A DNA stretch of 64,000 nucleotides from Pelomonas aquatica (GTDB lineage: Bacteria > Pseudomonadota > Gammaproteobacteria > Burkholderiales > Burkholderiaceae_C). The notes under the pieces were generated by a model. That model did not search any database. It was not told the DNA's origin and saw nothing but the letters and a program-made list of their open reading frames with translations. Below are positions 1 through 64,000 of this stretch, in pieces; the stretch's first letter is position 1; every line of letters begins with the position of its first letter. The DNA lies in assembly GCF_026712205.1 (NCBI RefSeq), contig NZ_JAPPUW010000002.1, forward strand, positions 1-64,000, read 5' to 3'. A program made the position numbers and the translations under genes.

Positions 1-328
1 GGCGCTTCAAAGCCAGCGAGGACAGCCCGGTCTTGGCCTGGCTGATGAGGTAGATCGCCAAGAACCACAAACGCAACGGCAACTTGGTGTGCTCCATCAG
101 GCTGCCGGCGGTCAGCGAGGTCTGGTGGCGGCAGCCCTGGCACTGAAAGAGCCGGCGCGCACCATGGCCGACGATGTAGTGCTCGGCGCGATCACAGCGG
201 GGGCAGCGAAATCCCTCCGGCCAGCGGGCGGCCTTGAGTGCCGCCGCACACTGCTCCTCGCTGCCGAAGCAGGCCATGAATTCAGGCAGCGACATGCCAC
301 GCTGGAACTGGATGAAGTTGAACGCCAT
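1..328 (-). CDS. IS1595-family transposase, N-terminal part (runs off window)
   Basis: Partial transposase reading leftward off the window edge; about 109 residues are visible. The frame opens with MAFNFIQFQRGMSLPEF and has a zinc ribbon (CPRC at residues 42-45, CQGC at 63-66). It continues into HTKLPLRLWFLAIYLIS, the stretch that precedes the catalytic DDE/DDN-type domain in IS1595 (ISXO2-like) transposases. The catalytic domain lies outside the window, so activity cannot be judged. The gene points away from the interrupted pilin operon to its right. Family assignment rests on the zinc ribbon and the characteristic N-terminus. Confidence 0.85.
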   Translation of the reverse strand, partial: MAFNFIQFQRGMSLPEFMACFGSEEQCAAALKAARWPEGFRCPRCDRAEHYIVGHGARRLFQCQGCRHQTSLTAGSLMEHTKLPLRLWFLAIYLISQAKTGLSSLALKR

Positions 329-425
329 GGTCTGCACTCCGGGGTGGTTCGGAGGTCAGATTACGGGTCGGGTAGCTCATGGCGTGAGCCTGCTGAGGCA
401 CGTTACCAATCAGGAATCCTTATGC
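1..425 (-). mobile_element. IS1595-family insertion sequence (one end visible)
   Basis: The element contains the transposase start at 328 and about 100 bp of leader. Its right terminus probably lies near 410-430, where the sequence read outward from the gene is GGATTCCTGATTGGTAAC. In-frame continuity of the downstream pilin gene is lost here: an in-frame TGA lies at 394-396 and no pilin leader peptide follows. The exact inverted repeat and target duplication cannot be fixed because the other end is outside the window. Confidence 0.6.
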
Positions 426-429
426 GGCC

Positions 430-837
430 ATGACTGCGGCCTCGTCAGCCACCAGCGGAAGCGTGTCCTACAGCTTCTCCCGCGACGCGGTCGAAAACAA
501 TACCCTCGACGCCAACGAGCAGTTCGGATATCAGCTCAATACCACGACGGGCGTGCTCCAGATGCAAACGGCAAGCGGCACGGTACAAAGCCTCAATGAC
601 CCGAATTTCGTCAAGATCACGGCATTTTCAGTGACGGACAGCAGCCCCCCCGTACTCTCTCTCGGCTATCGCTGCCCGACGGTATGCCTGGCCGGTACGC
701 CGAACTGCCCGCAGATGTTCATTCGCCGCTACGACCTCGTCCTGACCGCAACATCCGCGCTCGACAGCACCGTCGTCAGAACCATGAACACGACGATCCG
801 CGCGCGCAACGATCAAACCACGGGGGCATGCTCATGA
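430..837 (+). pseudogene. PilW-like minor pilin, 5' end removed by the IS
   Basis: The last ~135 residues of a type IV pilus minor-pilin-like protein. There is no prepilin leader (the GFTLIE-type cleavage site) at the front, and the frame begins at the IS boundary. The visible part is a polar C-terminal domain with four cysteines, ending TTIRARNDQTTGACS, like the C-terminal region of PilW-type pseudopilins. It overlaps the next gene by ATGA at 834-837, so it was part of a coupled pilW-pilX-pilV operon. Any product from the ATG at 430 would lack the membrane anchor and could not enter the pilus. PilW is inferred mainly from position in front of a PilX-like gene. Confidence 0.6.
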
Positions 838-2111
838 AATACGCCAAAGCCCTGATGCCACCGCCGCATACCCGTCGCTCCGAAAGAGGGGCCGGCACGC
901 TCACGCTCACGGTCATATTGTTGTTCATCACGATGGTGTCGGTTTTCTATACCAACCGCAACGTCATTTTCGAGCAGCGCACGTCGGCCAATGTGGCCAG
1001 GCAGGCGTCGGCCCAGGAAGTTGCCGAGGCCGGCCTTGAGTGGGCCATCGGCATGCTGAACCACCCCAGCAATATCGATGCCAATTGCAATGACGTGGCG
1101 ACGGCCGGCACCAACTTCCGCAAGCTGTATCTGAAACCCGTCAAGACCAGTTTCACCCCGGTTACCAATATCTTTCCGGGTTGCCGGCGCAACGGCAATG
1201 CCTGGACCTGCTCATGCCCGACGGCGGCGGGCACAGCCAGCCTCGGCAGCACCGTGGAATCGAGCTTCACGGTCACGTTCGCGCCGCTGGCCGGCTACGC
1301 CAACGTCGTGCAGATCACGTCGACGGGGTGTACGCCCCAAAGTGCCGCCTGCACCCCCGCGTCGGCCTCCGGCGCCGATGCCAACGCCACCGTGACGGCC
1401 CTGGTCAAACCCAGCCCGCTGACGCCCGGGAACCCGGCCGCCGCCATCACCTGCGGCACCTCCTGCAACTTCAGCGGCTCGTTCAACGCCGTGAACACCG
1501 ACGTCGCCACCAATGGCGTGCTCGTCAACTCCGGCACGACGAGCAATACCCCCCCGGGCACGACCACCCTCCCGGGCCAGCCGGTTCAGAACGCCATCAT
1601 TGCCGGAGACACCTCGCTGTCCAGCCTGGCCGGATCGGACACCTCCTGCAACCAGTCCAAGATGTTCAACGCCTATTTCGGCACCACGCTGCAGGAATAT
1701 CAGAACGCCCCGGGAACCCGGACCATCGACTGCAATATAGCGAGTTGCCCGACCGAAATCGTCAACGCCTACAACTCCGGATGGCGAGCCTTCTACCTGC
1801 CCAATGGATTCTCGTACAACAACAGCGCCGGCACCGATCTCGGCACTCCCACCGATCCCGTGACACTGGTATCTGCAGGGAGCGTGAAAATCAACGGCAA
1901 CATCAATATCTATGGCCTTCTATTCTCAAACGATGCCGTCGACAATGCATTGGGCACCGGCGCCTCCAATATTGCGGGCGCCCTGGTGACCTGCGCCGCC
2001 TTCAAGACGAACGGCAACGGCACGGTGACCTATTCACCCGACGTGCTGAATTCGATGAACACCGCCAGCGGCACGATTGTCAAGCTGCTGGGCAGCTGGC
2101 GCGACTGGTGA
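834..2111 (+). CDS. PilX-like type IV pilus minor pilin
   Basis: A 425-residue protein with a positively charged N-terminus (RRSERGAGTLTLTVILLFITMV) and a single membrane helix at about residues 22-45. Then follows the segment QEVAEAGLEWAIGML, typical of PilX N-terminal domains. The long C-terminal part is Ser/Thr/Asn-rich with several cysteines, consistent with a surface-exposed pseudopilin domain. The start at 834 is chosen because ATGA overlaps the stop of the preceding fragment; an ATG at 828 is an alternative. Much longer than the usual ~200-residue PilX, so the C-terminal domain is an enlargement. Acts at the inner membrane and pilus tip with the PilV-like protein that follows. Expression may depend on a promoter in or near the IS. 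Confidence 0.7.
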   Translation: MKYAKALMPPPHTRRSERGAGTLTLTVILLFITMVSVFYTNRNVIFEQRTSANVARQASAQEVAEAGLEWAIGMLNHPSNIDANCNDVATAGTNFRKLYLKPVKTSFTPVTNIFPGCRRNGNAWTCSCPTAAGTASLGSTVESSFTVTFAPLAGYANVVQITSTGCTPQSAACTPASASGADANATVTALVKPSPLTPGNPAAAITCGTSCNFSGSFNAVNTDVATNGVLVNSGTTSNTPPGTTTLPGQPVQNAIIAGDTSLSSLAGSDTSCNQSKMFNAYFGTTLQEYQNAPGTRTIDCNIASCPTEIVNAYNSGWRAFYLPNGFSYNNSAGTDLGTPTDPVTLVSAGSVKINGNINIYGLLFSNDAVDNALGTGASNIAGALVTCAAFKTNGNGTVTYSPDVLNSMNTASGTIVKLLGSWRDW

Positions 2112-2133
2112 CCGGCATACCTTGAGGTCGAAT

Positions 2134-3279
2134 ATGCCATCCTTCTGCAACCACCCGACGGCACGCCAGCGCGGCTTCTCCCTGATCGAAGCCGCCATCG
2201 CCATGGCCATCATGGCATTCGGCATGCTCGCCATCATCGGCCTGCAGGGAATGCTGCACCAGAAGGCCGATCTCGGCCGCCAGCGCAGCGAGGCGACGCG
2301 CCTGGCCGAGCAGCAGCTGGAGCAATTGCGCTCCTTCAATGCCATCAGCTCCGGCACGGGGTTGGTCGCCTGGGCCGACATGGCCAGCGGCAGCGACACG
2401 CCCACGGGGTCGAATGCCTCATTCACCCGGAAGTGGACCGTGGGCGGCGCGGTGACGGATTCCTACCGGCCGATTCAGGTGGACGTCACATGGGCCGACC
2501 GAGCTTCAACGACTGGCGCGGTCACGATGAACACGGTCACGCTGAATTCGGTGATTGCCAAGGTCGACCCCGCATTGGCCGGTGCTCTCAATTTCCCGCT
2601 GCCGGGCAATGGCACGATCAAGCGCCCGTTCAATCGCAACCTGAATATCCCTGTCAAGTCCCTGGACCTTGGCGGCGGCCAGAGTGCCTACCAGCTGGCG
2701 AACAATTTCGCCGTCGTCTTCAATAATGCGACGGGCTATGTGGTGATGAAATGCACCTTCACCATCGTCAGCGCCAGCCAATTGAGCCAATGCCCCAACT
2801 ATAACGCCTATATCGTTGCCGGCTATGTATCCATGGGCGGCAAGAAGCCACCCGCCACGATACCGGCCACCGGCCTCAACCTGTCTCAGACCACCGGCAC
2901 CGTCTCCCGCGGCAGCACCGAATGCATCTACGGCCCGGCCAAGGATCAAAATACTGGCCAGCCGATTCCCGGCTATAACTACTACCTCTGCGTGATGACC
3001 GTCAATGGGGCCAATGGCACCTGGGCCGGGACGATTCAGCTGACCGGCATGTCCAGCGGCAGCCCCCCCTATCTCGTGTGCCGTTATCAGTATCCGGCCT
3101 CCACGGGCGCCGACAACAATATGCGCAATGTCCAGCCCTATGTCGCGGTGAACGAATCCCTGGACCAGCAGAACTACGTCATCACCGGAGACGCCAACTG
3201 CTCCAACCTGCCGGGCACCGTGCTGCACCAGTCCTGCACGACGGCGAATGCGAGCGGCTGTCCGGCCAACCCGGACTGA
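2134..3279 (+). CDS. pilV: PilV-like prepilin (type IV pilus minor pilin)
   Basis: A 381-residue prepilin. The leader MPSFCNHPTARQR is followed by the prepilin-peptidase recognition site GFSLIEA, with the conserved Glu at +5, and a hydrophobic helix AAIAMAIMAFGMLAIIGLQGML. A coiled segment LAEQQLEQLRSFN and a long C-terminal globular domain come next. The ATG at 2134 sits after TTGAGGTCGAAT, with GAGG as Shine-Dalgarno, and gives a normal leader. It lies 22 bp after the PilX-like stop, so the two are probably cotranscribed. The role would be as a minor pseudopilin priming or decorating the pilus. No pilE or pilY1 follows in the window. Confidence 0.75.
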   Translation: MPSFCNHPTARQRGFSLIEAAIAMAIMAFGMLAIIGLQGMLHQKADLGRQRSEATRLAEQQLEQLRSFNAISSGTGLVAWADMASGSDTPTGSNASFTRKWTVGGAVTDSYRPIQVDVTWADRASTTGAVTMNTVTLNSVIAKVDPALAGALNFPLPGNGTIKRPFNRNLNIPVKSLDLGGGQSAYQLANNFAVVFNNATGYVVMKCTFTIVSASQLSQCPNYNAYIVAGYVSMGGKKPPATIPATGLNLSQTTGTVSRGSTECIYGPAKDQNTGQPIPGYNYYLCVMTVNGANGTWAGTIQLTGMSSGSPPYLVCRYQYPASTGADNNMRNVQPYVAVNESLDQQNYVITGDANCSNLPGTVLHQSCTTANASGCPANPD

Positions 3280-3634
3280 CCCGGCCCGCCGCAGGCGCCC
3301 AACCGCTAGGCGGGCCTCGACGCAGTTGGGCGCCCTATCCGCACCAAGGCCGTGCATGGCCCGTGGCCTGCCCTGGTCGTGCGGGCGCGGGGTGCGGATG
3401 CACTCCCGGACGTCCCGGCGATCGCGGGCCGAGCCATGAACCTCGAAACTCCGGGGATGCCCACAGCCGTGCGCTTCGCCCATCCCGCTTGATGGGCGGC
3501 GAAAGCCCCAATCGCCAGACGGGCCGTGGATCAAGACAATCGCCGCCTCCCGGCAGCCGGCGGCCTCCTTGAGTCACACAACCTTACCGAAGTCGTACAA
3601 AACGCAAGATTGGCGCCGCCGGGTCGCCCGCAAG
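3280..3634. other. intergenic region after the pilin operon
   Basis: About 355 bp without a convincing gene. It contains a hairpin with an 8-bp stem (CGCCCATC at 3477-3484, loop CCGCTT, GATGGGCG at 3491-3498) that could end the pilin transcript, although no T-run follows. The last ~65 bp could encode an N-terminal extension of the next protein from a TTG at 3569, judged less likely than the ATG at 3635. Confidence 0.5.
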
Positions 3635-4939
3635 ATGCGCCGCATGCTGGCGTTGGCGCTGTTGCCCTGGAGTTGCGCGGCCCTGGCGGCCGGCCTGCCG
3701 GTGCCCGCGGCATCCACGCCCGTCGACGGCGCGGGCGAGCTCAATGTGCTGCACTGGTGGACCTCCGCCAGCGAGCGCGCCGCGGCCAACCATGTCGCCG
3801 CGCGCATGGCCGAGAACGGCCTGAAATGGGTGGACGGCGCCGTGGCCGGCGGCGGCGGCGGCCCCGCGATCAAGGTGCTGAACGAACGCATCCTGCGCCG
3901 CATGGCGCCCAAGGTGGCCCAGCTCAACGGCCAGTCCATGACCGAATGGGCCGACATGGGCCTGCTGCTCGAACTGGACGGCATCGCGGCCAGGCGCAAC
4001 TGGTCCAAGGTCATGTTCCCGCAGGTCATGGCCCAGGTCACGGTGCACGGCCACGTCGTCGCGGCGCCGCTGGGCATCCAGCGCATCAACAACCTCTACC
4101 TGAACAAGGCGGTGTTCAAGCGCCTGGGGCTGGAGCTGCCCAGCGACTGGGACGGCCTGGAGCACGCCGCCGCCAGGCTGCGCGCGGCCGGCATCACGCC
4201 GGTGGCCTTCAGCGACGAGCCCTGGCAGGTGGCCACGGTCTTCGAGGCCATGCTGCTCAGCGAGGCCGGCCCGGCGCTGTACCGGCGCATGCTGGAGCAG
4301 CGCGACGTCGCCGCCTTCGCCGACCCCGCGCTGGAGCGCGCCCTGAAGCGCCTGCGCGCCTGGCGCGATCTGGCCCTGCCGGCCAGCGGCGCGCCCCCCG
4401 GCGAGCGGCCCTGGACCGACGTCGTGGCCGACTTCGCGGCCGAGCGCTCGGCCATGATGATCATGGGCGACTGGGCCCGCGGCGAGCTCGGCACGATGGG
4501 GCTGGAGGGCGAGCGCGACTTCGGCTGCAAGGCCGTGCCCGGCACGGCCCAGGCCCATCTCTACAGCATCGACACGCTGGCCATGCTGGCCGGCAACGGC
4601 GGCAGCCAGGCCGACCAGGAGAAGATGGCCGAACTGCTCGGCAGCGCGACGCTGCAGCTGGGCTACAACCGCATCAAGGGCTCCATCCCCGTGCGCCGCG
4701 ACGTGCCGGTGGACGAGCTGGACCCCTGCGCCCAGGCGTCCTTCCACCTCTTCGCCAACCCGAACACGCCGCGCGTGCCCAGCCTCGTGCACCGCATGGC
4801 CTTCGGCGAGGTCGGCAAGAACGCCATCATCGAAACCGTCCACCGCTTTGCGCTGGACCCGAGCCAAACGCCCGCCGCCACGCAGCGCAAGCTGCAGGGC
4901 CTGCTGCGCGCGCTCGCGCCCAAGAAAGCCTCCCCATGA
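3635..4939 (+). CDS. periplasmic sugar-binding protein of ABC-transporter type
   Basis: A family-1 extracellular solute-binding protein, about 434 residues from the ATG at 3635, which gives a clean signal peptide (MRRMLALALLPWSCAALAAG). The mature protein has the motif LNVLHWWTSASERAA, found in glucose/mannose-type binding proteins such as Pseudomonas GltB. A TTG 66 bp upstream would add a non-signal extension. No permease or ATPase gene accompanies it. Instead its stop overlaps (ATGA, 4936-4939) the start of a response regulator, followed by a histidine kinase. That arrangement suggests it delivers or senses a sugar for the two-component system, as in the GltR/GtrS glucose regulation of Pseudomonas. 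The sugar is not known from sequence. Confidence 0.8.
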   Translation: MRRMLALALLPWSCAALAAGLPVPAASTPVDGAGELNVLHWWTSASERAAANHVAARMAENGLKWVDGAVAGGGGGPAIKVLNERILRRMAPKVAQLNGQSMTEWADMGLLLELDGIAARRNWSKVMFPQVMAQVTVHGHVVAAPLGIQRINNLYLNKAVFKRLGLELPSDWDGLEHAAARLRAAGITPVAFSDEPWQVATVFEAMLLSEAGPALYRRMLEQRDVAAFADPALERALKRLRAWRDLALPASGAPPGERPWTDVVADFAAERSAMMIMGDWARGELGTMGLEGERDFGCKAVPGTAQAHLYSIDTLAMLAGNGGSQADQEKMAELLGSATLQLGYNRIKGSIPVRRDVPVDELDPCAQASFHLFANPNTPRVPSLVHRMAFGEVGKNAIIETVHRFALDPSQTPAATQRKLQGLLRALAPKKASP

Positions 4940-5652
4940 CCCGCAAGATCCTGATCGTCGACGACGATCAGAAAATCCGCAGCCTGCTCAAGACCTACCT
5001 CGAGAAGAACCAGTACGAGGTGCTGCTGGCCCACGACGGGGCCAGCTTCATGGCCGAGTTCGAGCGCCACCGCGACGAGATCAGCCTGTGCATCCTCGAC
5101 GTGATGCTGCCCGACACCGAGGGCTTCACGCTGTGCCAGTCGGTGCGGCGCCGCTCCGAGGTGCCCGTCATCATGCTGACGGCCAGCGCCGACGAGACCG
5201 ACCGCATCGTCGGCTTGGAGCTGGGCGCCGACGACTACCTCGGCAAGCCCTTCAACCCGCGCGAGCTGCTGGCCCGCATCAAGGCCATCACGCGCCGCGC
5301 CGGCCACGAGAAGGCCCAGGCCCCGCGCTACTACGCCTTCAACGGCTTCACGCTGGACCTGCTGGAACGCCGCCTCATCGACCCCGACGGCACGGCCTCG
5401 GCGCTGTCGGGCATGGACTACCAGCTGCTCAAGCTGCTGGTGGAGCACCCCGGCGAGGTGCTGGACCGCAGCCGCCTCGCCGAGGTCACGCGCGGGCGCG
5501 ACCTGGGGCCGCTGGACCGTTCGCTGGACGTGCAGGTCAGCCGCCTGCGCCAGCGCCTGCAGGACGACGGCAAGCAGCCCGCCCTCATCAAGACGGTGCG
5601 CGGCTCGGGCTACGTCTTCTCGACCACCGTGACGGCGCGACATGCCCTCTGA
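4936..5652 (+). CDS. OmpR-family response regulator
   Basis: A 238-residue two-domain regulator. The receiver domain (1-120) has the acidic pocket DDD at 9-11, phospho-acceptor Asp55 in CILDVMLPD, and Lys104 in YLGKPF. The winged-helix DNA-binding domain follows (about 140-230), ending in the typical RLRQRLQDDGKQPALIKTVRGSGYVF. The start overlaps the binding-protein stop by ATGA and its stop overlaps the kinase start by 11 bp, so the three are one translationally coupled unit. It probably controls the adjacent carbohydrate genes (halogenase, TonB receptor, MFS permease). That is inferred from position and from the GltR model, not from a recognised operator. Confidence 0.9.
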   Translation: MTRKILIVDDDQKIRSLLKTYLEKNQYEVLLAHDGASFMAEFERHRDEISLCILDVMLPDTEGFTLCQSVRRRSEVPVIMLTASADETDRIVGLELGADDYLGKPFNPRELLARIKAITRRAGHEKAQAPRYYAFNGFTLDLLERRLIDPDGTASALSGMDYQLLKLLVEHPGEVLDRSRLAEVTRGRDLGPLDRSLDVQVSRLRQRLQDDGKQPALIKTVRGSGYVFSTTVTARHAL

Positions 5653-7156
5653 AGTGGCCGAGGCGGGCCTCGGCCCGCCGCTGCCCGCCCGCCGCTGGTG
5701 GCAGCGCGCCAGCAGCTTCCTGTTCGACAGCCTGCAGGGCCGCTTCGTGCTGGCCATGCTGGGCGGACTGGCGCTGGTGCAGCTGGCGGTCAACCTCGTC
5801 TGGTACAGCCAGATCGAGCAGCGCGTGCGGCGCCAGACCGAGCTGGCCGCCCACCACGTGGCCGGCGGCGCCATCGGCGCGGTGCGGGCGCTGCGCGAGC
5901 TGCCCGCCGCCTACCGGCCGCTGCTCATCGAGCAGCTGCGCACGATGGGCGGCACGCGCTTCCTGGTCTTCTTCAACACGGCCGCCGTCGCCGTCACGCC
6001 GCTGGCCGGCCAGCCCATGGCGCGCATGCTGGAGCAGCAGGTCGTGCAGGAGCTGGCGGCGCTGCTGCCCAAGGGAACGCCGCTGCGCGTCGTGCTGGCC
6101 TCGCCCGTCGGCCTGGCCGTGTCGCCCGCCGGCGCGCTGCTGGGCGACCTGCCGGAGAGCTGGGTCGAGCCCTCGCTGATCACCGCCGAGCGCCCCGCGC
6201 CCTTCCTCGTCATCCAGGCCGAGACCGAGCCCGGCCAGTGGCTCTACCTCGGCAGCACCCTGCCCGACCCCTATTTCCTGGAGCAGCTGGAGTTCTTCAC
6301 CTGGCAGCGCCTGACGCCGCAACTGCTGGCACTCGGCCTGGCCGTCGGTCTGACGCTGATCGCCGTGCGCGCCATCACGCGCCCGCTGGCCGGCCTGGGC
6401 CAGGCGGCGGCGCGCGTGGGCCGCCGCGTCGCGCCCAAGCCGCTGCGCGTCAGCGGCACGCAGGAGGTGCGCCAGGCCATCGAGGCCTTCAACGACATGC
6501 AGGAGCGCATCCGCCGCTACATCGGCGACCGCGAGCGCCTGTTCGCGTCCATCTCGCACGACCTGCGCACGCCCATCACGCGGCTGCGCCTGCGCAGCGA
6601 GCTGCTGGACGACACCGCCGTGCAGGACGAGTTCCATGAGGATCTCGACGAGCTCGACATGATGGTGAAGACGGCACTGCAGATCGTGAAGGACACCGAC
6701 ATCCACGAGAACCGCGCGCCGCTGCGCATCGACCTCGTGCTGCAGAAGATGGTGCGCGACGCGCGCATGGGCGGGCACAAGGTGGAGCTGGAGGGCGGGC
6801 CGCTGACGGTGTTCGGCAAGCCGCTGGCGCTCAAGCGCGCCATCGGCAACCTGCTGGACAACGCGATGTTCTATGGCGAGGGCGAGCAGCCGGTCGAGGT
6901 CCGCATGGAGGCGGCCGAGGACGGCAGCGTCGTGCTGAGCGTGCGCGACCACGGCCCCGGCGTGCCCGAGGCCGCGCTGGCTCGGCTGGGCCAGCCCTAC
7001 ACGCGCCTGGACCACGGCGCCGCGATGCGCAAGGAAGGCCTGGGCCTCGGCCTGTCCATCGTGCGCGAGATCGTCGCCGACCACGGCGGCACGGTGCGCT
7101 TTCGCAACCATCCCGAAGGCGGCTTCGAAGTGCGCCTGGCCCTACCCGCAGGCTGA
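5642..7156 (+). CDS. membrane sensor histidine kinase
   Basis: A 504-residue kinase partner of the preceding regulator. A membrane helix at about 36-57 (FVLAMLGGLALVQLAVNLVW) and a second at about 224-242 bracket a ~165-residue periplasmic sensor region. A HAMP linker follows, then the dimerisation domain with phospho-acceptor His306 in SISHDLRTPITRL. The ATPase domain shows an N box (GNLLDNAMFYGEG), G1 (DHGPGVP) and G2 (KEGLGLGLSIVREIV). All catalytic motifs are present. The periplasmic domain could contact the coupled binding protein; that is inference from the operon. Confidence 0.9.
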   Translation: MPSEVAEAGLGPPLPARRWWQRASSFLFDSLQGRFVLAMLGGLALVQLAVNLVWYSQIEQRVRRQTELAAHHVAGGAIGAVRALRELPAAYRPLLIEQLRTMGGTRFLVFFNTAAVAVTPLAGQPMARMLEQQVVQELAALLPKGTPLRVVLASPVGLAVSPAGALLGDLPESWVEPSLITAERPAPFLVIQAETEPGQWLYLGSTLPDPYFLEQLEFFTWQRLTPQLLALGLAVGLTLIAVRAITRPLAGLGQAAARVGRRVAPKPLRVSGTQEVRQAIEAFNDMQERIRRYIGDRERLFASISHDLRTPITRLRLRSELLDDTAVQDEFHEDLDELDMMVKTALQIVKDTDIHENRAPLRIDLVLQKMVRDARMGGHKVELEGGPLTVFGKPLALKRAIGNLLDNAMFYGEGEQPVEVRMEAAEDGSVVLSVRDHGPGVPEAALARLGQPYTRLDHGAAMRKEGLGLGLSIVREIVADHGGTVRFRNHPEGGFEVRLALPAG

Positions 7157-7159
7157 ACC

Positions 7160-8647
7160 ATGACGCCACCCCAACACATCGCCATCGTCGGCGGCGGCAC
7201 GGCCGGCTGGATGACGGCCTGCCTGTTGCGCCAACGCTGGCGCGAGCGCGGCATCGAGATCACGCTGATCGAATCGGCCGAGATCGGCACGGTCGGCGTC
7301 GGCGAGGGCTCCACGCCCTATCTGCGCCGCTTCTTCGCGACGCTGGGCATCGCCGAGCGCGACTGGATGCCGGCCTGCGACGCGACCTACAAATGCGGCA
7401 TCCGCTTCCCCGGCTGGAGCAGCGTCGAAGGCTACGAGAGCTACGTCCACCCCTTCTTCAACGAGGCCGACCGCGAGCTGGGCAACCAGTTCTTCACCAA
7501 CGCCTGCCTGCGCCGCCGCGGCCAGGCGGCGGACGCCAACCCGCAGGACTTCTTCCTCGCCGCCGAGCTGGCCCGGCAGCGCCGCGCGCCGCTCTACAAA
7601 GCCGAGGGGCCGGGCACCGACTACGCCTACCACTTCGACGCCGGCAAGCTCGGCGTCTTCCTGCGCGGCCATGCGGTGGGCCTCGGCGTGCGCCACGTCG
7701 TCGACACCATAGCCCGCGTCGAGCAGCACGAGGGCGGCGACATCGCGGCCGTCCACCTGAAGGGCGGCACGCGCATCGCGGCCGACCTGTTCGTCGACTG
7801 CAGCGGCTTCAAGGGCCTGCTGATCAACGAGACGCTGGGCGAGCCCTTCCTGCCCTACCGCGACAACCTGTTCAACGACCGCGCCATCGCGATCCCGACA
7901 CCGCTGGTCGACGGCGAGGACATTCCCTCGGAGACCGTGTCGACCGCACTGCGCCACGGCTGGGCCTGGCAGATCCCGCTGACGACGCGTTACGGCAATG
8001 GCTACGTCTACAGCAGCGACTTCATCAGCGACGACGACGCCGAGCGCGAGCTGCGCGAGCACCTCGGCGCCGCGGCCGAGGGCGCGAGCGCGCGGCGGCT
8101 GCGCATGCGCGTGGGCCGCGTCGACCGGCACTGGTCGCGCAACTGCGTGGCCGTCGGCCTGGCGCAAGGCTTCATCGAGCCGCTGGAGGCGACGGCGCTG
8201 ATGCTGATCCAGCTCAGCGTCGAGGGCCTCATCGCCGCCCTCGAAGCCGACGACTTCGGCCGCGGCCGGCAGGCCGACTACAACCGCCGCGTCAACGGGA
8301 TGTTCGAAGGCGTGCGCGACTACGTCGTCGCCCACTACCGGCTCAACACACGCCGCGACACCGACTACTGGCGGGCCAACCGCGCGCACCGCCACATCTC
8401 GGACCGCCTCGCGAGCCTGCTGGACGTCTGGGACCGCGGCGGCGACTTCGAGGCCGAGCTGGAAAGCCACGGCTCGGCGCTGATGTATCTGCGCCCGTCC
8501 TGGTATGCCCTCTTCGCCGGCATGGGGCGGTTTCCGGCCGAGCTGCGCGCGGCGCCGCAGGCCGTCACGGCGGCTCAAGCCAAGGCGCGACTGGGGCCGA
8601 TGGCAACGACATTCAGCTCACACCGCAGTCAGCTGTTGGGTCAGTGA
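7160..8647 (+). CDS. flavin-dependent tryptophan-halogenase-family protein
   Basis: A 495-residue FADH2-dependent halogenase homologue (PrnA/RebH family). Seen in sequence: the dinucleotide-binding motif GGGTAGWMTA at 11-20; the family motif WAWQIP (WxWxIP) at 268-273; a Lys at 78 in ATYKCGIRF, aligned with the catalytic lysine of PrnA; and FIEPLE at about 338-343, containing the conserved active-site glutamate. It starts 3 bp after the kinase gene. In Xanthomonas, Caulobacter and Brevundimonas relatives, such genes sit beside TonB-dependent receptors in carbohydrate loci rather than in antibiotic clusters, and their substrates are mostly unknown. No dedicated flavin reductase is adjacent. 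Chemistry is supported by motifs, substrate is not. Confidence 0.85.
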   Translation: MTPPQHIAIVGGGTAGWMTACLLRQRWRERGIEITLIESAEIGTVGVGEGSTPYLRRFFATLGIAERDWMPACDATYKCGIRFPGWSSVEGYESYVHPFFNEADRELGNQFFTNACLRRRGQAADANPQDFFLAAELARQRRAPLYKAEGPGTDYAYHFDAGKLGVFLRGHAVGLGVRHVVDTIARVEQHEGGDIAAVHLKGGTRIAADLFVDCSGFKGLLINETLGEPFLPYRDNLFNDRAIAIPTPLVDGEDIPSETVSTALRHGWAWQIPLTTRYGNGYVYSSDFISDDDAERELREHLGAAAEGASARRLRMRVGRVDRHWSRNCVAVGLAQGFIEPLEATALMLIQLSVEGLIAALEADDFGRGRQADYNRRVNGMFEGVRDYVVAHYRLNTRRDTDYWRANRAHRHISDRLASLLDVWDRGGDFEAELESHGSALMYLRPSWYALFAGMGRFPAELRAAPQAVTAAQAKARLGPMATTFSSHRSQLLGQ

Positions 8648-8852
8648 GGCGGTCGGACAAGGCGCCGCCCGTTCAGCCGCGTCGGCGACGGCCTAACTCT
8701 GATCCAAGGCATCCAGGTTCCTCAACTTTCAATTCAAAGCTAGCCTAACCGAAAGCCTCCTGTAGCGACCGACCGTTCCTGGCCGGAAGTAGCCGTCGCG
8801 CGTTACAGCTGCGACCGACCGCGACCGCAGCGGAGCGGCCGGCCATAAGGAC

Positions 8853-10172
8853 TCACCAACGCCTGAGCCGGCTACCGAACAGCGCGTAGAACAGGATGAG
8901 TCCGTACCAGGGCAGCATGACCCAGTAGCCGCGCTGCGGGCTGCTGACGTCGGCCAGGTGGCCATACAGCATCGGGATCAGCGCACCGCCCGCGATGCCC
9001 ATGATGAGCAGGGCCGAACCAGCGGCCGTGTACCTGCCCAGGCCCTCCAGCGCCAGCGGCCAGATGGCCGGCCAGACCAGCGCGTTGGACAGGCCGAGCA
9101 GCGCGAGGCAGAACACCGTGTCCGGCACGGCCGGCACGCCGGCCCAGCCGAGCAGGGCCTGCGACAGGCCGCTGCTCGTCGCGGAGGTCAACGCGATGCC
9201 GCTGGCGAACAGCAGGCCCGTGCCGGCCGACACCACGAGGGCCATGCGCTGCGACAGCCAGCGCGGGATCAGCGCGACGCCGAGCAGATAGCCCAGCACC
9301 ATGAAGCCCATCGTGTAGGAGGTCAGCACGCCGTAGTGGGCCACGCCGAGCTGGCGGCCGTAGAGGCCAATGGTGTCGCCGGCGATGACCTCGACGCCGA
9401 CATAACCGAACAGCGCGATGGCGCCGAGCACGACCTGAGGATGCTGGAACACGCCCCAGCGCCTGACCTCGCCGGACGGTACATCGGCCGCCTCCAGCTC
9501 GGGCTCGCGCAGCGACGAGAAATGGATCAGCGCCATGAACAGCACGAGGCCGGCCGCCATCACGGCGTAGGGGAAGACCAGGCGCTGCGACAGCTCGTTG
9601 CGCAGGGCCTCGCGGCCGGCGGCGTCGAGCGCCGCCAGCGCCGGCTCGGAGAAGCGCTCCATGCCCGACAGGATCATGGCCGTGAACACCAGCGGCACGA
9701 CGATGCCGGCGCCCTTGTTGAACAGGCCCATGATGGAGATGCGCATGGCCGCGCTCTCGCGCGGGCCGATGCAGACGATGTAGGGGTTGATGGCCGTCTG
9801 CATCAGCGTCATGCCGCTGGCCAGCGTGAAGAGGGCCAGCAGGAACACCGGGTAAGCGCCCGAGCGCGCCGCAGGGATGAAGACCAGAGCGCCGGTGGCC
9901 ATGACGCCCAACGCCACCGTCATGCCGCGCTTGTAGCCGATGCGCGCGAGGATCGCCGCCGACGGCAGGGCCATCACGGTGTAGGCGATGTAGAAGGCGA
10001 AGGTCACCCACAGCGCCTGGAAGTTGTTCAGCTCGCAGACGATCTTCAGGAAAGGAATCAGCGAGCCGTTCAGCCAGGTCACGAAGCCGAGGATGAAGAA
10101 CATCAGCCCGATGAAGATCATGGGCAGCAGCACGCCCTGGCCTGCCGTGGAATTGGGTGTCTTGGTGTGCAT
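8853..10172 (-). CDS. FucP/GluP-type sugar:proton MFS transporter
   Basis: A 439-residue inner-membrane carrier with about 12 hydrophobic helices, beginning MHTKTPNSTAGQGVLLPMIFIGLMFFILGFVTWLNG. The motif FGFVTWLNGSLIPFLK-like start and NxxxNPYI-like segment (MTLMQTAINPYIVCIGP) fit the fucose/glucose/galactose permease family. It is downstream of the TonB receptor on the same strand, separated by a structured repeat, so a substrate imported across the outer membrane would be taken into the cytoplasm by this protein. The exact sugar is not determined. It is convergent with the halogenase gene. Confidence 0.88.
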   Translation of the reverse strand: MHTKTPNSTAGQGVLLPMIFIGLMFFILGFVTWLNGSLIPFLKIVCELNNFQALWVTFAFYIAYTVMALPSAAILARIGYKRGMTVALGVMATGALVFIPAARSGAYPVFLLALFTLASGMTLMQTAINPYIVCIGPRESAAMRISIMGLFNKGAGIVVPLVFTAMILSGMERFSEPALAALDAAGREALRNELSQRLVFPYAVMAAGLVLFMALIHFSSLREPELEAADVPSGEVRRWGVFQHPQVVLGAIALFGYVGVEVIAGDTIGLYGRQLGVAHYGVLTSYTMGFMVLGYLLGVALIPRWLSQRMALVVSAGTGLLFASGIALTSATSSGLSQALLGWAGVPAVPDTVFCLALLGLSNALVWPAIWPLALEGLGRYTAAGSALLIMGIAGGALIPMLYGHLADVSSPQRGYWVMLPWYGLILFYALFGSRLRRW

Positions 10173-10203
10173 GAAAGCTGCGCAACGGATGAAACGCGGG
10201 ACG

Positions 10204-10330
10204 AGCGCCGGGCCGCCCCAAGCCGGCCCGCGGGCGATGTGCGTGCGGCTCAATGCCGCACGCATCGCCGCCCCCTCGGGGGGCCGGCTGGGCTCGCCCG
10301 CGTTCAGCGCGGCGAGACCGGACGGGGGGC
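10204..10330 (-). repeat. dispersed 3' multi-hairpin repeat, copy D
   Basis: Directly after the TAA of the TonB receptor and in the same orientation. Read on the minus strand it has, in order, a hairpin CTCGCCGCG/CGCGGGCGAG, a CCCCC/GGGGG hairpin, the long core hairpin at 10233-10269 (stem GGCGATGCGTGCGGC, loop around ATTGA), and a GGGCCGGC/GCGGCCCGG pair. The same order of structures occurs in copies A, B and C. It sits between two genes of one presumed transcript and might terminate or attenuate transcription before the MFS gene, or stabilise the receptor mRNA. Confidence 0.8.
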
Positions 10331-12940
10331 TTAGAACTTCGCGCGCACGCCAACCGTGTAGCGCGGGCCGTTCTCGTAGACCCCGACCGGCAGTCCGTCG
10401 GTCGTGTTCGTCTTGATCAGCGAGTTGGTCAGGTTGACGCCGGAGGCATACAGCGTGACCTTGGGCGTGATGTCCCACGCAGCCGTCGCGTCCCACTGGC
10501 CATAGGCGCTCGTCACGTCCTGGCCACCCTCGTCCAGGCCGCCATAGGACTTGGAGCGGTAGTTGTAGGACAGCCGCAGGCTCAGGCCGCCCTGCTCGTA
10601 GTAGCCGCTCGCATTGAACTGGTGGCGCGAGTTGCCGACGACGTTGAGCCGCGGTGCGCCGGCCACGCTGCCGGCCTTGGCGTCCGTGAGGGTGTAGTTC
10701 ACGAGGCTGCCGAAGCCGCTGTTGCCGAAGGCCTGCTGCCACTGCAGCTCCAGGCCGTTGATCTTGGCGCCGTTGTCGGCGTTGTGCGGCCGCGTGACCG
10801 AGCGCGTCACGCCGCCGACGTTCTCGCTCGCGGTGGAGGTGTAGATGAAGGTGTCGAGCCGCTTCGTGAACAGCGTGGCCGACAGCAGCGAGGCATCGGC
10901 GAAATACCACTCGACGCCGATCTCCGCCTGGTTGGCGTGGTAGGGCTTGAGCAGCGGGTTGCCGGCCGTGGCGGCATTGGTCGTGCCGCTGACCTCGGTG
11001 GCCGCACTCAGGTCGCTGTAGGTGTTGCGCGCCATCGCCCGGCCGACCGCCGCGCGGACCAGCACTTCCTTGCTGAGGTCGTAGACCGCGTTCACGCTGG
11101 GCAGCGCGTCGGTGTAGGAGCGCGACTGGCTGCCCAGCGCGTAGTTGCCGGTGCCGCTCAGATCCTGGTTGGCCTCCGAGATCTGCTGCGTGCGCACCAG
11201 GCGCAGGCCGAAGTCGCCGTGCCACTTGCCGACGGCGAAGTCGGCCTTGCCGTAAAGCGCCGTGATCTTCTCGTTGATCTTGTAGAACTCGCCCTTGGCC
11301 TCGGCGTAGACCATGCCCTTGTCGTACATCGGGAAGCCCTTGCTGGCGGCCAGGCCGTCGTCCACCCAGGCGTATTGCGTCAGCGAGCCGGCCGTGGCCG
11401 CGGCCTGGCTCAGCCGCGGCGAGGGGCCGGTGGAGAGGTCGGCCAGCGTGAAGGACTGCCAGCCCGGGTTGCCCGGCCCGTCGGTGCCGATGGTGCGGTG
11501 GTTCTGCACGGTGGTGTCGCGCAGCTTCAGGCCGAACTTGAACGCGGTGATGGGCGAGTTGGAGATGTCGATGGTCACGTCGCCCTGCGCGTAGTTCTCC
11601 TTGGTCTCCATCTTGCGGATCCAGTCGCGCGAGCTCTGCAGCGTCAGCGCCTTCGGGTCCAGCGGGTTGATGTCGAGGTAGGAGACCTCATAGGTGTCTG
11701 GCGCGATGTTGAAGGTCGTGCGCGTCGTGCCGGTGAACCAGAAATTGCGGTCGTGCTTGCTGCCGCCCGAGCCCGAGGTCGTGCCGACCTGGCCGTGCAG
11801 GCGCCAGTTGTCGCCCTCGTAGCTGCCGTCCAGGTCCAGCACGCGGCTCTTGATGTAGGACTGGCGGAAGATGGGCTCGAAGCTGACGCCATTGGTCGGC
11901 CCGACGGTGCCGCCGACCAGGGCCTGGGTGCCGTTGGACGTCGTGATGAAGCGTGGGCTGGTCACATGGATGACGCCGTTGGCGTCCGCCAGGCCACCCG
12001 CCTGCCAGAGGTAGTTCTGGTTGCTGTTGTTCATGCTCATGTCGGAGTTCATCGCATTGAGCACGAGGTCGGTGCGCGCATTCGGGCGCAGTTGCAGCGC
12101 CAGATTGGTCGTCGTGCGCTCGCGGTCCTGGCGGAAGATCGCCGAGCCGCCGCCCCAGGACGCGTAGGCGTTGGGCGTCGAGACATTGTTCTGGTCGACG
12201 ATGGTGTACTTGGTCGCGTCGGTGAAGTCCTCCAGGCCGTCGCGGCGCATCGTGCGCTGCTGGCGGCTCACGGCCAGCAGCACGCCGAAGGTCTTGTCCT
12301 CGTTCTTCCAGTTGACGAGGCCCGCCACCTGCGGGTCGGTCTTTTTGGGCAGCTTGCTGTAGGTCTCCTCCAGCGAGCCCTGCAGCGTCAGCGGCGCCTT
12401 GAAGTCCATGGGCCGGCGCGTCTTCACGATGACCAGGCCGCCGATGCTGCCTTCGTCCAGGTCGGCCGACTGGCTCTTGTGCACGTCCAGGCTGCCGACG
12501 ATCTCGGAGGGCAGGATGTCGTAGTTGAAGCCGCGGCTCTGCGAGTCGTTCTTCCACCAGTAGGCTGACGCGACGGCCTGGCCGTTCAGCTGCGTCATGT
12601 TGAGGTTCTTGTCCGTGCCGCGGACGAAGATGTCGCGGCCCTCGCCCCAGCTGCGGTCCACCGAGATGCCGGGCACGCGCTGCAGCGAGTCGGCCACGTT
12701 CTTGTCGGGGAACTTGCCCACGTCCTCGGCGCTGATCGAGTCGACGATGTTCTGCGCCTCGCGCTTCTCGGACAGGTTCTTCTTCAGCGTGGCGCGCACG
12801 CCGGTGATCTCCACCGTGTCGAGCTGCTGCTTCTCCGGTGCCGCCGCTTGCTGGGCCCAGGCCGGCGCCACCGCCAGGCCTCCCAGCGTCAGACCGATGA
12901 GATGGGGCAAGAGTTTTTGCTTGAATTGAGGCTTGGCCAC
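10331..12940 (-). CDS. TonB-dependent outer-membrane receptor
   Basis: An 869-residue receptor of the TonB-Xanth-Caul type. It starts at a GTG (12940) with a Shine-Dalgarno AGGAG eight bases upstream, giving the signal peptide AKPQFKQKLLPHLIGLTLGGLAVAPAWA. The N-terminus of the mature protein carries a TonB-box-like LDTVEITGVRATLKK and a plug domain (FPDKNVADSLQRVPGISVDR, then GRDIFVRGTDKNLNMTQLNGQ). A long beta-barrel ends in VYENGPRYTVGVRAKF with a terminal Phe. This receptor type imports oligosaccharides or other large ligands. With the MFS permease and the opposite sensing/halogenase genes it forms one carbohydrate locus. Confidence 0.92.
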   Translation of the reverse strand: MAKPQFKQKLLPHLIGLTLGGLAVAPAWAQQAAAPEKQQLDTVEITGVRATLKKNLSEKREAQNIVDSISAEDVGKFPDKNVADSLQRVPGISVDRSWGEGRDIFVRGTDKNLNMTQLNGQAVASAYWWKNDSQSRGFNYDILPSEIVGSLDVHKSQSADLDEGSIGGLVIVKTRRPMDFKAPLTLQGSLEETYSKLPKKTDPQVAGLVNWKNEDKTFGVLLAVSRQQRTMRRDGLEDFTDATKYTIVDQNNVSTPNAYASWGGGSAIFRQDRERTTTNLALQLRPNARTDLVLNAMNSDMSMNNSNQNYLWQAGGLADANGVIHVTSPRFITTSNGTQALVGGTVGPTNGVSFEPIFRQSYIKSRVLDLDGSYEGDNWRLHGQVGTTSGSGGSKHDRNFWFTGTTRTTFNIAPDTYEVSYLDINPLDPKALTLQSSRDWIRKMETKENYAQGDVTIDISNSPITAFKFGLKLRDTTVQNHRTIGTDGPGNPGWQSFTLADLSTGPSPRLSQAAATAGSLTQYAWVDDGLAASKGFPMYDKGMVYAEAKGEFYKINEKITALYGKADFAVGKWHGDFGLRLVRTQQISEANQDLSGTGNYALGSQSRSYTDALPSVNAVYDLSKEVLVRAAVGRAMARNTYSDLSAATEVSGTTNAATAGNPLLKPYHANQAEIGVEWYFADASLLSATLFTKRLDTFIYTSTASENVGGVTRSVTRPHNADNGAKINGLELQWQQAFGNSGFGSLVNYTLTDAKAGSVAGAPRLNVVGNSRHQFNASGYYEQGGLSLRLSYNYRSKSYGGLDEGGQDVTSAYGQWDATAAWDITPKVTLYASGVNLTNSLIKTNTTDGLPVGVYENGPRYTVGVRAKF

Positions 12941-13162
12941 GTGGTGCTCCTGGGCAACGAGTTCTGTCGGACAACAAGGTACCCGCGCCGGTGCTTGGGC
13001 CACCGGCATGGGCACGACTCAGGAAGACCAGGGCCGGCTTGTCTCTCGTGCGCGGCGCCTGGTCAGTGCCGGCAATCTAGCGGCGCAGGCGCGCCCCGGA
13101 GCACCGCGTTGCGCTTTGTTGGACTTCATTGCGCCGACGTTACGAAGGCGCAAGACAGCCGA

Positions 13163-13428
13163 GGGTCTGCTCGCACCCCGGCAACGGGTCGCGTTGCTAC
13201 CAGAAAGGCCGCGAGCAAGGCGCAAACCGCAGCCGGGCAGGTTGCCCGACGAGGATTTGCAACGCCGCGCGCGGCCTTTCTGGTAGCAACCCTTCGGGAA
13301 GGCTCGCCATCAGGGGCCACTCGGCGTTGCATCGCTGGCCCGCACATGAGTGCGGGCGGCGCGCTGCGCCTTGATTGGCCCCTGATGGCGAGCCTTCGCG
13401 ACCCATTGCCGGGGTGCGAGCAGACCCT
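13163..13428. repeat. nested palindromic element 1 (outer stem with two hairpin arms)
   Basis: A 266-bp structure filling the space after fahA. Outer inverted repeat: 13163-13194 with about 13397-13428, 31 of 32 bases matching. Inside are two arms. Arm A has a perfect 21-bp stem (13194-13214 with 13271-13291) and is capped by CGGGCA-GGT-TGCCCG. Arm B has a perfect 22-bp stem (13299-13320 with about 13377-13398) and is capped by CCCGCAC-ATGA-GTGCGGG. The interiors of A, and of B read on the other strand, both begin CAAGGCGCA and end GCAACGCCG. The right outer arm ends on the fahA stop codon. Coordinates in the right half may be off by one. As DNA it could form a cruciform; as RNA, a three-way junction. 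Confidence 0.9.
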
Positions 13429-14659
13429 AGGCGGGCAGGATCAGGCCGTCGCAGGGGCCGAATCCGATGCGGCGGAATCCGGGTTTCTCCGCAAACGCGC
13501 GCAGGCCGAGCTGGTCGCCGTCGAGCATGAAGGTTCGCTGCTCGCCATCCGGCAGCGTGATGGGCTGCTTGCCGCCCAGCGTCAGCTCCAGCAGCGAGCC
13601 GGCCTCGTCGGGCAGCGGGCCGCTGAGGGTGCCGGTGCCCAGCAGATCGCCCGGCTGCAGATTGCAGCCGTTGCTGGCATGGTGGGTCAGCATCTGCGCG
13701 AGCGACCAGTAGGCGTGGCGCAGGTTGGAACGCGAGAGGCGTGTCGGTGCCGCCATCGACGGCGTCTTGAACCAGACCTCCAGCTCGATGTCGTAGGCCG
13801 CACCGGCGCGGTGGGCGGGCGAGTCCAGATAGGGCAGAGGCTGCGGGTCCTCGGCGGGCCGCGTGAACGGGATGCGGAAGGGCTCCAGCGCATCCATCGT
13901 GACGATCCACGGCGACACGGTCGTGCCGAAGTTCTTCGCCAGGAAGGGCCCCAGCGGCTGGTACTCCCAGGGCTGGATGTCGCGGGCCGACCAGTCGTTC
14001 AGCAGCGTCAGGCCGAAGGCATGCGCGTCCGCCTCGTCGATGCCGAAGGGCTCGCCCAGCGCATTGCCCGGCCCGACGTACAGGCCCAGCTCCAGCTCGC
14101 AGTCGATGCGGGCGCTGGGTTTGAACACCGGCGCCTCGGCCTCCGGCGACTTGACCTGTCCCTTGGGGCGGCGCAACGGCGTGCCGCTGACGACGATGGA
14201 GGAACTGCGGCCGTGGTAGCCGATGGGCACCCACTGGTAGTTGGGCAATAACGGGTTGTCCGGGCGGAACAGCTTGCCGACCGCGCGTGCGTGGTGGATG
14301 CCGGTGTAGAAGTCGGTGTAGTCGCCGATGCGGCAGGGCACGCGGTATTCGGCCTGGGCCTGGGGCAGCAGCTCGACCTCGGGTGCGCCGGCCTTCAAGG
14401 TGTCGAACAGGCGGTGCCGCAGCGCGCGGCGCTCGCTGGCCGGGCGGGCCATCAGCGCGTTCAGGTCGGCGATGCCCCAGGTGGAGAGGTCCAGGATCTG
14501 GTCGCCGATGCCGACGCCCACGCGCCAGGGCTCCAGCGTGCCTTTGCTCCGGAAGGAGCAGAACGGCAGGTTCTGCAGCGGGAAGTCGGTGGCGGGGTCG
14601 TTGGCCGAGGCGACCCAGGAGAGGGCCGCGGCGTCGTGGGTGTGATCGATGTGGCTCAT
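13427..14659 (-). CDS. fahA: fumarylacetoacetase
   Basis: A 410-residue enzyme hydrolysing fumarylacetoacetate to fumarate and acetoacetate, the last step of tyrosine/homogentisate breakdown. Family motifs: YTDFYTGIHHARAVGKLFRP, SSSIVVSGTPLRRPKGQ, and LNDWSARDIQPWEYQPLGPF, with acidic metal ligands in the region CELELGLYVG. The ATG at 14659 overlaps the hmgA stop by ATGA, so the two are coupled. Length matches the family. No maleylacetoacetate isomerase gene is adjacent. That step must be encoded elsewhere or be spontaneous or glutathione-dependent. Confidence 0.95.
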   Translation of the reverse strand: MSHIDHTHDAAALSWVASANDPATDFPLQNLPFCSFRSKGTLEPWRVGVGIGDQILDLSTWGIADLNALMARPASERRALRHRLFDTLKAGAPEVELLPQAQAEYRVPCRIGDYTDFYTGIHHARAVGKLFRPDNPLLPNYQWVPIGYHGRSSSIVVSGTPLRRPKGQVKSPEAEAPVFKPSARIDCELELGLYVGPGNALGEPFGIDEADAHAFGLTLLNDWSARDIQPWEYQPLGPFLAKNFGTTVSPWIVTMDALEPFRIPFTRPAEDPQPLPYLDSPAHRAGAAYDIELEVWFKTPSMAAPTRLSRSNLRHAYWSLAQMLTHHASNGCNLQPGDLLGTGTLSGPLPDEAGSLLELTLGGKQPITLPDGEQRTFMLDGDQLGLRAFAEKPGFRRIGFGPCDGLILPA

Positions 14660-15948
14660 GCTTTGAATTCGTCCTTCAGGCCCTGCCAGCAGTCGGCATA
14701 GGTCTTCTCGAGCGGTGCGTCCCGCAGCGCCCAGGCGGTGGGCTTCAGCGGCCAGCGGGTCTCGAACATGAAGGCCAGCGTCGCGTCCAGCTTGTGGGGC
14801 TTCAGGTCGGCGTTGCTGGCCTTGTCGAAGGCCTCGGTGTCGGGGCCGTGCGGCACATAGCTGTTGTGCAGGCTGGCGCCGCCGGGCTTGAAGCCCTCGG
14901 GCTTGGCGTCGTACTGGCCCAGCACCAGGCCCATGAATTCGCTCATCACGTTGCGGTGGTACCAGGGCGGGCGGAAGCTGTCCTCGGCCACCATCCAGCG
15001 CGGCGGGAAGATGACGAAGTCGACATTGGCCCAGCCCGGCGTGTCGCTGGGGCTGGTCAGCACCGTGAAGATGCTGGGGTCCGGGTGGTCGAAGCTGACG
15101 GTGTTGATCGTCATGAAGCGCGCGGTGTCGTAGCGGCAGGGCACGAGGTTGCCATGCCAGGCGACGACGTTGAAGGGGCTGTGGCCCTGGGTCGCGCGCC
15201 AGAGCTGGCCGCCGTGGCGCTTGACGATCTCGTAGCTGCCGGCTTCCTGTTCGTACCAGGCCGTGGGCGTCTCGAAATCGCGTGCGTTGGCGAGGCCGTT
15301 GGAGCCGATGGGGCCCAGCTCCGGCAGGCGGAAGGCCGCGCCGTGGTTCTCGCAGACATAGCCGCGCGCGGGCCCGTCCAGCGGGTCCACCTTGAAGGCC
15401 ATGCCGCGTGGCAGCAGCGCGATGAAGCCCGGCGCCACCTCCAGCCGGCCCAGTTCGGTCGTCACCAGCAGCCGGCCCTGCTGAGGCACGAGCAGCATCT
15501 CGGCGTCGGCGTTCACGAGCGCGCGGCGGCCCATGGCTCGGGTCGCGACATAGGCGAGCGCGGCCATGCCGCCGGTGCCGGCCTCGCCGTTGACCGCATA
15601 GCTGCGCAGGCCGTCGATGAAGTCGCCCTCGCCCTGCAGCGGCGTCGGGCCCCAGCGCAGCGGGTCGGGCGGCGCGGCCTCGCCGGCAGCCGCGCCGCTC
15701 TTCCACAGCGCATGGGCCAGCGGCGTGTAGCCGCCGACGACGACCGAGGGCTGGCGGCGGTAGAGCCAGGTGCGCTGGTTCTGCGCGCGCGGCGCCGTGA
15801 ACGCGCTGCCCGACAGCAGCTCGGCATAGAGGCCGTGGGGCGCGCGCTGCGGGCTGTTGCGGCCGATGGGCAGCGCGCCGGGCACGGCCTCGCTGCTGTG
15901 CTGGTTGCCGAAGCCGGTGATGTATTGCAGGGAGGTCAGTTCAGTCAT
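14656..15948 (-). CDS. hmgA: homogentisate 1,2-dioxygenase
   Basis: A 430-residue cytoplasmic non-haem iron dioxygenase that opens homogentisate to maleylacetoacetate. Characteristic stretches are the start LTSLQYITGFGNQHSSEA, GLYAELLSGSAFTAPR, and the iron-site region PPWYHRNVMSEFMGLVLGQYDAK followed by SYVPHGPDTEAF. Complete length for the family. Its start overlaps the DUF2783 gene by 8 bp and its stop overlaps fahA by ATGA. Control by the divergent IclR regulator is likely from gene order. Confidence 0.96.
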   Translation of the reverse strand: MTELTSLQYITGFGNQHSSEAVPGALPIGRNSPQRAPHGLYAELLSGSAFTAPRAQNQRTWLYRRQPSVVVGGYTPLAHALWKSGAAAGEAAPPDPLRWGPTPLQGEGDFIDGLRSYAVNGEAGTGGMAALAYVATRAMGRRALVNADAEMLLVPQQGRLLVTTELGRLEVAPGFIALLPRGMAFKVDPLDGPARGYVCENHGAAFRLPELGPIGSNGLANARDFETPTAWYEQEAGSYEIVKRHGGQLWRATQGHSPFNVVAWHGNLVPCRYDTARFMTINTVSFDHPDPSIFTVLTSPSDTPGWANVDFVIFPPRWMVAEDSFRPPWYHRNVMSEFMGLVLGQYDAKPEGFKPGGASLHNSYVPHGPDTEAFDKASNADLKPHKLDATLAFMFETRWPLKPTAWALRDAPLEKTYADCWQGLKDEFKA

Positions 15949-16141
15949 GATGTTCGCGGGCCAGCGCGAAGGCTTGCCTGAGCACTTCGCGGTCGCCGAT
16001 GTGGTTGCACAGGATCAGGGTCAGCCTCGCGAGCCAGTCGGCGGCCTGCGCGTCGCCCAGGTCGGCCTGGGCGGCGATCAGTTCGGCATAGAAGGCATCG
16101 GCCTCGTCGCCGAAATTCGGGGTCAGGTTCAATTTGCTCAT
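15941..16141 (-). CDS. DUF2783 small protein of the homogentisate operon
   Basis: A 66-residue acidic soluble protein, MSKLNLTPNFGDEADAFYAELI onward, with several helix-forming segments and no membrane part. Matches the small DUF2783 family commonly found next to homogentisate genes; function unknown. It overlaps the monooxygenase stop (ATGA at 16138-16141) and the hmgA start (8 bp), so it is translated as part of the operon. It might assist the dioxygenase or monooxygenase, but nothing in the sequence proves this. Confidence 0.8.
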   Translation of the reverse strand: MSKLNLTPNFGDEADAFYAELIAAQADLGDAQAADWLARLTLILCNHIGDREVLRQAFALAREHHD

Positions 16142-17727
16142 TCGGACCTCCCATGGGCGCGCGCCAGGGCCGCGCGGACGGCCGCGGCGTCGAAGGCATG
16201 CCAGCGCGCCGCGACGATGGCGTCGGGCCGCACCAGGTAGAGGCTGCCCGGCCGCGCGCCGTAGCGCGTCGCGGCCAGGCCCTCGCCGGGCAGGGTGATG
16301 AGCTTCACGCCCTCCACCGCCACCGGCCAGCCGAAGGCCAGCAGCGCGAAGCCGCCGGCCAGCGCCTCGCTCAGCCAGCCCCCCGCTTCCAGCGGCGCAT
16401 CGGGCGCCGGGCAGCCGGGCCCGGGGCCGCCGGCCCAGGCCTGGTCGTCGAGCGTGCTCAGCGGCGAGTCCACATGCTCGGTCGGCATGGAGAGCCGGCC
16501 GCTGTTGACCAGGGGTTTGGCGAACGCCGTGTGGGCGGCCAGGTCCAGCGCGGCCTTGCGCAGGCGCCGGCTCAGCGCGCTCTTGGGGCTGATGAAATCG
16601 GTCGCCCGCGTCGAGTGGCCGATGTTGTCGTCGGCCGCCTCGATGCGCTCGAACTCGTAGCTGTCCAGCAAGCCCAAACCTGCATCAGCGCCCTCGCCCT
16701 TCAGCACCGCGGCGAGCTTCCAGCCGAGGTTGTCGACGTCCTGCACACCGCTGTTGGCGCCGCGCGCACCGAAGGGCGAGACCTGGTGGGCCGCGTCGCC
16801 GGCCAGCAGCACGCGGCCCACGCGGAAGCGCTCCGCGCGCCGGCAGGCGAACTGGTAGATGGACGACCAGGCCAGCTCGAAGGGCGCGCCGTCCAGCATC
16901 TCGCTCACGCGCGCCTTGATGCGCTCGGGCTGCTTCTCGGCCTCGACGTCGGCGTCGCGGCCGAGCTGGAAGTCGATGCGCCAGAGGCCGTCGGCCTGCG
17001 CATGCAGCAGCACCGATTGGCCGGGGTGGAAGGGCGGGTCGAACCAGAACCAGCGCTCGGGCCGAGCCGGGTCCAGGCCGCGCGGCCGGGCGCCGGGCGC
17101 GAGCCTCACGTCGGCGATCAGGAAGCGGTCCTCGAAGACCTGGCCGGTGAAGCTCAAGGACAGCATCGTGCGCGTCGGGCTGCGCGCGCCGTCGCAGGCG
17201 ACGACCCAGTCGGCCCGCATGTCGAACAGGCCGTCGGGCGTGCGCACATTGAGCGTGACGCCAGCCTCGTCCTGCTCCAGCCCGATCAGCTCATGCCGGC
17301 CGCGCAGCTCGATGCGCGGCTCCAGCTGCGCGGCACGCACGAGGCGGGCCTCGACCTGGTCCTGCTGCAGGTTGACCATGGCCGGCATCTTGTGGCCGGC
17401 CTCGGGCAGCAGGTCGAAGCCGTAGGCCTCGCGCTCGCCGTGGAAGACGCGGCCGCGCTGCCAGCGCACGCCCTCGCGCGCGACGGGCTCGCCGACGCCG
17501 AGGCGGTCGAACACCTCCAGCGTCTTCTTGGCCCAGCAGACCGCGCGCGAGCCGCTGCCGATGTGGTCGCTGTCGTCGATGACGACCACCGGCACATCGC
17601 GCCGGGCCAGGTCGAGCGCCAGCGTCAGCCCGACCGGGCCGGCACCGACGATGACGACGGGCCGGCGCTGCGGCTGGCCGGAGCGCTGCTCCAGGCTCTG
17701 GTGGTAGGGGTAGGACGGGAGCTGCAT
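16138..17727 (-). CDS. FAD-dependent aromatic monooxygenase (MhpA-like)
   Basis: A 529-residue flavoprotein hydroxylase. The FAD/NADH-binding motif VVIVGAGPVGLTLALDLARR is near residues 24-43. A DG-type motif (WVVACDGARSPTR) and the second FAD motif LLAGDAAHQVSPFGARGANSGVQDVDNLGWKL place it in the PheA/MhpA group. A C-terminal thioredoxin-like extension is typical. Its place in the homogentisate operon suggests that it feeds the pathway by hydroxylating a phenylacetate derivative to homogentisate (as 3-hydroxyphenylacetate 6-hydroxylases do), but the substrate is inferred. Shine-Dalgarno GGAGG overlaps the end of the MBL gene. Confidence 0.85.
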   Translation of the reverse strand: MQLPSYPYHQSLEQRSGQPQRRPVVIVGAGPVGLTLALDLARRDVPVVVIDDSDHIGSGSRAVCWAKKTLEVFDRLGVGEPVAREGVRWQRGRVFHGEREAYGFDLLPEAGHKMPAMVNLQQDQVEARLVRAAQLEPRIELRGRHELIGLEQDEAGVTLNVRTPDGLFDMRADWVVACDGARSPTRTMLSLSFTGQVFEDRFLIADVRLAPGARPRGLDPARPERWFWFDPPFHPGQSVLLHAQADGLWRIDFQLGRDADVEAEKQPERIKARVSEMLDGAPFELAWSSIYQFACRRAERFRVGRVLLAGDAAHQVSPFGARGANSGVQDVDNLGWKLAAVLKGEGADAGLGLLDSYEFERIEAADDNIGHSTRATDFISPKSALSRRLRKAALDLAAHTAFAKPLVNSGRLSMPTEHVDSPLSTLDDQAWAGGPGPGCPAPDAPLEAGGWLSEALAGGFALLAFGWPVAVEGVKLITLPGEGLAATRYGARPGSLYLVRPDAIVAARWHAFDAAAVRAALARAHGRSE

Positions 17728-17730
17728 GGC

Positions 17731-18699
17731 TCAGCCTCCTTCCAGCGCCTTCCACATCTCGACATCGCGCTCGGCCGTCCAGATGCGCGGGTGGGCGGTG
17801 CCGCCGGCTTCGTCATAGGCACGCGTCACGTCGAAGGGCATGCAGTGGTCGAAGATGACCCAGTGGCCGTATTTGGGCCGCAGCGTTTCAAGAGTGCGCT
17901 GGTAGACCGGCTTCAGCGCCTCGCCCGCCTTCACGCCGGCCTGCACCGCGGCGTACAGCTCGCTGACGAAGGCGCGCGTGCCGGCCAGGCCTGCGGCCAC
18001 CTGCCCTGCCCCCTTCAGCGCAGGGCCGCGGCCGGGCACGAGGGCGGCCGCGTCGAGCCTGGCGATCGCGTCCAGCGTCGCCGGCCAGTCCTCGAAATGC
18101 GCATCGCCGCAATAGGGCGTCGCGTCGAACTCGACGAGGTCGCCGCTGAACAGCACGCGCTCCTGCGGCAGCCAGGCCACCGTGTCGCCGGCCGTGTGGC
18201 CGCGCCCGGGCGAGAACATCTCGACCTGCACGCCACCCAGGTCCAGCGTCAGCCGCCCCGAGAAGCTCAGCGTCGGCCAGGTCAGCCCCTGCGGCACGGA
18301 CTCGACATTGCGGAACAGCCGCGGGAAGCGGCCGATCTCGCTGGCCTTGTCCTGCTCGCCGCGTTCCTGGATCAGGGCCAGCGTCGCATCGCTGGCGATG
18401 ACCTGCTCCAGGCCCACGGCCTTGAAGGCCGACGCGCCCAGCACCCGCACCGCGTGGTAGTGGCTGAGCAGCACGTATTTGATGGGCACGGCCGACACCT
18501 CGCGGATGCGGCGGATCACGTCGGCCGCCATGACGGGCGTGGCCTGGGTGTCGATCACCATGGCCGCGTCGCGCCCGATGACGATGCCGGTGTTGGGGTC
18601 GCCCTCGGCCGTGTAGGCCCAGGCATGCTCGGACAGGCGCTCGAAGCTGACCTGCTTTTCTTCCAGGTCGGCTTGCGAGGCAAAGGCTTTGACGCTCAT
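17731..18699 (-). CDS. MBL-fold metallo-hydrolase
   Basis: A 322-residue metallo-beta-lactamase-fold protein, first gene of the homogentisate operon. Motifs: DTQATPVMAADVIRRI, LLSHYHAVRVLGA in place of the usual HxHxDH, PGRGHTAGDTVAWLP, LFSGDLVEFDATPYCGD, and a final His in WVIFDHCMP. The first metal motif reads HYHAVR, lacking the usual Asp-His pair, so metal binding must differ from classical members. The role in the pathway is unknown; a hydrolase acting on an ester or lactone precursor is possible. Transcribed from the divergent promoter region shared with the IclR gene. Confidence 0.75.
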   Translation of the reverse strand: MSVKAFASQADLEEKQVSFERLSEHAWAYTAEGDPNTGIVIGRDAAMVIDTQATPVMAADVIRRIREVSAVPIKYVLLSHYHAVRVLGASAFKAVGLEQVIASDATLALIQERGEQDKASEIGRFPRLFRNVESVPQGLTWPTLSFSGRLTLDLGGVQVEMFSPGRGHTAGDTVAWLPQERVLFSGDLVEFDATPYCGDAHFEDWPATLDAIARLDAAALVPGRGPALKGAGQVAAGLAGTRAFVSELYAAVQAGVKAGEALKPVYQRTLETLRPKYGHWVIFDHCMPFDVTRAYDEAGGTAHPRIWTAERDVEMWKALEGG

Positions 18700-18770
18700 C
18701 CACAGTCTCCGGTAGTCGCTGAGCGAAATTTAACCTATTCCAAATCAATTCATCAATATAGAATTTTCAA
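18700..18770. promoter_or_regulatory. divergent promoter/operator between homogentisate operon and IclR gene
   Basis: A 71-bp AT-rich gap between the start codons of the MBL gene (minus) and the IclR gene (plus), in otherwise very GC-rich DNA. It holds AATTCATCAATATAGAATT, an imperfect inverted repeat with AATTC/GAATT ends, of the size expected for an IclR-type operator. Assignment as operator is inference; no consensus was confirmed. Confidence 0.55.
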
Positions 18771-19496
18771 ATGGATGACGCCAAGGCCCCGCGGGGCATA
18801 CAGAGCATCGAGGTCGGCGGGCAGTTGCTGCTGGCCCTGGCCCACCACGGCCGCCCGATGGCGCTGAAGGATCTGGCCCGCGACGCGGGCATGACGCCGG
18901 CCAAGGCCCACCCCTATCTGGTGAGCTTCATCAAGCTGGGCCTCGTGGAGCAGGACGGCGGCAGCGGGCCCTACGGCCTCGGACCGCTGGCGCTGCAGCT
19001 CGGCCTCATCAGCCTGCAGCAGTACGACCCGGTGCGGCTGGCCACGCCGGTCATCGAGGATCTGGCCCTGCAACTGGGCCACACGGTGGCGATTGCCGTG
19101 TGGGGCACGCGCGGGCCGACCATCGTGCGCGTGGCCGAGGGGCCGACGCCGGTGCACGTCAGCATGCGCCATGGCACGGTGATGAGCCTGTCGGGCACGG
19201 CCTCGGGCCGGCTGTTCGCCTGCTGGCGGGCCGCGGAGGCGGTGTCGTTGGGAGAGCGCCTGCCCGACGAAGCCACGACGGCAGCGGTGCGAGAGGCTGG
19301 GCTGGCGACGTCGCGCGACGGCGTCGTGGCCGGGGTCAGCGCCGCGGCGGCGCCGGTCTTCGATGCCGCGGGGCGCTTGGTGCTTGCGCTGACGGCCATC
19401 GGCCCGAGCGCAAGCTTCGACACGGCCCTGGATGGCGCACCCGTGGCCGCGCTGCGTGACGCGGCCGCCCTGCTGTCACGCAGGCTGGGGCATTGA
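18771..19496 (+). CDS. IclR-family regulator of homogentisate catabolism
   Basis: A 241-residue regulator. N-terminal winged helix-turn-helix (residues ~8-65: GGQLLLALAHHGRPMALKDLARDAGMTPAKAHPYLVSFIKLGLVEQ), then the IclR effector-binding domain with SLSGTASGRLFACW and the C-terminal APVFDAAGRLVLALTAIG. Divergent from the homogentisate operon with only 71 bp between, the usual layout for HmgR-type repressors that respond to homogentisate or an upstream aromatic acid. Effector not determinable here. Confidence 0.88.
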   Translation: MDDAKAPRGIQSIEVGGQLLLALAHHGRPMALKDLARDAGMTPAKAHPYLVSFIKLGLVEQDGGSGPYGLGPLALQLGLISLQQYDPVRLATPVIEDLALQLGHTVAIAVWGTRGPTIVRVAEGPTPVHVSMRHGTVMSLSGTASGRLFACWRAAEAVSLGERLPDEATTAAVREAGLATSRDGVVAGVSAAAAPVFDAAGRLVLALTAIGPSASFDTALDGAPVAALRDAAALLSRRLGH

Positions 19497-20180
19497 TCAG
19501 GGCAGCCGGGCCAGCATCGCGGCCTCGGCGGCCGCGCCCCAGAACAGCGGATACAGGCAGCGCGAGGTCGGCATCAGCTCCGGGCGGCCGCCCAGCAGCG
19601 CGATCTGCTCGCGGATGGTGGCGAAGTCGATGCTCATCAGCACGGCCGGCGCATCGACGCGCGGGTTGTGCCGCGGCGTCGTGTAAGGCAACAGGCCCAG
19701 CCAACGGCGATAGAAGGCGACGTGGCGGGGGTTCACCTCGATGACGAGGCGATCGCAGCGCGCCCGGCGATGGGCATGCAGATAACCCAGGTGGAAGATC
19801 TGCGCCAGCACGCGCTTGGACTCCGGCGCATCGCGGTCCACGGCCAGGCTGCCGAACTCGCAGAGACTGACACCGGCCGCCCGCCACTCGGCCAGTTCGG
19901 CCTCGAACAGCAGGTCGGTGTGCAGGCCGCCGTGGCCGTCGAAGCGCACACTCATCGTGCCGATGGTGCGCTCGCCATCACGCGCGGAACAAACGACGTC
20001 GCCATCCTCGTTGCGGCTGCTGTAGCGCTCGCGGGTCAGCAGGCCGCGGTCGCTGTAGCGGCGCTCCATCAGGTCGAGGGCATCCCCTTCGATCGCGCCG
20101 AAGTCGCTGTTCAACTCCAGCGGCGGACCGCCGAAGGGGTTCAGCGGGGCGCGCTGGCTTTCTTTGAAGAAGGGGATCAT
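19497..20180 (-). CDS. FeeM-like N-acyl amino acid synthase (GNAT fold)
   Basis: A 227-residue GNAT-type protein. Core features are TIGTMSVRFDGHGGLHTDLLFEAEL, CEFGSLAVDRDA and RVLAQIFHLGYLHAHRRARCDRLVIEVNPRHVAFYRRWLG, which match the FeeM type that joins an acyl chain from acyl carrier protein to an amino acid. The ATG at 20180 is favoured over 20189 because AGGA lies eight bases before it, while the upstream ATG touches its AGG. No acyl carrier or FeeL-like gene is adjacent, so product and function remain open. It is convergent with the IclR gene (stops touch at 19496/19497). Confidence 0.6.
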   Translation of the reverse strand: MIPFFKESQRAPLNPFGGPPLELNSDFGAIEGDALDLMERRYSDRGLLTRERYSSRNEDGDVVCSARDGERTIGTMSVRFDGHGGLHTDLLFEAELAEWRAAGVSLCEFGSLAVDRDAPESKRVLAQIFHLGYLHAHRRARCDRLVIEVNPRHVAFYRRWLGLLPYTTPRHNPRVDAPAVLMSIDFATIREQIALLGGRPELMPTSRCLYPLFWGAAAEAAMLARLP

Positions 20181-20422
20181 CGACTGCATCCTAGGGTGGG
20201 GCTCAACACGCCGAGCCGTGGAGTCTAGGGATTGAAATGTGATTTTTCCCGGCCACTCACACACCGATACACATAAATGACGCCAAAACGGGGTTTACCC
20301 TGTTCCAGGAGGGGGCGGCCACTTCGGCGGCAAAGGCGGCCTCACGCAGTTGCGCTTCGTTCGTCGTGATCAACTTACGATGGGACTTGCACCCACAGGA
20401 GTGCGCCCATGCTGGGCGCACC

Positions 20423-20448
20423 AAAAAAGGCCGCGCATCGGCGTGGCC
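20423..20448 (-). terminator. rho-independent terminator of the CorC-SapC operon
   Basis: On the minus strand, 23 bases after the SapC stop, a GGCCACGC-CGAT-GCGCGGCC hairpin is followed directly by TTTTTT. A second perfect 9-bp hairpin (GTGCGCCCA-TGC-TGGGCGCAC) lies next to it at 20401-20421. The rest of the 20181-20470 gap shows no gene. Confidence 0.8.
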
Positions 20449-20470
20449 TCGGAGCGGGCGCGCAGCGCGC

Positions 20471-21205
20471 TCAGGCCGCGTACCTGGCCGCCAGGCGGTT
20501 CATATTGCCCATCGACAGGCGGTGCATCTCGATCAGCGCGATCAGGCCGTTGCGGTGCAGCTGCAGCACCTTGTCGTCGGGCAGCTCGCCGTACTTCTTC
20601 TCGTCCAGCGCGAGGAAGCCCTCGACGTCGATCTTCTCGCCGTTGGGCAGGGTGGCCTCGAAGCGCATGTCCTGCAGCAACTCCATCTCGACGAGCAGGT
20701 TGCAGATCAGGCGGGTGCGCTCGGCTTCCTGCTCGAAGTTCTCGAGGAAGTTCTTCGCATTGGTCAGGAACTCGGTCGGCTGGCCGTCCTTGAACAGGGC
20801 TTCGCCGGTCGTGTCGTTGAAGCCGGCCCACTGGCTGTCGAAGCAGACGGCGAGGTTGTTGGCATTGCCGTCCAGGCGGGCCATCGCGAAGGGGTAGCGG
20901 CGCACATAGGCGGGCACATAGCCGCCGGTCCAGTTGCCGTCCTGCACATAGAGGTTGGAGCCGGGCTTCAGGCCCAGCACGGCCAGCGGCGCCACGGCGG
21001 GCTTGCCCTCGGGGCCGCCCTCGCCGGCGCGCACGAAGACGATGGGGTATTCCTTGCAGGCGTCGCCGAACTCGACGGCGGCCAGGAAGACCGAGTTCTG
21101 GTCGGCCACGCGGCCGACGACGGTCTTGCCCGTGTCCAGCTTCAGGTTCTTGTGGGCCTCGCGGTCCAGCGGCTGCAGCTCGCCATACATCGGGGGGTTG
21201 CTCAT
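20471..21205 (-). CDS. SapC-family protein
   Basis: A 244-residue soluble protein starting MSNPPMYGELQPLDREAHKNLKL, with the ATG at 21205 preceded by GGAGAGAG. Contains the SapC-family stretch FVRAGEGGPEGKPAVAPLAVLGLKPGSNLYV and YVPAYVRRYPFAMARLDG. No signal peptide or membrane helix is seen. SapC homologues often occur in TonB-receptor/halogenase carbohydrate loci; here it lies 8 kb away from such a locus and is coupled (ATGA) to a CorC-type gene. Molecular function unknown despite the historical S-layer name. Confidence 0.8.
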   Translation of the reverse strand: MSNPPMYGELQPLDREAHKNLKLDTGKTVVGRVADQNSVFLAAVEFGDACKEYPIVFVRAGEGGPEGKPAVAPLAVLGLKPGSNLYVQDGNWTGGYVPAYVRRYPFAMARLDGNANNLAVCFDSQWAGFNDTTGEALFKDGQPTEFLTNAKNFLENFEQEAERTRLICNLLVEMELLQDMRFEATLPNGEKIDVEGFLALDEKKYGELPDDKVLQLHRNGLIALIEMHRLSMGNMNRLAARYAA

Positions 21206-22506
21206 GTTCTCTCTCCAGGTTCTTCGGCCAGACGACTGACCAGCACTTTGTCCACACGCTTGCCGTCGAGATCCACGACCTCGAATCTCCACGCGTCCCA
21301 CTCCACGACATCGGTCGTGCGCGGCAAGCGCCCCAGCAGCAGCATGATCATGCCGGCCAGGGTGTTGTAGCGCCCACGGTCCTCTTCGGGCAGTTCCTTC
21401 AGGCCCAGGCGGTCCTTCAGCTCGGGCACGGGGATCAGGCCGTCGATCAGCCAGCTCCCGTCCTCGCGCTGCACCGCCCAGGCGTCGCCGTCGCTCGGGG
21501 CGTTGAACTCCCCGGCAATGGCCTCCAGCACGTCGCGCACGGCGATGACGCCCTGCACCTCGCCGTACTCATCGACGACGAAGACCAGCGGCGCGTCCGA
21601 CACGCGGAAATGTTCGAGCAGCTCCATGCCCGACAGGGTCTCGGGCACGAACAGCGGGGCCTCCAGCCCCTCGGTCAGGTCCAGCGGCTGGCCGTCCAGC
21701 AGCCGCGCGAGCAGGGCCGGCGCCGAGGCCACGCCCAGCACGTCGTTCAGCCCGCCGCGGCAGACCGGATAGCGGCTGAAGCCGTGCTCGCGCAGCACGG
21801 CCAGCACCTCGGCCGGCGTGGCCTCGGCGTCCAGCCAGGCGATCTCGGCGCGCGGGATCATCATCGAGCCGATCTGGCGCTCGTCCAGCCGGAACACATT
21901 GCGCACCATCTGGTGCTCGTGCTCCTCGATGACGCCGGCGTCCAGGCCCTCCTCCAGGCTGGCGGCGATCTCCTCCTCCGTCACGCCGCGCGAGCCGCGG
22001 TTGCGCAGGCCCAGCAGGCCCAGCGTCGCCTCGGTGGAGAAGCTCAGCGTGCGCACCAGCGGGCGCGCGGCGATGGAGATGAAGTTCATCGTCGGCGCCA
22101 CCAGGCGCGCCACCGTCTCGGGGTAGATCTGGCCAATGCGCTTGGGCACCAGTTCGCCGAAGACGATGGTCAGCAGCGTGATGATGACGACGACCAGGGC
22201 CGTCGACGCGATGTCGGTCGCATGCGGGTTCAGGTGGAAGGTCTCGGTCAGCCAGCGCGACAGCGGGCCGGAGAAGGCCGCATCGCCGACGATGCCGTTC
22301 AGCACGCCGATGCCGGTGATGCCGATCTGCACCGTGGACAGGAAGCGGGTCGGGTTGTCGTGCAGGTCCATCGCGGCCTGCGCGCCGCCATCGCCGCTTT
22401 CCACCATCACCTGCAGCCGCGCCTTGCGGCTTGCGGTCAAGGCCATTTCCGACATCGCGAACAGGCCGTTGAGAAGGATCAGAAAGAGAACGAGAGCGGT
22501 GTCCAT
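21202..22506 (-). CDS. CNNM/CBS-domain transporter-associated protein (HlyC/CorC family)
   Basis: A 434-residue inner-membrane protein. The N-terminal CNNM domain (about 1-180) has hydrophobic helices beginning MDTALVLFLILLNGLFAMSEMALTASRKARL and the FGELVPKRIGQ motif. Two CBS domains follow (SMMIPRAEIAWLDAEA; LFVPETLSGMELLEHFRVSDAPLVFVVDEYGEVQGVIAVRDVLEAI). A C-terminal CorC_HlyC domain contains YNTLAGMIMLLLGRLP. Probable divalent-cation export or regulation by nucleotide binding to the CBS pair. Its stop overlaps the SapC start (21202-21205). Haemolysin names in this family are historical. Confidence 0.9.
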   Translation of the reverse strand: MDTALVLFLILLNGLFAMSEMALTASRKARLQVMVESGDGGAQAAMDLHDNPTRFLSTVQIGITGIGVLNGIVGDAAFSGPLSRWLTETFHLNPHATDIASTALVVVIITLLTIVFGELVPKRIGQIYPETVARLVAPTMNFISIAARPLVRTLSFSTEATLGLLGLRNRGSRGVTEEEIAASLEEGLDAGVIEEHEHQMVRNVFRLDERQIGSMMIPRAEIAWLDAEATPAEVLAVLREHGFSRYPVCRGGLNDVLGVASAPALLARLLDGQPLDLTEGLEAPLFVPETLSGMELLEHFRVSDAPLVFVVDEYGEVQGVIAVRDVLEAIAGEFNAPSDGDAWAVQREDGSWLIDGLIPVPELKDRLGLKELPEEDRGRYNTLAGMIMLLLGRLPRTTDVVEWDAWRFEVVDLDGKRVDKVLVSRLAEEPGERT

Positions 22507-22690
22507 CGAAGGCGCCGGAGCGGGAAAACCCGTGGCGCGTGGGCAAAAACGAAGCCAGTCAGACTATCAGATGCCCATGACGGCGCCCATCGCACATTCC
22601 CGAGGGCGGCCCGGTCGCCCCGCTTCGCGCCGACCAGCCCGCCGGCAGCGGATGCGGCCTTAGCATCGCGCCCTCCATCTCCCCCCGCCC

Positions 22691-23515
22691 ATGAACTACC
22701 TGATCGGCGACGTCCAAGGCTGCTGCGATGCCCTCGAACGTCTGCTCGCCCTCATCGACTTCTCGCCCTCGCGCGACCGGCTCTGGCTGCTCGGCGACCT
22801 CGTCAACCGCGGGCCGCAGTCGCTGGCGACGCTGCGCAGGCTCCAGGCCCTCGGCGACGCGGCCAGCTGCCTGCTCGGCAACCACGACCTGCACCTGCTC
22901 GCCATGGCCCACAGCGTGCGCCACACCCACCGCGGCGACACGCTGGACGACATCCTCGCCGCACCCGACCGCGCGGTCCTGATCGACTGGCTGCGCCGCC
23001 AACACCTGGCCCTGTTCGAGGCCGGCTGGCTGATGGTGCATGCCGGCGTCGTGCCGCAATGGAGCCGCGACGACGTGCTCGCCGCCGCAGCCGAGGTGCA
23101 GGCCGTGCTGCGCGGCCCGGACCTGCCCGACTTCCTGCACGCGATGTACGGCAACGAGCCCGCCCGCTGGGATCCCGGCCTCGCCGGCGACGCCAGGCTG
23201 CGCTTCACGGTCAACGTGCTGACGCGACTGCGCTTTTGCACCGCCGACGGCGCGATGGACTTCAAGACCAAGGACGGCGCCGACGCGGCACCGGCAGGCT
23301 ACATGCCCTGGTTCGACGCGCCGGGCCGGCGCACGGCCGACGTGCCCGTCGCCTTCGGACACTGGTCGACGCTGGGCCTGCTGGACCGGCCCAATCTGCT
23401 GGGGCTGGACACCGGCTGCGTCTGGGGCGGCCAGCTCACCGCCGCGCGCGTGGACGGCCCGACCCGGGAGATCATCCAGGTGCCCTGCGAACAGGCGCAG
23501 AGGCCGGGCGCCTGA
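22691..23515 (+). CDS. apaH: symmetrical diadenosine tetraphosphatase
   Basis: A 274-residue metallophosphoesterase that cleaves Ap4A to two ADP. Motifs in order: [14 protein letters not shown] (GDxxG), [13 protein letters not shown] (GDxVxRG), [12 protein letters not shown] (GNHD), a later VHAGVVPQW and FGHWSTLGL. Complete length. The start 10 bases after a CCCCCGCCC stretch has no strong Shine-Dalgarno. It ends 28 bp before tRNA-Ser and is divergent from the CorC gene across 184 bp in which no gene is seen. Confidence 0.94.
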
Positions 23516-23543
23516 GCCAGGCCCCGTAGAATGCGCAGCCCTC

Positions 23544-23633
23544 GGAAGCGTGGGAGAGTGGTTTAATCCAGCGGTCTTGAAAACCGCCGAGGCCGTGAGG
23601 TCTCCGTGAGTTCGAATCTCACCGCTTCCGCCA
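23544..23633 (+). tRNA. tRNA-Ser (UGA anticodon), prophage attachment site
   Basis: Type II tRNA with a long variable arm. Acceptor stem GGAAGCG pairs with CGCTTCC, and the discriminator G is followed by encoded CCA. The anticodon loop CTTGAAA gives anticodon TGA. T-arm GTTCGAATC is normal. Its 3' end is repeated at 30909-30924, marking integration of the filamentous prophage; the tRNA itself is intact. Confidence 0.95.
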
Positions 23634-23871
23634 CTTCTTTTAGGTGTGCCAGTACATGGCCGCGGCCGTTGCCGCCGGACTCTTGTTCCAGTGCGGCTAC
23701 GACGATCCAGCTTACTGGGTCCTCACCCAGTTTTTGAGCCATAAGCCCAGCTATACCTGGGCTTAGGTGCCCTCGACTCTTTGCCGTTGGCAGTGTTGAG
23801 CGTGCTAGCTGCAGCTCTCGTGTCCAGTGTGCGAGCGTGCCTTGTTGCAGCGCTTGGTCGAGCAGGTCCAT
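23563..23871 (-). CDS. inovirus HTH regulator (probable repressor), C-terminus supplied by the tRNA gene
   Basis: About 102 residues from ATG 23871 (ATG 23883 and TTG 23904 are in frame too). The segment LLDQALQQGTLAHWTRELQLARSTLPTAKSRGHLSPGIAGLMAQKLGEDPVSW has the helical pattern of small Cro/DUF3693-like helix-turn-helix proteins of inoviruses. It is followed by an Ala/Glu-rich helix. The gene runs leftward over attL and stops inside tRNA-Ser on the opposite strand, so its last 18 or so residues are encoded by host DNA. Three palindromic sites lie between this gene and the phage gene to its right, as expected for a repressor controlling both. Repressor function is inferred. Confidence 0.65.
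   Translation of the reverse strand: MDLLDQALQQGTLAHWTRELQLARSTLPTAKSRGHLSPGIAGLMAQKLGEDPVSWIVVAALEQESGGNGRGHVLAHLKEVAEAVRFELTETSRPRRFSRPLD
23619..23634 (+). other. attL core of the inovirus
   Basis: TCACCGCTTCCGCCAC, covering the 3' acceptor strand and CCA of tRNA-Ser plus one base. An identical 16-mer lies at 30909-30924. The left flank belongs to the chromosome (the tRNA); the right flank is phage DNA. Confidence 0.9.
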
Positions 23872-23897
23872 CGTGGATCGCATGTGCTGTCTGGGTG

Positions 23898-23982
23898 GTC
23901 GCAATAGGTGAGCATGTTACGTGGTCTCTTGTTCGCACATTGCGAGCTGTGGCATATGGTGGCGTTGCTCGCAATGTGCGAG
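23898..23982. promoter_or_regulatory. three operator-like palindromes between repressor and phage early genes
   Basis: The 15-mer CTCGCAATGTGCGAG (palindrome around ATG) lies at 23968-23982. TTCGCACATTGCGAG, its inverse with one change, lies at 23932-23946. GTCGCAATAGGTGAG, a weaker version, lies at 23898-23912. Centre-to-centre spacing is 34 and 36 bp, close to integral helical turns. They fill the gap between the minus-strand regulator and the start of the ssDNA-binding gene at 24003, so binding would control both directions. Confidence 0.75.
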
Positions 23983-24002
23983 CTTCACCATTGAGGTGCT
24001 AT

Positions 24003-24317
24003 ATGGAATCCATCATCCAAATCCTGAAGCTCAACGATCTGAAGTCCGGCGTCAGCCGCAAGACCGGTAATCCCTACGAAATGCAGGACGCCGAGTGCCT
24101 GCTGCTCAAGGAAGACGGTTCCATCGATCAGGTCGGCGTCCTCCAGGTCCCGAAGTCTCTGCGCGACAAGGCCCTTCCCGGTGTCTATACGGGCTCCTTC
24201 GCCCTGCATTCGAACTTTGCCAGCCGCCGCATCGAAGCCGTCCTGACCGACCTGACCCCCGTCCCGCCCGGCACTTACGGCACCCCGAAGGCTCCGAATC
24301 CCGCCAAGCAGGCCTGA
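24003..24317 (+). CDS. inovirus ssDNA-binding protein (gene V-like)
   Basis: A 104-residue protein, MESIIQILKLNDLKSGVSRKTGNPYEMQDAECLL onward, with the predicted beta-rich fold and the GNPYEMQDAE/TDLTPV motifs of filamentous-phage helix-destabilising proteins. It would coat the single-stranded genome before packaging and may repress translation of the initiator. ATG 24003 is preceded by GAGG (TTGAGGTGCTAT). First gene after the operator region. The Pro/Lys-rich tail is normal for the family. Confidence 0.85.
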   Translation: MESIIQILKLNDLKSGVSRKTGNPYEMQDAECLLLKEDGSIDQVGVLQVPKSLRDKALPGVYTGSFALHSNFASRRIEAVLTDLTPVPPGTYGTPKAPNPAKQA

Positions 24318-24565
24318 TCGTGGCGGCGTTGGTTGGCGCGTCCCGGTGGTTCTTGAAGAGCCCCGCTCTGTGCGTCACGCCTTCCTCAAGACCTGTATTG
24401 GGGAGGGGCCCGCTTTGCGGGAGGGGCGAAGCCCTTCGGGGGCTGGGGTGCAACCCCAGTCTTTGCTGGGCCGTCGCCGATTCCAAGTCCGCGCGTTGAT
24501 TCCCGGCCTGGCCAGGCGTGGTGCACCGGCCGGGCCTCCTTCAATCGCACCGTGAAAGGTTCTTC
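24318..24565 (+). other. intergenic hairpins before the coat gene
   Basis: About 248 bp without a gene. It contains a G-rich run of hairpins: GCCCGC-TTT-GCGGG near 24408, GAAGCCC-TTC-GGGGGC near 24428, and CTGGGG-TGCA-ACCCCAG followed by TCTTTG at about 24450-24475. The last resembles a weak terminator. The coat gene probably has its own promoter after it. Confidence 0.5.
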
Positions 24566-24766
24566 ATGAACAAGTCCATCGTTCGCGGCCTCCTGGCCGT
24601 CGGCGCCCTGGTGGCCTCGGCCGCCGCCTCTGCTGCGGTGACTGACATCACCGCGCAGATCACTGCCACGCAGACCGATGCGCTGGCCGTGGCCGGCGGT
24701 CTGTCCACCCTGGCCCTCGCGGTCTGGGGCGCGAACTACATCCGCCGCAAGTTCTTCGGTCGGTGA
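24566..24766 (+). CDS. major coat protein (pVIII-like)
   Basis: A 66-residue precursor. Signal peptide MNKSIVRGLLAVGALVASAAASA with an ASA cleavage site leaves a ~43-residue mature protein. The mature form has an acidic/polar start (AVTDITAQITATQTD), a membrane helix (ALAVAGGLSTLALAVWGANYI) and a basic end (RRKFFGR) that faces DNA in the virion. This is the layout of filamentous-phage major coat proteins. AAAGG lies upstream of the ATG. Confidence 0.93.
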   Translation: MNKSIVRGLLAVGALVASAAASAAVTDITAQITATQTDALAVAGGLSTLALAVWGANYIRRKFFGR

Positions 24767-24769
24767 CCC

Positions 24770-25099
24770 GTGGACGGGCTCGGCTTCGGTGCGGTCTGCT
24801 ACCGCGACTCTGCGGAGTTGGCCGCTTCGGCCTGCTCGTCCATCTCCGGCGTCACTGGCGCCGGAGTCGCCTCCTGCTCTAACCCGGCAGTTACGGGCAC
24901 CGTCTTGACCTACACCCTGCGCGTCGATTCCGCGTCGGGCACCTCGACGAGGGCCGTAACCGTCGACCTCCAGCCGTGCGAGCCGCAAGATATCCAGACC
25001 TGGGCACCGGCGCTCGCCGCCTGGCTCAGCGCCCTGGTCGCCATCCTTTGCGCTCGCATGGTCGTCACCAGGATGTTTAACCGTGACTCTTCCGTATGA
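24770..25099 (+). CDS. inovirus minor structural protein, membrane-anchored
   Basis: A 109-residue protein from GTG 24770, three bases after the coat stop. The N-terminal two thirds are small-residue rich with four cysteines (YRDSAELAASACSSISG, CSNP, QPCEP), followed by one C-terminal membrane helix (APALAAWLSALVAILCARMVV). Located between the coat and adsorption genes, where minor coat proteins are expected. No clear homologous family recognised. Its stop is overlapped by a 24-residue gene (ATGA). Confidence 0.6.
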   Translation: MDGLGFGAVCYRDSAELAASACSSISGVTGAGVASCSNPAVTGTVLTYTLRVDSASGTSTRAVTVDLQPCEPQDIQTWAPALAAWLSALVAILCARMVVTRMFNRDSSV

Positions 25100-26573
25100 C
25101 CTGGGCAAGCCTCATCGCAATCGTGCTCGTCGCTGGGCTCATCTGGTTCTCTGTGCAGGGCTGGGACTAACCCTCACCGCGCACGCCGGCTCGGATTTCG
25201 TTCTCATGAACGGCGCTCCGACAACGGTGCCGCTGCCTGGCGGCGGCTGGAAAGTCATTCCGCCCGCGCCGGGCTCGTCGCCCGATGCGACGCGTATCTG
25301 GCTCGGCCGAATGGTCAACGGCACGACAAGTGTCGAAGAGGCGCTCCAGATTGCTGGCCGTGGAGGCGCCGTTCCCGCTCGTGTTCAGCAGGTCGTCAAG
25401 GTCGCGGACGCGGCCGGCGCGGTGGCCCGCTGCTTGAAGGCGCCTGTCGTTTGCGCCGCGATTGCGGCCGGCGTGGCTGCCGGGGCGTACTACTTCTACC
25501 GGAAGTACGGCGTCAAGCCGGATGGCAATGGTGGCCTCGTTGCCGATCCAGGCCAGCCGCAAGAGCAGCACCCGAAGTACAACTGTGGCGTTTCGCCGGA
25601 CGGTAAGTCGAGCTTCGATGGGACGTCTCCAGAAGCCGCGTGCAAGTTGGCTATCAAGTTTTACGATTACGACTACGTCGACGTAAATGGTGCACATCGT
25701 TGGAGAGTTAGCACGCTCACTTCGTGCACGCCTACGGCTTGCACGTTTGACTATTCGGTCGGTAGTTCGCGGCCCGGTTATCCGACGATTTCCGATGGTT
25801 CTACGGCCACGATTCCAGTGGCGCAGGTTGGCACGATTGGGCTTTGCCCTGCGGTGGTTAATTTCTATGACCCGGCCTACAGCACTCCCGGTGGCCCACC
25901 CGGACCGGATGGGCTGTGTCCGACCGGGAACTATTCGCAGCCGGTCACGGTTGAAGAGGCTCAGCGCCGCGTCATCGTCTACCCGCCGCCTGACGACGAC
26001 ACGGCGCTGCCTGGTGCCCTTCGTGAGGCGGTCGAGCATGGTCAGGCGGTGCCCTCGACCATTAGGACGACTGGTCCCGCCACACAAACTGGTCAGCCGG
26101 TTTCGACGACGACAACAGATGCAAAAGGAACGTCAACGTCCACGCAGACGCCTACCTACTCGTATCACTATGACGGCGACCAGATTACTTACGACACGAC
26201 CGTGACGACGACCGTCATCAACAATGACGGCTCTACGTCGTCCAGCAGCACGACGACATCTGGCCCCAGTCCGGACAAGGAACCTAAGGACCCTTGCGAC
26301 CTTCACCCCGAGCGCGTTGGCTGCATGGGCCTTGGCTCGCCACCCGACGACACGGTGAAGAAAACCCAAAGCCAACTTTCGTGGCAAACCGAGTCTCTCG
26401 GCTTCGGTGCATCTTGTCCCTCTGACCTCGTGATCCAGCAGCGTACTGGTCCTGCCATCACCCTCACCTATCGCGACGCCTGCGATACCGCGACAAGGCT
26501 CAAGCCTCTTGTGATCGCAGCCGGCGCCCTGGTCGCGCTCTTGATGGTCACCGCAGCGCTGAGGAACGCGTGA
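25083..26573 (+). CDS. adsorption (pIII-like) attachment protein
   Basis: A 496-residue protein with a signal peptide (HLVLCAGLGLTLTAHAG). Its central region is rich in Thr/Ser/Gly/Pro linkers (TTTTDAKGTSTSTQTPTYSY and SSSSTTTSGPSP), with paired cysteines. One C-terminal membrane helix (LVIAAGALVALLMVTAAL) ends close to the C-terminus. This architecture fits pIII, which binds the host pilus at the virion tip. GTG 25083 has AGGA eight bases upstream. The first 88 bp overlap two other genes in different frames. Host-range determination is inferred from the family. Confidence 0.8.
   Translation: MTLPYDLGKPHRNRARRWAHLVLCAGLGLTLTAHAGSDFVLMNGAPTTVPLPGGGWKVIPPAPGSSPDATRIWLGRMVNGTTSVEEALQIAGRGGAVPARVQQVVKVADAAGAVARCLKAPVVCAAIAAGVAAGAYYFYRKYGVKPDGNGGLVADPGQPQEQHPKYNCGVSPDGKSSFDGTSPEAACKLAIKFYDYDYVDVNGAHRWRVSTLTSCTPTACTFDYSVGSSRPGYPTISDGSTATIPVAQVGTIGLCPAVVNFYDPAYSTPGGPPGPDGLCPTGNYSQPVTVEEAQRRVIVYPPPDDDTALPGALREAVEHGQAVPSTIRTTGPATQTGQPVSTTTTDAKGTSTSTQTPTYSYHYDGDQITYDTTVTTTVINNDGSTSSSSTTTSGPSPDKEPKDPCDLHPERVGCMGLGSPPDDTVKKTQSQLSWQTESLGFGASCPSDLVIQQRTGPAITLTYRDACDTATRLKPLVIAAGALVALLMVTAALRNA
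25096..25170 (+). CDS. 24-residue hydrophobic minor coat candidate (pVII/pIX-like)
   Basis: A tiny gene overlooked because of its size: MTWASLIAIVLVAG followed by LIWFSVQGWD and stop, essentially a single membrane helix. Its ATG overlaps the stop of the preceding minor protein as ATGA (25096-25099), indicating translational coupling. It lies wholly within the 5' part of the pIII-like gene in another frame. Filamentous phages need two ~30-residue hydrophobic end-cap proteins, and this has the size, hydrophobicity and position for one. Confidence 0.6.
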   Translation: MTWASLIAIVLVAGLIWFSVQGWD

Positions 26574-26857
26574 TGAACGGCCTTCTTGCTGCAATCGCTA
26601 GTCTCGCCGCGCCCATGGCCGCTCGCGTCCTGGCGTCGCTTGGGTTCGGCGTCGTCAGCATCATTGGCGCATCGCTTGCCGTCGATCAGATCAAGGGCTT
26701 GGTCTTGATGTCTCTCGGCTCCGTGCCGACGGCCATCATGCAGATTGCCGGCCTTGCTGGCTGCTGGACAGCCCTCGGCATGGTCTTCGGCGCGGTGACA
26801 TTCACGGTGACCCTGTTCGGCTTGACGAAGGCCGTCCGTCTCGCGGGCCTGGGCTGA
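26573..26857 (+). CDS. pVI-like minor coat protein (DUF2523)
   Basis: A 94-residue, highly hydrophobic protein with three predicted membrane helices (GLLAAIASLAAPMAARVLASLG; GVVSIIGASLAVDQI; GLAGCWTALGMVFGAVTFTVTLFGL). It begins at a TGATG overlap with the adsorption gene and ends one base before the Zot ATG. This is the order pIII-pVI-pI of filamentous phages, and DUF2523 members hold this position in many inoviruses. It should cap the pIII end of the virion. Confidence 0.82.
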   Translation: MNGLLAAIASLAAPMAARVLASLGFGVVSIIGASLAVDQIKGLVLMSLGSVPTAIMQIAGLAGCWTALGMVFGAVTFTVTLFGLTKAVRLAGLG

Positions 26858-26858
26858 C

Positions 26859-28103
26859 ATGGGCGTCCACAATCTCGTCACTGGCCTGAACGGCCACGGC
26901 AAGACCCTCTTCGTCGTGGCGACGAAGCTCCGGCCGCTCGCTGACCAGACCGTCAACTACAAGGGCCGCGACATCCCCCGCCGCCTGGTCAACGGCGGCA
27001 TCCCGGAGCTGCTGCTCGACCATGAGTTGATGGAGGTGCCGGAGATCGATCCCGAGGTCTTCGTCGATGAGTGGGCCACTGCCCTGCGCAATCCCAGCGA
27101 CCCGCCCATTCAGTTCGTGCGAAGAGTCGTCGTCAACTCGAAGAGCCAGGCGCTCGGCTGGGTGGCCTGCGGTCCCGATGACGACGGTGCAGAGCCGAAC
27201 ATCTGCACCGCGGTCAATTGGTGGACCTGGTGCGCGCCTGGCGATGTGATCGTCATCGATGAATGCCAGCGCCTCTTCAGGCCAATGGCCAGCGGTCGGC
27301 GCATCCCAAAGTTCATCGCGCAGTTGGAGACAGCTCGGCATTACGGCGTTGAGTTCATCTACATGACTCAACATCCGCAGCTTCTCCATGTCAACGTTCG
27401 CAACCTTGTTGGCCCTCATGAGGATGTGCGCCGCATCTTCGGCACGGCCAGGTGCATGGTGTACCAATGGGACAAGGTGTCGAATCCCGACCGGATCAAC
27501 AAGGCCACCGGTCGGATGTGGCAGCACGACAAGACGGCTTATGGCCTCTACAAGTCGAGTCAGCTCCACAACAAATTTTCGATGAGGTTGCCGCTGGCGG
27601 CCTTCGTCCTCATCCCCGCGCTGATCGGTACCGGCTACTTCTTCTGGTGGTTGGTGTGGGGCAGGTCGCACCATGCGCCGGCTCCGGGCGCCCCTGCGGC
27701 CGTTTCGACGGCTGCGGCGCCGTCTACCCCCCCGCAGCCTGCGCAAAACGCCTCTGGCGCCTCGCCAGGTGGTCGCACGGGCTCAGCCTGGCCGGTCACG
27801 GAGGCTGACGCGTATCGGCTGGACCGTGAGCCCTATGCCGGCCGTGGCCTTCAGATCGAAGGCGGCTATGAGGTCAACGGCAAGCCCGTGGCCTACTTCG
27901 GGCTCGTGCAGGATGGCCAGCGCATCGCTACCGTCACGCTTGCTGAACTTGTGCACGCTGGCTACTCGTATACGGCCGTGGCTCCATGTGCCGGCCTGCT
28001 GCGTTTCGGTGATCGGGAGCGCGTGCTGAGCTGCGGCCAGCGCGGCGTCGTTGAGCGCGCCGCCTCGCCTGCGGCCGCGGCGTCCTCGGGGTCCGTGACA
28101 TGA
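26859..28103 (+). CDS. zot: Zot-family assembly ATPase (pI-like)
   Basis: A 414-residue morphogenesis protein. Walker A is GLNGHGKT (residues 9-16) and Walker B is DVIVIDE (129-135). A membrane helix follows at about 244-267 (LPLAAFVLIPALIGTGYFFWWLVW), then a Pro/Ala-rich periplasmic linker and a compact C-terminal domain with two cysteines. It drives extrusion of the phage through the envelope from the inner membrane. The zonula-occludens-toxin name refers to the Vibrio homologue; nothing here shows toxin activity. Confidence 0.93.
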   Translation: MGVHNLVTGLNGHGKTLFVVATKLRPLADQTVNYKGRDIPRRLVNGGIPELLLDHELMEVPEIDPEVFVDEWATALRNPSDPPIQFVRRVVVNSKSQALGWVACGPDDDGAEPNICTAVNWWTWCAPGDVIVIDECQRLFRPMASGRRIPKFIAQLETARHYGVEFIYMTQHPQLLHVNVRNLVGPHEDVRRIFGTARCMVYQWDKVSNPDRINKATGRMWQHDKTAYGLYKSSQLHNKFSMRLPLAAFVLIPALIGTGYFFWWLVWGRSHHAPAPGAPAAVSTAAAPSTPPQPAQNASGASPGGRTGSAWPVTEADAYRLDREPYAGRGLQIEGGYEVNGKPVAYFGLVQDGQRIATVTLAELVHAGYSYTAVAPCAGLLRFGDRERVLSCGQRGVVERAASPAAAASSGSVT

Positions 28104-28471
28104 CGCCCTGCCGCTGCCTGGTGGCGGGGGTATGCGGCTGCAAGGCCCCATCTAGACCTCGGCCCTCCGCCGCAGTCCGCTGCCTGCCGCGTGCCCTGCG
28201 CTGCGCATGCGCCCGCTGGTGCCCCGCGCCATCAAGACTGGATTCGGGCGCGCTGGCGCAGCCGGCGGCTGAGCAGCGCGAGGACGGCGGCGCGCAGCGC
28301 CGCCTATATTTATCTCTAGGACACTTTGGAACACACAGGCTGTCGTGGCGCTGCCCGGCCTGTGAAGGCAAGGGATTTGATGACCTTGGCCGCTGCGAAG
28401 AGTGCTGCGGCTGGGGTTGGTTCCTCTGGCCCGAATCGGACGCCCATGGGACGTTTTTGTGGCTCCGGTGA
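28100..28471 (+). CDS. small cysteine-rich zinc-binding-like protein
   Basis: A 123-residue frame coupled to zot by ATGA (28100-28103). The C-terminal ~45 residues contain CPACEGKGFDDLGRCEECCGWGWF, a pair of CxxC knuckles with DnaJ-like CxGxG spacing, which looks genuinely protein-coding. The N-terminal half is Arg/Ala/Cys-rich and could be non-coding read-through, so the real start may lie further in; an AT-rich promoter-like stretch lies near 28305-28320. Function unknown. Confidence 0.5.
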   Translation: MTPCRCLVAGVCGCKAPSRPRPSAAVRCLPRALRCACARWCPAPSRLDSGALAQPAAEQREDGGAQRRLYLSLGHFGTHRLSWRCPACEGKGFDDLGRCEECCGWGWFLWPESDAHGTFLWLR

Positions 28472-28606
28472 GCCTCTGGGTCCAGCCCGACCTGTTCGGC
28501 GGCCCTGACGTTGTTTTAGGCCCCTGCATGGGGCAAAAGAAAACCCCCGCGACTTCTGCAAAAAGTCCGGGGGCGGTGACTGAACGAAAAGTAGGAGGCA
28601 CGTCCA
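28472..28606 (+). other. probable phage replication origin / intergenic hairpins
   Basis: The gap before the replication initiator holds GCCCC-TGCAT-GGGGC near 28519-28533. A strong hairpin at 28544-28572 has stem CCCCCG-(C)-GACTT, loop CTGCAAA, AAGTC-CGGGGG. Intergenic hairpins just upstream of the initiator gene are the usual site of the rolling-circle nick. The initiator Shine-Dalgarno AGGAGG follows at 28592-28597. Origin function is inferred from position and structure. Confidence 0.5.
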
Positions 28607-29467
28607 GTGCTAAAAAATGTAGCAGGCATCTGGTTCGAAAGCAAGCCAGCCGAGGATGAGTGGGTTGTTCGGACCTATCAGTTGGGCAATGGCCACAAAG
28701 AGGCCGTCATCTCGCGCCCTACGGTCTGGCAAGAGGTGCCCCCGCACCTCCAGCAGCTGTTTGGTGATGACTGGCAGCAAATGGCCGACCGTGATCGCGA
28801 GGAAAAGGCTGATGAGCGCCGCGAGGCAAACCGTCAGCGCGCCGCGCGTCGCGCAAAGACCCGCGTTCGTCGCTCGGTGAAAGTCCTGGGCCTCGACGCC
28901 CTCCTGACCCTCACCTACCGCGAGAATCAGACCGACCTGGCGCTCTGTAAGCGGCATATGAAGGAGTTCGTTCGCCGCATCCGCCGCGCTCTCCCTGGCT
29001 TCGTCTACGTTGCCGCTTTTGAGCGGCAGAAACGCGGTGCTTGGCATGTGCATATGGCTGTCCACGCTTTGCCGCGCCAGCTTGCTGCTGCCAACGGTGT
29101 CAAGGTAAAGAGTTTTCCTGTCGTGCTCGCGATCTGGCGTAGCGTTACTGGGGATCTTGGTGGCTCAATTAATCAGAAGCTTCGTAAGCGCTGGTCGCAG
29201 CGGTCTGTCGGCAAGCTCGCGGCCTACCTCTCAAAGTACATGCTCAAGGCCTTTGAGGACGGTGACGACTGGTCGAACCGCTACAGCGGTAGCGCCGGTA
29301 TCGAGATACCTGAGGCCGTCCGTATGCGTTTCCGCGATGCCCAGCTCGCCGAGCTGATTGGGCTTGTCTTTGACGATGTGGCCGCTGGTCCCTGCGAGCT
29401 CATGACCTGGCTCTCTCGCTGGGGCGATGTGTTTTTCCTGTCGACCGAGGGCCCACCTATTTCGTAA
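28607..29467 (+). CDS. rolling-circle replication initiator (HUH endonuclease)
   Basis: A 286-residue protein. Motif 1 is LLTLTYRENQTD (99-110). The HUH metal-binding motif is HVHMAVH (147-153). The Tyr motif is AYLSKYMLKAF, with Tyr207 and Tyr211 flanking Lys210. It nicks the plus strand at the origin and stays linked through a tyrosine. GTG start 28607 with a perfect AGGAGG eight bases upstream. A basic region at 70-90 (RREANRQRAARRAKTRVRRS) may bind DNA. Its 3' end overlaps the convergent minus-strand gene by 11 bp. Confidence 0.9.
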   Translation: MLKNVAGIWFESKPAEDEWVVRTYQLGNGHKEAVISRPTVWQEVPPHLQQLFGDDWQQMADRDREEKADERREANRQRAARRAKTRVRRSVKVLGLDALLTLTYRENQTDLALCKRHMKEFVRRIRRALPGFVYVAAFERQKRGAWHVHMAVHALPRQLAAANGVKVKSFPVVLAIWRSVTGDLGGSINQKLRKRWSQRSVGKLAAYLSKYMLKAFEDGDDWSNRYSGSAGIEIPEAVRMRFRDAQLAELIGLVFDDVAAGPCELMTWLSRWGDVFFLSTEGPPIS

Positions 29468-29825
29468 CGCGTGCCGAAAGTGGCTTGACCTTCTCGGCCT
29501 TCACGCGCCGATTGATCTTGTAGCAGTCTAATTCGTAACGCGTTGCGAGTTCGGCCAGCAGCTCTTCAGCGCGGTACTTGGCGCCCTCGCTGAGGTCCGT
29601 GTCTGGCGGGCGTCGGTCGAGCTGGTCGAAGCAGTCAACAAGCTGCTTCATTATCGTAACGCGTGACAGGTCGCGGGCGTTGTTGTCGTACCGTTCCTCG
29701 GCCAGGCGTTCTCGATAGGCTTTCTGGCGCTCTGCCGGCGTCATGGCTCTTTCACCGACTGGCGGCCGGCCTCGGCGCCCCAGTCCCGGGAGTTCCTTTG
29801 TCTTCTTGTCCTCGGCTTGCTTCAT
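29457..29825 (-). CDS. small basic regulator-like protein carrying its own site array
   Basis: A 122-residue charged protein. RRGRPPVGERAMTPAERQKAYRERLAEERYD resembles the N-terminal part of small phage/plasmid regulators, followed by helices LVDCFDQLDRR and AKYRAEELLAELATRYELD. No membrane part. Three copies of CGTAACGCGT lie inside its coding sequence in different reading frames (encoding RVT, TRY and RVT). Four more lie in and above its promoter, so the gene and the array are linked. DNA binding, copy control or immunity are possible; not identified. Confidence 0.65.
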   Translation of the reverse strand: MKQAEDKKTKELPGLGRRGRPPVGERAMTPAERQKAYRERLAEERYDNNARDLSRVTIMKQLVDCFDQLDRRPPDTDLSEGAKYRAEELLAELATRYELDCYKINRRVKAEKVKPLSARVTK

Positions 29826-29933
29826 TTCGTCACCCGTTGCGATTCGATGGGTGAACTATAGAGTATCGCAACGCGTTACGCTAATTGTATTTAGCTAACG
29901 CGTTACGCAATTGATAGCTATATCGTAACGCGT
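29463..29933. repeat. seven-copy TAACGCGTTA site array (iteron- or operator-like)
   Basis: CGTAACGCGT at 29463, 29534, 29655 and 29924; CGCAACGCGT at 29867; GCTAACGCGT at 29894; a degenerate CGTCACCCGT at 29828. The best copies extend to the palindrome CGTAACGCGTTACG. The last three are 27-30 bp apart in an AT-rich leader upstream of the 29825 start; the others are inside the gene or at its ends. Confidence 0.8.
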
Positions 29934-30127
29934 TATCGAATCAGGATGCGCGCTACATAGGCGGCGGCAACGATGAGTGCGATCACGCAGGCGGCCCGTG
30001 TCCAGAACTCCGTCCACGCGGTCTGCTTCTGCTGCTGTCCTAGGTTGATTCGGAACTTGGCGCGTTCTTTGTAGCCGGTTCGCTTGCGCAGTTCGTCTCT
30101 GTACCAGTCACGGTCTTCGATTCCCAT
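29933..30127 (-). CDS. small C-terminally anchored membrane protein
   Basis: A 64-residue protein beginning MGIEDRDWYRDELRKRTGYKERAKF, a charged N-terminal half that would face the cytoplasm. It ends in one membrane helix (AACVIALIVAAAYVARILI) and Arg. GGAGGG precedes the ATG at 30127. Encoded upstream of, and on the same strand as, the 29825 gene, probably in one leftward transcript. Function unknown; possibly superinfection or membrane related. Confidence 0.6.
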   Translation of the reverse strand: MGIEDRDWYRDELRKRTGYKERAKFRINLGQQQKQTAWTEFWTRAACVIALIVAAAYVARILIR

Positions 30128-30247
30128 TGGTCCCTCCAGTCAAGCCGCTAGGGTACAGGGGGTTTCTGTTGCGTTGGCCATACGCGTTTTTCTTTGGATT
30201 GGTCTGGCCCTGGTTTGATTAGGGTCGCCTCGGGGGGTTTAACTACA

Positions 30248-30850
30248 GTGCTGATCGGATATGCCCGTGTGTCTTCTAGCGAACAGGAAACGACGCTGCA
30301 GCGTGACGCTTTGCGACGCGCAAAGGTTCGCCGGATCGTTGAGGAAAAGCGTAGCTCGCTGAAGTCGCGGCCAGCGCTTGAGGTCCTTCTGGATGGCCTT
30401 CGGCCGGGCGACGTTGTGCTGGTCTATAAGGTGGACAGGTTCGCGCGGTCTCTGGCAGATCTGCTGCGCATCCTGGATCGGATCGAGCGGGCTGGCGCTG
30501 GCTTTCGTAGCCTCACGGAGCCCATAGACACGGGCTCACCGGCTGGCCGGATGATGATGCACCTGCTCGGCGCCTTCGCTGAGTTTGAGCGGTCAATGAT
30601 CCGGGAGAGAAGTATGGCTGGCCAGGGTGCTGCCGCCGCGCGGGGTGTCCACTGCGGTCGGCCGCGCTCACTGTCCTCCGCTGTGGAGGCGCAGGTTTAC
30701 CGAAAGTGGGCTTCGGGTGGGTACACCATGACCGAGCTGGCGGCCTCGCACGGTGTTCACCTGTCGTCAATCAAGCGGGTCATCTTGCGACGGGAGCGCC
30801 CCGATTCGCCGGCTGTAGCGCGGCGCGACTGGCAAAACGAAGGGGCCTAA
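30248..30850 (+). CDS. small serine recombinase (resolvase/invertase type), probable integrase
   Basis: A 200-residue recombinase from GTG 30248. The N-terminal catalytic domain begins LIGYARVSSSEQETTLQRDAL, with nucleophile Ser9. VYKVDRFARSLADLLRILDRI and GRMMMHLLGAFAEFERSMIRERSMAG follow. The C-terminal helix-turn-helix is EAQVYRKWASGGYTMTELAASHGVHLSSIKRVI. It is adjacent to attR. In Ralstonia phiRSM phages a resolvase-like recombinase of this size performs integration and excision at a serine tRNA; the same role is inferred here. No other integrase is present. Confidence 0.85.
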   Translation: MLIGYARVSSSEQETTLQRDALRRAKVRRIVEEKRSSLKSRPALEVLLDGLRPGDVVLVYKVDRFARSLADLLRILDRIERAGAGFRSLTEPIDTGSPAGRMMMHLLGAFAEFERSMIRERSMAGQGAAAARGVHCGRPRSLSSAVEAQVYRKWASGGYTMTELAASHGVHLSSIKRVILRRERPDSPAVARRDWQNEGA

Positions 30851-30873
30851 CGGCCCCTTTCTGTTGTTTTTTT
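30840..30873 (+). terminator. rho-independent terminator at the recombinase stop
   Basis: AAGGGGCC-TAAC-GGCCCCTT at 30840-30859, with the recombinase stop codon TAA in its loop, followed by a run of seven T at about 30867-30873. Confidence 0.85.
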
Positions 30874-30908
30874 CGTTGGTGTTTTTACCCTCTTGACTGG
30901 TTCGGAAA

Positions 30909-30924
30909 TCACCGCTTCCGCCAC
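30909..30924 (+). other. attR core of the inovirus
   Basis: A 16-bp copy of the tRNA-Ser 3' end (TCACCGCTTCCGCCAC). Only the tail of the tRNA is present, with phage DNA to the left and chromosomal DNA to the right. Confidence 0.9.
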
Positions 30925-31433
30925 AAGCCCATCGCAGCCGTGCGGCTCCTGCGACTTGAAGCATTGACTTGCGCCTGATGCAGGTCTTAAGTTCATTTCG
31001 CAGGGGCAAACCTTAAGTTCAACGGTGCCGCAAGGGCTGTTTTCTTTTCAGCGTGCGCACATCGCCGGTACCTGGCTTGCCGCCGCGGACCGAAAGCCGA
31101 CTGGTTCGAAGGGGCGTTGCAATCATTCCATGCCGGCCGTGCCGCGCTGGGGAATGAAGCTCCCGAGGCAGGTGGCGGTTGAGCACGCCGCCGAGTTTGT
31201 CGAGCGCTGGCCACAACCGTCCGAGGCTGAAGCCAAATGGTCAAGCTGGCTTCGGCAGGCAACTGGACTGGTCGCCACAGTCAGCCAGCCAACGATCGCA
31301 ACTGGCTGCTGCCGCATAGCCGCCCCGCCGTAGAGGGCGCAGTGAGCCGCGATCCGGCCTCGCCGCCAAAGCGCTCACTGCGTCGCTTCGCCTGGCGAGC
31401 ACTTGGATTGCCACGCCGCATCAGAGGCCCAGA
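30925..31433. other. gene-poor chromosomal stretch right of the inovirus
   Basis: About 510 bp of chromosome originally next to tRNA-Ser. No convincing gene. It has a direct repeat CTTAAGTTCA at 30986 and 31012. A 10-bp inverted repeat CGCAGTGAGC / GCTCACTGCG (31338-31347, 31373-31382) lies just below the stop of the peptide-binding gene and may end that transcript. Confidence 0.5.
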
Positions 31434-33005
31434 TCAGCGGCCGATCTGCACCCAGGCGAGTTCCAGCCAGTTGTCCGGGCGGTGCACCGGCGTCACGTTC
31501 GCCTGCGCCGCCCAGGGGATGACCTGGCGGTGCAGCGGGATCACGTTGACCTGCTCGCGCAGCGCCGCCAGCGCGCCGCGGATCTGGGTCTCGCGCTTCT
31601 TCGGGTCGGGCTCGACGCTGCTCTGCGCGGCCAGCGCATCGGCACGGTCGTTGCGGAAATCGCCGTAGTTGTAGTCGCCCACGCCTTTCTCGCCGCGGTT
31701 GCGGTAGAGCGGCGTCAGCGCCGTCTCGGCGTCCGTCACGCTGCCGCCCCAGCCATACATGTAGAGGCTGGTGTCCAGCTTCTCCAGCTTGGGGAAATAG
31801 AGCGCCCGCGGCATCGCGTTGACCTTGACCTTGACCTTGAGCTGGGCCCACATCGCGGCCAGCGCGATGCAGATCTGCTCGTCGTTGATGTAGCGGTTGT
31901 TGGGGCAGTCCAGCGTCACCTCGAAGCCATCGGCAAAGCCTGCCTCGGCCATCAGCCTGCGGGCAGCGGCCAGGTCGTAGGGCAGGCGCGTCTGCAGCGC
32001 GGGATCGTCGAAGGAGGCGTTGGCCGACGGCGTCAGCCCGCCGGTGGGGGTGGACAGGCCTCTCATCAGCTTGCTGCGCAGGGCCTCGATGTCGATGGCC
32101 TGGTAGAGGGCGCGGCGCACGCGCTGGTCCTTGAAGGGGTTGCGGTTGCCGGGCACGTTGCCGTAGAGCAGCCTGTCGCGCGCCTGGTCCATGCCGATGA
32201 AGACGAGGCGGTTCTCCGGGCCGTCGATGATCTTCACGCCGGCCGTGTTGCGCAGCCGGGCCACGTCGCGCGGCGCCGGGTCGTGCACGAAGTCGACCTC
32301 GCCCGACACCAGCGCGGCCAGCCGCGTCGCGTCGCTGGCGATGGGCGTGAAGACGAGTTCCTGCACATTGCCCTCGAACTTGTTCCACCAGTTCGGGTTG
32401 CGCCTGAGCACGGTCCTGATGCCGGGCTGGCGGCTCGCCAGCATGAAGGGGCCGGTGCCGTTGGCGTTCAGCGCCGCGTAGCCCTCCTCCTTGTTCTTGA
32501 AGTCCAGCGGCTTGACGGCGCGATGGGCCTCGCACCATTTGCGGCTCATGATCCAGAGCTGGTCGATGTGCTGCAGGAAGACGGGGTTGAAGCTGGAGAG
32601 CTGGAAGTCCACCGTCAGATCGTCCGCGCGCCGGGCCACGCCCACGGCATTGGCGTAGTTGGCGATCTGCGAGGTCGGCTCCTTGGCGCGCTGCACCGAG
32701 AAGACGACATCGTCCGCCGTCAGCGGCGTGCCGTCGTGGAACTTCACGCCGGGGCGCAGCTTGAAGCGCCAGCTCAGCGGCCCGGTCTGGGACCAGGACG
32801 TGGCCAGGCCGGGCACCAGGGCCAGCTTGGCGTCGCGATTGGTCAGGCGCTCGTAGATCTGGCCGTTGACGACATTGGTCAGGCTCTCGTTCTGCGAGTG
32901 CGGGTCCAGCGTCTGCGGGTCGCCCGCACCGGCCCAGCGCAGCGTCTGCGCCGACGCGCCACAGGCCCATGCCAGCAAGGCCATGCCCAACCATCGCTTC
33001 ATCAC
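31434..33005 (-). CDS. periplasmic peptide/dipeptide-binding protein (SBP family 5)
   Basis: A 523-residue solute-binding protein with signal peptide MMKRWLGMALLAWACGASA. Family-5 features: LRWAGAGDPQTLDPHSQNESLTNVVNGQIYERL, then LVPGLATSWSQTGPLSWRFKLRPGVKFHDGTPLTADDVVFS. The C-terminal domain contains TDAETALTPLYRNRG. It would bring oligopeptides, dipeptides or a related ligand to an ABC permease that is not encoded nearby. GGGAG lies before the first ATG. A stand-alone gene. Confidence 0.9.
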   Translation of the reverse strand: MMKRWLGMALLAWACGASAQTLRWAGAGDPQTLDPHSQNESLTNVVNGQIYERLTNRDAKLALVPGLATSWSQTGPLSWRFKLRPGVKFHDGTPLTADDVVFSVQRAKEPTSQIANYANAVGVARRADDLTVDFQLSSFNPVFLQHIDQLWIMSRKWCEAHRAVKPLDFKNKEEGYAALNANGTGPFMLASRQPGIRTVLRRNPNWWNKFEGNVQELVFTPIASDATRLAALVSGEVDFVHDPAPRDVARLRNTAGVKIIDGPENRLVFIGMDQARDRLLYGNVPGNRNPFKDQRVRRALYQAIDIEALRSKLMRGLSTPTGGLTPSANASFDDPALQTRLPYDLAAARRLMAEAGFADGFEVTLDCPNNRYINDEQICIALAAMWAQLKVKVKVNAMPRALYFPKLEKLDTSLYMYGWGGSVTDAETALTPLYRNRGEKGVGDYNYGDFRNDRADALAAQSSVEPDPKKRETQIRGALAALREQVNVIPLHRQVIPWAAQANVTPVHRPDNWLELAWVQIGR

Positions 33006-33064
33006 GGTTCTCCCGACTGCAGGGCGGCCAGTTTAGGAGGGCCCGGATGCCCCTGCGCCGGCGG

Positions 33065-34273
33065 CTAATTCTTGGGGTTCCAGAAGTCTTCCAGGTAGTT
33101 GAAGCCCCAGTTCTCGGGCGGCTCACGGCCGGCGATGCGGTCCGATGTGCCGGGGGCGGCGAGGTCCAGCAACTGCACCGGGATGGGCATGTTCGACTTG
33201 GTCGAATAGAAGACCTTGACCCGCGGCGCCACCAGCGACGCGGGGTTCTGGTCCACCACCACGGCCAGCCGGCCCGACTGCAGGCGCACCAGCGTGCCGG
33301 TCGGGTAGATGCCGACGCTCTTCACGAAGGCCTGGAAGACAGCCGGGTCGAACTGGCCCTTCCACTGCGCCATGCGCTGCAGCGAGCCGGCCGGATCCCA
33401 GGCCGCCTTGTAGGGCCGCGTGGATGTGATCGCGTCATAGACGTCGCAGACGGCGCCCATGCGCGCCAGCAGGCTGATCTGCTCGCCGGCCAGCTTGTGG
33501 GGGTAGCCGGTGCCGTCGATCTTCTCGTGGTGGTGCAGGCAGACGTCCAGCGCGGTGGCCGGCACCTTGGCGCCTTCCTTCAGCAGCTCCCAGCCGCGCT
33601 CCGGATGGCTGCGCATCACGCTGAACTCGGCATCGGTCAGCGAGCCGGGCTTGTTCAGCACCTCCAGCGGCATCTGCATCTTGCCGACGTCGTGCAGCAG
33701 CCCGGCCAGCCCGGCCTCGCGCGCCTCGGCGTCGCCCATGCCCATCTGCCGGGCCAGGGACACCATCAGGCCGCAGACGGCGACCGAGTGCATGTACGTG
33801 TAGTCGTCCCGCGTCTTCAGCCGGGCCAGGCTGATGAAGGCCGACGGGTTGCGCGCCAGCGACGACGCGACCTGCTCGACGATGGGCAGGCAGCTTTCCG
33901 AATCGATGGCATTGCCCAGGCGGGCCTCCGTGAACAGCGCCGTCACGGCCTGCCGGGAGCGGTGCAGCACCTCGGCCGCGCGGCCGATCTCGTCCTCGAA
34001 ATGGGCATTGGGCTGGCGCGCGGCGGCCGGTGCAGCGGCCGGTGCCGCAGGCCGCGCGGGCACGGCCGCCGGCGCCGCCACGGGCCCGACATCGCATCCC
34101 CTGTCGACATCGATCCACACCGCCGCCACGCCGCTGGCCTTGAGCGCCGCCAGGTCGGCCTCCTCCGTCAGCACGAAGCTGGTCTTCCAGAACGGATGCG
34201 ACAGCCAGGAGCCCTCGAGAGCCTGCAGGAACATCCCGAGCCTGGCTTCGGAGGTGGGAATCTTTTTCAACAT
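33065..34273 (-). CDS. HD-GYP cyclic-di-GMP phosphodiesterase with DUF3391
   Basis: A 402-residue cytoplasmic signalling protein. The N-terminal DUF3391 domain (MLKKIPTSEARLGMFLQALEGSWLSHPFW) is joined by an Ala/Pro linker to an HD-GYP domain. The domain has LLHDVGKMQMP (His194-Asp195) and HHHEKIDGTGYP (248-258), i.e. the intact HHExxDGxGYP signature, so activity is expected. Start at ATG 34273, where the DUF3391 domain begins; upstream in-frame starts add no recognisable sequence. Target process unknown; such enzymes usually affect motility and biofilm. Confidence 0.9.
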   Translation of the reverse strand: MLKKIPTSEARLGMFLQALEGSWLSHPFWKTSFVLTEEADLAALKASGVAAVWIDVDRGCDVGPVAAPAAVPARPAAPAAAPAAARQPNAHFEDEIGRAAEVLHRSRQAVTALFTEARLGNAIDSESCLPIVEQVASSLARNPSAFISLARLKTRDDYTYMHSVAVCGLMVSLARQMGMGDAEAREAGLAGLLHDVGKMQMPLEVLNKPGSLTDAEFSVMRSHPERGWELLKEGAKVPATALDVCLHHHEKIDGTGYPHKLAGEQISLLARMGAVCDVYDAITSTRPYKAAWDPAGSLQRMAQWKGQFDPAVFQAFVKSVGIYPTGTLVRLQSGRLAVVVDQNPASLVAPRVKVFYSTKSNMPIPVQLLDLAAPGTSDRIAGREPPENWGFNYLEDFWNPKN

Positions 34274-34374
34274 TGCAAGCGCGACTCTCGCGCCGAGTAT
34301 CCGCGCCATCGGCGGGACGCGGGAGCCGGCGAGCGTGCAGCCCTGCACGCTCGGCCCGCTTCCCAGCACCCAGC

Positions 34375-34399
34375 AAAAAGCCGCCCTCGCGGGGCGGCT
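34375..34399 (-). terminator. terminator after cytochrome c4
   Basis: On the minus strand AGCCGCCC-CGCGA-GGGCGGCT is followed by TTTT, 23 bp below the cytochrome stop. Confidence 0.8.
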
Positions 34400-34422
34400 C
34401 CTGGGCGGCGGCGCGGGGCCGG

Positions 34423-35067
34423 TCAGCGGAACTTGTTCTGCGGCACCGTGCGCAGCTCGCTCGGCAGCGAGGCGATGTAGGCGGCGATGGCCTTCAGCTC
34501 GGCGTTGCTGAACTGCTTGACCTGGCCGGCCATGATGGCGTTGCCGCGGCCGACATTGGGGTTGCCTTCGGTCTTGTAGGCCTTCAGCGCAACGCTCAGG
34601 TAGTCGGCATGCTGGCCGGCCAGCTTGGGGTAGCTGGGGTCGATGGGCTTGCTGAAGTTGGCGCCGTGGCAGGAGATGCAGGCGCCCTTCTTCAGCAGCT
34701 CGGCCACCTGGGCCGGCGCCTCGACAGGGGTGTCGGGCACGGCGGGCGCCTGGGCCTGCTGTTCATAGAAGGCGGCGACGTCGGCGATGTCCTGGTCGTT
34801 CAGCGAGCCGGCGATGCCGCGCATCGTCGGGTGCCTGCGCTCGCCCTTGGCATAGGCATGCAGGGCCGACGCGATGTACTTGGCGTTCTGGCCCGCGATC
34901 ATCGGCACCTTGTGGATCTCGGGGAAGCTGGCCTGATAGCCCGCGATGCCATGGCAGCCGATGCACATCGCCACCTTCTTCTCACCCGCCTTCGCATCCT
35001 GAGCCTGGGCGGCAAAAGCGCCAAGCAGGGTGGCCAGGACGAACGACATCTTCAGCAGTTTTTTCAT
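34423..35067 (-). CDS. dihaem cytochrome c4
   Basis: A 214-residue periplasmic electron carrier. Signal peptide MKKLLKMSFVLATLLGAFAAQA. Two haem c sites are CIGCH (35-39) and CISCH (130-134), each followed at a distance by a candidate axial Met (PTMRGI; NAIMAGQ). The two halves resemble each other, as in cytochrome c4, which passes electrons from the bc1 complex to terminal oxidases. Single gene with its own terminator. Confidence 0.92.
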   Translation of the reverse strand: MKKLLKMSFVLATLLGAFAAQAQDAKAGEKKVAMCIGCHGIAGYQASFPEIHKVPMIAGQNAKYIASALHAYAKGERRHPTMRGIAGSLNDQDIADVAAFYEQQAQAPAVPDTPVEAPAQVAELLKKGACISCHGANFSKPIDPSYPKLAGQHADYLSVALKAYKTEGNPNVGRGNAIMAGQVKQFSNAELKAIAAYIASLPSELRTVPQNKFR

Positions 35068-35103
35068 GTCTCGATGGGTGTCGGGTTCTTGAGCGGCGGC
35101 GAT

Positions 35104-35121
35104 TATAGGAGGGCTCCTATA
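35104..35121. promoter_or_regulatory. palindrome TATAGGAGGGCTCCTATA in the cytochrome/MoxR divergent promoter
   Basis: A perfect 8-bp inverted repeat (TATAGGAG / CTCCTATA, 2-bp centre) in the 89-bp gap between cytochrome c4 (minus) and the MoxR gene (plus), the only AT-containing part of that gap. It could be an operator or overlap a -10 box. No protein is assigned. Confidence 0.45.
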
Positions 35122-35156
35122 CTGGTCCGGCCCCCTTCAAACCCCGGTTTTCCCCC

Positions 35157-36011
35157 ATGAAATTCCAAGGTTCCGACCAGTACGTCGCCACCGCCGACCT
35201 GATGCTCGCGGTCAATGCCGCGGCCACGCTGCAGCGTCCGCTGCTCGTCAAGGGCGAGCCCGGCACGGGCAAGACCATGCTGGCCGAGGAGGTCGCGTCC
35301 GCCCTCGGCATGCCGCTGCTGCAGTGGCATATCAAGAGCACGACCAAGGCCCAGCAGGGCCTGTACGAGTACGACGCCGTCAGCCGGCTGCGCGACAGCC
35401 AGCTCGCCGGCATCGAGGGCAGCGAGCGCGTCAGGAACATCGAGAACTACATCGTCAAGGGCGTGCTGTGGCAGGCCTTCGAGGCGGACCGCCCGGTCGT
35501 GCTGCTGATCGACGAGATCGACAAGGCCGACATCGAGTTCCCGAACGACCTGCTGCGCGAGATCGACCGCATGGAGTTCTACGTCTACGAGACGCGCCAG
35601 CTCGTCAAGGCCCGGCACCGGCCGCTGGTCTTCATCACGTCCAACAACGAGAAGGAGCTGCCCGACGCCTTCCTGCGCCGCTGCTTCTTCCACTACATCA
35701 GGTTTCCCGACGCCGAGACGATGCGCAAGATCGTCGACGTGCACTTCCCGACCTTGAAGAAAGACCTGCTCGCCGCCGCGCTGAAGAACTTCTACGACGT
35801 GCGCAACCTGCCCGGCCTGAAGAAGAAGCCCAGCACGTCGGAGCTGATCGACTGGCTGAAGCTGCTCGTCGCCGAGGACGTGCCCGTGGACGCGCTGCAG
35901 GCCAGGGACGAAAAGGTCAGCATCCCGCCGCTGGTGGGCGCGCTCTTGAAGAACGAGCAGGACCTGACCCTGTTCGAGAAGCTGGTCTTCATGCAGAGGA
36001 ACAACCGCTGA
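35157..36011 (+). CDS. MoxR-family AAA+ ATPase
   Basis: A 284-residue ATPase. Walker A GEPGTGKT at 33-40, Walker B VVLLIDEIDKAD near 113-124, sensor-1 LVFITSNNEKELPDAFLRR and the arginine finger in RRCFFHYIRFP. MoxR ATPases act with VWA-domain proteins as metal- or complex-maturation chaperones. A VWA/CoxE-like gene lies three genes downstream on the same strand, probably in the same array. Its stop overlaps the next start (TGATG). Confidence 0.92.
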   Translation: MKFQGSDQYVATADLMLAVNAAATLQRPLLVKGEPGTGKTMLAEEVASALGMPLLQWHIKSTTKAQQGLYEYDAVSRLRDSQLAGIEGSERVRNIENYIVKGVLWQAFEADRPVVLLIDEIDKADIEFPNDLLREIDRMEFYVYETRQLVKARHRPLVFITSNNEKELPDAFLRRCFFHYIRFPDAETMRKIVDVHFPTLKKDLLAAALKNFYDVRNLPGLKKKPSTSELIDWLKLLVAEDVPVDALQARDEKVSIPPLVGALLKNEQDLTLFEKLVFMQRNNR

Positions 36012-36607
36012 TGCAGGCCGTCCTTCCCCTGACGCTGGCGGCAGGGCCGATCCGCCTCGTGCCGCTGGCGCTGGACCACGTGCCCGGCCTGCAGGCCGCG
36101 GCGGCCGACGGCGAGCTGTGGAATCTGCGCTTCTCCAGCGTGCCCGAGCCCGTGCAGACACGCGCCTATGTCGAGACCGCGCTCCGGGGCCAAGCCGACG
36201 GCCACCGCCTGCCCTTCGCCGTGCTGGACGCGGCCAGCGGCGAGGTGCTGGGCTCGACCAGCTATCACGACATCGTGCCGGCCATAGACCGCGTCGAGAT
36301 CGGCTACACCTGGTATGCCCGGCGCGTGCAGCGCAGCGCCGTCAACACGACGGCCAAGCTGCTGCTGCTGAGCCATGCCTTCGAGACCCTGGGCGCGCAA
36401 CTCGTGGGCTGGCGCACCGACAACTTCAACCACGCCTCGCAGCGCGCCATCGAGCGCCTCGGCGCCAAGCGCGACGGCGTGCTGCGCCACCACGCGCTGC
36501 GCCGCGACGGCACGGTGCGCGACAGCGTCATGTACAGCCTGACCGTGGGCGAATGGCCCGAGGTCAAGGCGCATCTGAACTGGCAGCTGAGCCGACCCCG
36601 CGCATGA
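36011..36607 (+). CDS. GNAT acetyltransferase (RimJ/RimL type)
   Basis: A 198-residue acetyltransferase. IRLVPLALDHVPGLQAAA at the start, then VLGSTSYHDIVPAIDRVEIGYTWYARRVQRSAVNTTAKLLLLSHAFETLGAQLVGWRTDNFNHASQRAIERLGAKRDGVLRHH, the signature of ribosomal-protein-alanine/N-terminal acetyltransferase relatives. Overlaps the MoxR stop and the peptidase start, so it is translationally coupled to both. Substrate unknown. Confidence 0.88.
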   Translation: MQAVLPLTLAAGPIRLVPLALDHVPGLQAAAADGELWNLRFSSVPEPVQTRAYVETALRGQADGHRLPFAVLDAASGEVLGSTSYHDIVPAIDRVEIGYTWYARRVQRSAVNTTAKLLLLSHAFETLGAQLVGWRTDNFNHASQRAIERLGAKRDGVLRHHALRRDGTVRDSVMYSLTVGEWPEVKAHLNWQLSRPRA

Positions 36608-38586
36608 AGCAAGCCGCCAAGGCCTTCGACGTCGACGCGCTCTGGGCCCTGGACCGCATCGGCGAGCCCAGCCTCGCCCCCGACGGCGCCCAGGCCGTGG
36701 CCGGCGTCACGCGCCACTCGATGGAGGCCAACAGGGCGCAGGCCAGCCTGTGGCTGTTCTCGACGCTGGGCGGCGCGCCGCGCCGCCTGACCGAGGCCGG
36801 CGAGAAGGACGGCAACCCGCAGTGGAGCCCGCGCGGCGACCTGATCGCCTTCACGGCCAGGCGCGCGCAAGGCGGCGCGGCCGACGAGGAGGCCCAGCTC
36901 TACGTCATCGCGCCCGATGGCGGCGAGGCGCGCCGCGTCGGCCAGGTGGCCACCGGCGTCGAGGCCTTCAAGTGGTTCCCGGACGGCCGGCACATCGCCT
37001 TCGTATCCTGGGTCTGGCCCGACCGCAGGGCCGCCGCTCAGGCCGAGGCGCTGAAGGACTTCAAGGCCCGCAAGGAAACCGCCTATGTCACCGACGCGGC
37101 CCTCTACCGCTTCTGGGACCACCACATCCCGATGGGCCGCGTGCCGCATCTGCATGTGATGGACCTGGCCACGGGCCGGGTGCGCGACCTGTTCGAGGGC
37201 ACGGCCTGGGAACTCAGCCGCACCGAGCCGGATGCGAACGGCTTCGACATCGCACCCGACGGCCGCCGCATCGCCTTCTGCTTCGACCCGGCCACCGACA
37301 AGCGCACGGACGGCCGCTTCGCGCTGGCCGAGATCGACGTGCGCACGCGCCAGGCCCAGGTGCTGCTGCAGGACGCCGACTGGGACTTCGACGCGCCCTG
37401 CTACAGCCATGGCGGCGCCCATCTCGCCTTCCTGGCCAGCCAGCAGGCGCTCGGCCACAACCGGCCCCACCAGCTCGCCGTGCTGGACCAGCAGGGCCGC
37501 TGGGCCGTCTTCAGCGAGGACTGGGACCACGAAGTCGCCGCGCCGCTGCGCTGGGCCGCGGACGACCAATCCGTGCTGTTCGCCGCCGAGGACCGCGGCC
37601 GCCGCCATCTGTGGCGGTTCGGCCTCGGCGACCGGCTGGCCGAGCCCATCTTCGAGGGCGGCCATGTCGGCAGCTTCGCGCTCGCCGCCGACTTCGTCGT
37701 CATCAACCACGACAGCCTGCAGTTCCCGCCGCGGCTGTCCGTGCTCGGCGAGGACGGCCTGCGCCGCATGGAGGCGCTGAACGATGAGCGCCTGGCCGCC
37801 CACGCCTTCGGCCGCCACGAGGAAGTGATGATCACCGGCGCACGCGGCGACGCGGTGCAGATGTGGCTGGTCTATCCGCCCGGCTTCGACGCGAAGAAGA
37901 AGCACGCCGTCATGCAGCTAATCCACGGCGGTCCGCACACGGCCTTCGGCGACGGCTGGCACTGGCGCTGGAACCACCAGGTGTTCGCCAACGGCGGCTA
38001 TGTCGTCGCCTGCGTGAACTACCACGGCTCATCGAGCTTCGGCTTCGAGTTCCTCGACTGCATCACCGGCCGCTGGGGCGAGTACGAGCTGCAGGACGTC
38101 GAGGCCGGCACCGACTGGCTGCTGAAGAAACGCTGGGTGGACAGGAAACGCGTGGTCGCCGCCGGCGGCAGCTACGGCGGCCATATGGTCGCGTGGATGA
38201 ACGGCCATGTGGAGGCCGGCCGCTACCAGGCCTATGTCTGCCACGCCGGCTGCTACGACTGGCCGGCCATGGTCGCCGACGACGCCTACGACTGGCACCG
38301 CAAGGAGCTGGGCGCGGCCTGCTGGGACGACCCGGCCAAGGTGGCCGCGCAAAGCCCCGACACCTTCGCCAAGAACTTCAGCACGCCCACCCTCGTCATC
38401 CACGGCCAGCTCGACTACCGCGTGCCCGACGCCCAGGGCCTGGCCCACTACAACACGCTGAAAAGCCTCGGCGTGCCGGCCCGGCTGGTCTGGTTTCCCG
38501 ACGAAAACCACTGGGTACTGAAAGCCCGCAACAGTCGACTCTGGTACGGTGAGTTCTTCGCCTGGCTGAAGAAGTACGCGAGCTGA
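36604..38586 (+). CDS. S9-family prolyl oligopeptidase-like peptidase
   Basis: A 660-residue serine peptidase. The N-terminal part is a WD40-like beta-propeller (repeats such as GNPQWSPRGDLIAFTA, AFKWFPDGRHIAFVS, FDIAPDGRRIAFCF). The C-terminal alpha/beta hydrolase has nucleophile Ser523 in GGSYGG, Asp604 in GQLDYRVP and His636 in DENHW. No signal peptide, so probably cytoplasmic, cleaving short peptides or acyl-peptides. It starts by ATGA overlap with the GNAT gene. A structured repeat (copy A) follows its stop at once. Confidence 0.9.
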   Translation: MKQAAKAFDVDALWALDRIGEPSLAPDGAQAVAGVTRHSMEANRAQASLWLFSTLGGAPRRLTEAGEKDGNPQWSPRGDLIAFTARRAQGGAADEEAQLYVIAPDGGEARRVGQVATGVEAFKWFPDGRHIAFVSWVWPDRRAAAQAEALKDFKARKETAYVTDAALYRFWDHHIPMGRVPHLHVMDLATGRVRDLFEGTAWELSRTEPDANGFDIAPDGRRIAFCFDPATDKRTDGRFALAEIDVRTRQAQVLLQDADWDFDAPCYSHGGAHLAFLASQQALGHNRPHQLAVLDQQGRWAVFSEDWDHEVAAPLRWAADDQSVLFAAEDRGRRHLWRFGLGDRLAEPIFEGGHVGSFALAADFVVINHDSLQFPPRLSVLGEDGLRRMEALNDERLAAHAFGRHEEVMITGARGDAVQMWLVYPPGFDAKKKHAVMQLIHGGPHTAFGDGWHWRWNHQVFANGGYVVACVNYHGSSSFGFEFLDCITGRWGEYELQDVEAGTDWLLKKRWVDRKRVVAAGGSYGGHMVAWMNGHVEAGRYQAYVCHAGCYDWPAMVADDAYDWHRKELGAACWDDPAKVAAQSPDTFAKNFSTPTLVIHGQLDYRVPDAQGLAHYNTLKSLGVPARLVWFPDENHWVLKARNSRLWYGEFFAWLKKYAS

Positions 38587-38593
38587 CATGAAA

Positions 38594-38703
38594 CCCCTCG
38601 TCCAAGGAGTACCTTGGCCGGTCCCCCGAGGGGACGGCGATGCTCGCGGGGCTTGCCCCGCTCGCACATCGCCGGACGGGCCGGCTTGGGAGCGGCCCGG
38701 CGC
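38594..38703 (+). repeat. dispersed 3' multi-hairpin repeat, copy A
   Basis: Begins 7 bp after the peptidase stop, in gene orientation. Order of structures: CCAAGG-AGTA-CCTTGG, a CCCC/GGGG hairpin, the core hairpin 38636-38673 (GGCGATG...CATCGCC, inner stem GCGGGGC-TTG-CCCCGC) and GGGCCGGC with GCGGCCCGG. The inner stem differs from the other copies but remains paired. Confidence 0.85.
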
Positions 38704-38760
38704 TCGGCCCGCAGGTTTGATGCGCTGTGAATGGCGCGAGCGCTCAATGGAGCCCTGACG

Positions 38761-39951
38761 ATGCTGATCCAGTTCTTCTACACGCTGCGCGCCGCCAAGC
38801 TCAAGGTGACGGTGCCCGAGTACCTGACGCTGCTGGAGGCGCTGCAGGCCGGCGTCATCGCGTCGCCCGAGGACGGCGGCGTCGCGAGCATCGATGACTT
38901 CTACCACCTGGCCCGCGCCACGCTGGTCAAAGACGAGACCCAGTACGACAAGTTCGACCGCGCCTTCGCCGCCTACTTCAAGGGCGTGGAGATGCTGACC
39001 GACTTCAGCGCCGAGGTGCCGCTGGAGTGGCTGCGCAAGCAGCTGGAACTGGAGCTCACGCCCGAGCAGAAGGCCGCCATCGAGAAGATGGGCTGGGACG
39101 AGCTGATGGAGACGCTGAAGAAGCGTTTCGAGGAACAGAAGGAGCGCCACGAAGGCGGCAACCGCTGGATCGGCACCGGTGGCACCAGCCCCTTCGGCAA
39201 CTCGGGCTACAACCCCCAGGGCATCCGCATCGGCGGCAAGGGCGGGGGAAAAAGCGCCGTCAAGGTCTGGGAGCAGCGCGCCTACCGCGACTACGACGAC
39301 ACGCTGGAGCTGGGCACGCGCAACATCAAGGTCGCGCTGCGCCGGCTGCGCCGCTTCGCACGCGAGGGCTCGGAGCTGGAGCTGGACCTGGACGGCACCA
39401 TCCACGGCACGGCCGCCAGCGCCGGGCTGCTGGACATCCGCATGCAGCCCGAGCGCCACAACAAGGTCAAGGTGCTGCTGCTGATGGACGTGGGCGGCAC
39501 GATGGACGAGCACATCCACCGCGTCGAGGAGCTGTTCTCGGCCTGCAAGAGCGAGTTCAAGCACCTGGAGTTCTATTACTTCCACAACTGCGTCTACGAC
39601 TTCGTCTGGAAGAACAACCGGCGCCGCTTCGCCGAGAAGCTCAGCACCTTCGACCTGATCCGCAAGTACAACAAGGACTACAAGCTCGTCTTCGTCGGCG
39701 ACGCGACGATGAGCCCCTACGAGATCCTGCAGGTCGGCGGCAGCGTCGAATACAACAACGACGAGGCCGGTGCCGAATGGCTGCAGCGCCTCACCCACGC
39801 CTTCCCCAAGTACGCGTGGATCAACCCCGAGCCGCAAGGCGTCTGGCAGTACCGGCAGAGCATCGCGCTGATCCAGCAACTGATGCAGCAGCGCATGTTC
39901 CCGCTGACCCTCTCCGGCCTGGAAGGCGCGATGCGGCTGCTCAGTAAATGA
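38761..39951 (+). CDS. VWA-domain protein (CoxE-like), partner of the MoxR ATPase
   Basis: A 396-residue cytoplasmic protein. An N-terminal helical domain (MLIQFFYTLRAAKLKVTVPEYLTLLEALQAGV) is followed by a central Gly-rich linker and a VWA-like domain with KVLLLMDVGGTMDEHI (MIDAS-like, Gly in place of the usual Ser), FYYFHNCVYDFVW and VFVGDATMSPYEI. ATG 38761 has GGAG nine bases upstream. Such proteins work with MoxR ATPases. The array MoxR-GNAT-S9-VWA supports cooperation, though the client is unknown. Element 2 begins 4 bp after its stop. Confidence 0.88.
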   Translation: MLIQFFYTLRAAKLKVTVPEYLTLLEALQAGVIASPEDGGVASIDDFYHLARATLVKDETQYDKFDRAFAAYFKGVEMLTDFSAEVPLEWLRKQLELELTPEQKAAIEKMGWDELMETLKKRFEEQKERHEGGNRWIGTGGTSPFGNSGYNPQGIRIGGKGGGKSAVKVWEQRAYRDYDDTLELGTRNIKVALRRLRRFAREGSELELDLDGTIHGTAASAGLLDIRMQPERHNKVKVLLLMDVGGTMDEHIHRVEELFSACKSEFKHLEFYYFHNCVYDFVWKNNRRRFAEKLSTFDLIRKYNKDYKLVFVGDATMSPYEILQVGGSVEYNNDEAGAEWLQRLTHAFPKYAWINPEPQGVWQYRQSIALIQQLMQQRMFPLTLSGLEGAMRLLSK

Positions 39952-39955
39952 CGCG

Positions 39956-40225
39956 AGGAGTCTGGGGGGCGGCATGTGCGGCCCGCGCCAGGACGAGTTG
40001 CGGCATCCGGCAAGGCGCAGGTGACGCGGCGTGGCAGGCGCCACGCAAGGAGCCGGCAACGCCGCCGGATGCCGCAAATCGCCCTGGCCCTTCGGGTTGG
40101 GTTTGGCAGGGGGCGCGGGCGTTGTTGCTCGTCGTTGCGGGCGCGAGCCCGCGGCCTCCTCGACGCCTAGCCCGCGCCCCCTGCCAGACCCAACGCGGGC
40201 CACACATGCCGCCCCCCAGACTCCT
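39956..40225. repeat. nested palindromic element 2 (outer stem with two hairpin arms)
   Basis: A 270-bp structure with the same plan as the one at 13163. Outer inverted repeat: 39956-39987 with 40194-40225, 31 of 32 matching. Arm A: perfect 13-bp stem 39998-40010 with 40065-40077, capped by GCGTGGC-AGGC-GCCACGC. Arm B: 25-bp stem 40096-40120 with 40170-40194, 24 of 25 matching, capped by GCGGGC-GCGA-GCCCGC. Arm A interior is CAAGGCGCA...GCAACGCCG; arm B read on the other strand starts AGGCG and ends AACGCC. The right outer arm contains the tamA start codon (40206), so the left outer arm is an inverted copy of the tamA 5' end. Confidence 0.92.
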
Positions 40226-42026
40226 TGTCGCCCTGCTGCTCGTGGCGGTGCTGAGTGGCTGTGCGACGAAGGCGCCCCAGCCGCCGCAAGCCGAAGCCGC
40301 GCCCGGCATCCCCGCCGACGCTCCCGCCGTCTACAGCCTCGACATCCGCGTCGACGGCGACCGCGCCAGCGAGCTGCGCGCGCTGCTGCTGCAGAACCTC
40401 GACCTCGCCCGCTACCGCGCCAGCGAGGCCGCGCTGAGCCGCGTCGAGCTGGCGCGCCTGGCCGCCGCGGCGCCCGCGCAGGCCGAGGCCCTGCTGGAGA
40501 CCGAGGGCTATTTCAGCGCCAGGGCCGATGTCGACCGCGACCCGGCCGACGCGACCCGGCTGCGCCTCGTCGTCAGGACCGGGCCGGTCATGCGGGTCGG
40601 CAAGGTCGAGCTCGACTTCACCGAGGGCCTGGCCGAGGACGAGGCCGCCGCGCTGCGCGACGGCCTGCGCCGGGCCTGGCCGCTGAAGGAAGGCGCCGCG
40701 TTCACGCAGCCGCAATGGGCTGCGGCCAAGAGCGAGCTGCTGCTGCACGCCCGCACCGGCGGCTTCCCGCTGGCGCGCTGGGGCGAGACGGCCGCGCGCG
40801 TCGACCCCGACGCGCAGGCCGCCGAGCTGCACCTCGTGCTCGCCAGCGGCAGGCGCGCGCGGCTCGGCGCGCTGCGCATCGAGGGCCTGAAGCGCCAGAG
40901 CCGCGACACCGTCGAACGCCTGGCCGGCTTCGGCACCGGCGACGCCTACACCGAGCAGAAGCTGGCCGAGTTCCAGGAGCGCCTGGCCAAGACCCAGCTC
41001 TTCGACGCGGTGCGCGTGCAGTTGCTCACCGACACGCTGGACGCCGACGGCAGCAACCCCGTGCAGGTCAGCGTCACCGAGTCCGCGCTGCAGCAGGCCA
41101 CCGTCGCCGTGGGCTACCACAGCAACAACGGCCAGAGCATCAGCGTCGAGCACCTGCACCGCCGCCCCTTCGACCTGCCCCTGCGTGCGCGCAGCAAGCT
41201 CCAGCTCAGCCGCAACCTGAACAGCGCCGAGCTCGAACTCAGCTCCCATCCCCAGCCCGACCTGCACCGCAACCTCGCGTCCACGCAGTTCGAGCAGACT
41301 CGTTCCGGCGACACCGTGGCGACCAACCTCGGCCTGCGCCTGGGCCGGCTCTACGAGGCCACGCAGGACGAGCGCCTGAGCTACGTCGAACTGCTGCGCG
41401 CCCGCGAGACCACGGGCGCGCAGGTCAACACCAACCTCGCGCTGTCCGCCAACCAGCAGTGGATACGCCGCCGCCTGGACAGCAGCCTGCTGCCCACCGA
41501 CGGCTACCAGAGCCTGGCCCTCGTCGGCCTGGGCTATGCGCGCGGCGGCGGCACGGACGACAGCGGCCCCTTCGCGCGCCTGCAGCTCAAGCTCGGCGCC
41601 TACAAGCCCCTCGGCGCGAACTGGTACGGCTCGGCACGCGCCGAGGTGGACCAGGTCGTCGTGCACGACAGCGTCGGCGTGCCCGAGAAGCTGCTCTTCC
41701 TCGCCGGCGGCGACGACTCCGTGCGCGGCTATGCCTACCGCAGCCTCGGCCCGCAGAAGAACGGCCTGACCGTCGGCGGCCGCGTGCTGGCCGCCGGCAG
41801 CCTGGAGGTCGCGCGGCCCTTCACGATCGGCATGCCCAGCCTGTGGGGCGCGCTGTTCGTCGACGCCGGCAACGCCGCCTCGCGCTGGACGGACTACCAC
41901 GCCGTCGTCGGCGTCGGCGCCGGCGTGCGCTGGCGCAGCCCGGTCGGCCCGCTGCGCGTGGACCTCGCCCGCGCCGTGGAAACCGGCAAGTGGCGGCTGC
42001 ATTTCAGCGTGGGGATCACGCTGTGA
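40206..42026 (+). CDS. tamA: TamA, Omp85-family assembly factor
   Basis: A 606-residue outer-membrane protein of the translocation and assembly module. Start at ATG 40206 gives a lipoprotein-like leader (MPPPRLLVALLLVAVLSGC, Cys19). POTRA-type repeats follow (LLETEGYFSARADVDRDP; LRIEGLKRQSRDTVERLAGF with TEQKLAEFQERLAKTQLFDAVRVQL), then the Omp85 barrel with LLFLAGGDDSVRGYAYRSLGP and the terminal beta-signal LHFSVGITL. It works with TamB encoded next. No Shine-Dalgarno is apparent, and the start codon is inside the palindrome, so RNA folding may affect translation. The frame is open upstream through the element, but those residues look non-coding. Confidence 0.9.
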   Translation: MPPPRLLVALLLVAVLSGCATKAPQPPQAEAAPGIPADAPAVYSLDIRVDGDRASELRALLLQNLDLARYRASEAALSRVELARLAAAAPAQAEALLETEGYFSARADVDRDPADATRLRLVVRTGPVMRVGKVELDFTEGLAEDEAAALRDGLRRAWPLKEGAAFTQPQWAAAKSELLLHARTGGFPLARWGETAARVDPDAQAAELHLVLASGRRARLGALRIEGLKRQSRDTVERLAGFGTGDAYTEQKLAEFQERLAKTQLFDAVRVQLLTDTLDADGSNPVQVSVTESALQQATVAVGYHSNNGQSISVEHLHRRPFDLPLRARSKLQLSRNLNSAELELSSHPQPDLHRNLASTQFEQTRSGDTVATNLGLRLGRLYEATQDERLSYVELLRARETTGAQVNTNLALSANQQWIRRRLDSSLLPTDGYQSLALVGLGYARGGGTDDSGPFARLQLKLGAYKPLGANWYGSARAEVDQVVVHDSVGVPEKLLFLAGGDDSVRGYAYRSLGPQKNGLTVGGRVLAAGSLEVARPFTIGMPSLWGALFVDAGNAASRWTDYHAVVGVGAGVRWRSPVGPLRVDLARAVETGKWRLHFSVGITL

Positions 42027-42073
42027 AGCCAGACGCTGCGGCTTCGCCGAACAGCGTGGGGATCACGCTGTGA
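42005..42073 (+). repeat. 22-bp direct repeat at the tamA/tamB junction
   Basis: The last 22 bases of tamA (CAGCGTGGGG then ATCACGCTGTGA, 42005-42026) recur exactly at 42052-42073, 47 bp on. The second copy supplies the GTG start of tamB (42070-42072). The two copies are in different frames relative to tamA. Confidence 0.9.
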
Positions 42074-45000
42074 CGCGCACCTGGCGAATCCTGCGCATGC
42101 TGCTGATCGCACTGGCGCTGCTGAGCGCAGCCGCCGTGGCCTTCGTCGCCTGGCTGCTGCACCGCCCCGCCGGCAGCGCCTGGCTGCTGGCGGGGCTGCC
42201 CGGCGTGCAGGTGGAAGCGCCCGAAGGCACGCTGCTGGGCGACTTCAGCGCCCGCCGCCTGCAACTGAGCTGGCCCGGCGGCTCGGCCGAGCTGCGCGGC
42301 CTGCGCTGGCGGGGCCTGGGCATCGCCATCGGCGAGCGGCAGTTGCTCGCCCGCGAGCTGGTCGCAGACGAGCTGAGCGTGCACAGCGAGCCCGGCGACA
42401 CGCCGCTGGCCGCGCCGGCCGACCTCGGCCTGCCCCTGGCCGTCCACATCACCAGCCTGCGCATCGCGAAGCTGAGCTGGGCGCCCGACCAGGCCCCGCT
42501 GCTCGGCCTGGAGGCCGAGGTCAACCTGCCCCGCGACGGCATCCACCACCTCCAGCTCAAGGCCGCGCGCTGGCAACACCTGAACCTGGCCGGCGAGGCC
42601 CGCATCGCCAGCGCCGCGCCGCTGCAGACCGACGCGACGCTGCGCCTGCTGCAGGCCGAGGCCACCGAGCTGCCCTGGCTGGCCGTGGCCACCGTCACCG
42701 GCCCGCTCGCCCGGCTCAAGGCCAAGGCCGAGCTGCAGGCCGCCCACCAGGCGCTGCAGGCCGATGGCGAGGTCCAGCCCTTTGCGCGCTGGCCCGTCAA
42801 CGCGCTGCAGCTGCGCGCCGACCAGCTCGACCTCGCCCCCTTCGCGCCCGGCCTGCCGCGCACGGCCCTGACCGGCACGGCCCGCCTCCGGGCGCCCGCC
42901 TACGACGCCGAGGCCACGCTGCAGGCCGAGCTGCGCAACGGCGCCGCCGGCCGCTGGGACCAGCGGGCCCTGCCCGTCGCCCGCCTGGCCATCGTGCTGG
43001 CCGGCCGCCCCGACCAGCCCACCCGCCTGCGCCTGACCACGCTGGACGCCGAGCTGGCCGGCGGCGCCCGCGTGCAGGGCCAGGGCCGGCTCGATGCCGA
43101 CGGCCGCTGGCAGCTCGACGCCCGCGTGCAGGGCCTGCGCCCCGAGGCGCTGGACGCGCGCGCCACACCCGCGCGGCTGGACGGCCCGCTGACGCTGTCC
43201 GGCAGCAAGGCCGGCCCACTGTCGGCGCGGCTGGACCTGGGCGGCACGCTGCAGGACCGCCCGCTGCGCCTGCAGGCCCGCGCGCAGGGCGAGGGCAAGG
43301 CCTGGCAGATCGAGAACATCCAGCTGGCCAGCGGCGACGCAACGCTGCAGGCCCGCGGCCGGCTCGACACCGGCGGCGCGCTGCAGCTGCATGCCGAGCT
43401 GCGCCAGCTCGACCCCCATCTGCTGTGGCGCGGCGCGCCCGCCTCGGCCTGGGCCCGCCTGCCCGGCCCGACGCGGCTCAACGCCGATGCCGACCTCGAC
43501 CTGCGCGGCACGACCGCCGCCAGCCTGAGCGGCCGCGTCGACACCCGCCTGCTGCCCGGCCAGCTCGCCGGCCTGGCGCTGGAAGGCCATGCCACGCTGA
43601 AGCGCGACAGCGCCGCGGCCCCGGCCGCCTTCGACATCGACGCCCGCCTGGGCAGCAACCGCCTGCAGTCAGGCGGCCAGGCGGCGCCGGAGGCCCTCAC
43701 CGGCACGGCCGCGCTGAAGGCCGGCGCGCTGGCCGAGCTCAACCCCGTGATAGCGCTGTTCGGCCAGCCGCCCGTCGCCGGCCAGGCCGATGCCGACGGC
43801 AGCTTCCAGCTGCTGCGCACCGCCAGGGGCTGGCAGGCCGGCGGCAGCGGGCGGCTCGCGCTGGCCTCGGCCCAGGCCCTGGGCGCCAGCATCGCCAGCG
43901 CCAAGGCGCGCTGGGAGCTGCCCCTGCCCGGCGCCGACGGCGATGGTCCCGTCGCGCTCAGCCTCGACATCGGCCAGCTGCGCAGCCCGCACGCCCAGCT
44001 CGCCGGCGTCAAGCTCGACCTGCAGGGCCGGCGCAGCGCCCACGAGCTGAAGGCCCAGGTCAACGGCCGCCTGCCGCGCGACGCCGGCGACCTGGACCTG
44101 AACGCCCAGCTCCAGGCCCGCGGCCGCTGGGACGGCCAGGCCTGGGCCGGCCGCATCGCCCAGCTCGACATCGGCCCGCTGCGCCCCGGCACGCCGGCCC
44201 TGCTGGCCGCGCGCGACATCGGCCTGCGCTGGGCCGGCGCCGGTCCGCAGCTCGCGGCCGAGCCGGGTCGCGCCGAGGTCGGCGGCGCCTTCGTGCGCTG
44301 GCAGGCGCTGAACTGGACCGGCGGCGAGCATCCCGAGCTGCGCGCCGAGCTGCAGCTCGAAGACCTCGCCGCCGCGCCGCTGCTGGCGCGCTGGCAGCCC
44401 GACTTCGGCTGGGGCGGCGACCTGCGCATGGCCGGCCATGCCACGCTGCTGCTGAACGACAGGCTGACGGCCGACGTGATGATCGAACGCCAGGGCGGCG
44501 ACCTGCGCGTGACCGACGAGTTCGGGCCGCGCGCGCTGGGCCTGACCGATCTGCGCATCGCGCTGAACGTGCACGACGGCGTCTGGCGTTTCGCCGAAGG
44601 CCTTGCCGGCAAGGATCTCGGCAGCCTCGGCGGCGCGCTGACGCTGCGCCCCGCCGGCCTGTGGCCCGACGCGAACACGCCGATGGAAGGCGTGCTGCAG
44701 GCCAACGTCGCCGACCTCGCGACCTGGGGCCGCTGGGTGCCGGCCGGCTGGCGCCTGGGTGGCCGCGCCGCGGCCACCGTGCAGCTCGGCGGGCGCCTCG
44801 GCACGCCCGACCTGAACGGCCGCGCCGAGGGCCAGGGCCTGGCCCTGCGCCATCTGCTCTACGGCGTGGACGTGACCGAGGGCCACTTCGCGCTGGCACT
44901 GCAGGGCCAGCACGCCGAGCTGACCCGGCTCGAAGCCCGCGGCGGCGACGGCTGGCTGCGCGCCAGCGGCCGGGCCGAGCTCGGCGCCCAGCCCAGCGCC

Positions 45001-45960
45001 CACCTCCGGCTGACGGCCGACAGGCTGCGCGTGCTGTCGCGCGTGGACCGCCGCATCGTCGCCAGCGGCGACGCCACCCTCGACCTCGATGCCCAAGGGC
45101 TCAAGCTCGACGGCCGGCTGCGCGCCGACGAAGGCCTGTTCGACTTCAGCCGCGCCGACGCGCCGGCCCTGGCCGACGACGTCACGGTGCTGCGCGGCAC
45201 GCGCAGTCCCGGCGACAGCGCCCCCACCGCGCCACCGGCGCCCAAGGCGGTGCGCAACAGCGTCGTCAACCTGGCCGTGGACTTCGGCAGCGACTTCAAG
45301 GTGCGCGGGCGCGGCCTGACGACCCAACTGCGCGGCGAGCTGAAGGCCACGCAGAACAACGGCCCGCTGCGCGTGACCGGCCACCTCGACGCCAACGGCG
45401 GCCAGTACGCGGCCTACGGGCAGAAGCTGGACATCGAGCGCAGCGACATCAACTTCACCGGCGCCTTCGACAACCCCGCGCTCGACCTGCTGGCCGTGCG
45501 CCCCAACCTCGACATCCGCGTCGGCGTGCGCGTGGCCGGCACGGCGCTGGCGCCGCGCGTGAGCCTCTATTCCGAGCCCGACATGGCCGACACCGACAAG
45601 CTCTCCTGGCTGCTGCTCGGCCGCGGCCCCGACGGCCTGGGCCGCACCGACACGGCCCTGCTGCAGCGCGCCGCGCTGGCGCTGCTCAGCGGCGAGGGCG
45701 AGGGCCCGACCGGCAAGGTGCTGCGCAACCTCGGGCTGGACGAACTCTCGCTGGCCCAGAGCGACGACGACACCCGCGCCACCATCGTGCGCCTGGGCAA
45801 GCAGCTCTCCAGGCGCTGGTATGTGGGCTACGAGCGCAGCCTGAACGCGACGACGGGCAGCTGGCAGCTGATCTACCGCATCGCCCAGCGCTTCACGCTG
45901 CGCGCCCAGGGCGGCGACGACAACGCGCTGGACGTGATCTGGCAGTGGAAGTGGGACTGA
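42070..45960 (+). CDS. tamB: TamB, translocation and assembly module subunit
   Basis: A 1296-residue inner-membrane-anchored periplasmic protein. One N-terminal helix (ILRMLLIALALLSAAAVAFVAWLL) is followed by a long beta-helical, hydrophobic-groove region rich in Leu/Ala repeats. The C-terminal DUF490 domain includes DLLAVRPNLDIRVGVRVAGTALAPRVSLYSEPDMADTDKLSWLLLGRGPDG and ends in WYVGYERSLNATTGSWQLIYRIAQRFTLRAQGG. Together with TamA it moves lipids or proteins to the outer membrane. GTG 42070 lies in the repeated junction sequence. A structured repeat (copy C) starts 3 bp after its stop. Confidence 0.93.
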   Translation: MTRTWRILRMLLIALALLSAAAVAFVAWLLHRPAGSAWLLAGLPGVQVEAPEGTLLGDFSARRLQLSWPGGSAELRGLRWRGLGIAIGERQLLARELVADELSVHSEPGDTPLAAPADLGLPLAVHITSLRIAKLSWAPDQAPLLGLEAEVNLPRDGIHHLQLKAARWQHLNLAGEARIASAAPLQTDATLRLLQAEATELPWLAVATVTGPLARLKAKAELQAAHQALQADGEVQPFARWPVNALQLRADQLDLAPFAPGLPRTALTGTARLRAPAYDAEATLQAELRNGAAGRWDQRALPVARLAIVLAGRPDQPTRLRLTTLDAELAGGARVQGQGRLDADGRWQLDARVQGLRPEALDARATPARLDGPLTLSGSKAGPLSARLDLGGTLQDRPLRLQARAQGEGKAWQIENIQLASGDATLQARGRLDTGGALQLHAELRQLDPHLLWRGAPASAWARLPGPTRLNADADLDLRGTTAASLSGRVDTRLLPGQLAGLALEGHATLKRDSAAAPAAFDIDARLGSNRLQSGGQAAPEALTGTAALKAGALAELNPVIALFGQPPVAGQADADGSFQLLRTARGWQAGGSGRLALASAQALGASIASAKARWELPLPGADGDGPVALSLDIGQLRSPHAQLAGVKLDLQGRRSAHELKAQVNGRLPRDAGDLDLNAQLQARGRWDGQAWAGRIAQLDIGPLRPGTPALLAARDIGLRWAGAGPQLAAEPGRAEVGGAFVRWQALNWTGGEHPELRAELQLEDLAAAPLLARWQPDFGWGGDLRMAGHATLLLNDRLTADVMIERQGGDLRVTDEFGPRALGLTDLRIALNVHDGVWRFAEGLAGKDLGSLGGALTLRPAGLWPDANTPMEGVLQANVADLATWGRWVPAGWRLGGRAAATVQLGGRLGTPDLNGRAEGQGLALRHLLYGVDVTEGHFALALQGQHAELTRLEARGGDGWLRASGRAELGAQPSAHLRLTADRLRVLSRVDRRIVASGDATLDLDAQGLKLDGRLRADEGLFDFSRADAPALADDVTVLRGTRSPGDSAPTAPPAPKAVRNSVVNLAVDFGSDFKVRGRGLTTQLRGELKATQNNGPLRVTGHLDANGGQYAAYGQKLDIERSDINFTGAFDNPALDLLAVRPNLDIRVGVRVAGTALAPRVSLYSEPDMADTDKLSWLLLGRGPDGLGRTDTALLQRAALALLSGEGEGPTGKVLRNLGLDELSLAQSDDDTRATIVRLGKQLSRRWYVGYERSLNATTGSWQLIYRIAQRFTLRAQGGDDNALDVIWQWKWD

Positions 45961-45963
45961 ACA

Positions 45964-46043
45964 CCCCTCGCCCGGGGGGATGGCGATGCTTGCGGCATTG
46001 AGCCGCAAGCACATCGCCTGCGGGCCGGCTAGGGGCGGCCCGG
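45964..46043 (+). repeat. dispersed 3' multi-hairpin repeat, copy C (short)
   Basis: Begins 3 bp after the tamB stop, in gene orientation. It has CCCC/GGGG, the core hairpin 45982-46018 (stem GGCGATGCTTGCGGC, loop ATTGA) and GGGCCGGC with GCGGCCCGG, but lacks the CCAAGG/CCTTGG hairpin of copies A and B. Confidence 0.85.
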
Positions 46044-46077
46044 CGCCGGTCCGCGATTCATGCACGACGCCTCGGAG

Positions 46078-46425
46078 CTACTTCGACCTGCCGTCGAAGT
46101 GCGTGACCGGCACCGCCGCGAGGTCGATGCCCTCGATGCAGCGGATGTTGACCGCCGCCATCGCGTCGCCGTCGGGCCCCTGGCCTTCGCCGTAGGGGTG
46201 GATGCCGCAGGTCGGGCAGAAGCGGTGCTGGATGACGTGCTTGTTGAAGGTGTAGCTGGCCGTGTCGCTCTCGGGCGCCAGCAGGCGCAGCGCCGCGCGC
46301 GGCACGAACCACAGCAGCGAGCCCTTGCGCTGGCAGATCGAGCAATTGCACGAGAGCGCCGAGCCGATGTCGCCATCGACCTCGAACCTGATGCGGCCGC
46401 AGTGGCAGCTTCCGGAATGAGTCAT
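46078..46425 (-). CDS. GFA-family protein (CENP-V/glutathione-formaldehyde fold)
   Basis: A 115-residue zinc protein. Cysteine pattern of the family: GSCHCGRIRFEV, CNCSICQRKG and RFCPTCGIHPYGEG. Members include glutathione-dependent formaldehyde-activating enzyme, but most are uncharacterised. Start overlaps the SRPBCC stop by one base, forming one unit with the SRPBCC and ArsR genes. Confidence 0.9.
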   Translation of the reverse strand: MTHSGSCHCGRIRFEVDGDIGSALSCNCSICQRKGSLLWFVPRAALRLLAPESDTASYTFNKHVIQHRFCPTCGIHPYGEGQGPDGDAMAAVNIRCIEGIDLAAVPVTHFDGRSK

Positions 46426-46892
46426 CAGGCCTCCTGCAGATCGGGTTGAAGCAGCACCGCGCCGAGCTTGTCGATGGCCGGCTGCCAGCCGCGCTCGTGG
46501 TTGGCGCGGGCCGCGTCGTCGAAGAAGCGGTCATGCACGAAGTGCAGCGCCGTGCCGCCGTCTTCGGCCACGAAATCCAGGCTCACGCGCGACACGCGCT
46601 CGGGCGTGCTGTGCCAGGCCCAGCTGAAGACGAGGCGGCGCTGCGGCACGACCTCCTGGTATTCGCCGCCGACGTCGTGCGTCTCGCCGTCGGGCAGCCG
46701 CGTGAGGATGCGGTAGCGCCCGCCCACGCGCAGGTCGATCTCGGCCTCGACGACGGCGCCGGGGCGGCCGGCGAAGAACCAGCGGCTCAGCGCCTGCGGG
46801 TCGGTCCAGGCGCGCCAGACTTTCTCGACGGCGACGGGGTAGTGCCGGTCGAAGCGGACCTGGGCCGCGGCTTGCTCTGTGCTGTCTTGCAT
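46425..46892 (-). CDS. SRPBCC/AHSA1-domain protein
   Basis: A 155-residue START-like protein. The family pattern is VRFDRHYPVAVEKVWRAWTDPQALSRWF, then GGRYRILTRLPDGETHDVGGEYQEVVPQRRLVFSW and HFVHDRFFDDAARANHERGWQPAIDKL. It would bind a hydrophobic ligand or act as a co-chaperone. ArsR-SRPBCC pairs are very common, with the regulator first. Its first 106 bp overlap the end of the ArsR frame. Confidence 0.88.
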   Translation of the reverse strand: MQDSTEQAAAQVRFDRHYPVAVEKVWRAWTDPQALSRWFFAGRPGAVVEAEIDLRVGGRYRILTRLPDGETHDVGGEYQEVVPQRRLVFSWAWHSTPERVSRVSLDFVAEDGGTALHFVHDRFFDDAARANHERGWQPAIDKLGAVLLQPDLQEA

Positions 46893-47230
46893 GGCATGAC
46901 TTCCTGTTGATGGTGCAGATAACGGCCGAGCGCATCGAGCTGCCCGCCCCAGAAATGCTCGTAGTGCGAGATCCAGGCCGCGGCGGCCTGCATGGGCGCG
47001 GCATCGAGCTCGCAGCGCACGACCCGCCCCTCCTTGGCCCGCGCGATGAGGCCGGCGGCCTCCAGCACGGCGAGGTGCTTGATGAAGCCCGGCAGCGACA
47101 TGTCGTGCGACGCCGCCAGCTCGCTGACGCAGGCCCCGCCGCCGCCGAGCTGCTCCAGCACGCGCCGCCGCGTCGCGTCGGACAGCGCGGCGAACACGAG
47201 ATCGAGCTGGGCATCTTTTTTATTAACCAT
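46787..47230 (-). CDS. ArsR-family transcriptional regulator with extended C-terminus
   Basis: A 147-residue frame. Residues 1-105 are a standard winged-helix ArsR regulator of the SRPBCC-linked type (LDLVFAALSDATRRRVLEQLGGGGACVSELAASHDMSLPGFIKHLAVLEAAGLIARAKEGRVVRCEL). It has no metal-binding CxC motif. The last ~40 residues (KTAQSKPRPRSASTGTTPSPSRK onward) are out-of-frame translation of the SRPBCC gene and look unlike protein. The original stop may have been lost by mutation or a sequencing error. Confidence 0.85.
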   Translation of the reverse strand: MVNKKDAQLDLVFAALSDATRRRVLEQLGGGGACVSELAASHDMSLPGFIKHLAVLEAAGLIARAKEGRVVRCELDAAPMQAAAAWISHYEHFWGGQLDALGRYLHHQQEVMPCKTAQSKPRPRSASTGTTPSPSRKSGAPGPTRRR

Positions 47231-47403
47231 TTGGTTTAGTATTTGTCGACGGACACCGCGTTGTCAAGCCGTCAGCAAAAAGATCGGCGGCACCGGATTT
47301 CGGCGCGACGCTACAGTCCCGCCCCCGTCCGCCGCACCACACGCGCCGCCATCGCCGCCGAGCCCGTGCGAGAATCCGCGCCTTTCCGGCCCCGGGCCGA
47401 GGG

Positions 47404-47478
47404 CTCTCCGTAGTTCAATGGATAGAACGGCCGCCTCCTAAGCGGCAGATACAGGTTCGATTCCTGTCGGAGGGACCA
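47404..47478 (+). tRNA. tRNA-Arg (CCU anticodon)
   Basis: Cloverleaf: acceptor CTCTCCG with CGGAGGG (one T-G pair), D-arm TAGTTCAATGGATAGAAC, anticodon stem-loop GCCGCCTCCTAAGCGGC with anticodon CCT, T-arm ACAGGTTCGATTCCTGT, discriminator A and encoded CCA. It lies 17 bp before the MipA/OmpV gene. Confidence 0.92.
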
Positions 47479-47495
47479 GCATCACCTGCTGCTCC

Positions 47496-48317
47496 ATGGC
47501 TGTCTACTTCCGCGCCCACTGCCCCTCCCCGATCCCGCTGCTGTGCCTGGCCCTGGCCTGCGCCGCGCCACAGGCCAGGGCCGCCGGCACGCTGCTGCTG
47601 CTGGACGCGCCGCCGGCCAAGGCCACCTGGTCGGCCGGCATGTCCTGGCGCGGCTGGCCGCGGGCGCCGGGCAGCGCGCGCGAGCGCCATTCGCTGCTGC
47701 CGGCGCTGGACTACGAATCGCCGAGCGGCGTCTTCGTCGCCACCGACACCGGCGTGGGCTGGAACCTCGCGCCCCAGTTGCTGGAAGGCGAGGCCGCCAG
47801 GCAATGGCAGTTCGGCGCGCGCATGTGGCCGCAATCGGGCCGTTCGCGGCGCGAGTCGCCGCCGGGCGTGCAAAGCCTGGGCTCGCGGCTGATCACGCAG
47901 CTGTTCGCCAACACCCAGGTCATGCCCGAGCTGCTGCTGCAGTCCGGCCTGTCCTGGGGCAGCGGCCGCCATCGCAACGGCGGCCAGTTCGAACTCGGCG
48001 CCACCAGCGGCCTCCCGCTCGGCGACGAGCTGCTGGCCATCAGCCTGGCCGCCACCTATGCCAACGCGGCGCATCTGCGCGGCAGCTACGGCGTCGGGGC
48101 GGGCGAGTCTGCCGCCAGCGGCCTGCCCGTGTTCCGCCCGCACAGCGGCTGGCTGGACTGGAGCGTCGCGCTCAGCGCCGAGCACAAGTTCTCCGGCAAC
48201 TGGTCCGTCAACGGGCAATGGCTGCACGCCCGCCTCGTCGGTCAGGCCACCCGCTCGCCGCTGACGCGCAGCCTCGACCAGCCCTCCTTCATCGTCAGTG
48301 TCTGGCACCAGTTTTGA
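47496..48317 (+). CDS. MipA/OmpV-family outer-membrane protein
   Basis: A 273-residue protein with signal peptide ending PQARA. The remainder is alternating hydrophobic/polar beta-barrel sequence ending SLDQPSFIVSVWHQF with a terminal Phe. Motifs such as HSLLPALDYESPSGVFVATDTGVGWNLAP and AEHKFSGNWSVNGQWLHARLVG fit the MipA/OmpV family (scaffolding of murein hydrolases or outer-membrane permeability). Immediately follows tRNA-Arg; no partner genes nearby. A structured repeat (copy B) starts 8 bp after its stop. Confidence 0.85.
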   Translation: MAVYFRAHCPSPIPLLCLALACAAPQARAAGTLLLLDAPPAKATWSAGMSWRGWPRAPGSARERHSLLPALDYESPSGVFVATDTGVGWNLAPQLLEGEAARQWQFGARMWPQSGRSRRESPPGVQSLGSRLITQLFANTQVMPELLLQSGLSWGSGRHRNGGQFELGATSGLPLGDELLAISLAATYANAAHLRGSYGVGAGESAASGLPVFRPHSGWLDWSVALSAEHKFSGNWSVNGQWLHARLVGQATRSPLTRSLDQPSFIVSVWHQF

Positions 48318-48325
48318 AAATTAAG

Positions 48326-48420
48326 CCCCTCGTCCAAGGAGTACCTTGGCCGGTCCCCCTGGGGGACGGCGATGCTTGCGGCATCGAGCCGCAAGCACAT
48401 CGCCAGGGCGGGCCGGCTTG
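48326..48420 (+). repeat. dispersed 3' multi-hairpin repeat, copy B, truncated by the Mu-like prophage
   Basis: Begins 8 bp after the MipA/OmpV stop. It shares its first ~20 bases with copy A, including CCAAGG-AGTA-CCTTGG, then GTCCCCCTGGGGGAC and the core hairpin 48368-48404. It stops within GGGCCGGCTTG, whereas copies A, C and D go on to the complementary GCGGCCCGG. The next base starts TGTAAAGCG, the presumed phage terminus. Confidence 0.88.
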
Positions 48421-48482
48421 TGTAAAGCGCCAATTGGTCTGAGGCATCACGACACTTGGTATGAGGCATCAAACCAAGTGTC
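48421..48482. promoter_or_regulatory. transposable-phage terminus with paired transposase-site-like repeats
   Basis: The end starts TGT. TTGGTCTGAGGCATCA (48434-48449) and TTGGTATGAGGCATCA (48456-48471) are direct repeats with one mismatch, 22 bp apart, like MuA binding sites at phage ends. GACACTTGG/CCAAGTGTC (48451-48459, 48474-48482) forms a hairpin that may also stop the late transcript of the tail genes. Confidence 0.65.
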
Positions 48483-48497
48483 GCAAACTCCGCCGGC

Positions 48498-49199
48498 TTA
48501 CAACTTGATCAGGGCGTAGAAGGCCACGTTGCGCGGCCTCGTCTCGTTGCCCACGACGCCGGCCGGATTGATGACGCCGTCGTAGTCGCTGCCATCGTTG
48601 GAGTGGTACCAGTAGTCGTCACTGTCGGTATTACCGGAGCCCTTCTTCCCGCCGGTGTTCGAGTTGCCAAACGGCCCAGCACCGAGCGAGGAAGGCGCCC
48701 ACTCCCCCCAAGGCACCATGTGCTTGTGGCGTTGGACCTGGCCAGCCTGCGCGGAGCCGACCAGGCGGCCAGCATCGATGCCACGCCCGGCGTCGAGGGC
48801 GCGTATGAACTCGCTGCGGATCTCGGGCTTGTTGAAGGTGGTGGTGCCGTTGCCGGCGCCGTAGGTCGTGCCGATGCGTGCGAACAGCCGTGCGTAAGCC
48901 ACACGGTCCAACTCGCCGCCGTCGGCCAGAGACCAGCCAGGGGGCGCCACGCTACCAGCGTCATAGGCGATGAAGCCCGGCGGGAAGGCGGCGTCAGTGA
49001 AGTATTTGATGGCCGCCAGCAACTGCGTGTTGTTGGGCTTGGCGAGCGCGGCGCCGGTGGCCTCGATGACTCCCGCCAGCTCCTCCTGGACGGCCTCGGC
49101 CCAGGCCTGCGAGACGATGGTCGCCGGCACACCGGTGTTGGGGTCGCCGTCCGTGAAATGTCCGCCAGGCGCCGCTGCAGGTCCGTCAATTCGATGCAT
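48498..49199 (-). CDS. phage tail-collar/fibre tip protein
   Basis: A 233-residue fibre protein. N-terminal MHRIDGPAAAPGGHFTDGDPNTGVPATIVSQAWAEAVQEELAGVIEATGA attaches to the tail. The middle has the tail-collar domain (FPPGFIAYDAGSVAPPGWSLADGGELDRVAYARLFARIGTTYGAGNGTTTFNKPEIRSEFIRALDAG). The end ETRPRNVAFYALIKL is typical of collar proteins. Last gene of the late operon and likely involved in receptor binding. Confidence 0.9.
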   Translation of the reverse strand: MHRIDGPAAAPGGHFTDGDPNTGVPATIVSQAWAEAVQEELAGVIEATGAALAKPNNTQLLAAIKYFTDAAFPPGFIAYDAGSVAPPGWSLADGGELDRVAYARLFARIGTTYGAGNGTTTFNKPEIRSEFIRALDAGRGIDAGRLVGSAQAGQVQRHKHMVPWGEWAPSSLGAGPFGNSNTGGKKGSGNTDSDDYWYHSNDGSDYDGVINPAGVVGNETRPRNVAFYALIKL

Positions 49200-49225
49200 T
49201 CAAACTCTCCTCAAAGTCGGTTTGG

Positions 49226-49945
49226 TCAGGCCGTGGCGTAGGCGAAAAGCAGGCGGGTGTGCGCGGGCTTGTAGCGGTTGAACTGGCACTCCAGCACCTC
49301 ATTGCTCCACGCACGCAACGGCTCACCAACGGCGCCCGCACCCACGCGGAAATAGGTGATCGAGACCGCCACAGGGACGTTGACGCGCCAGGTGTGCGCC
49401 CATTCGTCGCCAGTGAATGGGATGCCGGCCGCGGTGGCCTCTGCGGCCGAGCGGAACTCGTCGATGGTGATGCTGTAGCCCAGCCGGAAAGCCAGCTCGG
49501 TGAAGAAGCGGCGGCTCTGGCCGCCCACGGCGGTGAGGCGGCCTTCGAGCGCCTGGCGGCGCTGGGCCACCGTCTGGACTTGCGTGACGCAGGGGTCGGG
49601 CAGGCCGACGACGCGCTCCCAGTCGGCCAGCAGCTCGGTGGTGGCGGCCGGGTCGGTCTCGGCGAGCAGCTGGGCGGCGCGTGCGTCGACGCGCTCCATC
49701 TCCACGGCCAGGCTGGCCAGGAACTTCATCAGCGCGGCCTCGGGATCGCGCGGCCAGGCCGGGCCGGTGGGGAGCAGCGCGGCGAGCGCGTCGCGGTACT
49801 CGTCGCGGGAGTGGCTCACCAGGCCGAACTGCTCGCGCAGCTGCTGAAGCATCGTGGTCTCCCAGACTAGGTAGGCATCGCCGAAGGTGAGCAGTGCGCC
49901 GCCCTCGGTCGTGACGTAGATGTGGTCATAGGTCGGTTCGACCAT
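49226..49945 (-). CDS. Mu gp48-like tail protein (DUF2313)
   Basis: A 239-residue baseplate/tail protein. MLQQLREQFGLVSHSRDEYRDALAALLPTGPAWPRDPEAAL and DWERVVGLPDPCV with TVAQRRQALEGRLTAVGGQSRRFF are DUF2313 hallmarks. The frame couples by TGATG to the upstream gene at 49945, which adds 31 residues (MVEPTYDHIYVTTEGGALL onward) before the usual family start, ATG 49852. Either start is possible. Confidence 0.88.
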   Translation of the reverse strand: MVEPTYDHIYVTTEGGALLTFGDAYLVWETTMLQQLREQFGLVSHSRDEYRDALAALLPTGPAWPRDPEAALMKFLASLAVEMERVDARAAQLLAETDPAATTELLADWERVVGLPDPCVTQVQTVAQRRQALEGRLTAVGGQSRRFFTELAFRLGYSITIDEFRSAAEATAAGIPFTGDEWAHTWRVNVPVAVSITYFRVGAGAVGEPLRAWSNEVLECQFNRYKPAHTRLLFAYATA

Positions 49946-50346
49946 CAGAGTGCAGGCTGCGTGGGCCAGGCCATGCCCGGCCAGCTCGGGTGAGCGGGAA
50001 GGTCGCGCAACTGTTGGCGCCATGAGGCCCAGGCGGTGACCTGCGCCGCAGTCAGCGGCGCGTCCCGCACCTGGGTCCAGTCGGACGCGCGCAGCTGGCT
50101 GTCGCGCCGGGCCCGAGCGGATGCGTCTTTCTCCGCCGAGGTCCGGATATCCACCCAGATCAGCTCACCGCCCACCAGACGGAGCTGCGCCGACTCGAAC
50201 GGCGCTTGCGGCCAGCCCTTCCAATCCGGCAGCTCGACACAGCTGGCGCTGGCCTCGCCCGGAGGGCATGCGGACGCACTCTTCACCACACGCAGCACGA
50301 AGCCGGACGAGTCCAGAACAGCAATGTGCTTCACTTCATCAGTCAT
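49945..50346 (-). CDS. tail-fibre assembly chaperone-like protein
   Basis: A 133-residue protein. The C-terminal half is characteristic (SQLRASDWTQVRDAPLTAAQVTAWASWRQQLRDLPAHPSWPGMAWPTQPAL), a pattern found in phage proteins encoded next to tail fibres. Starts by ATGA overlap with the fibre gene stop (50343-50346), consistent with a dedicated chaperone for that fibre. Confidence 0.75.
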   Translation of the reverse strand: MTDEVKHIAVLDSSGFVLRVVKSASACPPGEASASCVELPDWKGWPQAPFESAQLRLVGGELIWVDIRTSAEKDASARARRDSQLRASDWTQVRDAPLTAAQVTAWASWRQQLRDLPAHPSWPGMAWPTQPAL

Positions 50347-52637
50347 GGCGGTAGCCCGTGCGTTGCAGAAATCATGAACGACGCCTCGGTGGCACGACCG
50401 TTTCCATCCCGCACCGTGCAAGTCACATAGATAGTGAGGATGTTGTCCGTGGCGTAGCCGGTGAAGTTCGCGGTCGCCGTCGTCGCGCCGGTGTTGACCT
50501 CGGCGCCATAGGCATTGGTGGTGTTTCCGGAAAACACCTCCGTGACCGTCCAACGGTAGGAGTACGGCGCAATTCCACCGGCCACGGACACGGTGCGCGA
50601 TCCATAGGATCGACCGCCGTTTCCGACGTAGATAAAGATGTCCCCACCGGGAATCGAAGCACTGAAGCTGGGCAGCCTCACATCGAGGCCGGTGCTTGAC
50701 GAGAACTTCAGCCAGGCGGCGTTGTTGCCCACGTGAAGCTGAGGATCGCCACCCGTGTTCGCAATCCAGAAGCCGGCCGTCGTGTCGCCGAAGCCGGCCT
50801 TGCCCGAACGGAGGTAGCCACCAACGCCGATGTTCACTGTGCCAAGGTCGGAGGCCACTGCAGACAAATAGGGCACCGACAACTTGCCCGGCGTGATGGT
50901 GGCGTCGCCAATGCGCGCGGCCGGCACGCGCAGCGTCGTCACGCCATTCACGACGCCCACTTCCAGGAAGCCGACCGGCGCAGCATTGGCCGAGTCCGAG
51001 GGCACAAACATCAGGCTGTCGGCCGACAGAATGATCTGCGAGGCGCCGGTGCCGCTGTTGGGCGCCGTGGCGGCCAGGCCGATCATGCCGAAGACCGGGC
51101 GGCCATCACCGCGCTGCGCGACGACCTTCAGCGCGTACTGGGATTGCAGGCCGTTGGCGCCGCCCACCGCCTGCTGCAGCGTCGAGATGGAGCCGCTGTA
51201 GGGGCCGTACTCGGCGCGCAGCGTGCTGACGGTGGCCGCCATTGCGGCGTCGCTCGCTGCCTTGGTGTAAGCGTAGCTGTTGGCCGTGGCCAGGCTGTTG
51301 GCGATGTCGCCACCGGCGTTGAGGCGCGCGCTGATGGTGCTGGCGGAGGCCGAGATGGCCGCGTCGGCCTGCGCCTTGGTGTAGGCGTAGCTGTTGGCCG
51401 TGGCCAGCGAAGCGTAGATGTCGCCGCCCGCATTCAGGCGGGCATTGATCGGGTTGAACTCACTGCGCAGCGTCGTCTGCGAGGACGAGATGGCCGAGTC
51501 GGTCTGGGCCTTCGTGTAGGCGTAGCTGTTGGCGGTGGCCAGCGAGGCGTAGATGTCGCCACCCGCGTTCAGGCGGGCGTTGATCGGGTTGAACTCGCTG
51601 CGCAGCGTCGTCTGCGAGGACGAGATGGCCGAGTCGGTCTGAGCCTTCGTGTAGGCGTAGCTGTTGGCGGTGGCCAGCGACGTGGCGATGTCACCGCCGG
51701 CATTCAGCCGCGCGCTGATCGCGCTGGTGGCGACGGCGATGGCGTTGTCGGCCTGGGCCTTGGTGTAGGCGTAGGTCGCCGCCTGCGCGAGGCTGACGGC
51801 AATGTCGCCCGTGTTCAGCCGCGCCGACACGTTGTCGATGCGCTGGCCCAGCGCCGTGTTGGCGGTGGAGAGCGTCAGCACCTCCTGCGAGACGCGCGAG
51901 TTGACCGTGGCGTCGCCCTGCGTGAACTCGCTGCGCAGAGTGTTCACCGCCGCGGCCGTGGCGGCATCGCTTGCGGCCTTGGTGTAGGCGTAGCTGCGGG
52001 CCTCGCTCAGCGCGGAGGCGATGTCGCCGCTGTTGAGTCGCGCGCTGACGGTGTCGATGCGAACGCCCAGCGCCGAGTCGGCCTGCACGAGGTTGGCCAC
52101 CTCGGTCGTGATGCGGCTGCCCAGCGTGCTGTCACCTGCGTTGATGTCGGCCAGCAGGATCGTCGTCAGAGAGTTCACGGCCGAGGTGATCGCCGCGGCG
52201 CGAGCGGTCGCCTCGTCGGTGATGGCCGTGACGCGCGCGTTGGTTTCCTGCTGCAGGCGCTGATTCACGCTGCCCACGTCGGTGACGGCCGAGCTGATCT
52301 TGGCGATCTCCGCCTGCACGCCGGCGGAGAGCTGGTCCAGCGCGATGCGGCCGGTCAGGTCGCTGAGCAGCGCGTCGACATCGCCCCAGGGCTGGCCGTT
52401 GCCGATGCCGGTGATGACGGCCTTGAGCCGACCGCCCACCGTGTTCTGGCCATAGGCCAGCAGCGGGTTGAAAGCCATCATGCCGGCGCCGTGATCGGAC
52501 CTGGCGCCGTCGAGCATGTCGGACAGGAAGGCCACGACGGCGCGCCGCACGCGCACGCGCAGCCGCTGCTGCACGGTGTCGTCGATCAGCTCGATGCCGT
52601 CGTCTTCGGTGAGGCGGCGAGTCTGGAGCAAAGGCAT
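50343..52637 (-). CDS. large repetitive tail fibre / J-like protein (DUF1983-like)
   Basis: A 764-residue fibre. After a ~100-residue N-terminal domain comes a coiled/heptad region (about 110-480) made of repeats around ARLNAGGDIATSLATANSYAYTKAQ. Two successive units with LRSEFNPIN are nearly identical at DNA level (about 135 bp each, 51420-51690). The region YALKVVAQRGDGRPVFGMIGLAATAPN with QIILSADSLMFVPSD resembles the C-terminal domain of lambda-J-type proteins. The C-terminus is Ig-like (GGIAPYSYRWTVTEVFSGN). It probably forms the host-binding fibre. Unusual position between gp47 and gp48. Confidence 0.85.
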   Translation of the reverse strand: MPLLQTRRLTEDDGIELIDDTVQQRLRVRVRRAVVAFLSDMLDGARSDHGAGMMAFNPLLAYGQNTVGGRLKAVITGIGNGQPWGDVDALLSDLTGRIALDQLSAGVQAEIAKISSAVTDVGSVNQRLQQETNARVTAITDEATARAAAITSAVNSLTTILLADINAGDSTLGSRITTEVANLVQADSALGVRIDTVSARLNSGDIASALSEARSYAYTKAASDAATAAAVNTLRSEFTQGDATVNSRVSQEVLTLSTANTALGQRIDNVSARLNTGDIAVSLAQAATYAYTKAQADNAIAVATSAISARLNAGGDIATSLATANSYAYTKAQTDSAISSSQTTLRSEFNPINARLNAGGDIYASLATANSYAYTKAQTDSAISSSQTTLRSEFNPINARLNAGGDIYASLATANSYAYTKAQADAAISASASTISARLNAGGDIANSLATANSYAYTKAASDAAMAATVSTLRAEYGPYSGSISTLQQAVGGANGLQSQYALKVVAQRGDGRPVFGMIGLAATAPNSGTGASQIILSADSLMFVPSDSANAAPVGFLEVGVVNGVTTLRVPAARIGDATITPGKLSVPYLSAVASDLGTVNIGVGGYLRSGKAGFGDTTAGFWIANTGGDPQLHVGNNAAWLKFSSSTGLDVRLPSFSASIPGGDIFIYVGNGGRSYGSRTVSVAGGIAPYSYRWTVTEVFSGNTTNAYGAEVNTGATTATANFTGYATDNILTIYVTCTVRDGNGRATEASFMISATHGLPP

Positions 52638-52639
52638 CG

Positions 52640-53692
52640 TCAGGCCCAGGTGATGGTGCCCAGCACGGGCATCTGGCCCGGTGCGTGGGTCACGTCGGCC
52701 GTCGGCGTGGACAGCACGTTGTTGATCTCGCCGGCGGCCACGCTGATGGCCTCGCGCAGGTGGCTCAGCAGCAGCGTGCCGCCGGGCATGGCCTCGCGGC
52801 GCACCACATCGGCCAGCTCGGCCGTCACGGCGGCGCGCACGGCGGCGGTGTTGGGCGTGAGCTGGATCGTCAGGTTCAGCGGCGCGGCCGTGGGGGCCTG
52901 CACGCTGACGTTGGCCGTCACCGGCCGCAGGTCATCGATGTAGTGCTGCACCGCGCTGACCTCGGCGGCGTCGGGGATCAGGTCGGCGTCGTTGTCGCGC
53001 ACGAAGCGCACGACGACGGAGCCAGGCCCGTTCTCCAGCGGGTAGACCCAGGCCCGCGTCACGCCGGCGACCTGCAGCGCCCAGGCCTCGTAGTCGCTCT
53101 TGGCGCCGCCCATCGGCGGCCGTTGAACGCGCGCCAGCACCCGGCCGCGCAGCGCAGCGTCGGTCTCGCGGTCGGCGCCCTGGGTGAGGCCGCCGGCGGC
53201 GACCACGGCGGCGGTGTTGACGCCGGCCAGAGGTGCGATGAAGGCCATGCGGGTGCCCGCGTCGGCGTTGCCCGCGATGCCGGCGGAGATGGCCGCCACG
53301 GGCACATCCGCTGCGCCGGCGACGATGGTGGAGTCACCAGTCGTCGTGTAGCCCACGCCGTCGCTGCGCTGCAGCTGCGATCCGGCGGGCACCACCACGC
53401 CGCTGGTGCCGGTGACAGAAACGGTGCCAGCGGCGAAAGAGGCCGGCACGCGCAACACGCCCCAGATGCCCGCGTAGCGGTCCAGGAAGACCGTCTCGGC
53501 GGTGTCGATCATGATCTGCCGCGCCAGCCAGTCCAGATAGCCGTAGATGCCGTGCACGGCGCCGGCGTGCATGCGGGCCAGCACGGCCAGGTTGCTGCGG
53601 CGCAGGCGCGCATCGGCGCCCGGCAGCGCGGCTTCGATGTCCGCGGCGTTGCGGGCGATCAGGTCGGCCAGCGATGGACGTGCAAACGGCAT
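52640..53692 (-). CDS. baseplate J/gp47-like protein
   Basis: A 350-residue baseplate wedge protein: MPFARPSLADLIARNAADIEAALPGADARLRRSNLAVLARMHAGAVHGIYGYLDWLARQIM, then the baseplate-J core GADRETDAALRGRVLARVQRPPMGGAKSDYEAWALQVAGVTRAWVYP. Abuts gp46 (stop/start adjacent at 53692/53693). Matches Mu gp47 in size and order. Confidence 0.94.
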   Translation of the reverse strand: MPFARPSLADLIARNAADIEAALPGADARLRRSNLAVLARMHAGAVHGIYGYLDWLARQIMIDTAETVFLDRYAGIWGVLRVPASFAAGTVSVTGTSGVVVPAGSQLQRSDGVGYTTTGDSTIVAGAADVPVAAISAGIAGNADAGTRMAFIAPLAGVNTAAVVAAGGLTQGADRETDAALRGRVLARVQRPPMGGAKSDYEAWALQVAGVTRAWVYPLENGPGSVVVRFVRDNDADLIPDAAEVSAVQHYIDDLRPVTANVSVQAPTAAPLNLTIQLTPNTAAVRAAVTAELADVVRREAMPGGTLLLSHLREAISVAAGEINNVLSTPTADVTHAPGQMPVLGTITWA

Positions 53693-54142
53693 TTACTGCC
53701 CCTTCCAGAAAGACTCGAATCGGAACTGCGCCACCGGCCTGTCGCTGCGCGTGACGCCGATGGCCAGCGCCAGCACCTCGCCCTGGGCGCCCACGGCCTC
53801 GGCCGCGACGGTGACGCTGCGAGCCACGCCGTCGTCGACCAGCCACTGCAGGGCCTCGCGCGCATAGGTCTCGGCGCGGCCGAGCACGGCCGGCGTGCGC
53901 TTCTCGCGGGCCAGCTTCCACAGGCGCGAGCCGATGCGGTCGCCGTCCACGTCGGCGAAGGCGTCGCCCCACCAGCCGCGGCGGCCGGTGGACTCGATGC
54001 CCGTCTCGCCGGCGTCGGCCACGCGGTCGGTGAACAGGCTGACGATGACGGCGGTCTCCAGCCCTTCGTCGACGTCGAACGACGGGCCGGCCAGGCGCCA
54101 GTCGCCGCCCAGGTCACTCCAGAGGGTGCGGATGTCTGCCAT
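53693..54142 (-). CDS. Mu gp46-like baseplate protein
   Basis: A 149-residue protein of the phage GP46 family. DVDEGLETAVIVSLFTDRVADAG, then GRRGWWGDAFADVDGDRIGSRLWKLAREKRTPAVLGRAETYAREALQWLVDDGVA is diagnostic. It starts three bases after the gp45 stop. Confidence 0.92.
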   Translation of the reverse strand: MADIRTLWSDLGGDWRLAGPSFDVDEGLETAVIVSLFTDRVADAGETGIESTGRRGWWGDAFADVDGDRIGSRLWKLAREKRTPAVLGRAETYAREALQWLVDDGVARSVTVAAEAVGAQGEVLALAIGVTRSDRPVAQFRFESFWKGQ

Positions 54143-54145
54143 GCG

Positions 54146-54766
54146 TCACATCCCCGGCGTGGACAGGGCCGCCGTGCCGTTCTTGTGGCTGTTGAAAGTC
54201 GAGCGCATGCCGGCCATCGTCTTGGCGCCGCCCTGGTCGGCCACGTTGCCGGCGGCCGTGATGTCGGCGCCCGAGGCCACATTGCCGGCGACGTGCAGAT
54301 CGGCGTTCAGCTCGGCGTGGCCGTCGACCTGCAGCGTGCCGCGCACGATCAGGTTGCCGCTGCACTCGACCAATGGTGTACGAACGTCCACTTTGGTGGC
54401 GGCCAGCACTTCGATGGTGCCGCCGCGCTTGATGACGATGTGGTCGCCCTCGTCGGTGTAGATGGCCACCTCGCCCTCGGCCAGGCCCTTGAGCCGGTAG
54501 CGGCGGTCATCGACGGCCACCACGATGACGTGGTCGCGGCTGCCGGCCACGCTCAAGGCCACCGCCTCCGCGCCCGGCTTGGGGTGGCTCGTGAAGCCGT
54601 ATTGCTGGAAGCGTTCCACGTCGCCGCGCAGCTCGTCGGCCAGCAGCGCCACCTGCAGGCTCTGCAGTGCGGTGCCGTCGTTCACCAGCTGCAGCATGGC
54701 GCGGCCCACCATCAGCTGCACGCGCTGGGCCAGGGGGCGCATGAGGCGTTGCAGGGCCTGCATCAC
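54146..54766 (-). CDS. baseplate spike protein V (Mu gp45-like)
   Basis: A 206-residue spike protein. N-terminal helix MMQALQRLMRPLAQRVQLMVGRA, an OB-fold part (LQSLQVALLADELRGDVERFQQYGFTSHPKPGAEAVAL) and a C-terminal beta-helix with regular repeats (NLIVRGTLQVDGHAELNADLHVAGNVASGADITAAGNV), forming the membrane-puncturing tip. Overlaps the hub gene by ATGA. Confidence 0.93.
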   Translation of the reverse strand: MMQALQRLMRPLAQRVQLMVGRAMLQLVNDGTALQSLQVALLADELRGDVERFQQYGFTSHPKPGAEAVALSVAGSRDHVIVVAVDDRRYRLKGLAEGEVAIYTDEGDHIVIKRGGTIEVLAATKVDVRTPLVECSGNLIVRGTLQVDGHAELNADLHVAGNVASGADITAAGNVADQGGAKTMAGMRSTFNSHKNGTAALSTPGM

Positions 54767-55836
54767 TTCGCCGCCTGTGCCTTGGGCACGGTCCAGAAGT
54801 TGCCGGCGTCATCCATCGGCTTGATAGGCAGCAGCGTGTAGGCGTCGGCGCGCGTCAGCGTCAGCGTCGTCGTGCTGCCCTCGGTGCCGGACAGGCCGAA
54901 CTCGGCCGCGGTGATCATCAGCTCGGCCGCCAGGTGCAGCTCGTTCGCCACCACCGTGGCCAGCATATTGGGCGCCCACAGGCCCTCGGCATGGCGCCAC
55001 CCCTGCACCACGGCCGTGACGGTGAGCGAGCGCGCAGCGCGGCTGTTGGCCTCCCACTGCGCCCTCTGCTGCAGCGTGGCGGCGATATCGGGCGCGTCGG
55101 CGGTAATGAGCAGCGGCCGGTAGCGCGTCATGCCGCCGTCGGCGGCCCTGGCCGCGATCTGCGCGGCGGCGGCGCCGTTGAAGTAGTCGCTGCCGGGCGC
55201 CTGGCCCTTGAGCAGGTAGTCCCGATACCGGTCTTTCCAGTCGCTCTTGACCGAGCACTTCAGCAGGTTGACGCCCAGCTCCAGCGTGGTGCCCACGCGG
55301 GCGCTCGCGGCGCGCGTGATCAGCAGGCCGCCAGTGCTGTCGCTCACCACCAGCAGCGCGCGGATGCGCGCGGCGCGCGTGATGGCGTCGAAGACGGTCT
55401 CGCCCTCCTGAATCGCGAACGAGGTGAGCGCCTTGCCGGTGTCCACATCGGCGCGCACACGCACGCCGAAGGGCGCGGCCAGCTCGGCGGCGATCTGCTC
55501 GATGCGCAGGCCGCGCCACTGGCCGGCCTTGCGCACCGCGCTGCAGTCGATCAGGTCGGCCACGGCATCGCGGCCGGCCACGCTGACCGTGTGGCTGCTG
55601 CTGTCGATGCTGGCCTCCACCTCGTCCACATAGCCCGTGATGACGGTCTCGCCGGCGACGCGCACTTCGCAGCGCTCGCCGGGCCTGACCTGGCGCGGCG
55701 CATCCAGGCCGGGCCAGCGCTCCGACACGGCCAGCGAGAAGCTGCCGGCGCCGTGCTCCATGCTGCGCGTGACGCGGATGCTTTCCCAGCCGGCGTGGCT
55801 GCGGCCACCCGCGAGGAGTTCGAGCTGATCAGGCAT
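54763..55836 (-). CDS. baseplate hub protein (Mu gpP-like)
   Basis: A 357-residue hub protein beginning MPDQLELLAGGRSHAGWESIRVTRSMEHGAGSFSLAVSERWPG and containing GYVDEVEASIDSSSHTVSVAGRDAVADLIDCSA, the gp44-like hub fold. The C-terminal part (GWRHAEGLWAPNMLATVVANELHLAAELMI) is typical. ATG 55836 overlaps the end of gpN by 8 bp. Confidence 0.92.
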   Translation of the reverse strand: MPDQLELLAGGRSHAGWESIRVTRSMEHGAGSFSLAVSERWPGLDAPRQVRPGERCEVRVAGETVITGYVDEVEASIDSSSHTVSVAGRDAVADLIDCSAVRKAGQWRGLRIEQIAAELAAPFGVRVRADVDTGKALTSFAIQEGETVFDAITRAARIRALLVVSDSTGGLLITRAASARVGTTLELGVNLLKCSVKSDWKDRYRDYLLKGQAPGSDYFNGAAAAQIAARAADGGMTRYRPLLITADAPDIAATLQQRAQWEANSRAARSLTVTAVVQGWRHAEGLWAPNMLATVVANELHLAAELMITAAEFGLSGTEGSTTTLTLTRADAYTLLPIKPMDDAGNFWTVPKAQAAK

Positions 55837-57034
55837 CGACCAGCACCTCCAGCGGCACCGAGCCGGCCACGAAGAGCGGATGCCTGACCTGGTTGCGGGC
55901 GACCAGCTCGGGCTCGCGCGTGGCATCGGCATACAGCTGCTGGGCCAGCGCCAGGCTGGGCAGCGTGGCCGGCGGCGCCCAGTTCACCAGGTGCGCCAGG
56001 TTGGCGCCGCGTGCGGTGATGTCGCGCACCACGGCCGAGCGCAGGCCGCGCAGTGCGTCGTAGACGTCGTCGGCGATGTCGGGTTGCTCCATCGCGTCGG
56101 TCAGCCCGTCGACCAGCTCGTCGCGCGCGGCCGTGGCGGCCTGGTAGCTGTCGAACTCCACGCGTGCCGCGGCGCGGGCGCCCTCGGCCAGCGCCGTCAC
56201 GCGCACCAGGCGCAGCAGCTCGGCCTGGTTGGCGGCCTGGGCCTTGCGGCTGGTGGTGGCCGGCACGGTGAGCGGCAGGTCGGCGCCGAAGCGGTAGAGG
56301 GTGCGCGCCAGGCTGAGCGAGTCCGCCGGCGTCTGCGCCACGCTGCGCACCAGCGCCTTGATGTTGCCTACCAGCGACCGGGCCGTCGCGTCCGGGTTGT
56401 AGACGAGGCCGACCGGGTCTCGGCGCTGCGCGTCGATGTCGCGCTGCAGCTCGGCTTCGCTGGTCGGCGTGCCACGCACCAGACCGCTGGATGCCTGGAT
56501 GACGTTGAGCGCCTGGCTGAAGATGCCGGCGCTGGCCTGGGCCACGAAGGCCGGCCTGCCTCGCACGGCGAAACGGTTCTCGAAGCCGGCTTGTGCAGCC
56601 TGAAGCGCATAGTCTGCCCGCGCCGCCGCCGTGGCACCCGTGCTCTCGGCCGCCGTCGTGAACAGCTTGGCGCCGGCCTCCACCAGGCTGATGGTGAAGC
56701 TGGCCTTGCCGCCCTCGGCCGTGCTCTCGCTGAGCTTGCAGTCGGTGACGGTGCAGCTCATCTCGCCGAGGTAGGGGTGCACCAGCGAGCCGGCGCCCGC
56801 CTCTTCGATGGCCCTGGCCAGCTGGTCGCGCGCCGCCATGTAGCCCGGCCCGATCACATAGGCCGTGATCGAGATGGCGCGGGCCTTGCGGCCGAGGTCT
56901 TCGGCGTAGGGCTTGTCGCGCAGCGGGAACTCGTGCAGCTGCACGCGGCGGCCCAGCGCCGTCTCGTGGCTGTCCACGAAGAACGGCACGCCGCGGAAGC
57001 TGGCGGGCTGCAGCTGGTCGCGCCAGGCGGTCAC
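55829..57034 (-). CDS. DNA circularisation protein N homologue (Mu gpN)
   Basis: A 401-residue tail protein with the DNA-circularisation N-terminal domain (WRDQLQPASFRGVPFFVDSHETALGRRVQLHEFPLRDKPYAEDLGRKARAISITAYVIGPGY). It is a baseplate/tail component that also protects the ends of the injected genome in Mu. The start overlaps the tape-measure stop by ATGA. Confidence 0.92.
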   Translation of the reverse strand: MTAWRDQLQPASFRGVPFFVDSHETALGRRVQLHEFPLRDKPYAEDLGRKARAISITAYVIGPGYMAARDQLARAIEEAGAGSLVHPYLGEMSCTVTDCKLSESTAEGGKASFTISLVEAGAKLFTTAAESTGATAAARADYALQAAQAGFENRFAVRGRPAFVAQASAGIFSQALNVIQASSGLVRGTPTSEAELQRDIDAQRRDPVGLVYNPDATARSLVGNIKALVRSVAQTPADSLSLARTLYRFGADLPLTVPATTSRKAQAANQAELLRLVRVTALAEGARAAARVEFDSYQAATAARDELVDGLTDAMEQPDIADDVYDALRGLRSAVVRDITARGANLAHLVNWAPPATLPSLALAQQLYADATREPELVARNQVRHPLFVAGSVPLEVLVDA

Positions 57035-58512
57035 ATGGCCCCCGCGAAGTTCGGGCCGCTGTAGACATCAAAGTCCATCGCGCTGCCCGGCGCCTTGCGC
57101 AGCTCGGCCACGCTGGGCTTGCCGTCGGCGTCGATCTGGATCTTGAGCGTGCCGCCCACCTGGGCCTTTTGGCCCGCCGCGGCCTGCGGCACGGCGCTCG
57201 GCTGCACCGGCCCTGCGCTGACGTTGAAGAAGTGGCTCATCGCGCCGCCGATCCAGCCCGGCAGGCCGCCGCTGAGCGCTTCCTTCACGCGGTTGAAGGA
57301 GGCCAGGATGCCGTCCCACAGTTCCGTGAACCACTGCTTGATGGGCTCCCAGTTCTTGTAGATGAAGTAGGCCAGACCAGCAATGGCGCCCACGGCCAGC
57401 AGGAACCAACCCACCGGCGTTACCAGCAGCGCGCTGCTCAGGATTCCCAGCGCCTTCACCAGCTCGAAGATGGCCAACACGCCCTTGGCAGCGGTCACCG
57501 AAGCGAACACCACCATCAGCGTGCCCCAGCCGCCAAAGGTCTGGGCCACGCGGTCCAGCACGCCCAGCAGCACGACCAGGCCCTTGGCGATCTGGCCCAT
57601 CGAGGCCAGCACCTTGGGCGTCTTCTCGATGATGGCGCCGAGGAAGCGGCCGATCTTCTCGCCCAGCTCCTTGCGGCTGGCGGCGTTCATGTCGGCGACC
57701 TTTTTCAGCATCGCGTCCAGCCCCGGCAGCGCGATCAGCGTGACGGCCGCGAACAGCCCGCGCAGGCTGAACTCGAAGCGCTTTATGTTGTCGGCGGATT
57801 CCTTGAACTCGGCCGCCTGCTTGTCGTTCAGCGTGCCGTATTTGTCGGCCTCGTCGTACAGCGCCTTGAAGGCCCCGCTGCCCTGGTTGAGCATCTGGAT
57901 CATCTCGGCGCCGCCGCGGCCCATCAGGGCGCGCGTGAGCGCGATCTTCTTCTCGGCGTTCTGCCCGGCGTCGCCCACCTTCTCGAACTTGTCGGCGATG
58001 GCCTCGAACACCTGCACGGCGTTCATCTTGCGCAGCTTCTGCACCGACAGGCCGACCCGTGTGAACCACAGCTGCGCGTCCTTGCTGCCGCTGGCGGCCT
58101 CGACCATGTTCTGCGAGAGGAACTGCAGCGAAGAGGCCATTTCCTCCTCGCTGCTGCCGCTGACGGCCGCCACATAGCCCAGGCGCTGGAACTGCTGGAT
58201 GGGCACGTTGAGCTTGCGCGAGGCGTCCACCGTGCGGTCGATGGAGTCGATGGTCCGGTGCATCACCGCGAACGCACCGGCCAGCGACAGCGCCGCCACG
58301 CCGGGCAGCTTCATGATCTGGTCCTTGAGCCCCGCCCACGCGTCCTTGACCTTGTCGAGCCCGCTGTTCTCGACCAGGCCGTTGATCGATGCGCGCAGCT
58401 TGCGATAGGGCTCGGTCACCCGCTCGACGGACTGCTCCACGGCCTTGTTGATGCCGGTGAGCTTGGCCGTGGCCTTGTCGACCGCGTCGATGGTGAACTG
58501 GAGCTTGAGCAT
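57031..58512 (-). CDS. tail tape measure protein
   Basis: A 493-residue protein that sets tail length. The coiled N-terminal part is KLQFTIDAVDKATAKLTGINKAVEQSVERVTEPYRKL. A TP901-type core follows (TRALMGRGGAEMIQMLNQGSGAFKALYDEADKYG), then hydrophobic segments at about 330-400 (GVLAIFELVKALGILSSALLVTPVGWFLLAVGAIAGLAYFIYKNW). Short for a tape measure, implying a short contractile tail. The two tail chaperone frames lie immediately upstream. Confidence 0.92.
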   Translation of the reverse strand: MLKLQFTIDAVDKATAKLTGINKAVEQSVERVTEPYRKLRASINGLVENSGLDKVKDAWAGLKDQIMKLPGVAALSLAGAFAVMHRTIDSIDRTVDASRKLNVPIQQFQRLGYVAAVSGSSEEEMASSLQFLSQNMVEAASGSKDAQLWFTRVGLSVQKLRKMNAVQVFEAIADKFEKVGDAGQNAEKKIALTRALMGRGGAEMIQMLNQGSGAFKALYDEADKYGTLNDKQAAEFKESADNIKRFEFSLRGLFAAVTLIALPGLDAMLKKVADMNAASRKELGEKIGRFLGAIIEKTPKVLASMGQIAKGLVVLLGVLDRVAQTFGGWGTLMVVFASVTAAKGVLAIFELVKALGILSSALLVTPVGWFLLAVGAIAGLAYFIYKNWEPIKQWFTELWDGILASFNRVKEALSGGLPGWIGGAMSHFFNVSAGPVQPSAVPQAAAGQKAQVGGTLKIQIDADGKPSVAELRKAPGSAMDFDVYSGPNFAGAM

Positions 58513-58521
58513 GTCGTGTGT

Positions 58522-58647
58522 TCAGCGGTTGCCGTTGGCTTGCTTCATCAGGCGCAAGGCCTGGCTGTGCCAGGCCTCAAGCTCATCCATCGTCAGCGCG
58601 TCCAGCTCGCTGGGCGGCCAATGGAAGACGTAGGCCAGGTCGGCCAT
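58522..58647 (-). CDS. GpE-like tail chaperone, C-terminal frame
   Basis: A 41-residue frame from ATG 58647: MADLAYVFHWPPSELDALTMDELEAWHSQAL and a short tail. This is the GpE-type domain of tail assembly chaperones. The frame is open upstream past the slippery site at 58677-58683, in the -1 frame relative to the preceding gene, so its main product is probably a fusion made by ribosomal frameshifting rather than the isolated peptide. Confidence 0.75.
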   Translation of the reverse strand: MADLAYVFHWPPSELDALTMDELEAWHSQALRLMKQANGNR

Positions 58648-58655
58648 GACCTCGA

Positions 58656-58952
58656 TCAGGTTGCCTGGGACACTCCGAAAAAATCCGACGCCAGCTCCCC
58701 GGCCTTGAAGATGTCGGCCGCGTCGAGCTGGTCGAAGGTGCTCGGCGGAATGCCGGCGCTGGCGCACACCAGGGCCGTGACGAATTCGCCGGTGCCCTTG
58801 TCCTTGGCGTTCAGCACCTTGCGCGCATCCGCGCCCTTCAGGCGCCTGAAGGTCAGCTCGGTGATGCGCTCCAGCACCTCGCCCGACTTGGTCTTCAGGT
58901 CGACCGGCACCAGCAGCGTGTAGTGCTGGTCCTGCTTCACATCGCCACTCAT
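58656..58952 (-). CDS. tail assembly chaperone (Mu gp41-like)
   Basis: A 98-residue protein: QDQHYTLLVPVDLKTKSGEVLERITELTFRRLKGADARKVLNAKDKGTGEFVTALVCASAGIP, the phage tail-assembly family also found in P2-type phages. It binds the tape measure before tube assembly. Starts by ATGA overlap with the tube gene. A programmed frameshift near its end (58677-58683) extends it. Confidence 0.9.
   Translation of the reverse strand: MSGDVKQDQHYTLLVPVDLKTKSGEVLERITELTFRRLKGADARKVLNAKDKGTGEFVTALVCASAGIPPSTFDQLDAADIFKAGELASDFFGVSQAT
58677..58683 (-). promoter_or_regulatory. -1 ribosomal frameshift site U UUU UUC
   Basis: In the last codons of the upstream chaperone gene the message reads GA(U UUU UUC) in the zero frame, the canonical X XXY YYZ heptamer. 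After a -1 slip, translation reads DFFRSVPGNLIEVMADLAYVFHW and enters the GpE-like frame. This is the arrangement known from lambda G/GT and the P2 and Mu equivalents. Confidence 0.85.
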
Positions 58953-59314
58953 ACGCCCATCTCCTGCGCCGGGTCGCCCGAGAACTTCAGCGCCACCTTG
59001 CCGCCGTCGCCGGCGCTGACCTCGATGGCCTCGGTCACGAAGGCGTTGCGCACGACGTAGGTCTGGCCGGTGTCGGCCTCGTAGGTGAGCGTGGCGTCGG
59101 TGATGTCGCGCAGCTGCGCCAGGCTCGTGCCGGGCGTCAGCGCGATCTCGCAGTCCAGCTCGGCCGGCTCGGTGGCCTCGCTGTAGCCGATCAGGCCGCG
59201 GTTGCCGACCACCGGGCTGCGCTTGTTGCCGCCCAGCTTGAGCTTGGGGCCGGGCAGCGTTTCCAGCAGGCCGCCGTTGACCTTGATCTGGGCACGTGAG
59301 TGCGTCATGGGCAT
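58949..59314 (-). CDS. tail tube protein (Mu gpM-like)
   Basis: A 121-residue tube protein: HSRAQIKVNGGLLETLPGPKLKLGGNKRSPVVGNRGLIGYSEATEPAELDCEIALTPGTSLAQLRDI, matching the contractile-phage tube family. GGAGG lies eight bases before ATG 59314. It follows the sheath and a 59-residue gene. Confidence 0.9.
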   Translation of the reverse strand: MPMTHSRAQIKVNGGLLETLPGPKLKLGGNKRSPVVGNRGLIGYSEATEPAELDCEIALTPGTSLAQLRDITDATLTYEADTGQTYVVRNAFVTEAIEVSAGDGGKVALKFSGDPAQEMGV

Positions 59315-59317
59315 GGT

Positions 59318-59497
59318 TCAGTCCTCCTTCTCGTCGGCCATCACGAACTGGCCGGCATTGACCTCGACGGCCACCTCCTGGCCCGGGGCCAGGGTGTGGC
59401 GGCGCTCCTGGTCGGTCACGGCGCCCGCCGTGACCACCAGCACCGCCAGGCGCTTGGGCGAGCCCTGCGGCTCGTTGTTGCGAATGGTCATCTGCAT
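59318..59497 (-). CDS. small phage protein between sheath and tube genes
   Basis: A 59-residue gene below usual size cut-offs, beginning MQMTIRNNEPQGSPKRLAVL and ending QFVMADEKED, with a hydrophobic strand pair (RLAVLVVTAGAV). It ends three bases before the tube start, whose Shine-Dalgarno (GGAGG) lies over its last codons. No family recognised. Tight packing and a good frame support it as real. Confidence 0.7.
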   Translation of the reverse strand: MQMTIRNNEPQGSPKRLAVLVVTAGAVTDQERRHTLAPGQEVAVEVNAGQFVMADEKED

Positions 59498-59532
59498 CGC
59501 TGTGCGCGTCCTTTAACAGGGGTTAAAACCGT

Positions 59533-60993
59533 TCACAGCCGGAACTGAACCTGCGCCGCGAACACGCGGAACTGGTTGATCACGTCGGGCGGGATGACGG
59601 CGTCGACGCGGTTGGGATCGGTGGCGCTGCGCTGCACCAGCAGGTCGCGCTTGAACTGCTCCAGGCCCTCGGCCAGGCCGGCGTCCATCCAGTCCATGAA
59701 CAGGGCCACCAGCTCGGCGCGGATGATGTTGGGCGTGACGATGGCCTGGCCGGGGCCGAACTGCGTGCCGTCGGCCGCGAGCTTGTGGCGCGGGAACTTG
59801 GTGGCGATGCGGGCGCGCACCGTGAGGCGCAGATAGGCCAGCGTCCGCATGGTCTCGATGTCCAGGTAGGAGGCATCGTCGACGCCGTAGGCGTTGGTCT
59901 GGTAGGTGGTGATCAGCCGCTCGATGAGCACCAGGCCGCCGGCATCGACCACCGTGGTGGCGATGCCGTCGAACAGCGCCAGGTTGCGCTCGTCGCGCGT
60001 CCAGCGGTCGCCCGTGGCCGGCGGCATCAGGCCCGGCAGCGGCAGCGTCTGGCGCGGGCGGGCCGGGTCGGGCTCGTAGGCATCCACGGCCGCGGCCACG
60101 GCGGCCCACACGTAGGTGGGGGTCGGGCTCTTGCCGGCGCCCATGATGGTGAGGTGCGGGCTGTTGCGCGTGGCGCCCAGCGTGGTGGATGCGGCCAGCG
60201 TGCCGGCCACGGCGGTGAAGGCCTGGCCTTCCTTCTGCACCAGCGGCCCCCAGCGCAGGGCCAGCAGGGCCTCGACCTTGCCGAGGTTGGCGGCGTCGGT
60301 GAACGGCGTGACGATGGTGTTGAACTGCTCGTCGCCGATGGCCGTGATGGCGGCCTGCACATCCGGGTTGGCGGTGCCGCCGGTCATGCCGGTCACAGCC
60401 GTGGCCAGGCCCTTGGGCGTGCGCTCGCCGCTGTAGAAGTTGACGCGGATGTCGATGCCGTTGGGCACCTCGCCCTTGTGGCGGGCGCTGAGCGAGACGA
60501 CGGTGCCCACGGCCGCGGCGGTGACGGGCAGCGTGGTGTCGGCGTTCACCGCGGCGGCGAGCGCCGTGGCCAGGCTGGCGGCCGTGGCGCCGCTGGCCAC
60601 GCCGACCTGCACCAGCTGGCCGCCGATGTAGGTGTTGAGCGTGCCGGCCTCGGTGGGGGCGCCGCTGATCGTCACCGTGCCCGTCGCCGCGGCGCCGGCG
60701 CCGTTGTCGTCGAGCGCCACGGCCCAGCACTCGGTGTAGCTGTTGGCCGCCTTCAGCGCGGCCAGCATGGCCGTGAGCATGGCGCCGCGGCCGAAGGCGG
60801 CCTCGGCCTGGGCCGCGCTCAGGATGCGCGTGGGCACGCCGGCCGCCACGCCGCCGGTGCCGAGGCGCTGGCCGATCACCAGGATCTTGTGGCGCATGGC
60901 CGGCAGGCCCTGCAGCGCACGCGAGTTGTCGAACTCGATGTACTGGCCCGGCGTGCGGATGTTGATCGGGATGCTGTTGAAGCTGATGGACAT
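59533..60993 (-). CDS. contractile tail sheath protein (Mu gpL-like)
   Basis: A 486-residue sheath subunit. The N-terminus MSISFNSIPINIRTPGQYIEFDNSRALQGLPAMRHKILVIGQRL is the Mu gpL signature. SPHLTIMGAGKSPTPTYVWAAVAAAVDAYEPDPARPRQTLPLPG and the C-terminal QFRVFAAQVQFRL are also typical. It contracts to drive the tube into the host. Confidence 0.94.
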   Translation of the reverse strand: MSISFNSIPINIRTPGQYIEFDNSRALQGLPAMRHKILVIGQRLGTGGVAAGVPTRILSAAQAEAAFGRGAMLTAMLAALKAANSYTECWAVALDDNGAGAAATGTVTISGAPTEAGTLNTYIGGQLVQVGVASGATAASLATALAAAVNADTTLPVTAAAVGTVVSLSARHKGEVPNGIDIRVNFYSGERTPKGLATAVTGMTGGTANPDVQAAITAIGDEQFNTIVTPFTDAANLGKVEALLALRWGPLVQKEGQAFTAVAGTLAASTTLGATRNSPHLTIMGAGKSPTPTYVWAAVAAAVDAYEPDPARPRQTLPLPGLMPPATGDRWTRDERNLALFDGIATTVVDAGGLVLIERLITTYQTNAYGVDDASYLDIETMRTLAYLRLTVRARIATKFPRHKLAADGTQFGPGQAIVTPNIIRAELVALFMDWMDAGLAEGLEQFKRDLLVQRSATDPNRVDAVIPPDVINQFRVFAAQVQFRL

Positions 60994-61004
60994 GGGGTCT
61001 CCGG

Positions 61005-61223
61005 TCAGTCGTTGGTGCTGGAAGCGTTGCGCGGCGGGCGGGCGACGGGGGCAGGCGCAGGAGCGGCCGGGGCCACCATCACGTCGCCGTCGACCAGGCG
61101 GCGGCTCCAGTAGGTGTCCAGCGGCTTCTCGGCGCCCTCGGCCGGCAGCGGCTCGCGCGTGATGGGGTCGCGCACGGTCACGCCGGCGCGGGCGGGCAGG
61201 AGGCGGACGGTCTCGTCGTTCAT
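61005..61223 (-). CDS. DUF2635 small phage protein
   Basis: A 72-residue protein, VRLLPARAGVTVRDPITREPLPAEGAEKPLDTYWSRRLVDGDV, which matches the DUF2635 family found just before the sheath gene in Mu-like phages. Pro/Ala-rich tail. Role unknown, probably in tail assembly. Confidence 0.85.
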   Translation of the reverse strand: MNDETVRLLPARAGVTVRDPITREPLPAEGAEKPLDTYWSRRLVDGDVMVAPAAPAPAPVARPPRNASSTND

Positions 61224-61231
61224 CTCGGCTC

Positions 61232-61852
61232 TCAGGTGGTGGGAAGGGTCACGGTGTCCTGGGCGTCAGGGCGGCCGTTGGCGTAGTTGCCGGCCAGCCA
61301 CTCGGTGTGCGTGGCCTGCGGCGCATGGGGCGGGATGTCCAGCTGGGCCGCGAAGGTGGCGAAGTCGCCCAGCGCGCCGTCGACGGCGACATCGAAGCCC
61401 ATCGGCATGTTGAAGGCGCAGGCGTACACGGCCAGGCCCTGGCGCTCCACGGCGCCGGTGAACAGGTCTTGAATGCCCGACAGCTCCAGCGTGCCGACGC
61501 CGGGCACCGTGTGACCGTGCAGCAGCGGCACGATGAGGCGCGAGATCACCTCGTAGGCGCCGATGGCCTGCGCGTTGCCGCGCCGTCGGGCCTGCTCGCC
61601 GCTGGGGTGCGACGTGACCACGTAGACCAGCCAGCCGCTGTCGATGATGGCCCGCGTGGCGCCGCGGCGCGGCACCTGGCCACCGCTGAAACTGACCAGC
61701 ACACAGGGCGCCAGCTCCAGCAGGCGGCGCAGCATGTCGTCGTCCCAGTCTCCCGGCAGATCCTGTACGCGCAGACGCGTGCCGGCCACGGCAGCCTTGA
61801 GCGTGTCGACCAGGTGCGACTCGACCGTGGAGATGATGTCGGTGTCGCTCAT
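61232..61852 (-). CDS. Mu gp37-like protein (DUF1834)
   Basis: A 206-residue protein starting MSDTDIISTVESHLVDTLKAAVAGTRLRVQDLPGDWDDDMLRRLLELAPCVLVSFSGG, typical of DUF1834 tail-completion or terminator proteins that lie between gp36 and the sheath. It overlaps the gp36-like stop by ATGA (61849-61852). Confidence 0.9.
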   Translation of the reverse strand: MSDTDIISTVESHLVDTLKAAVAGTRLRVQDLPGDWDDDMLRRLLELAPCVLVSFSGGQVPRRGATRAIIDSGWLVYVVTSHPSGEQARRRGNAQAIGAYEVISRLIVPLLHGHTVPGVGTLELSGIQDLFTGAVERQGLAVYACAFNMPMGFDVAVDGALGDFATFAAQLDIPPHAPQATHTEWLAGNYANGRPDAQDTVTLPTT

Positions 61853-62865
61853 GGTGCGAAGTCCGACAGCGAGCCCGGCGTGAACACCGGCTGCGTGGTG
61901 AAGAACTGCGGGCCGTCGGCGGGCGGCGTGGCCTGGGCGGCCATGTCGAGGCCCAGCGAGAGCTTGCCGGTGGCGATGTCGTCGAGCAGCTTCAGCGCGG
62001 CCTTCTCGCGGTTGGCGATGGACTCTGGTACGCGGTCGGCGTAAAGCCTGGCGCGCAGCAGGTCGGCGGCGATGTTGCTCAGCAGGCGGGGCACCGTGGC
62101 CAGCGGCAGTGCGTAGCGCGGCAGCAGCTTGGCGTCGATCAGCGCCTCGATGTCGGCGATGGCGTCTTCCATCCGCACCGCGTTGATCGTGGTGGCCGTC
62201 GGGTCGGTGGGGTTGGTGAGCTGGATCAGCTCGCCCTGGCCGATGCGGTCGGCGAGCTGGCGGGTGCTGGTGTAGTGGCCCGATGGCCCGATCCACGGGC
62301 CGAACACCATCGTGAAGGTGGCCGAGCCGAACGCCAGGCCGCTGGGCAGGCCTTGCGGGGCGACGCCGAAGGGGATGTCGAAGCTGACGACCGGCAGGCC
62401 CACCGCGGCCGTGCTGGCCAGGCCCGTGGTGGCCACGGCAAAGGTGAACCCGAAACTGACCGTCGGCGTGCCCGATGTCGCCGCACCGGGCAGGCCGGCC
62501 GGCATGACGTTGAACGCGGCGCCAACCGAACCGACCGTGACGGTCGCCGTCGTGGCGCCCATGTCGGCGCCGTCGACATAGAGCCGGTAGCCGATGCTGT
62601 AGGTGCCGTCGGCGGTTCCCGCCGGGATCGTGAAGCTGCCGTCCTCATAGAAGAGCGCGCCGGCCGGCGCGCCCCCGGTGATGAGCGCGCGGAAGGCCTT
62701 GCCGTCGTCGGCAGCAGAGTCCCAGTCGTTGTAGAGCAGGCCGGGGCCGGAGCCGCCCGTGGCTGTGGCGGCCCGCATGGCGGCGCCGGTGATGCCGTGC
62801 CCTGCATAGGCCGAGCTGACCCAGCCGGCCACAAGAAGCTGCGCGGAGTCGCTACGCCAACTCAT
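61849..62865 (-). CDS. Mu gp36-like protein (DUF1320) with a long N-terminal extension
   Basis: A 338-residue protein. The C-terminal ~140 residues are DUF1320 (TSTRQLADRIGQGELIQLTNPTDPTATTINAVRMEDAIADIEALIDAKLLPRYALPLATVPRLL), a head-tail joining protein normally ~140 residues long. The first ~195 residues are an added region with YNDWDSAADDGKAFRALITGG and beta-rich Gly/Ala/Thr segments, like surface or decoration domains. An internal ATG (FTMVFGPW) could also give the short form. Overlaps its upstream neighbour by 4 bp. Confidence 0.85.
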   Translation of the reverse strand: MSWRSDSAQLLVAGWVSSAYAGHGITGAAMRAATATGGSGPGLLYNDWDSAADDGKAFRALITGGAPAGALFYEDGSFTIPAGTADGTYSIGYRLYVDGADMGATTATVTVGSVGAAFNVMPAGLPGAATSGTPTVSFGFTFAVATTGLASTAAVGLPVVSFDIPFGVAPQGLPSGLAFGSATFTMVFGPWIGPSGHYTSTRQLADRIGQGELIQLTNPTDPTATTINAVRMEDAIADIEALIDAKLLPRYALPLATVPRLLSNIAADLLRARLYADRVPESIANREKAALKLLDDIATGKLSLGLDMAAQATPPADGPQFFTTQPVFTPGSLSDFAP

Positions 62866-64000
62866 GTTGCCAGCGCATCAGCGATGCCGTACTGCCCGGT
62901 CGACTCAATCCACGCCACCTTGTAGCGTGTGCCGGTCGAGATGCCAGGGTCGCTCACCGTGAACACCCCTGACGCATTGACCGAGACGTTGCTCTTTGTC
63001 ACCACGACCGATGTCAGGCCGGCGTTGAGGACGACGACTGCGGACAGCGTGCCGCCAAGGGCCTGGCTGCCGTTGTTTCGCAGCAGCGGCTGGCTGGTGA
63101 TCGTCCCGGACGCAGAGGCCGTGTAGGTGAGGCTGGCAGGGTTGCCAAGGCCGCCGTTATTGGTGACGCTGACTGTTTTTGCGCCCGCACTGGCCGGCGT
63201 GTACGTGAAGGTGGCAGTCGGCGCGCCATTGCTGATGCTCATCGATGACGGCGTGAACGCGCCACCCGCGCCGCCGTCGCTCGGGGTCACGACCAAGGTG
63301 CCCGTGATTGGACCGTTGGCGCCCACGGTGAAATTTCCAGAAGGGGCGCCAGACAAACCCGAACTAGGTCCAGATAGTGTCACTGCGGTCGCGCTCAAAG
63401 CGCCTGCCGTATAGGTCAAGCTGGCAGGGTTTGTGAGGCCGCCGTTATTCGTGACGCTGATGGTCTTGGCGCCGGTCGAAGCGGCCGTGTAGGTGAACGT
63501 GGCAGTCGGCGTGCCGCTACTGATGCTGACGGTTGTTGGCGAGAAGCTGCCGCCTGCCCCGCCGTCGCTCGGGGTCACGATGACGGTTCCCGTGATGACG
63601 CCGTCAGCGCCCACGCTGAACGCCGTCGAGGGCGATCCAGAGGTTCCCGAGGCCGGGCCGGACAGGGTGACGGAAGTAGCAGGCGTGACGCGGGCAACAG
63701 GGTGCGCGATTGTGGACTGGGCCACCGCGCCCGAGGCGGTCAGTGTGCGGGCGCCACTCAAGGACGTGTAGCTACCCCCTGCCGAGTAGTCCTTGAGCGC
63801 CCAGCCATCAATCCAGCCGGTGATGGTCTCGGGCATCGCGCCACCTAGCAGCGAGGTCACATTCGCTGAAGTGAGTGCGCCTCCGTAGAAGTGAGCTTCG
63901 GCGAAATCGGTGCCATTCAGGAACGCAGTGAGCACAACCTGGTTATGGCTAACCATGTTGGCATTGGGCTGCGTATCAGTGTTAGTGGTGCCTGTCGCGT
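62862..64000 (-). CDS. Ig-like repeat surface protein of the prophage (5' part beyond window)
   Basis: At least 379 residues, open to the window edge. The first visible part (TDTQPNANMVSHNQVVLTAFLNGTDFAEAHFYGGALTS) resembles the end of a lectin/LamG-like domain. Two tandem ~92-residue Ig-like repeats follow (each SVTLSGP or AVTLSGP ... ITGT ... VTPSDGGAGG ... TATFTYT ... SVTNNGGL ... PASLTYTA), strongly similar at DNA level too. Then a ~70-residue C-terminal domain. A capsid decoration or virion-surface carbohydrate-binding role is plausible. Position just before the gp36-like gene places it with head/completion genes. Confidence 0.7.
   Translation of the reverse strand, partial: ATGTTNTDTQPNANMVSHNQVVLTAFLNGTDFAEAHFYGGALTSANVTSLLGGAMPETITGWIDGWALKDYSAGGSYTSLSGARTLTASGAVAQSTIAHPVARVTPATSVTLSGPASGTSGSPSTAFSVGADGVITGTVIVTPSDGGAGGSFSPTTVSISSGTPTATFTYTAASTGAKTISVTNNGGLTNPASLTYTAGALSATAVTLSGPSSGLSGAPSGNFTVGANGPITGTLVVTPSDGGAGGAFTPSSMSISNGAPTATFTYTPASAGAKTVSVTNNGGLGNPASLTYTASASGTITSQPLLRNNGSQALGGTLSAVVVLNAGLTSVVVTKSNVSVNASGVFTVSDPGISTGTRYKVAWIESTGQYGIADALAT

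Follow-up and report, generated by a model that had tools for sequence, protein, structure and literature searches.

Introduction

MITEs of IS5-superfamily insertion sequences (IS) are among the described systems closest to the elements reported here. In the IS427-like group of this superfamily, a DDE transposase is encoded in two overlapping frames with DUF4096, and insertion is accompanied by a TA duplication. Our elements are likewise non-coding by size and multicopy, have inverted ends with TA or TNA duplications in some copies, and in one family (F2) share their ends with an autonomous IS. They differ from such MITEs in that they are almost wholly palindromic, often form a two-hairpin cloverleaf, and carry a hairpin tip that crosses families with different ends and is absent from the IS. 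There is also a likeness to the attC sites of integrons, which form imperfect hairpins with bulged bases and variable stems. The attC boxes follow the consensus RYYYAAC and GTTRRRY, and a box pair of exactly this form was found in none of 42 tips and none of 71 elements.

Other bacterial MITEs that fold, including QMITE2 of Coxiella, are also small, with terminal repeats and a very stable fold (PMC10969869), but neither a cross-family tip nor concerted arm change is described in the part of that review considered here. REP and BIME sequences are, like our elements, palindromic and repeated in several proteobacterial classes. In the portion of PMC3733652 drawn on, REPs are 20–40 bp long with an unpaired GTAG/CGTC tag at one end, whereas here a far longer hairpin is conserved at its tip. 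Homogenisation of inverted-repeat arms by template switching, in which both arms change in one event, has been described as well (PMC8604942, PMC8794818). The sections of these papers considered here deal with yeast coding sequence and RNA genes, whereas the present case would concern bacterial mobile elements.

Here we describe two palindromes in a 64,000-nt stretch of the Pelomonas aquatica genome (the window). What is unusual about them is that one tip occurs across nine end-families of this genome and in several bacterial groups, and that the two arms of a stem frequently change in step.

Two Cloverleaf Elements in the Window

Both palindromes, element 1 (13162–13428, 267 bp, family F2, ends AGGGTCTGCTCGC / GCGAGCAGACCCT) and element 2 (39956–40225, 270 bp, family F3, ends AGGAGTCTG / CAGACTCCT), fold into a cloverleaf of an outer stem and two hairpins separated by the linker CCCTTCGGG. 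In element 1, the arms of hairpin A (13193–13216 and 13267–13290, both +; 24 nt) are 96% complementary, those of hairpin B (13294–13322 and 13373–13401, both +; 29 nt) 93%, and a further inverted pair of 36 nt 94%; the linker lies at 13290–13298 and is identical or similar in relatives. In element 2, the corresponding values are 92% for hairpin A (39987–40011 and 40064–40088, both +; 25 nt), 93% for hairpin B (40093–40120 and 40170–40197, both +; 28 nt), and 72% for an outer pair of 76 nt, and the linker lies at 40088–40096. Fold energies, computed with RNA parameters against 50 mononucleotide shuffles, correspond to z = -18.6 for element 1 and -17.0 for element 2.

The hairpins end in tips of ~52 nt. 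Within each of the two elements these tips are turned towards one another, an arrangement that recurs in 69 of 71 delimited relatives (for the remaining two, the script gave no such resolution). Three of the four tips fit the motif AAGGCGCA...GCAACGCCG exactly: 13217–13267 (+, 51 nt; 53.6 bits with the tip profile), 13322–13372 (-, 51 nt; 42.5 bits), and 40012–40064 (+, 53 nt; 22.2 bits). With the preceding base, they have the 52–54 bp length of the shared core that a sequence-only reading of this DNA had noticed, and the facing orientation that it described is borne out. That reading had included a fourth copy (40121–40169, -). This tip, read directly as TAGGCGTCGAGG...GACGAGCAACAAC, is indeed related but has diverged, its AACGCC end lies a few bases past the end given then, and it is missing from the 20 window matches of the tip profile at a cut-off of E=1.

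One Tip in Many Families

A genome-wide pattern search, as had been proposed for this core, found 13 copies of the exact tip motif in the 5.1-Mb genome and none of the reversed pattern used as a control. The tip profile gave 63 matches, about 50 of them credible, across nine families with different ends; this figure corresponds to the 51 matches of at least 24.9 bits, part of which were read, less one partial match (C16). Two of the 20 matches that were fetched (L502 and L503; 24.5 and 23.5 bits) are chance matches in coding sequence, genuine tips also score this low (C8 at 23.1 bits, and the tip at 40012), and the profile is insensitive to most F3 tips. When one representative of each of the nine end-families of this genome was compared, tip identity averaged 64% (range 38–90, shuffled 39), a value inflated by picking the tips by their ends, and arm identity averaged 39% (range 32–51, shuffled 39). 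A common motif despite differing arms and ends hints at a shared function of the tip. Within 42 of 57 non-redundant tips, a set biased to regular tips because the others were omitted to ease alignment, 97.0% of cells are paired compared with 87.0% after shuffling, and the covariation score is 0.266 compared with 0.070.

The inverted flanks that the sequence-only reading had predicted around such cores were found at 54 of the 109 public-genome matches having full flanks (11 of 120 were dropped as too near contig ends), against 0.6% for swapped flanks. In a scan of the phylum, 21 of 398 genomes were positive, and the reversed control hit four genomes with one match each; some single matches of the scan (e.g., G319, G358, and G410) look like chance judged by their inner sequence. 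The single motif match of the congener G011 is likewise chance-like by its inner sequence. Among the matches listed for viral contigs, 1 of 118 had inverted flanks, which gives no hint of phage carriage there. Literature searches for the motif or the family, and for template switching, returned no description of the motif among the matches listed from open-licence papers.

Ends, Target Sites, and a Partner IS

Matching ends delimit 71 of 87 deduplicated copies, up to 275 bp (103–275 bp across relatives); boundaries found automatically from folds overran deep into the flanks and were excluded from the counts. These elements are short, have terminal inverted repeats, and are too small to encode a transposase. 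The ends are conserved at many loci in F1, F2, and F7, and the relatives of element 2 have the ends AGGAGYCTG and much of the arms in common. Thus, the conserved core does lie in compensating stems as had been supposed, and these stems are family-specific, not locus-specific.

A TNA duplication flanks 4 of 7 GA-ended elements, and TA is present on both sides of 12 of 49 GG-ended elements; the remaining 37 GG-ended elements count against the explanation as MITEs. The TamA-like locus that holds element 2 is empty in 17 of the 18 relatives read and occupied in one (G008). Comparison of element 2 with the empty sites gave no clean duplication, and the CTCCT of the element end overlaps native sequence. 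With the flanks joined, the junction forms the stop codon of an ORF of 150 or more codons in 13 of the 16 elements with a clear TA or TNA duplication, compared with 30 of 321 control sites with the same motif (Fisher p 2e-10). On the contrary side stands a small control restricted to CTAG sites: 2 of 10 adjoin an ORF of 150 or more codons, and lowering the cut-off to 80 codons raises this to 4 of 10. The joined-flank test replaced a raw comparison (38 of 70 elements against 6.9% of random nearby positions), which was dropped since gene truncation could contribute to it.

The ends of F2, the family of element 1, are those of a complete IS427-like element of the IS5 superfamily in three congeners (G011, G006, and G008). 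This IS has the TIR TAGGGCCTGTTAACACTA and two overlapping frames with DUF4096 (PF13340), and in G011 the second frame contains the DDE domain (PF01609), so that it carries the features of the IS427-like group. No match to the tip profile was found inside it up to E=10; fuzzy-pattern matches (at most 4 substitutions) in or beside it are weak and unlike the tip, and the absence was rechecked by the profile. F2 ends are absent from two other PF13340 loci (L468 and L472), and a search for an autonomous partner with the same ends found none for F1 and F3. G000 gave no match to PF13340, and a crude search for repeats near its three PF01609 genes turned up no matching ends; the mover is therefore known for F2 only, and in relatives only.

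The terminal repeats are defined, part of the copies show target duplications, and the ends of one family recur in a complete IS; elements 1 and 2 are therefore palindromic, non-autonomous MITEs, and they belong to a large and diverse proteobacterial group. The suggestion of an undescribed genetic element is thereby too strong: they are no new replicon.

How the Arms Change

Our full explanation is that hairpin MITEs are moved in trans, that their arms template each other, and that the tip is separately selected; we put its probability at roughly 0.7. Two copies in this genome (L418 and L420) differ at 6 of 108 stem pairs, all on both sides and compensated with no single change, and at 3 of 46 unpaired positions. 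The comparison of arms drew on 68 of 71 elements (length 255–276), and in F2 compensated double changes outnumber single ones in seven of eight divergence bins. The mean of the doubles rises from about 9 to 19 with divergence (one bin of two comparisons gives 1), and the singles stay at 6–8 until loop divergence passes 30%, beyond which they number 11 and 15. Many unpaired positions are part of the tip, which makes loop divergence a poor measure of neutral change. The 10 copies of the young family F7 show mainly single changes (mean 5.1, with 0.36 double), which counts against rapid arm copying in that family. The F1 pair L062 and L055 has 5 single and no double changes.

It is also conceivable, if rather unlikely in our estimate, that selection on DNA structure keeps the arms paired, for example if only elements that extrude a hairpin or cruciform were moved; a mutation would then be followed by compensation with no template switching. 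The predominance of singles in F7, where column 4 has CG, GC, and GG as if in two steps, agrees with this, as does the comparison of element 2 with its ortholog in G008, in which the element alone, flanks excluded, has 12 single changes (8 of them pair-breaking) alongside 6 compensated doubles. Against it, independent two-sided changes are very unlikely to have produced the pattern of L418 and L420, and in F2 the doubles climb while the singles stay level up to 30% loop divergence.

The stems might instead be under selection as a structured RNA, a regulator or a bidirectional terminator, that spread as a repeat. The location after stop codons and the very strong fold would fit this, and stable transcript hairpins are noted in the part of a MITE review considered here (PMC10969869). 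Counted as events, G.T and A.C mismatches stand at 19:18 in the outer stem, 34:25 in the arms, and 31:26 in the tips; the G.T preference is not significant, and this small excess points to arm copying at the DNA level over RNA selection, while fitting selection on DNA structure equally well. Counted by cells, which inflates the numbers through shared ancestry, G.T outnumbers A.C by 155:29 for tip B, 28:20 for tip A, and 88:67 for the stems, so that tip B may have a strand preference, a point in favor of an RNA. The column-level stem replacements number 220: 95 transitions and 125 that could not pass through a G.U pair, the latter count possibly inflated by arms misaligned between subfamilies. 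The transposon ends are also defined. Rfam at gathering thresholds (the window, L061, L010, L011, and L046) left the elements unmatched and gave only two tRNAs elsewhere in the window. RNA selection as the cause of stem pairing, which neither the event counts nor the replacement spectrum supports, thus appears improbable.

An inverted flank copied from target DNA at each insertion would make the stems locus-derived. Element 2 and L308 are alike inside and differ in the outer ~20 bp, with each outer pair complementary, and the CTCCT overlap at element 2 would suit such copying; the ends and subterminal arms common to the wider family, and the ends of F1, F2, and F7 conserved at many loci, largely refute it and leave it a very small chance. 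Finally, the elements might be REP, BIME, or REPIN repeats that depend on a REP-associated tyrosine transposase for movement; the E. coli REP, with AAGGCG...CGCCG around a similar asymmetric loop, offered a lead. This is the least probable of all, since the conserved part is the tip and not a GTAG/CGTC-tagged foot, sizes are 103–275 bp instead of 20–40 bp, and the F2 partner IS carries a DDE transposase.

Possible Mechanism and Implications

Under our explanation as hairpin MITEs, IS5-superfamily transposases would move the elements in trans. The TA or TNA target would be the stop codon itself, and the insertion would be tolerated because it rebuilds this codon. During replication, one arm of the hairpin may template the other via template switching between the inverted-repeat arms, and new mutations would thus be erased or copied onto the partner arm. 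Recognisable as it is in families with different ends, the ~52-nt tip probably experiences selection in its own right; because the IS with the same ends lacks it, it is probably not a basic transposase site. Our preferred guess for its role is a structure-specific signal in extruded DNA: the bulged tip hairpin might be read by a host or accessory factor that would aid the copying or the tolerance of these small palindromes. More tentatively, and with considerable doubt, the tip could be an independent, conserved DNA-hairpin signal that is read by a common cellular factor and used, in Beta- and Gammaproteobacteria and probably in Zetaproteobacteria, by non-autonomous elements that depend on several different transposases; together with arm-to-arm copying, such palindromes would renew themselves and swap mobilising enzymes while keeping the tip.

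The tip motif ties together many seemingly unrelated intergenic palindromes. The stop codon as a target that is restored on insertion would offer a simple reason for the position of these MITEs at gene ends. The concerted arm changes provide bacterial examples of a pattern that risks being taken for RNA covariation. The sharing of one tip among families with different ends suggests a route by which a MITE may survive a change of transposase.

Structure of the palindromes and their surroundings

Two palindromes of the window, element 1 (13162-13428, 267 bp) and element 2 (39956-40225, 270 bp), are MITEs. The set of palindromic MITEs to which they belong is real, occurs widely and has a tip common to different end-families. 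Both fold into an outer stem around two hairpins with CCCTTCGGG as the inter-hairpin stretch (z-scores of -18.6 and -17.0, respectively, against 50 mononucleotide shuffles each). The tip of ~52 nt described in the sequence-only reading is present at the end of each hairpin in both palindromes. In three of the four tips AAGGCGCA...GCAACGCCG is present without change; the remaining one (40121-40169, minus strand) is diverged and is not matched by a profile constructed from 42 tips.

The end of element 1 overlaps the stop codon of an FAA-hydrolase gene (13427-13429). The neighbours of element 2 are a VWA_CoxE-domain gene on one side and, on the other, a TamA-like gene (Omp85/POTRA), which is followed by TamB. 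At positions 39948-42026 of the window and at locus L440, the frame from the original ATG stays open through element 2 in both this genome and the congener G008, giving ~90 extra residues; in G008 the right-arm part of this frame has no methionine. Among element frames in general, ~28% (121/426) are open. The window also contains tRNA genes at 23544-23630 and 47404-47475.

Copy number, spread and flank inversion

It had also been proposed that the motif should recur genome-wide between inverted flanks, and both expectations were borne out. The 5.12-Mb genome has 13 exact matches and none to the reversed pattern. The exact motif is found in 14 of 20 genus genomes, this one included, with a maximum of 29 copies in G006, and the reversed pattern is absent from all 20; the lone match in G011 looks like chance. 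The tip profile gives 63 matches in this genome at E<=0.01, about 50 of which are credible (51 rows at >=24.9 bits, one of them partial). Elements account for 18 of the 20 rows inspected; the other two (24.5 and 23.5 bits) are chance matches in coding sequence. In a sample of the phylum, 21 of 398 genomes have the motif (4 genomes for the reversed control), and one of them, G401, has 42 matches. An AT-rich version identical to one in G401 occurs in a MAG (L180) of the zetaproteobacterial Mariprofundaceae.

At a local score of at least 15, flanks are inverted in 54 of 109 distinct full-flank matches among the public-genome matches listed; the rate falls to 0.6% when flanks are exchanged among loci, and no shuffle reaches this score. 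On visual inspection, the inner tip hairpin is also missing from most of the matches whose flanks are not inverted, and these matches serve as an internal control. The inverted-flank records listed include members of the Beta- and Gammaproteobacteria, together with a small number of possibly misbinned MAGs from other groups.

In G007, locus L361 has two identical F2-like tips on the same strand ~95 bp apart with an N nearby, possibly a nested or tandem insertion. At L138 and L088, tip hairpins seemingly lie just 3' of a gene that ends in repeated GGM residues and seems groEL-like by eye.

The tip

The 42-tip alignment has 52 columns, of which 17 do not vary; they coincide precisely with the letters of the search pattern and thus carry no evidence alone. 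Two variable pairs beside them covary (37 two-sided cells vs 11.9 shuffled), and 97.0% of cells are paired, against 10.5-45.6% in six slid versions. Two of the five measures, pairs with two-sided change and further pair types, gave no excess over shuffles. In the common fold, an AA bulge is followed by 3 bp and then, on the opposite side, by a 3-nt bulge; beyond this lie a variable stem, an internal loop and a hairpin, also variable, of ~8 bp. Our preferred guess is that the tip is a structure-specific signal. It may resemble the head of the E. coli REP, AAGGCG...CGCCG.

End-families and mobility

Nine tip-bearing end-families were distinguished in this genome. By fold, F1 (end GAACCTGTTCA), F2 (GGGCCTGTT, element 1), F3 (GGAGYCTG, element 2) and F9 (CTAGTCCACTGCGTC) are two-tip cloverleaves, and F4 (GGCAACGCTGAACAAG), F5 (AGAAGCTGTGAATGAA), F6 (CTAGTACGCCG) and F7 (AGAGGTTGAGAG) are single hairpins; F8 (TACGGGTTTGCAATC) was read from sequence only. 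Some ends are alike, with CCTG after a few bases, which may mean that the end sequences of the families are related. With one representative per family, tip identity between families averages 64% (range 38-90, shuffled 39), a value inflated by the selection of tips by fixed ends; the 45-nt flanking arms average 39% (range 32-51, shuffled 39). Among 71 elements of F1 to F3, 69 have their two tips in facing orientation. Two F9 copies, L061 (contig C8) and L498 (C3), have a common outer stem and strongly different hairpin arms, seemingly in opposite order by eye.

Matching ends are found in 71 of 87 deduplicated copies. PF13340 occurs in 5 of 20 genus genomes searched, this one not among them. 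Of the five loci examined, those in G011, G006 and G008 have an IS of ~825 bp whose TIR, TAGGGCCTGTTAACACTA, is the F2 end, and in which a frame for DUF4096 overlaps one for DDE. Its interior has no tip-profile match up to E=10. The tip is thus absent from an IS that has the ends of F2, so that transposition as such can probably do without it. In G006, where the IS copy runs out at the contig end (L470), a second left end lies 162 bp upstream (~1278 vs ~1440). No mover of F1 and F3 was found.

Of the GA-ended elements, 4 of 7 show a TNA target duplication; among the GG-ended ones the duplication is TA, present on each side in 12 of 49. The TamA-like locus of element 2 is empty in 17 of 18 relatives read (G019 not among them) and occupied in G008; the comparison showed no clean target duplication. 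Among the open-licence papers listed for the motif, the family and template switching, no description of the tip motif or the MITE set was found.

Evolution of the arms

Two copies in this genome, L418 and L420, differ at 6 of 108 pairs, all two-sided with none one-sided, and at 3 of 46 unpaired positions. When 37 F2 copies are compared, compensated doubles outnumber singles in all but one of eight divergence bins; the first two bins contain two comparisons each. At 5-10% loop divergence there are 8.9 doubles and 7.2 singles (111 pairs); by our arithmetic, independence predicts ~1.4 doubles, not all paired. Within element 2, comparison with the orthologous insertion in G008 gives 6 two-sided pairs, all still Watson-Crick, 12 one-sided changes (8 broken) and 93 unchanged pairs, with 2 of 48 unpaired positions changed.

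Together with the G.T and G.U counts given below, such changes fit a process in which one arm is templated by the other, as in template switching (PMC8794818, PMC8604942). A serious rival is that selection on DNA pairing maintains the arms: in F7 (ten copies) single changes predominate, which counts against arm copying and means that this process is not uniform. As for pairing in RNA, G.T is not significantly preferred over A.C by mismatch events (19:18 in outer stems, 34:25 in arms, 31:26 in tips); by cells it is ahead (88:67 in stems, 28:20 in tip A, 155:29 in tip B). At column level, 125 of 220 stem replacements could not pass through G.U, a figure possibly inflated by misaligned arms.

Stop codons as insertion targets

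For the 16 elements with clear duplication, the empty site was rebuilt by joining. An ORF of 150 codons or more ends at a stop codon of this site in 13 of 16 elements vs 30 of 321 same-motif flank sites (Fisher p 2e-10); such ORFs end there from either side in 4 of 16 vs 1 of 321. With a cut-off of 80 codons, the counts are 15 of 16 and 76 of 321. CTAG sites alone, a small control, give 2 of 10 (150 codons) and 4 of 10 (80 codons). A GC-rich genome may offer few TA and TNA sites other than stop codons; therefore, the bias can come from target scarcity and from survival of harmless insertions alike. Because TA or TNA is duplicated on insertion and the elements start with G, the duplicate and this initial G would rebuild TAG or the original stop, so that insertion would restore the stop codon.
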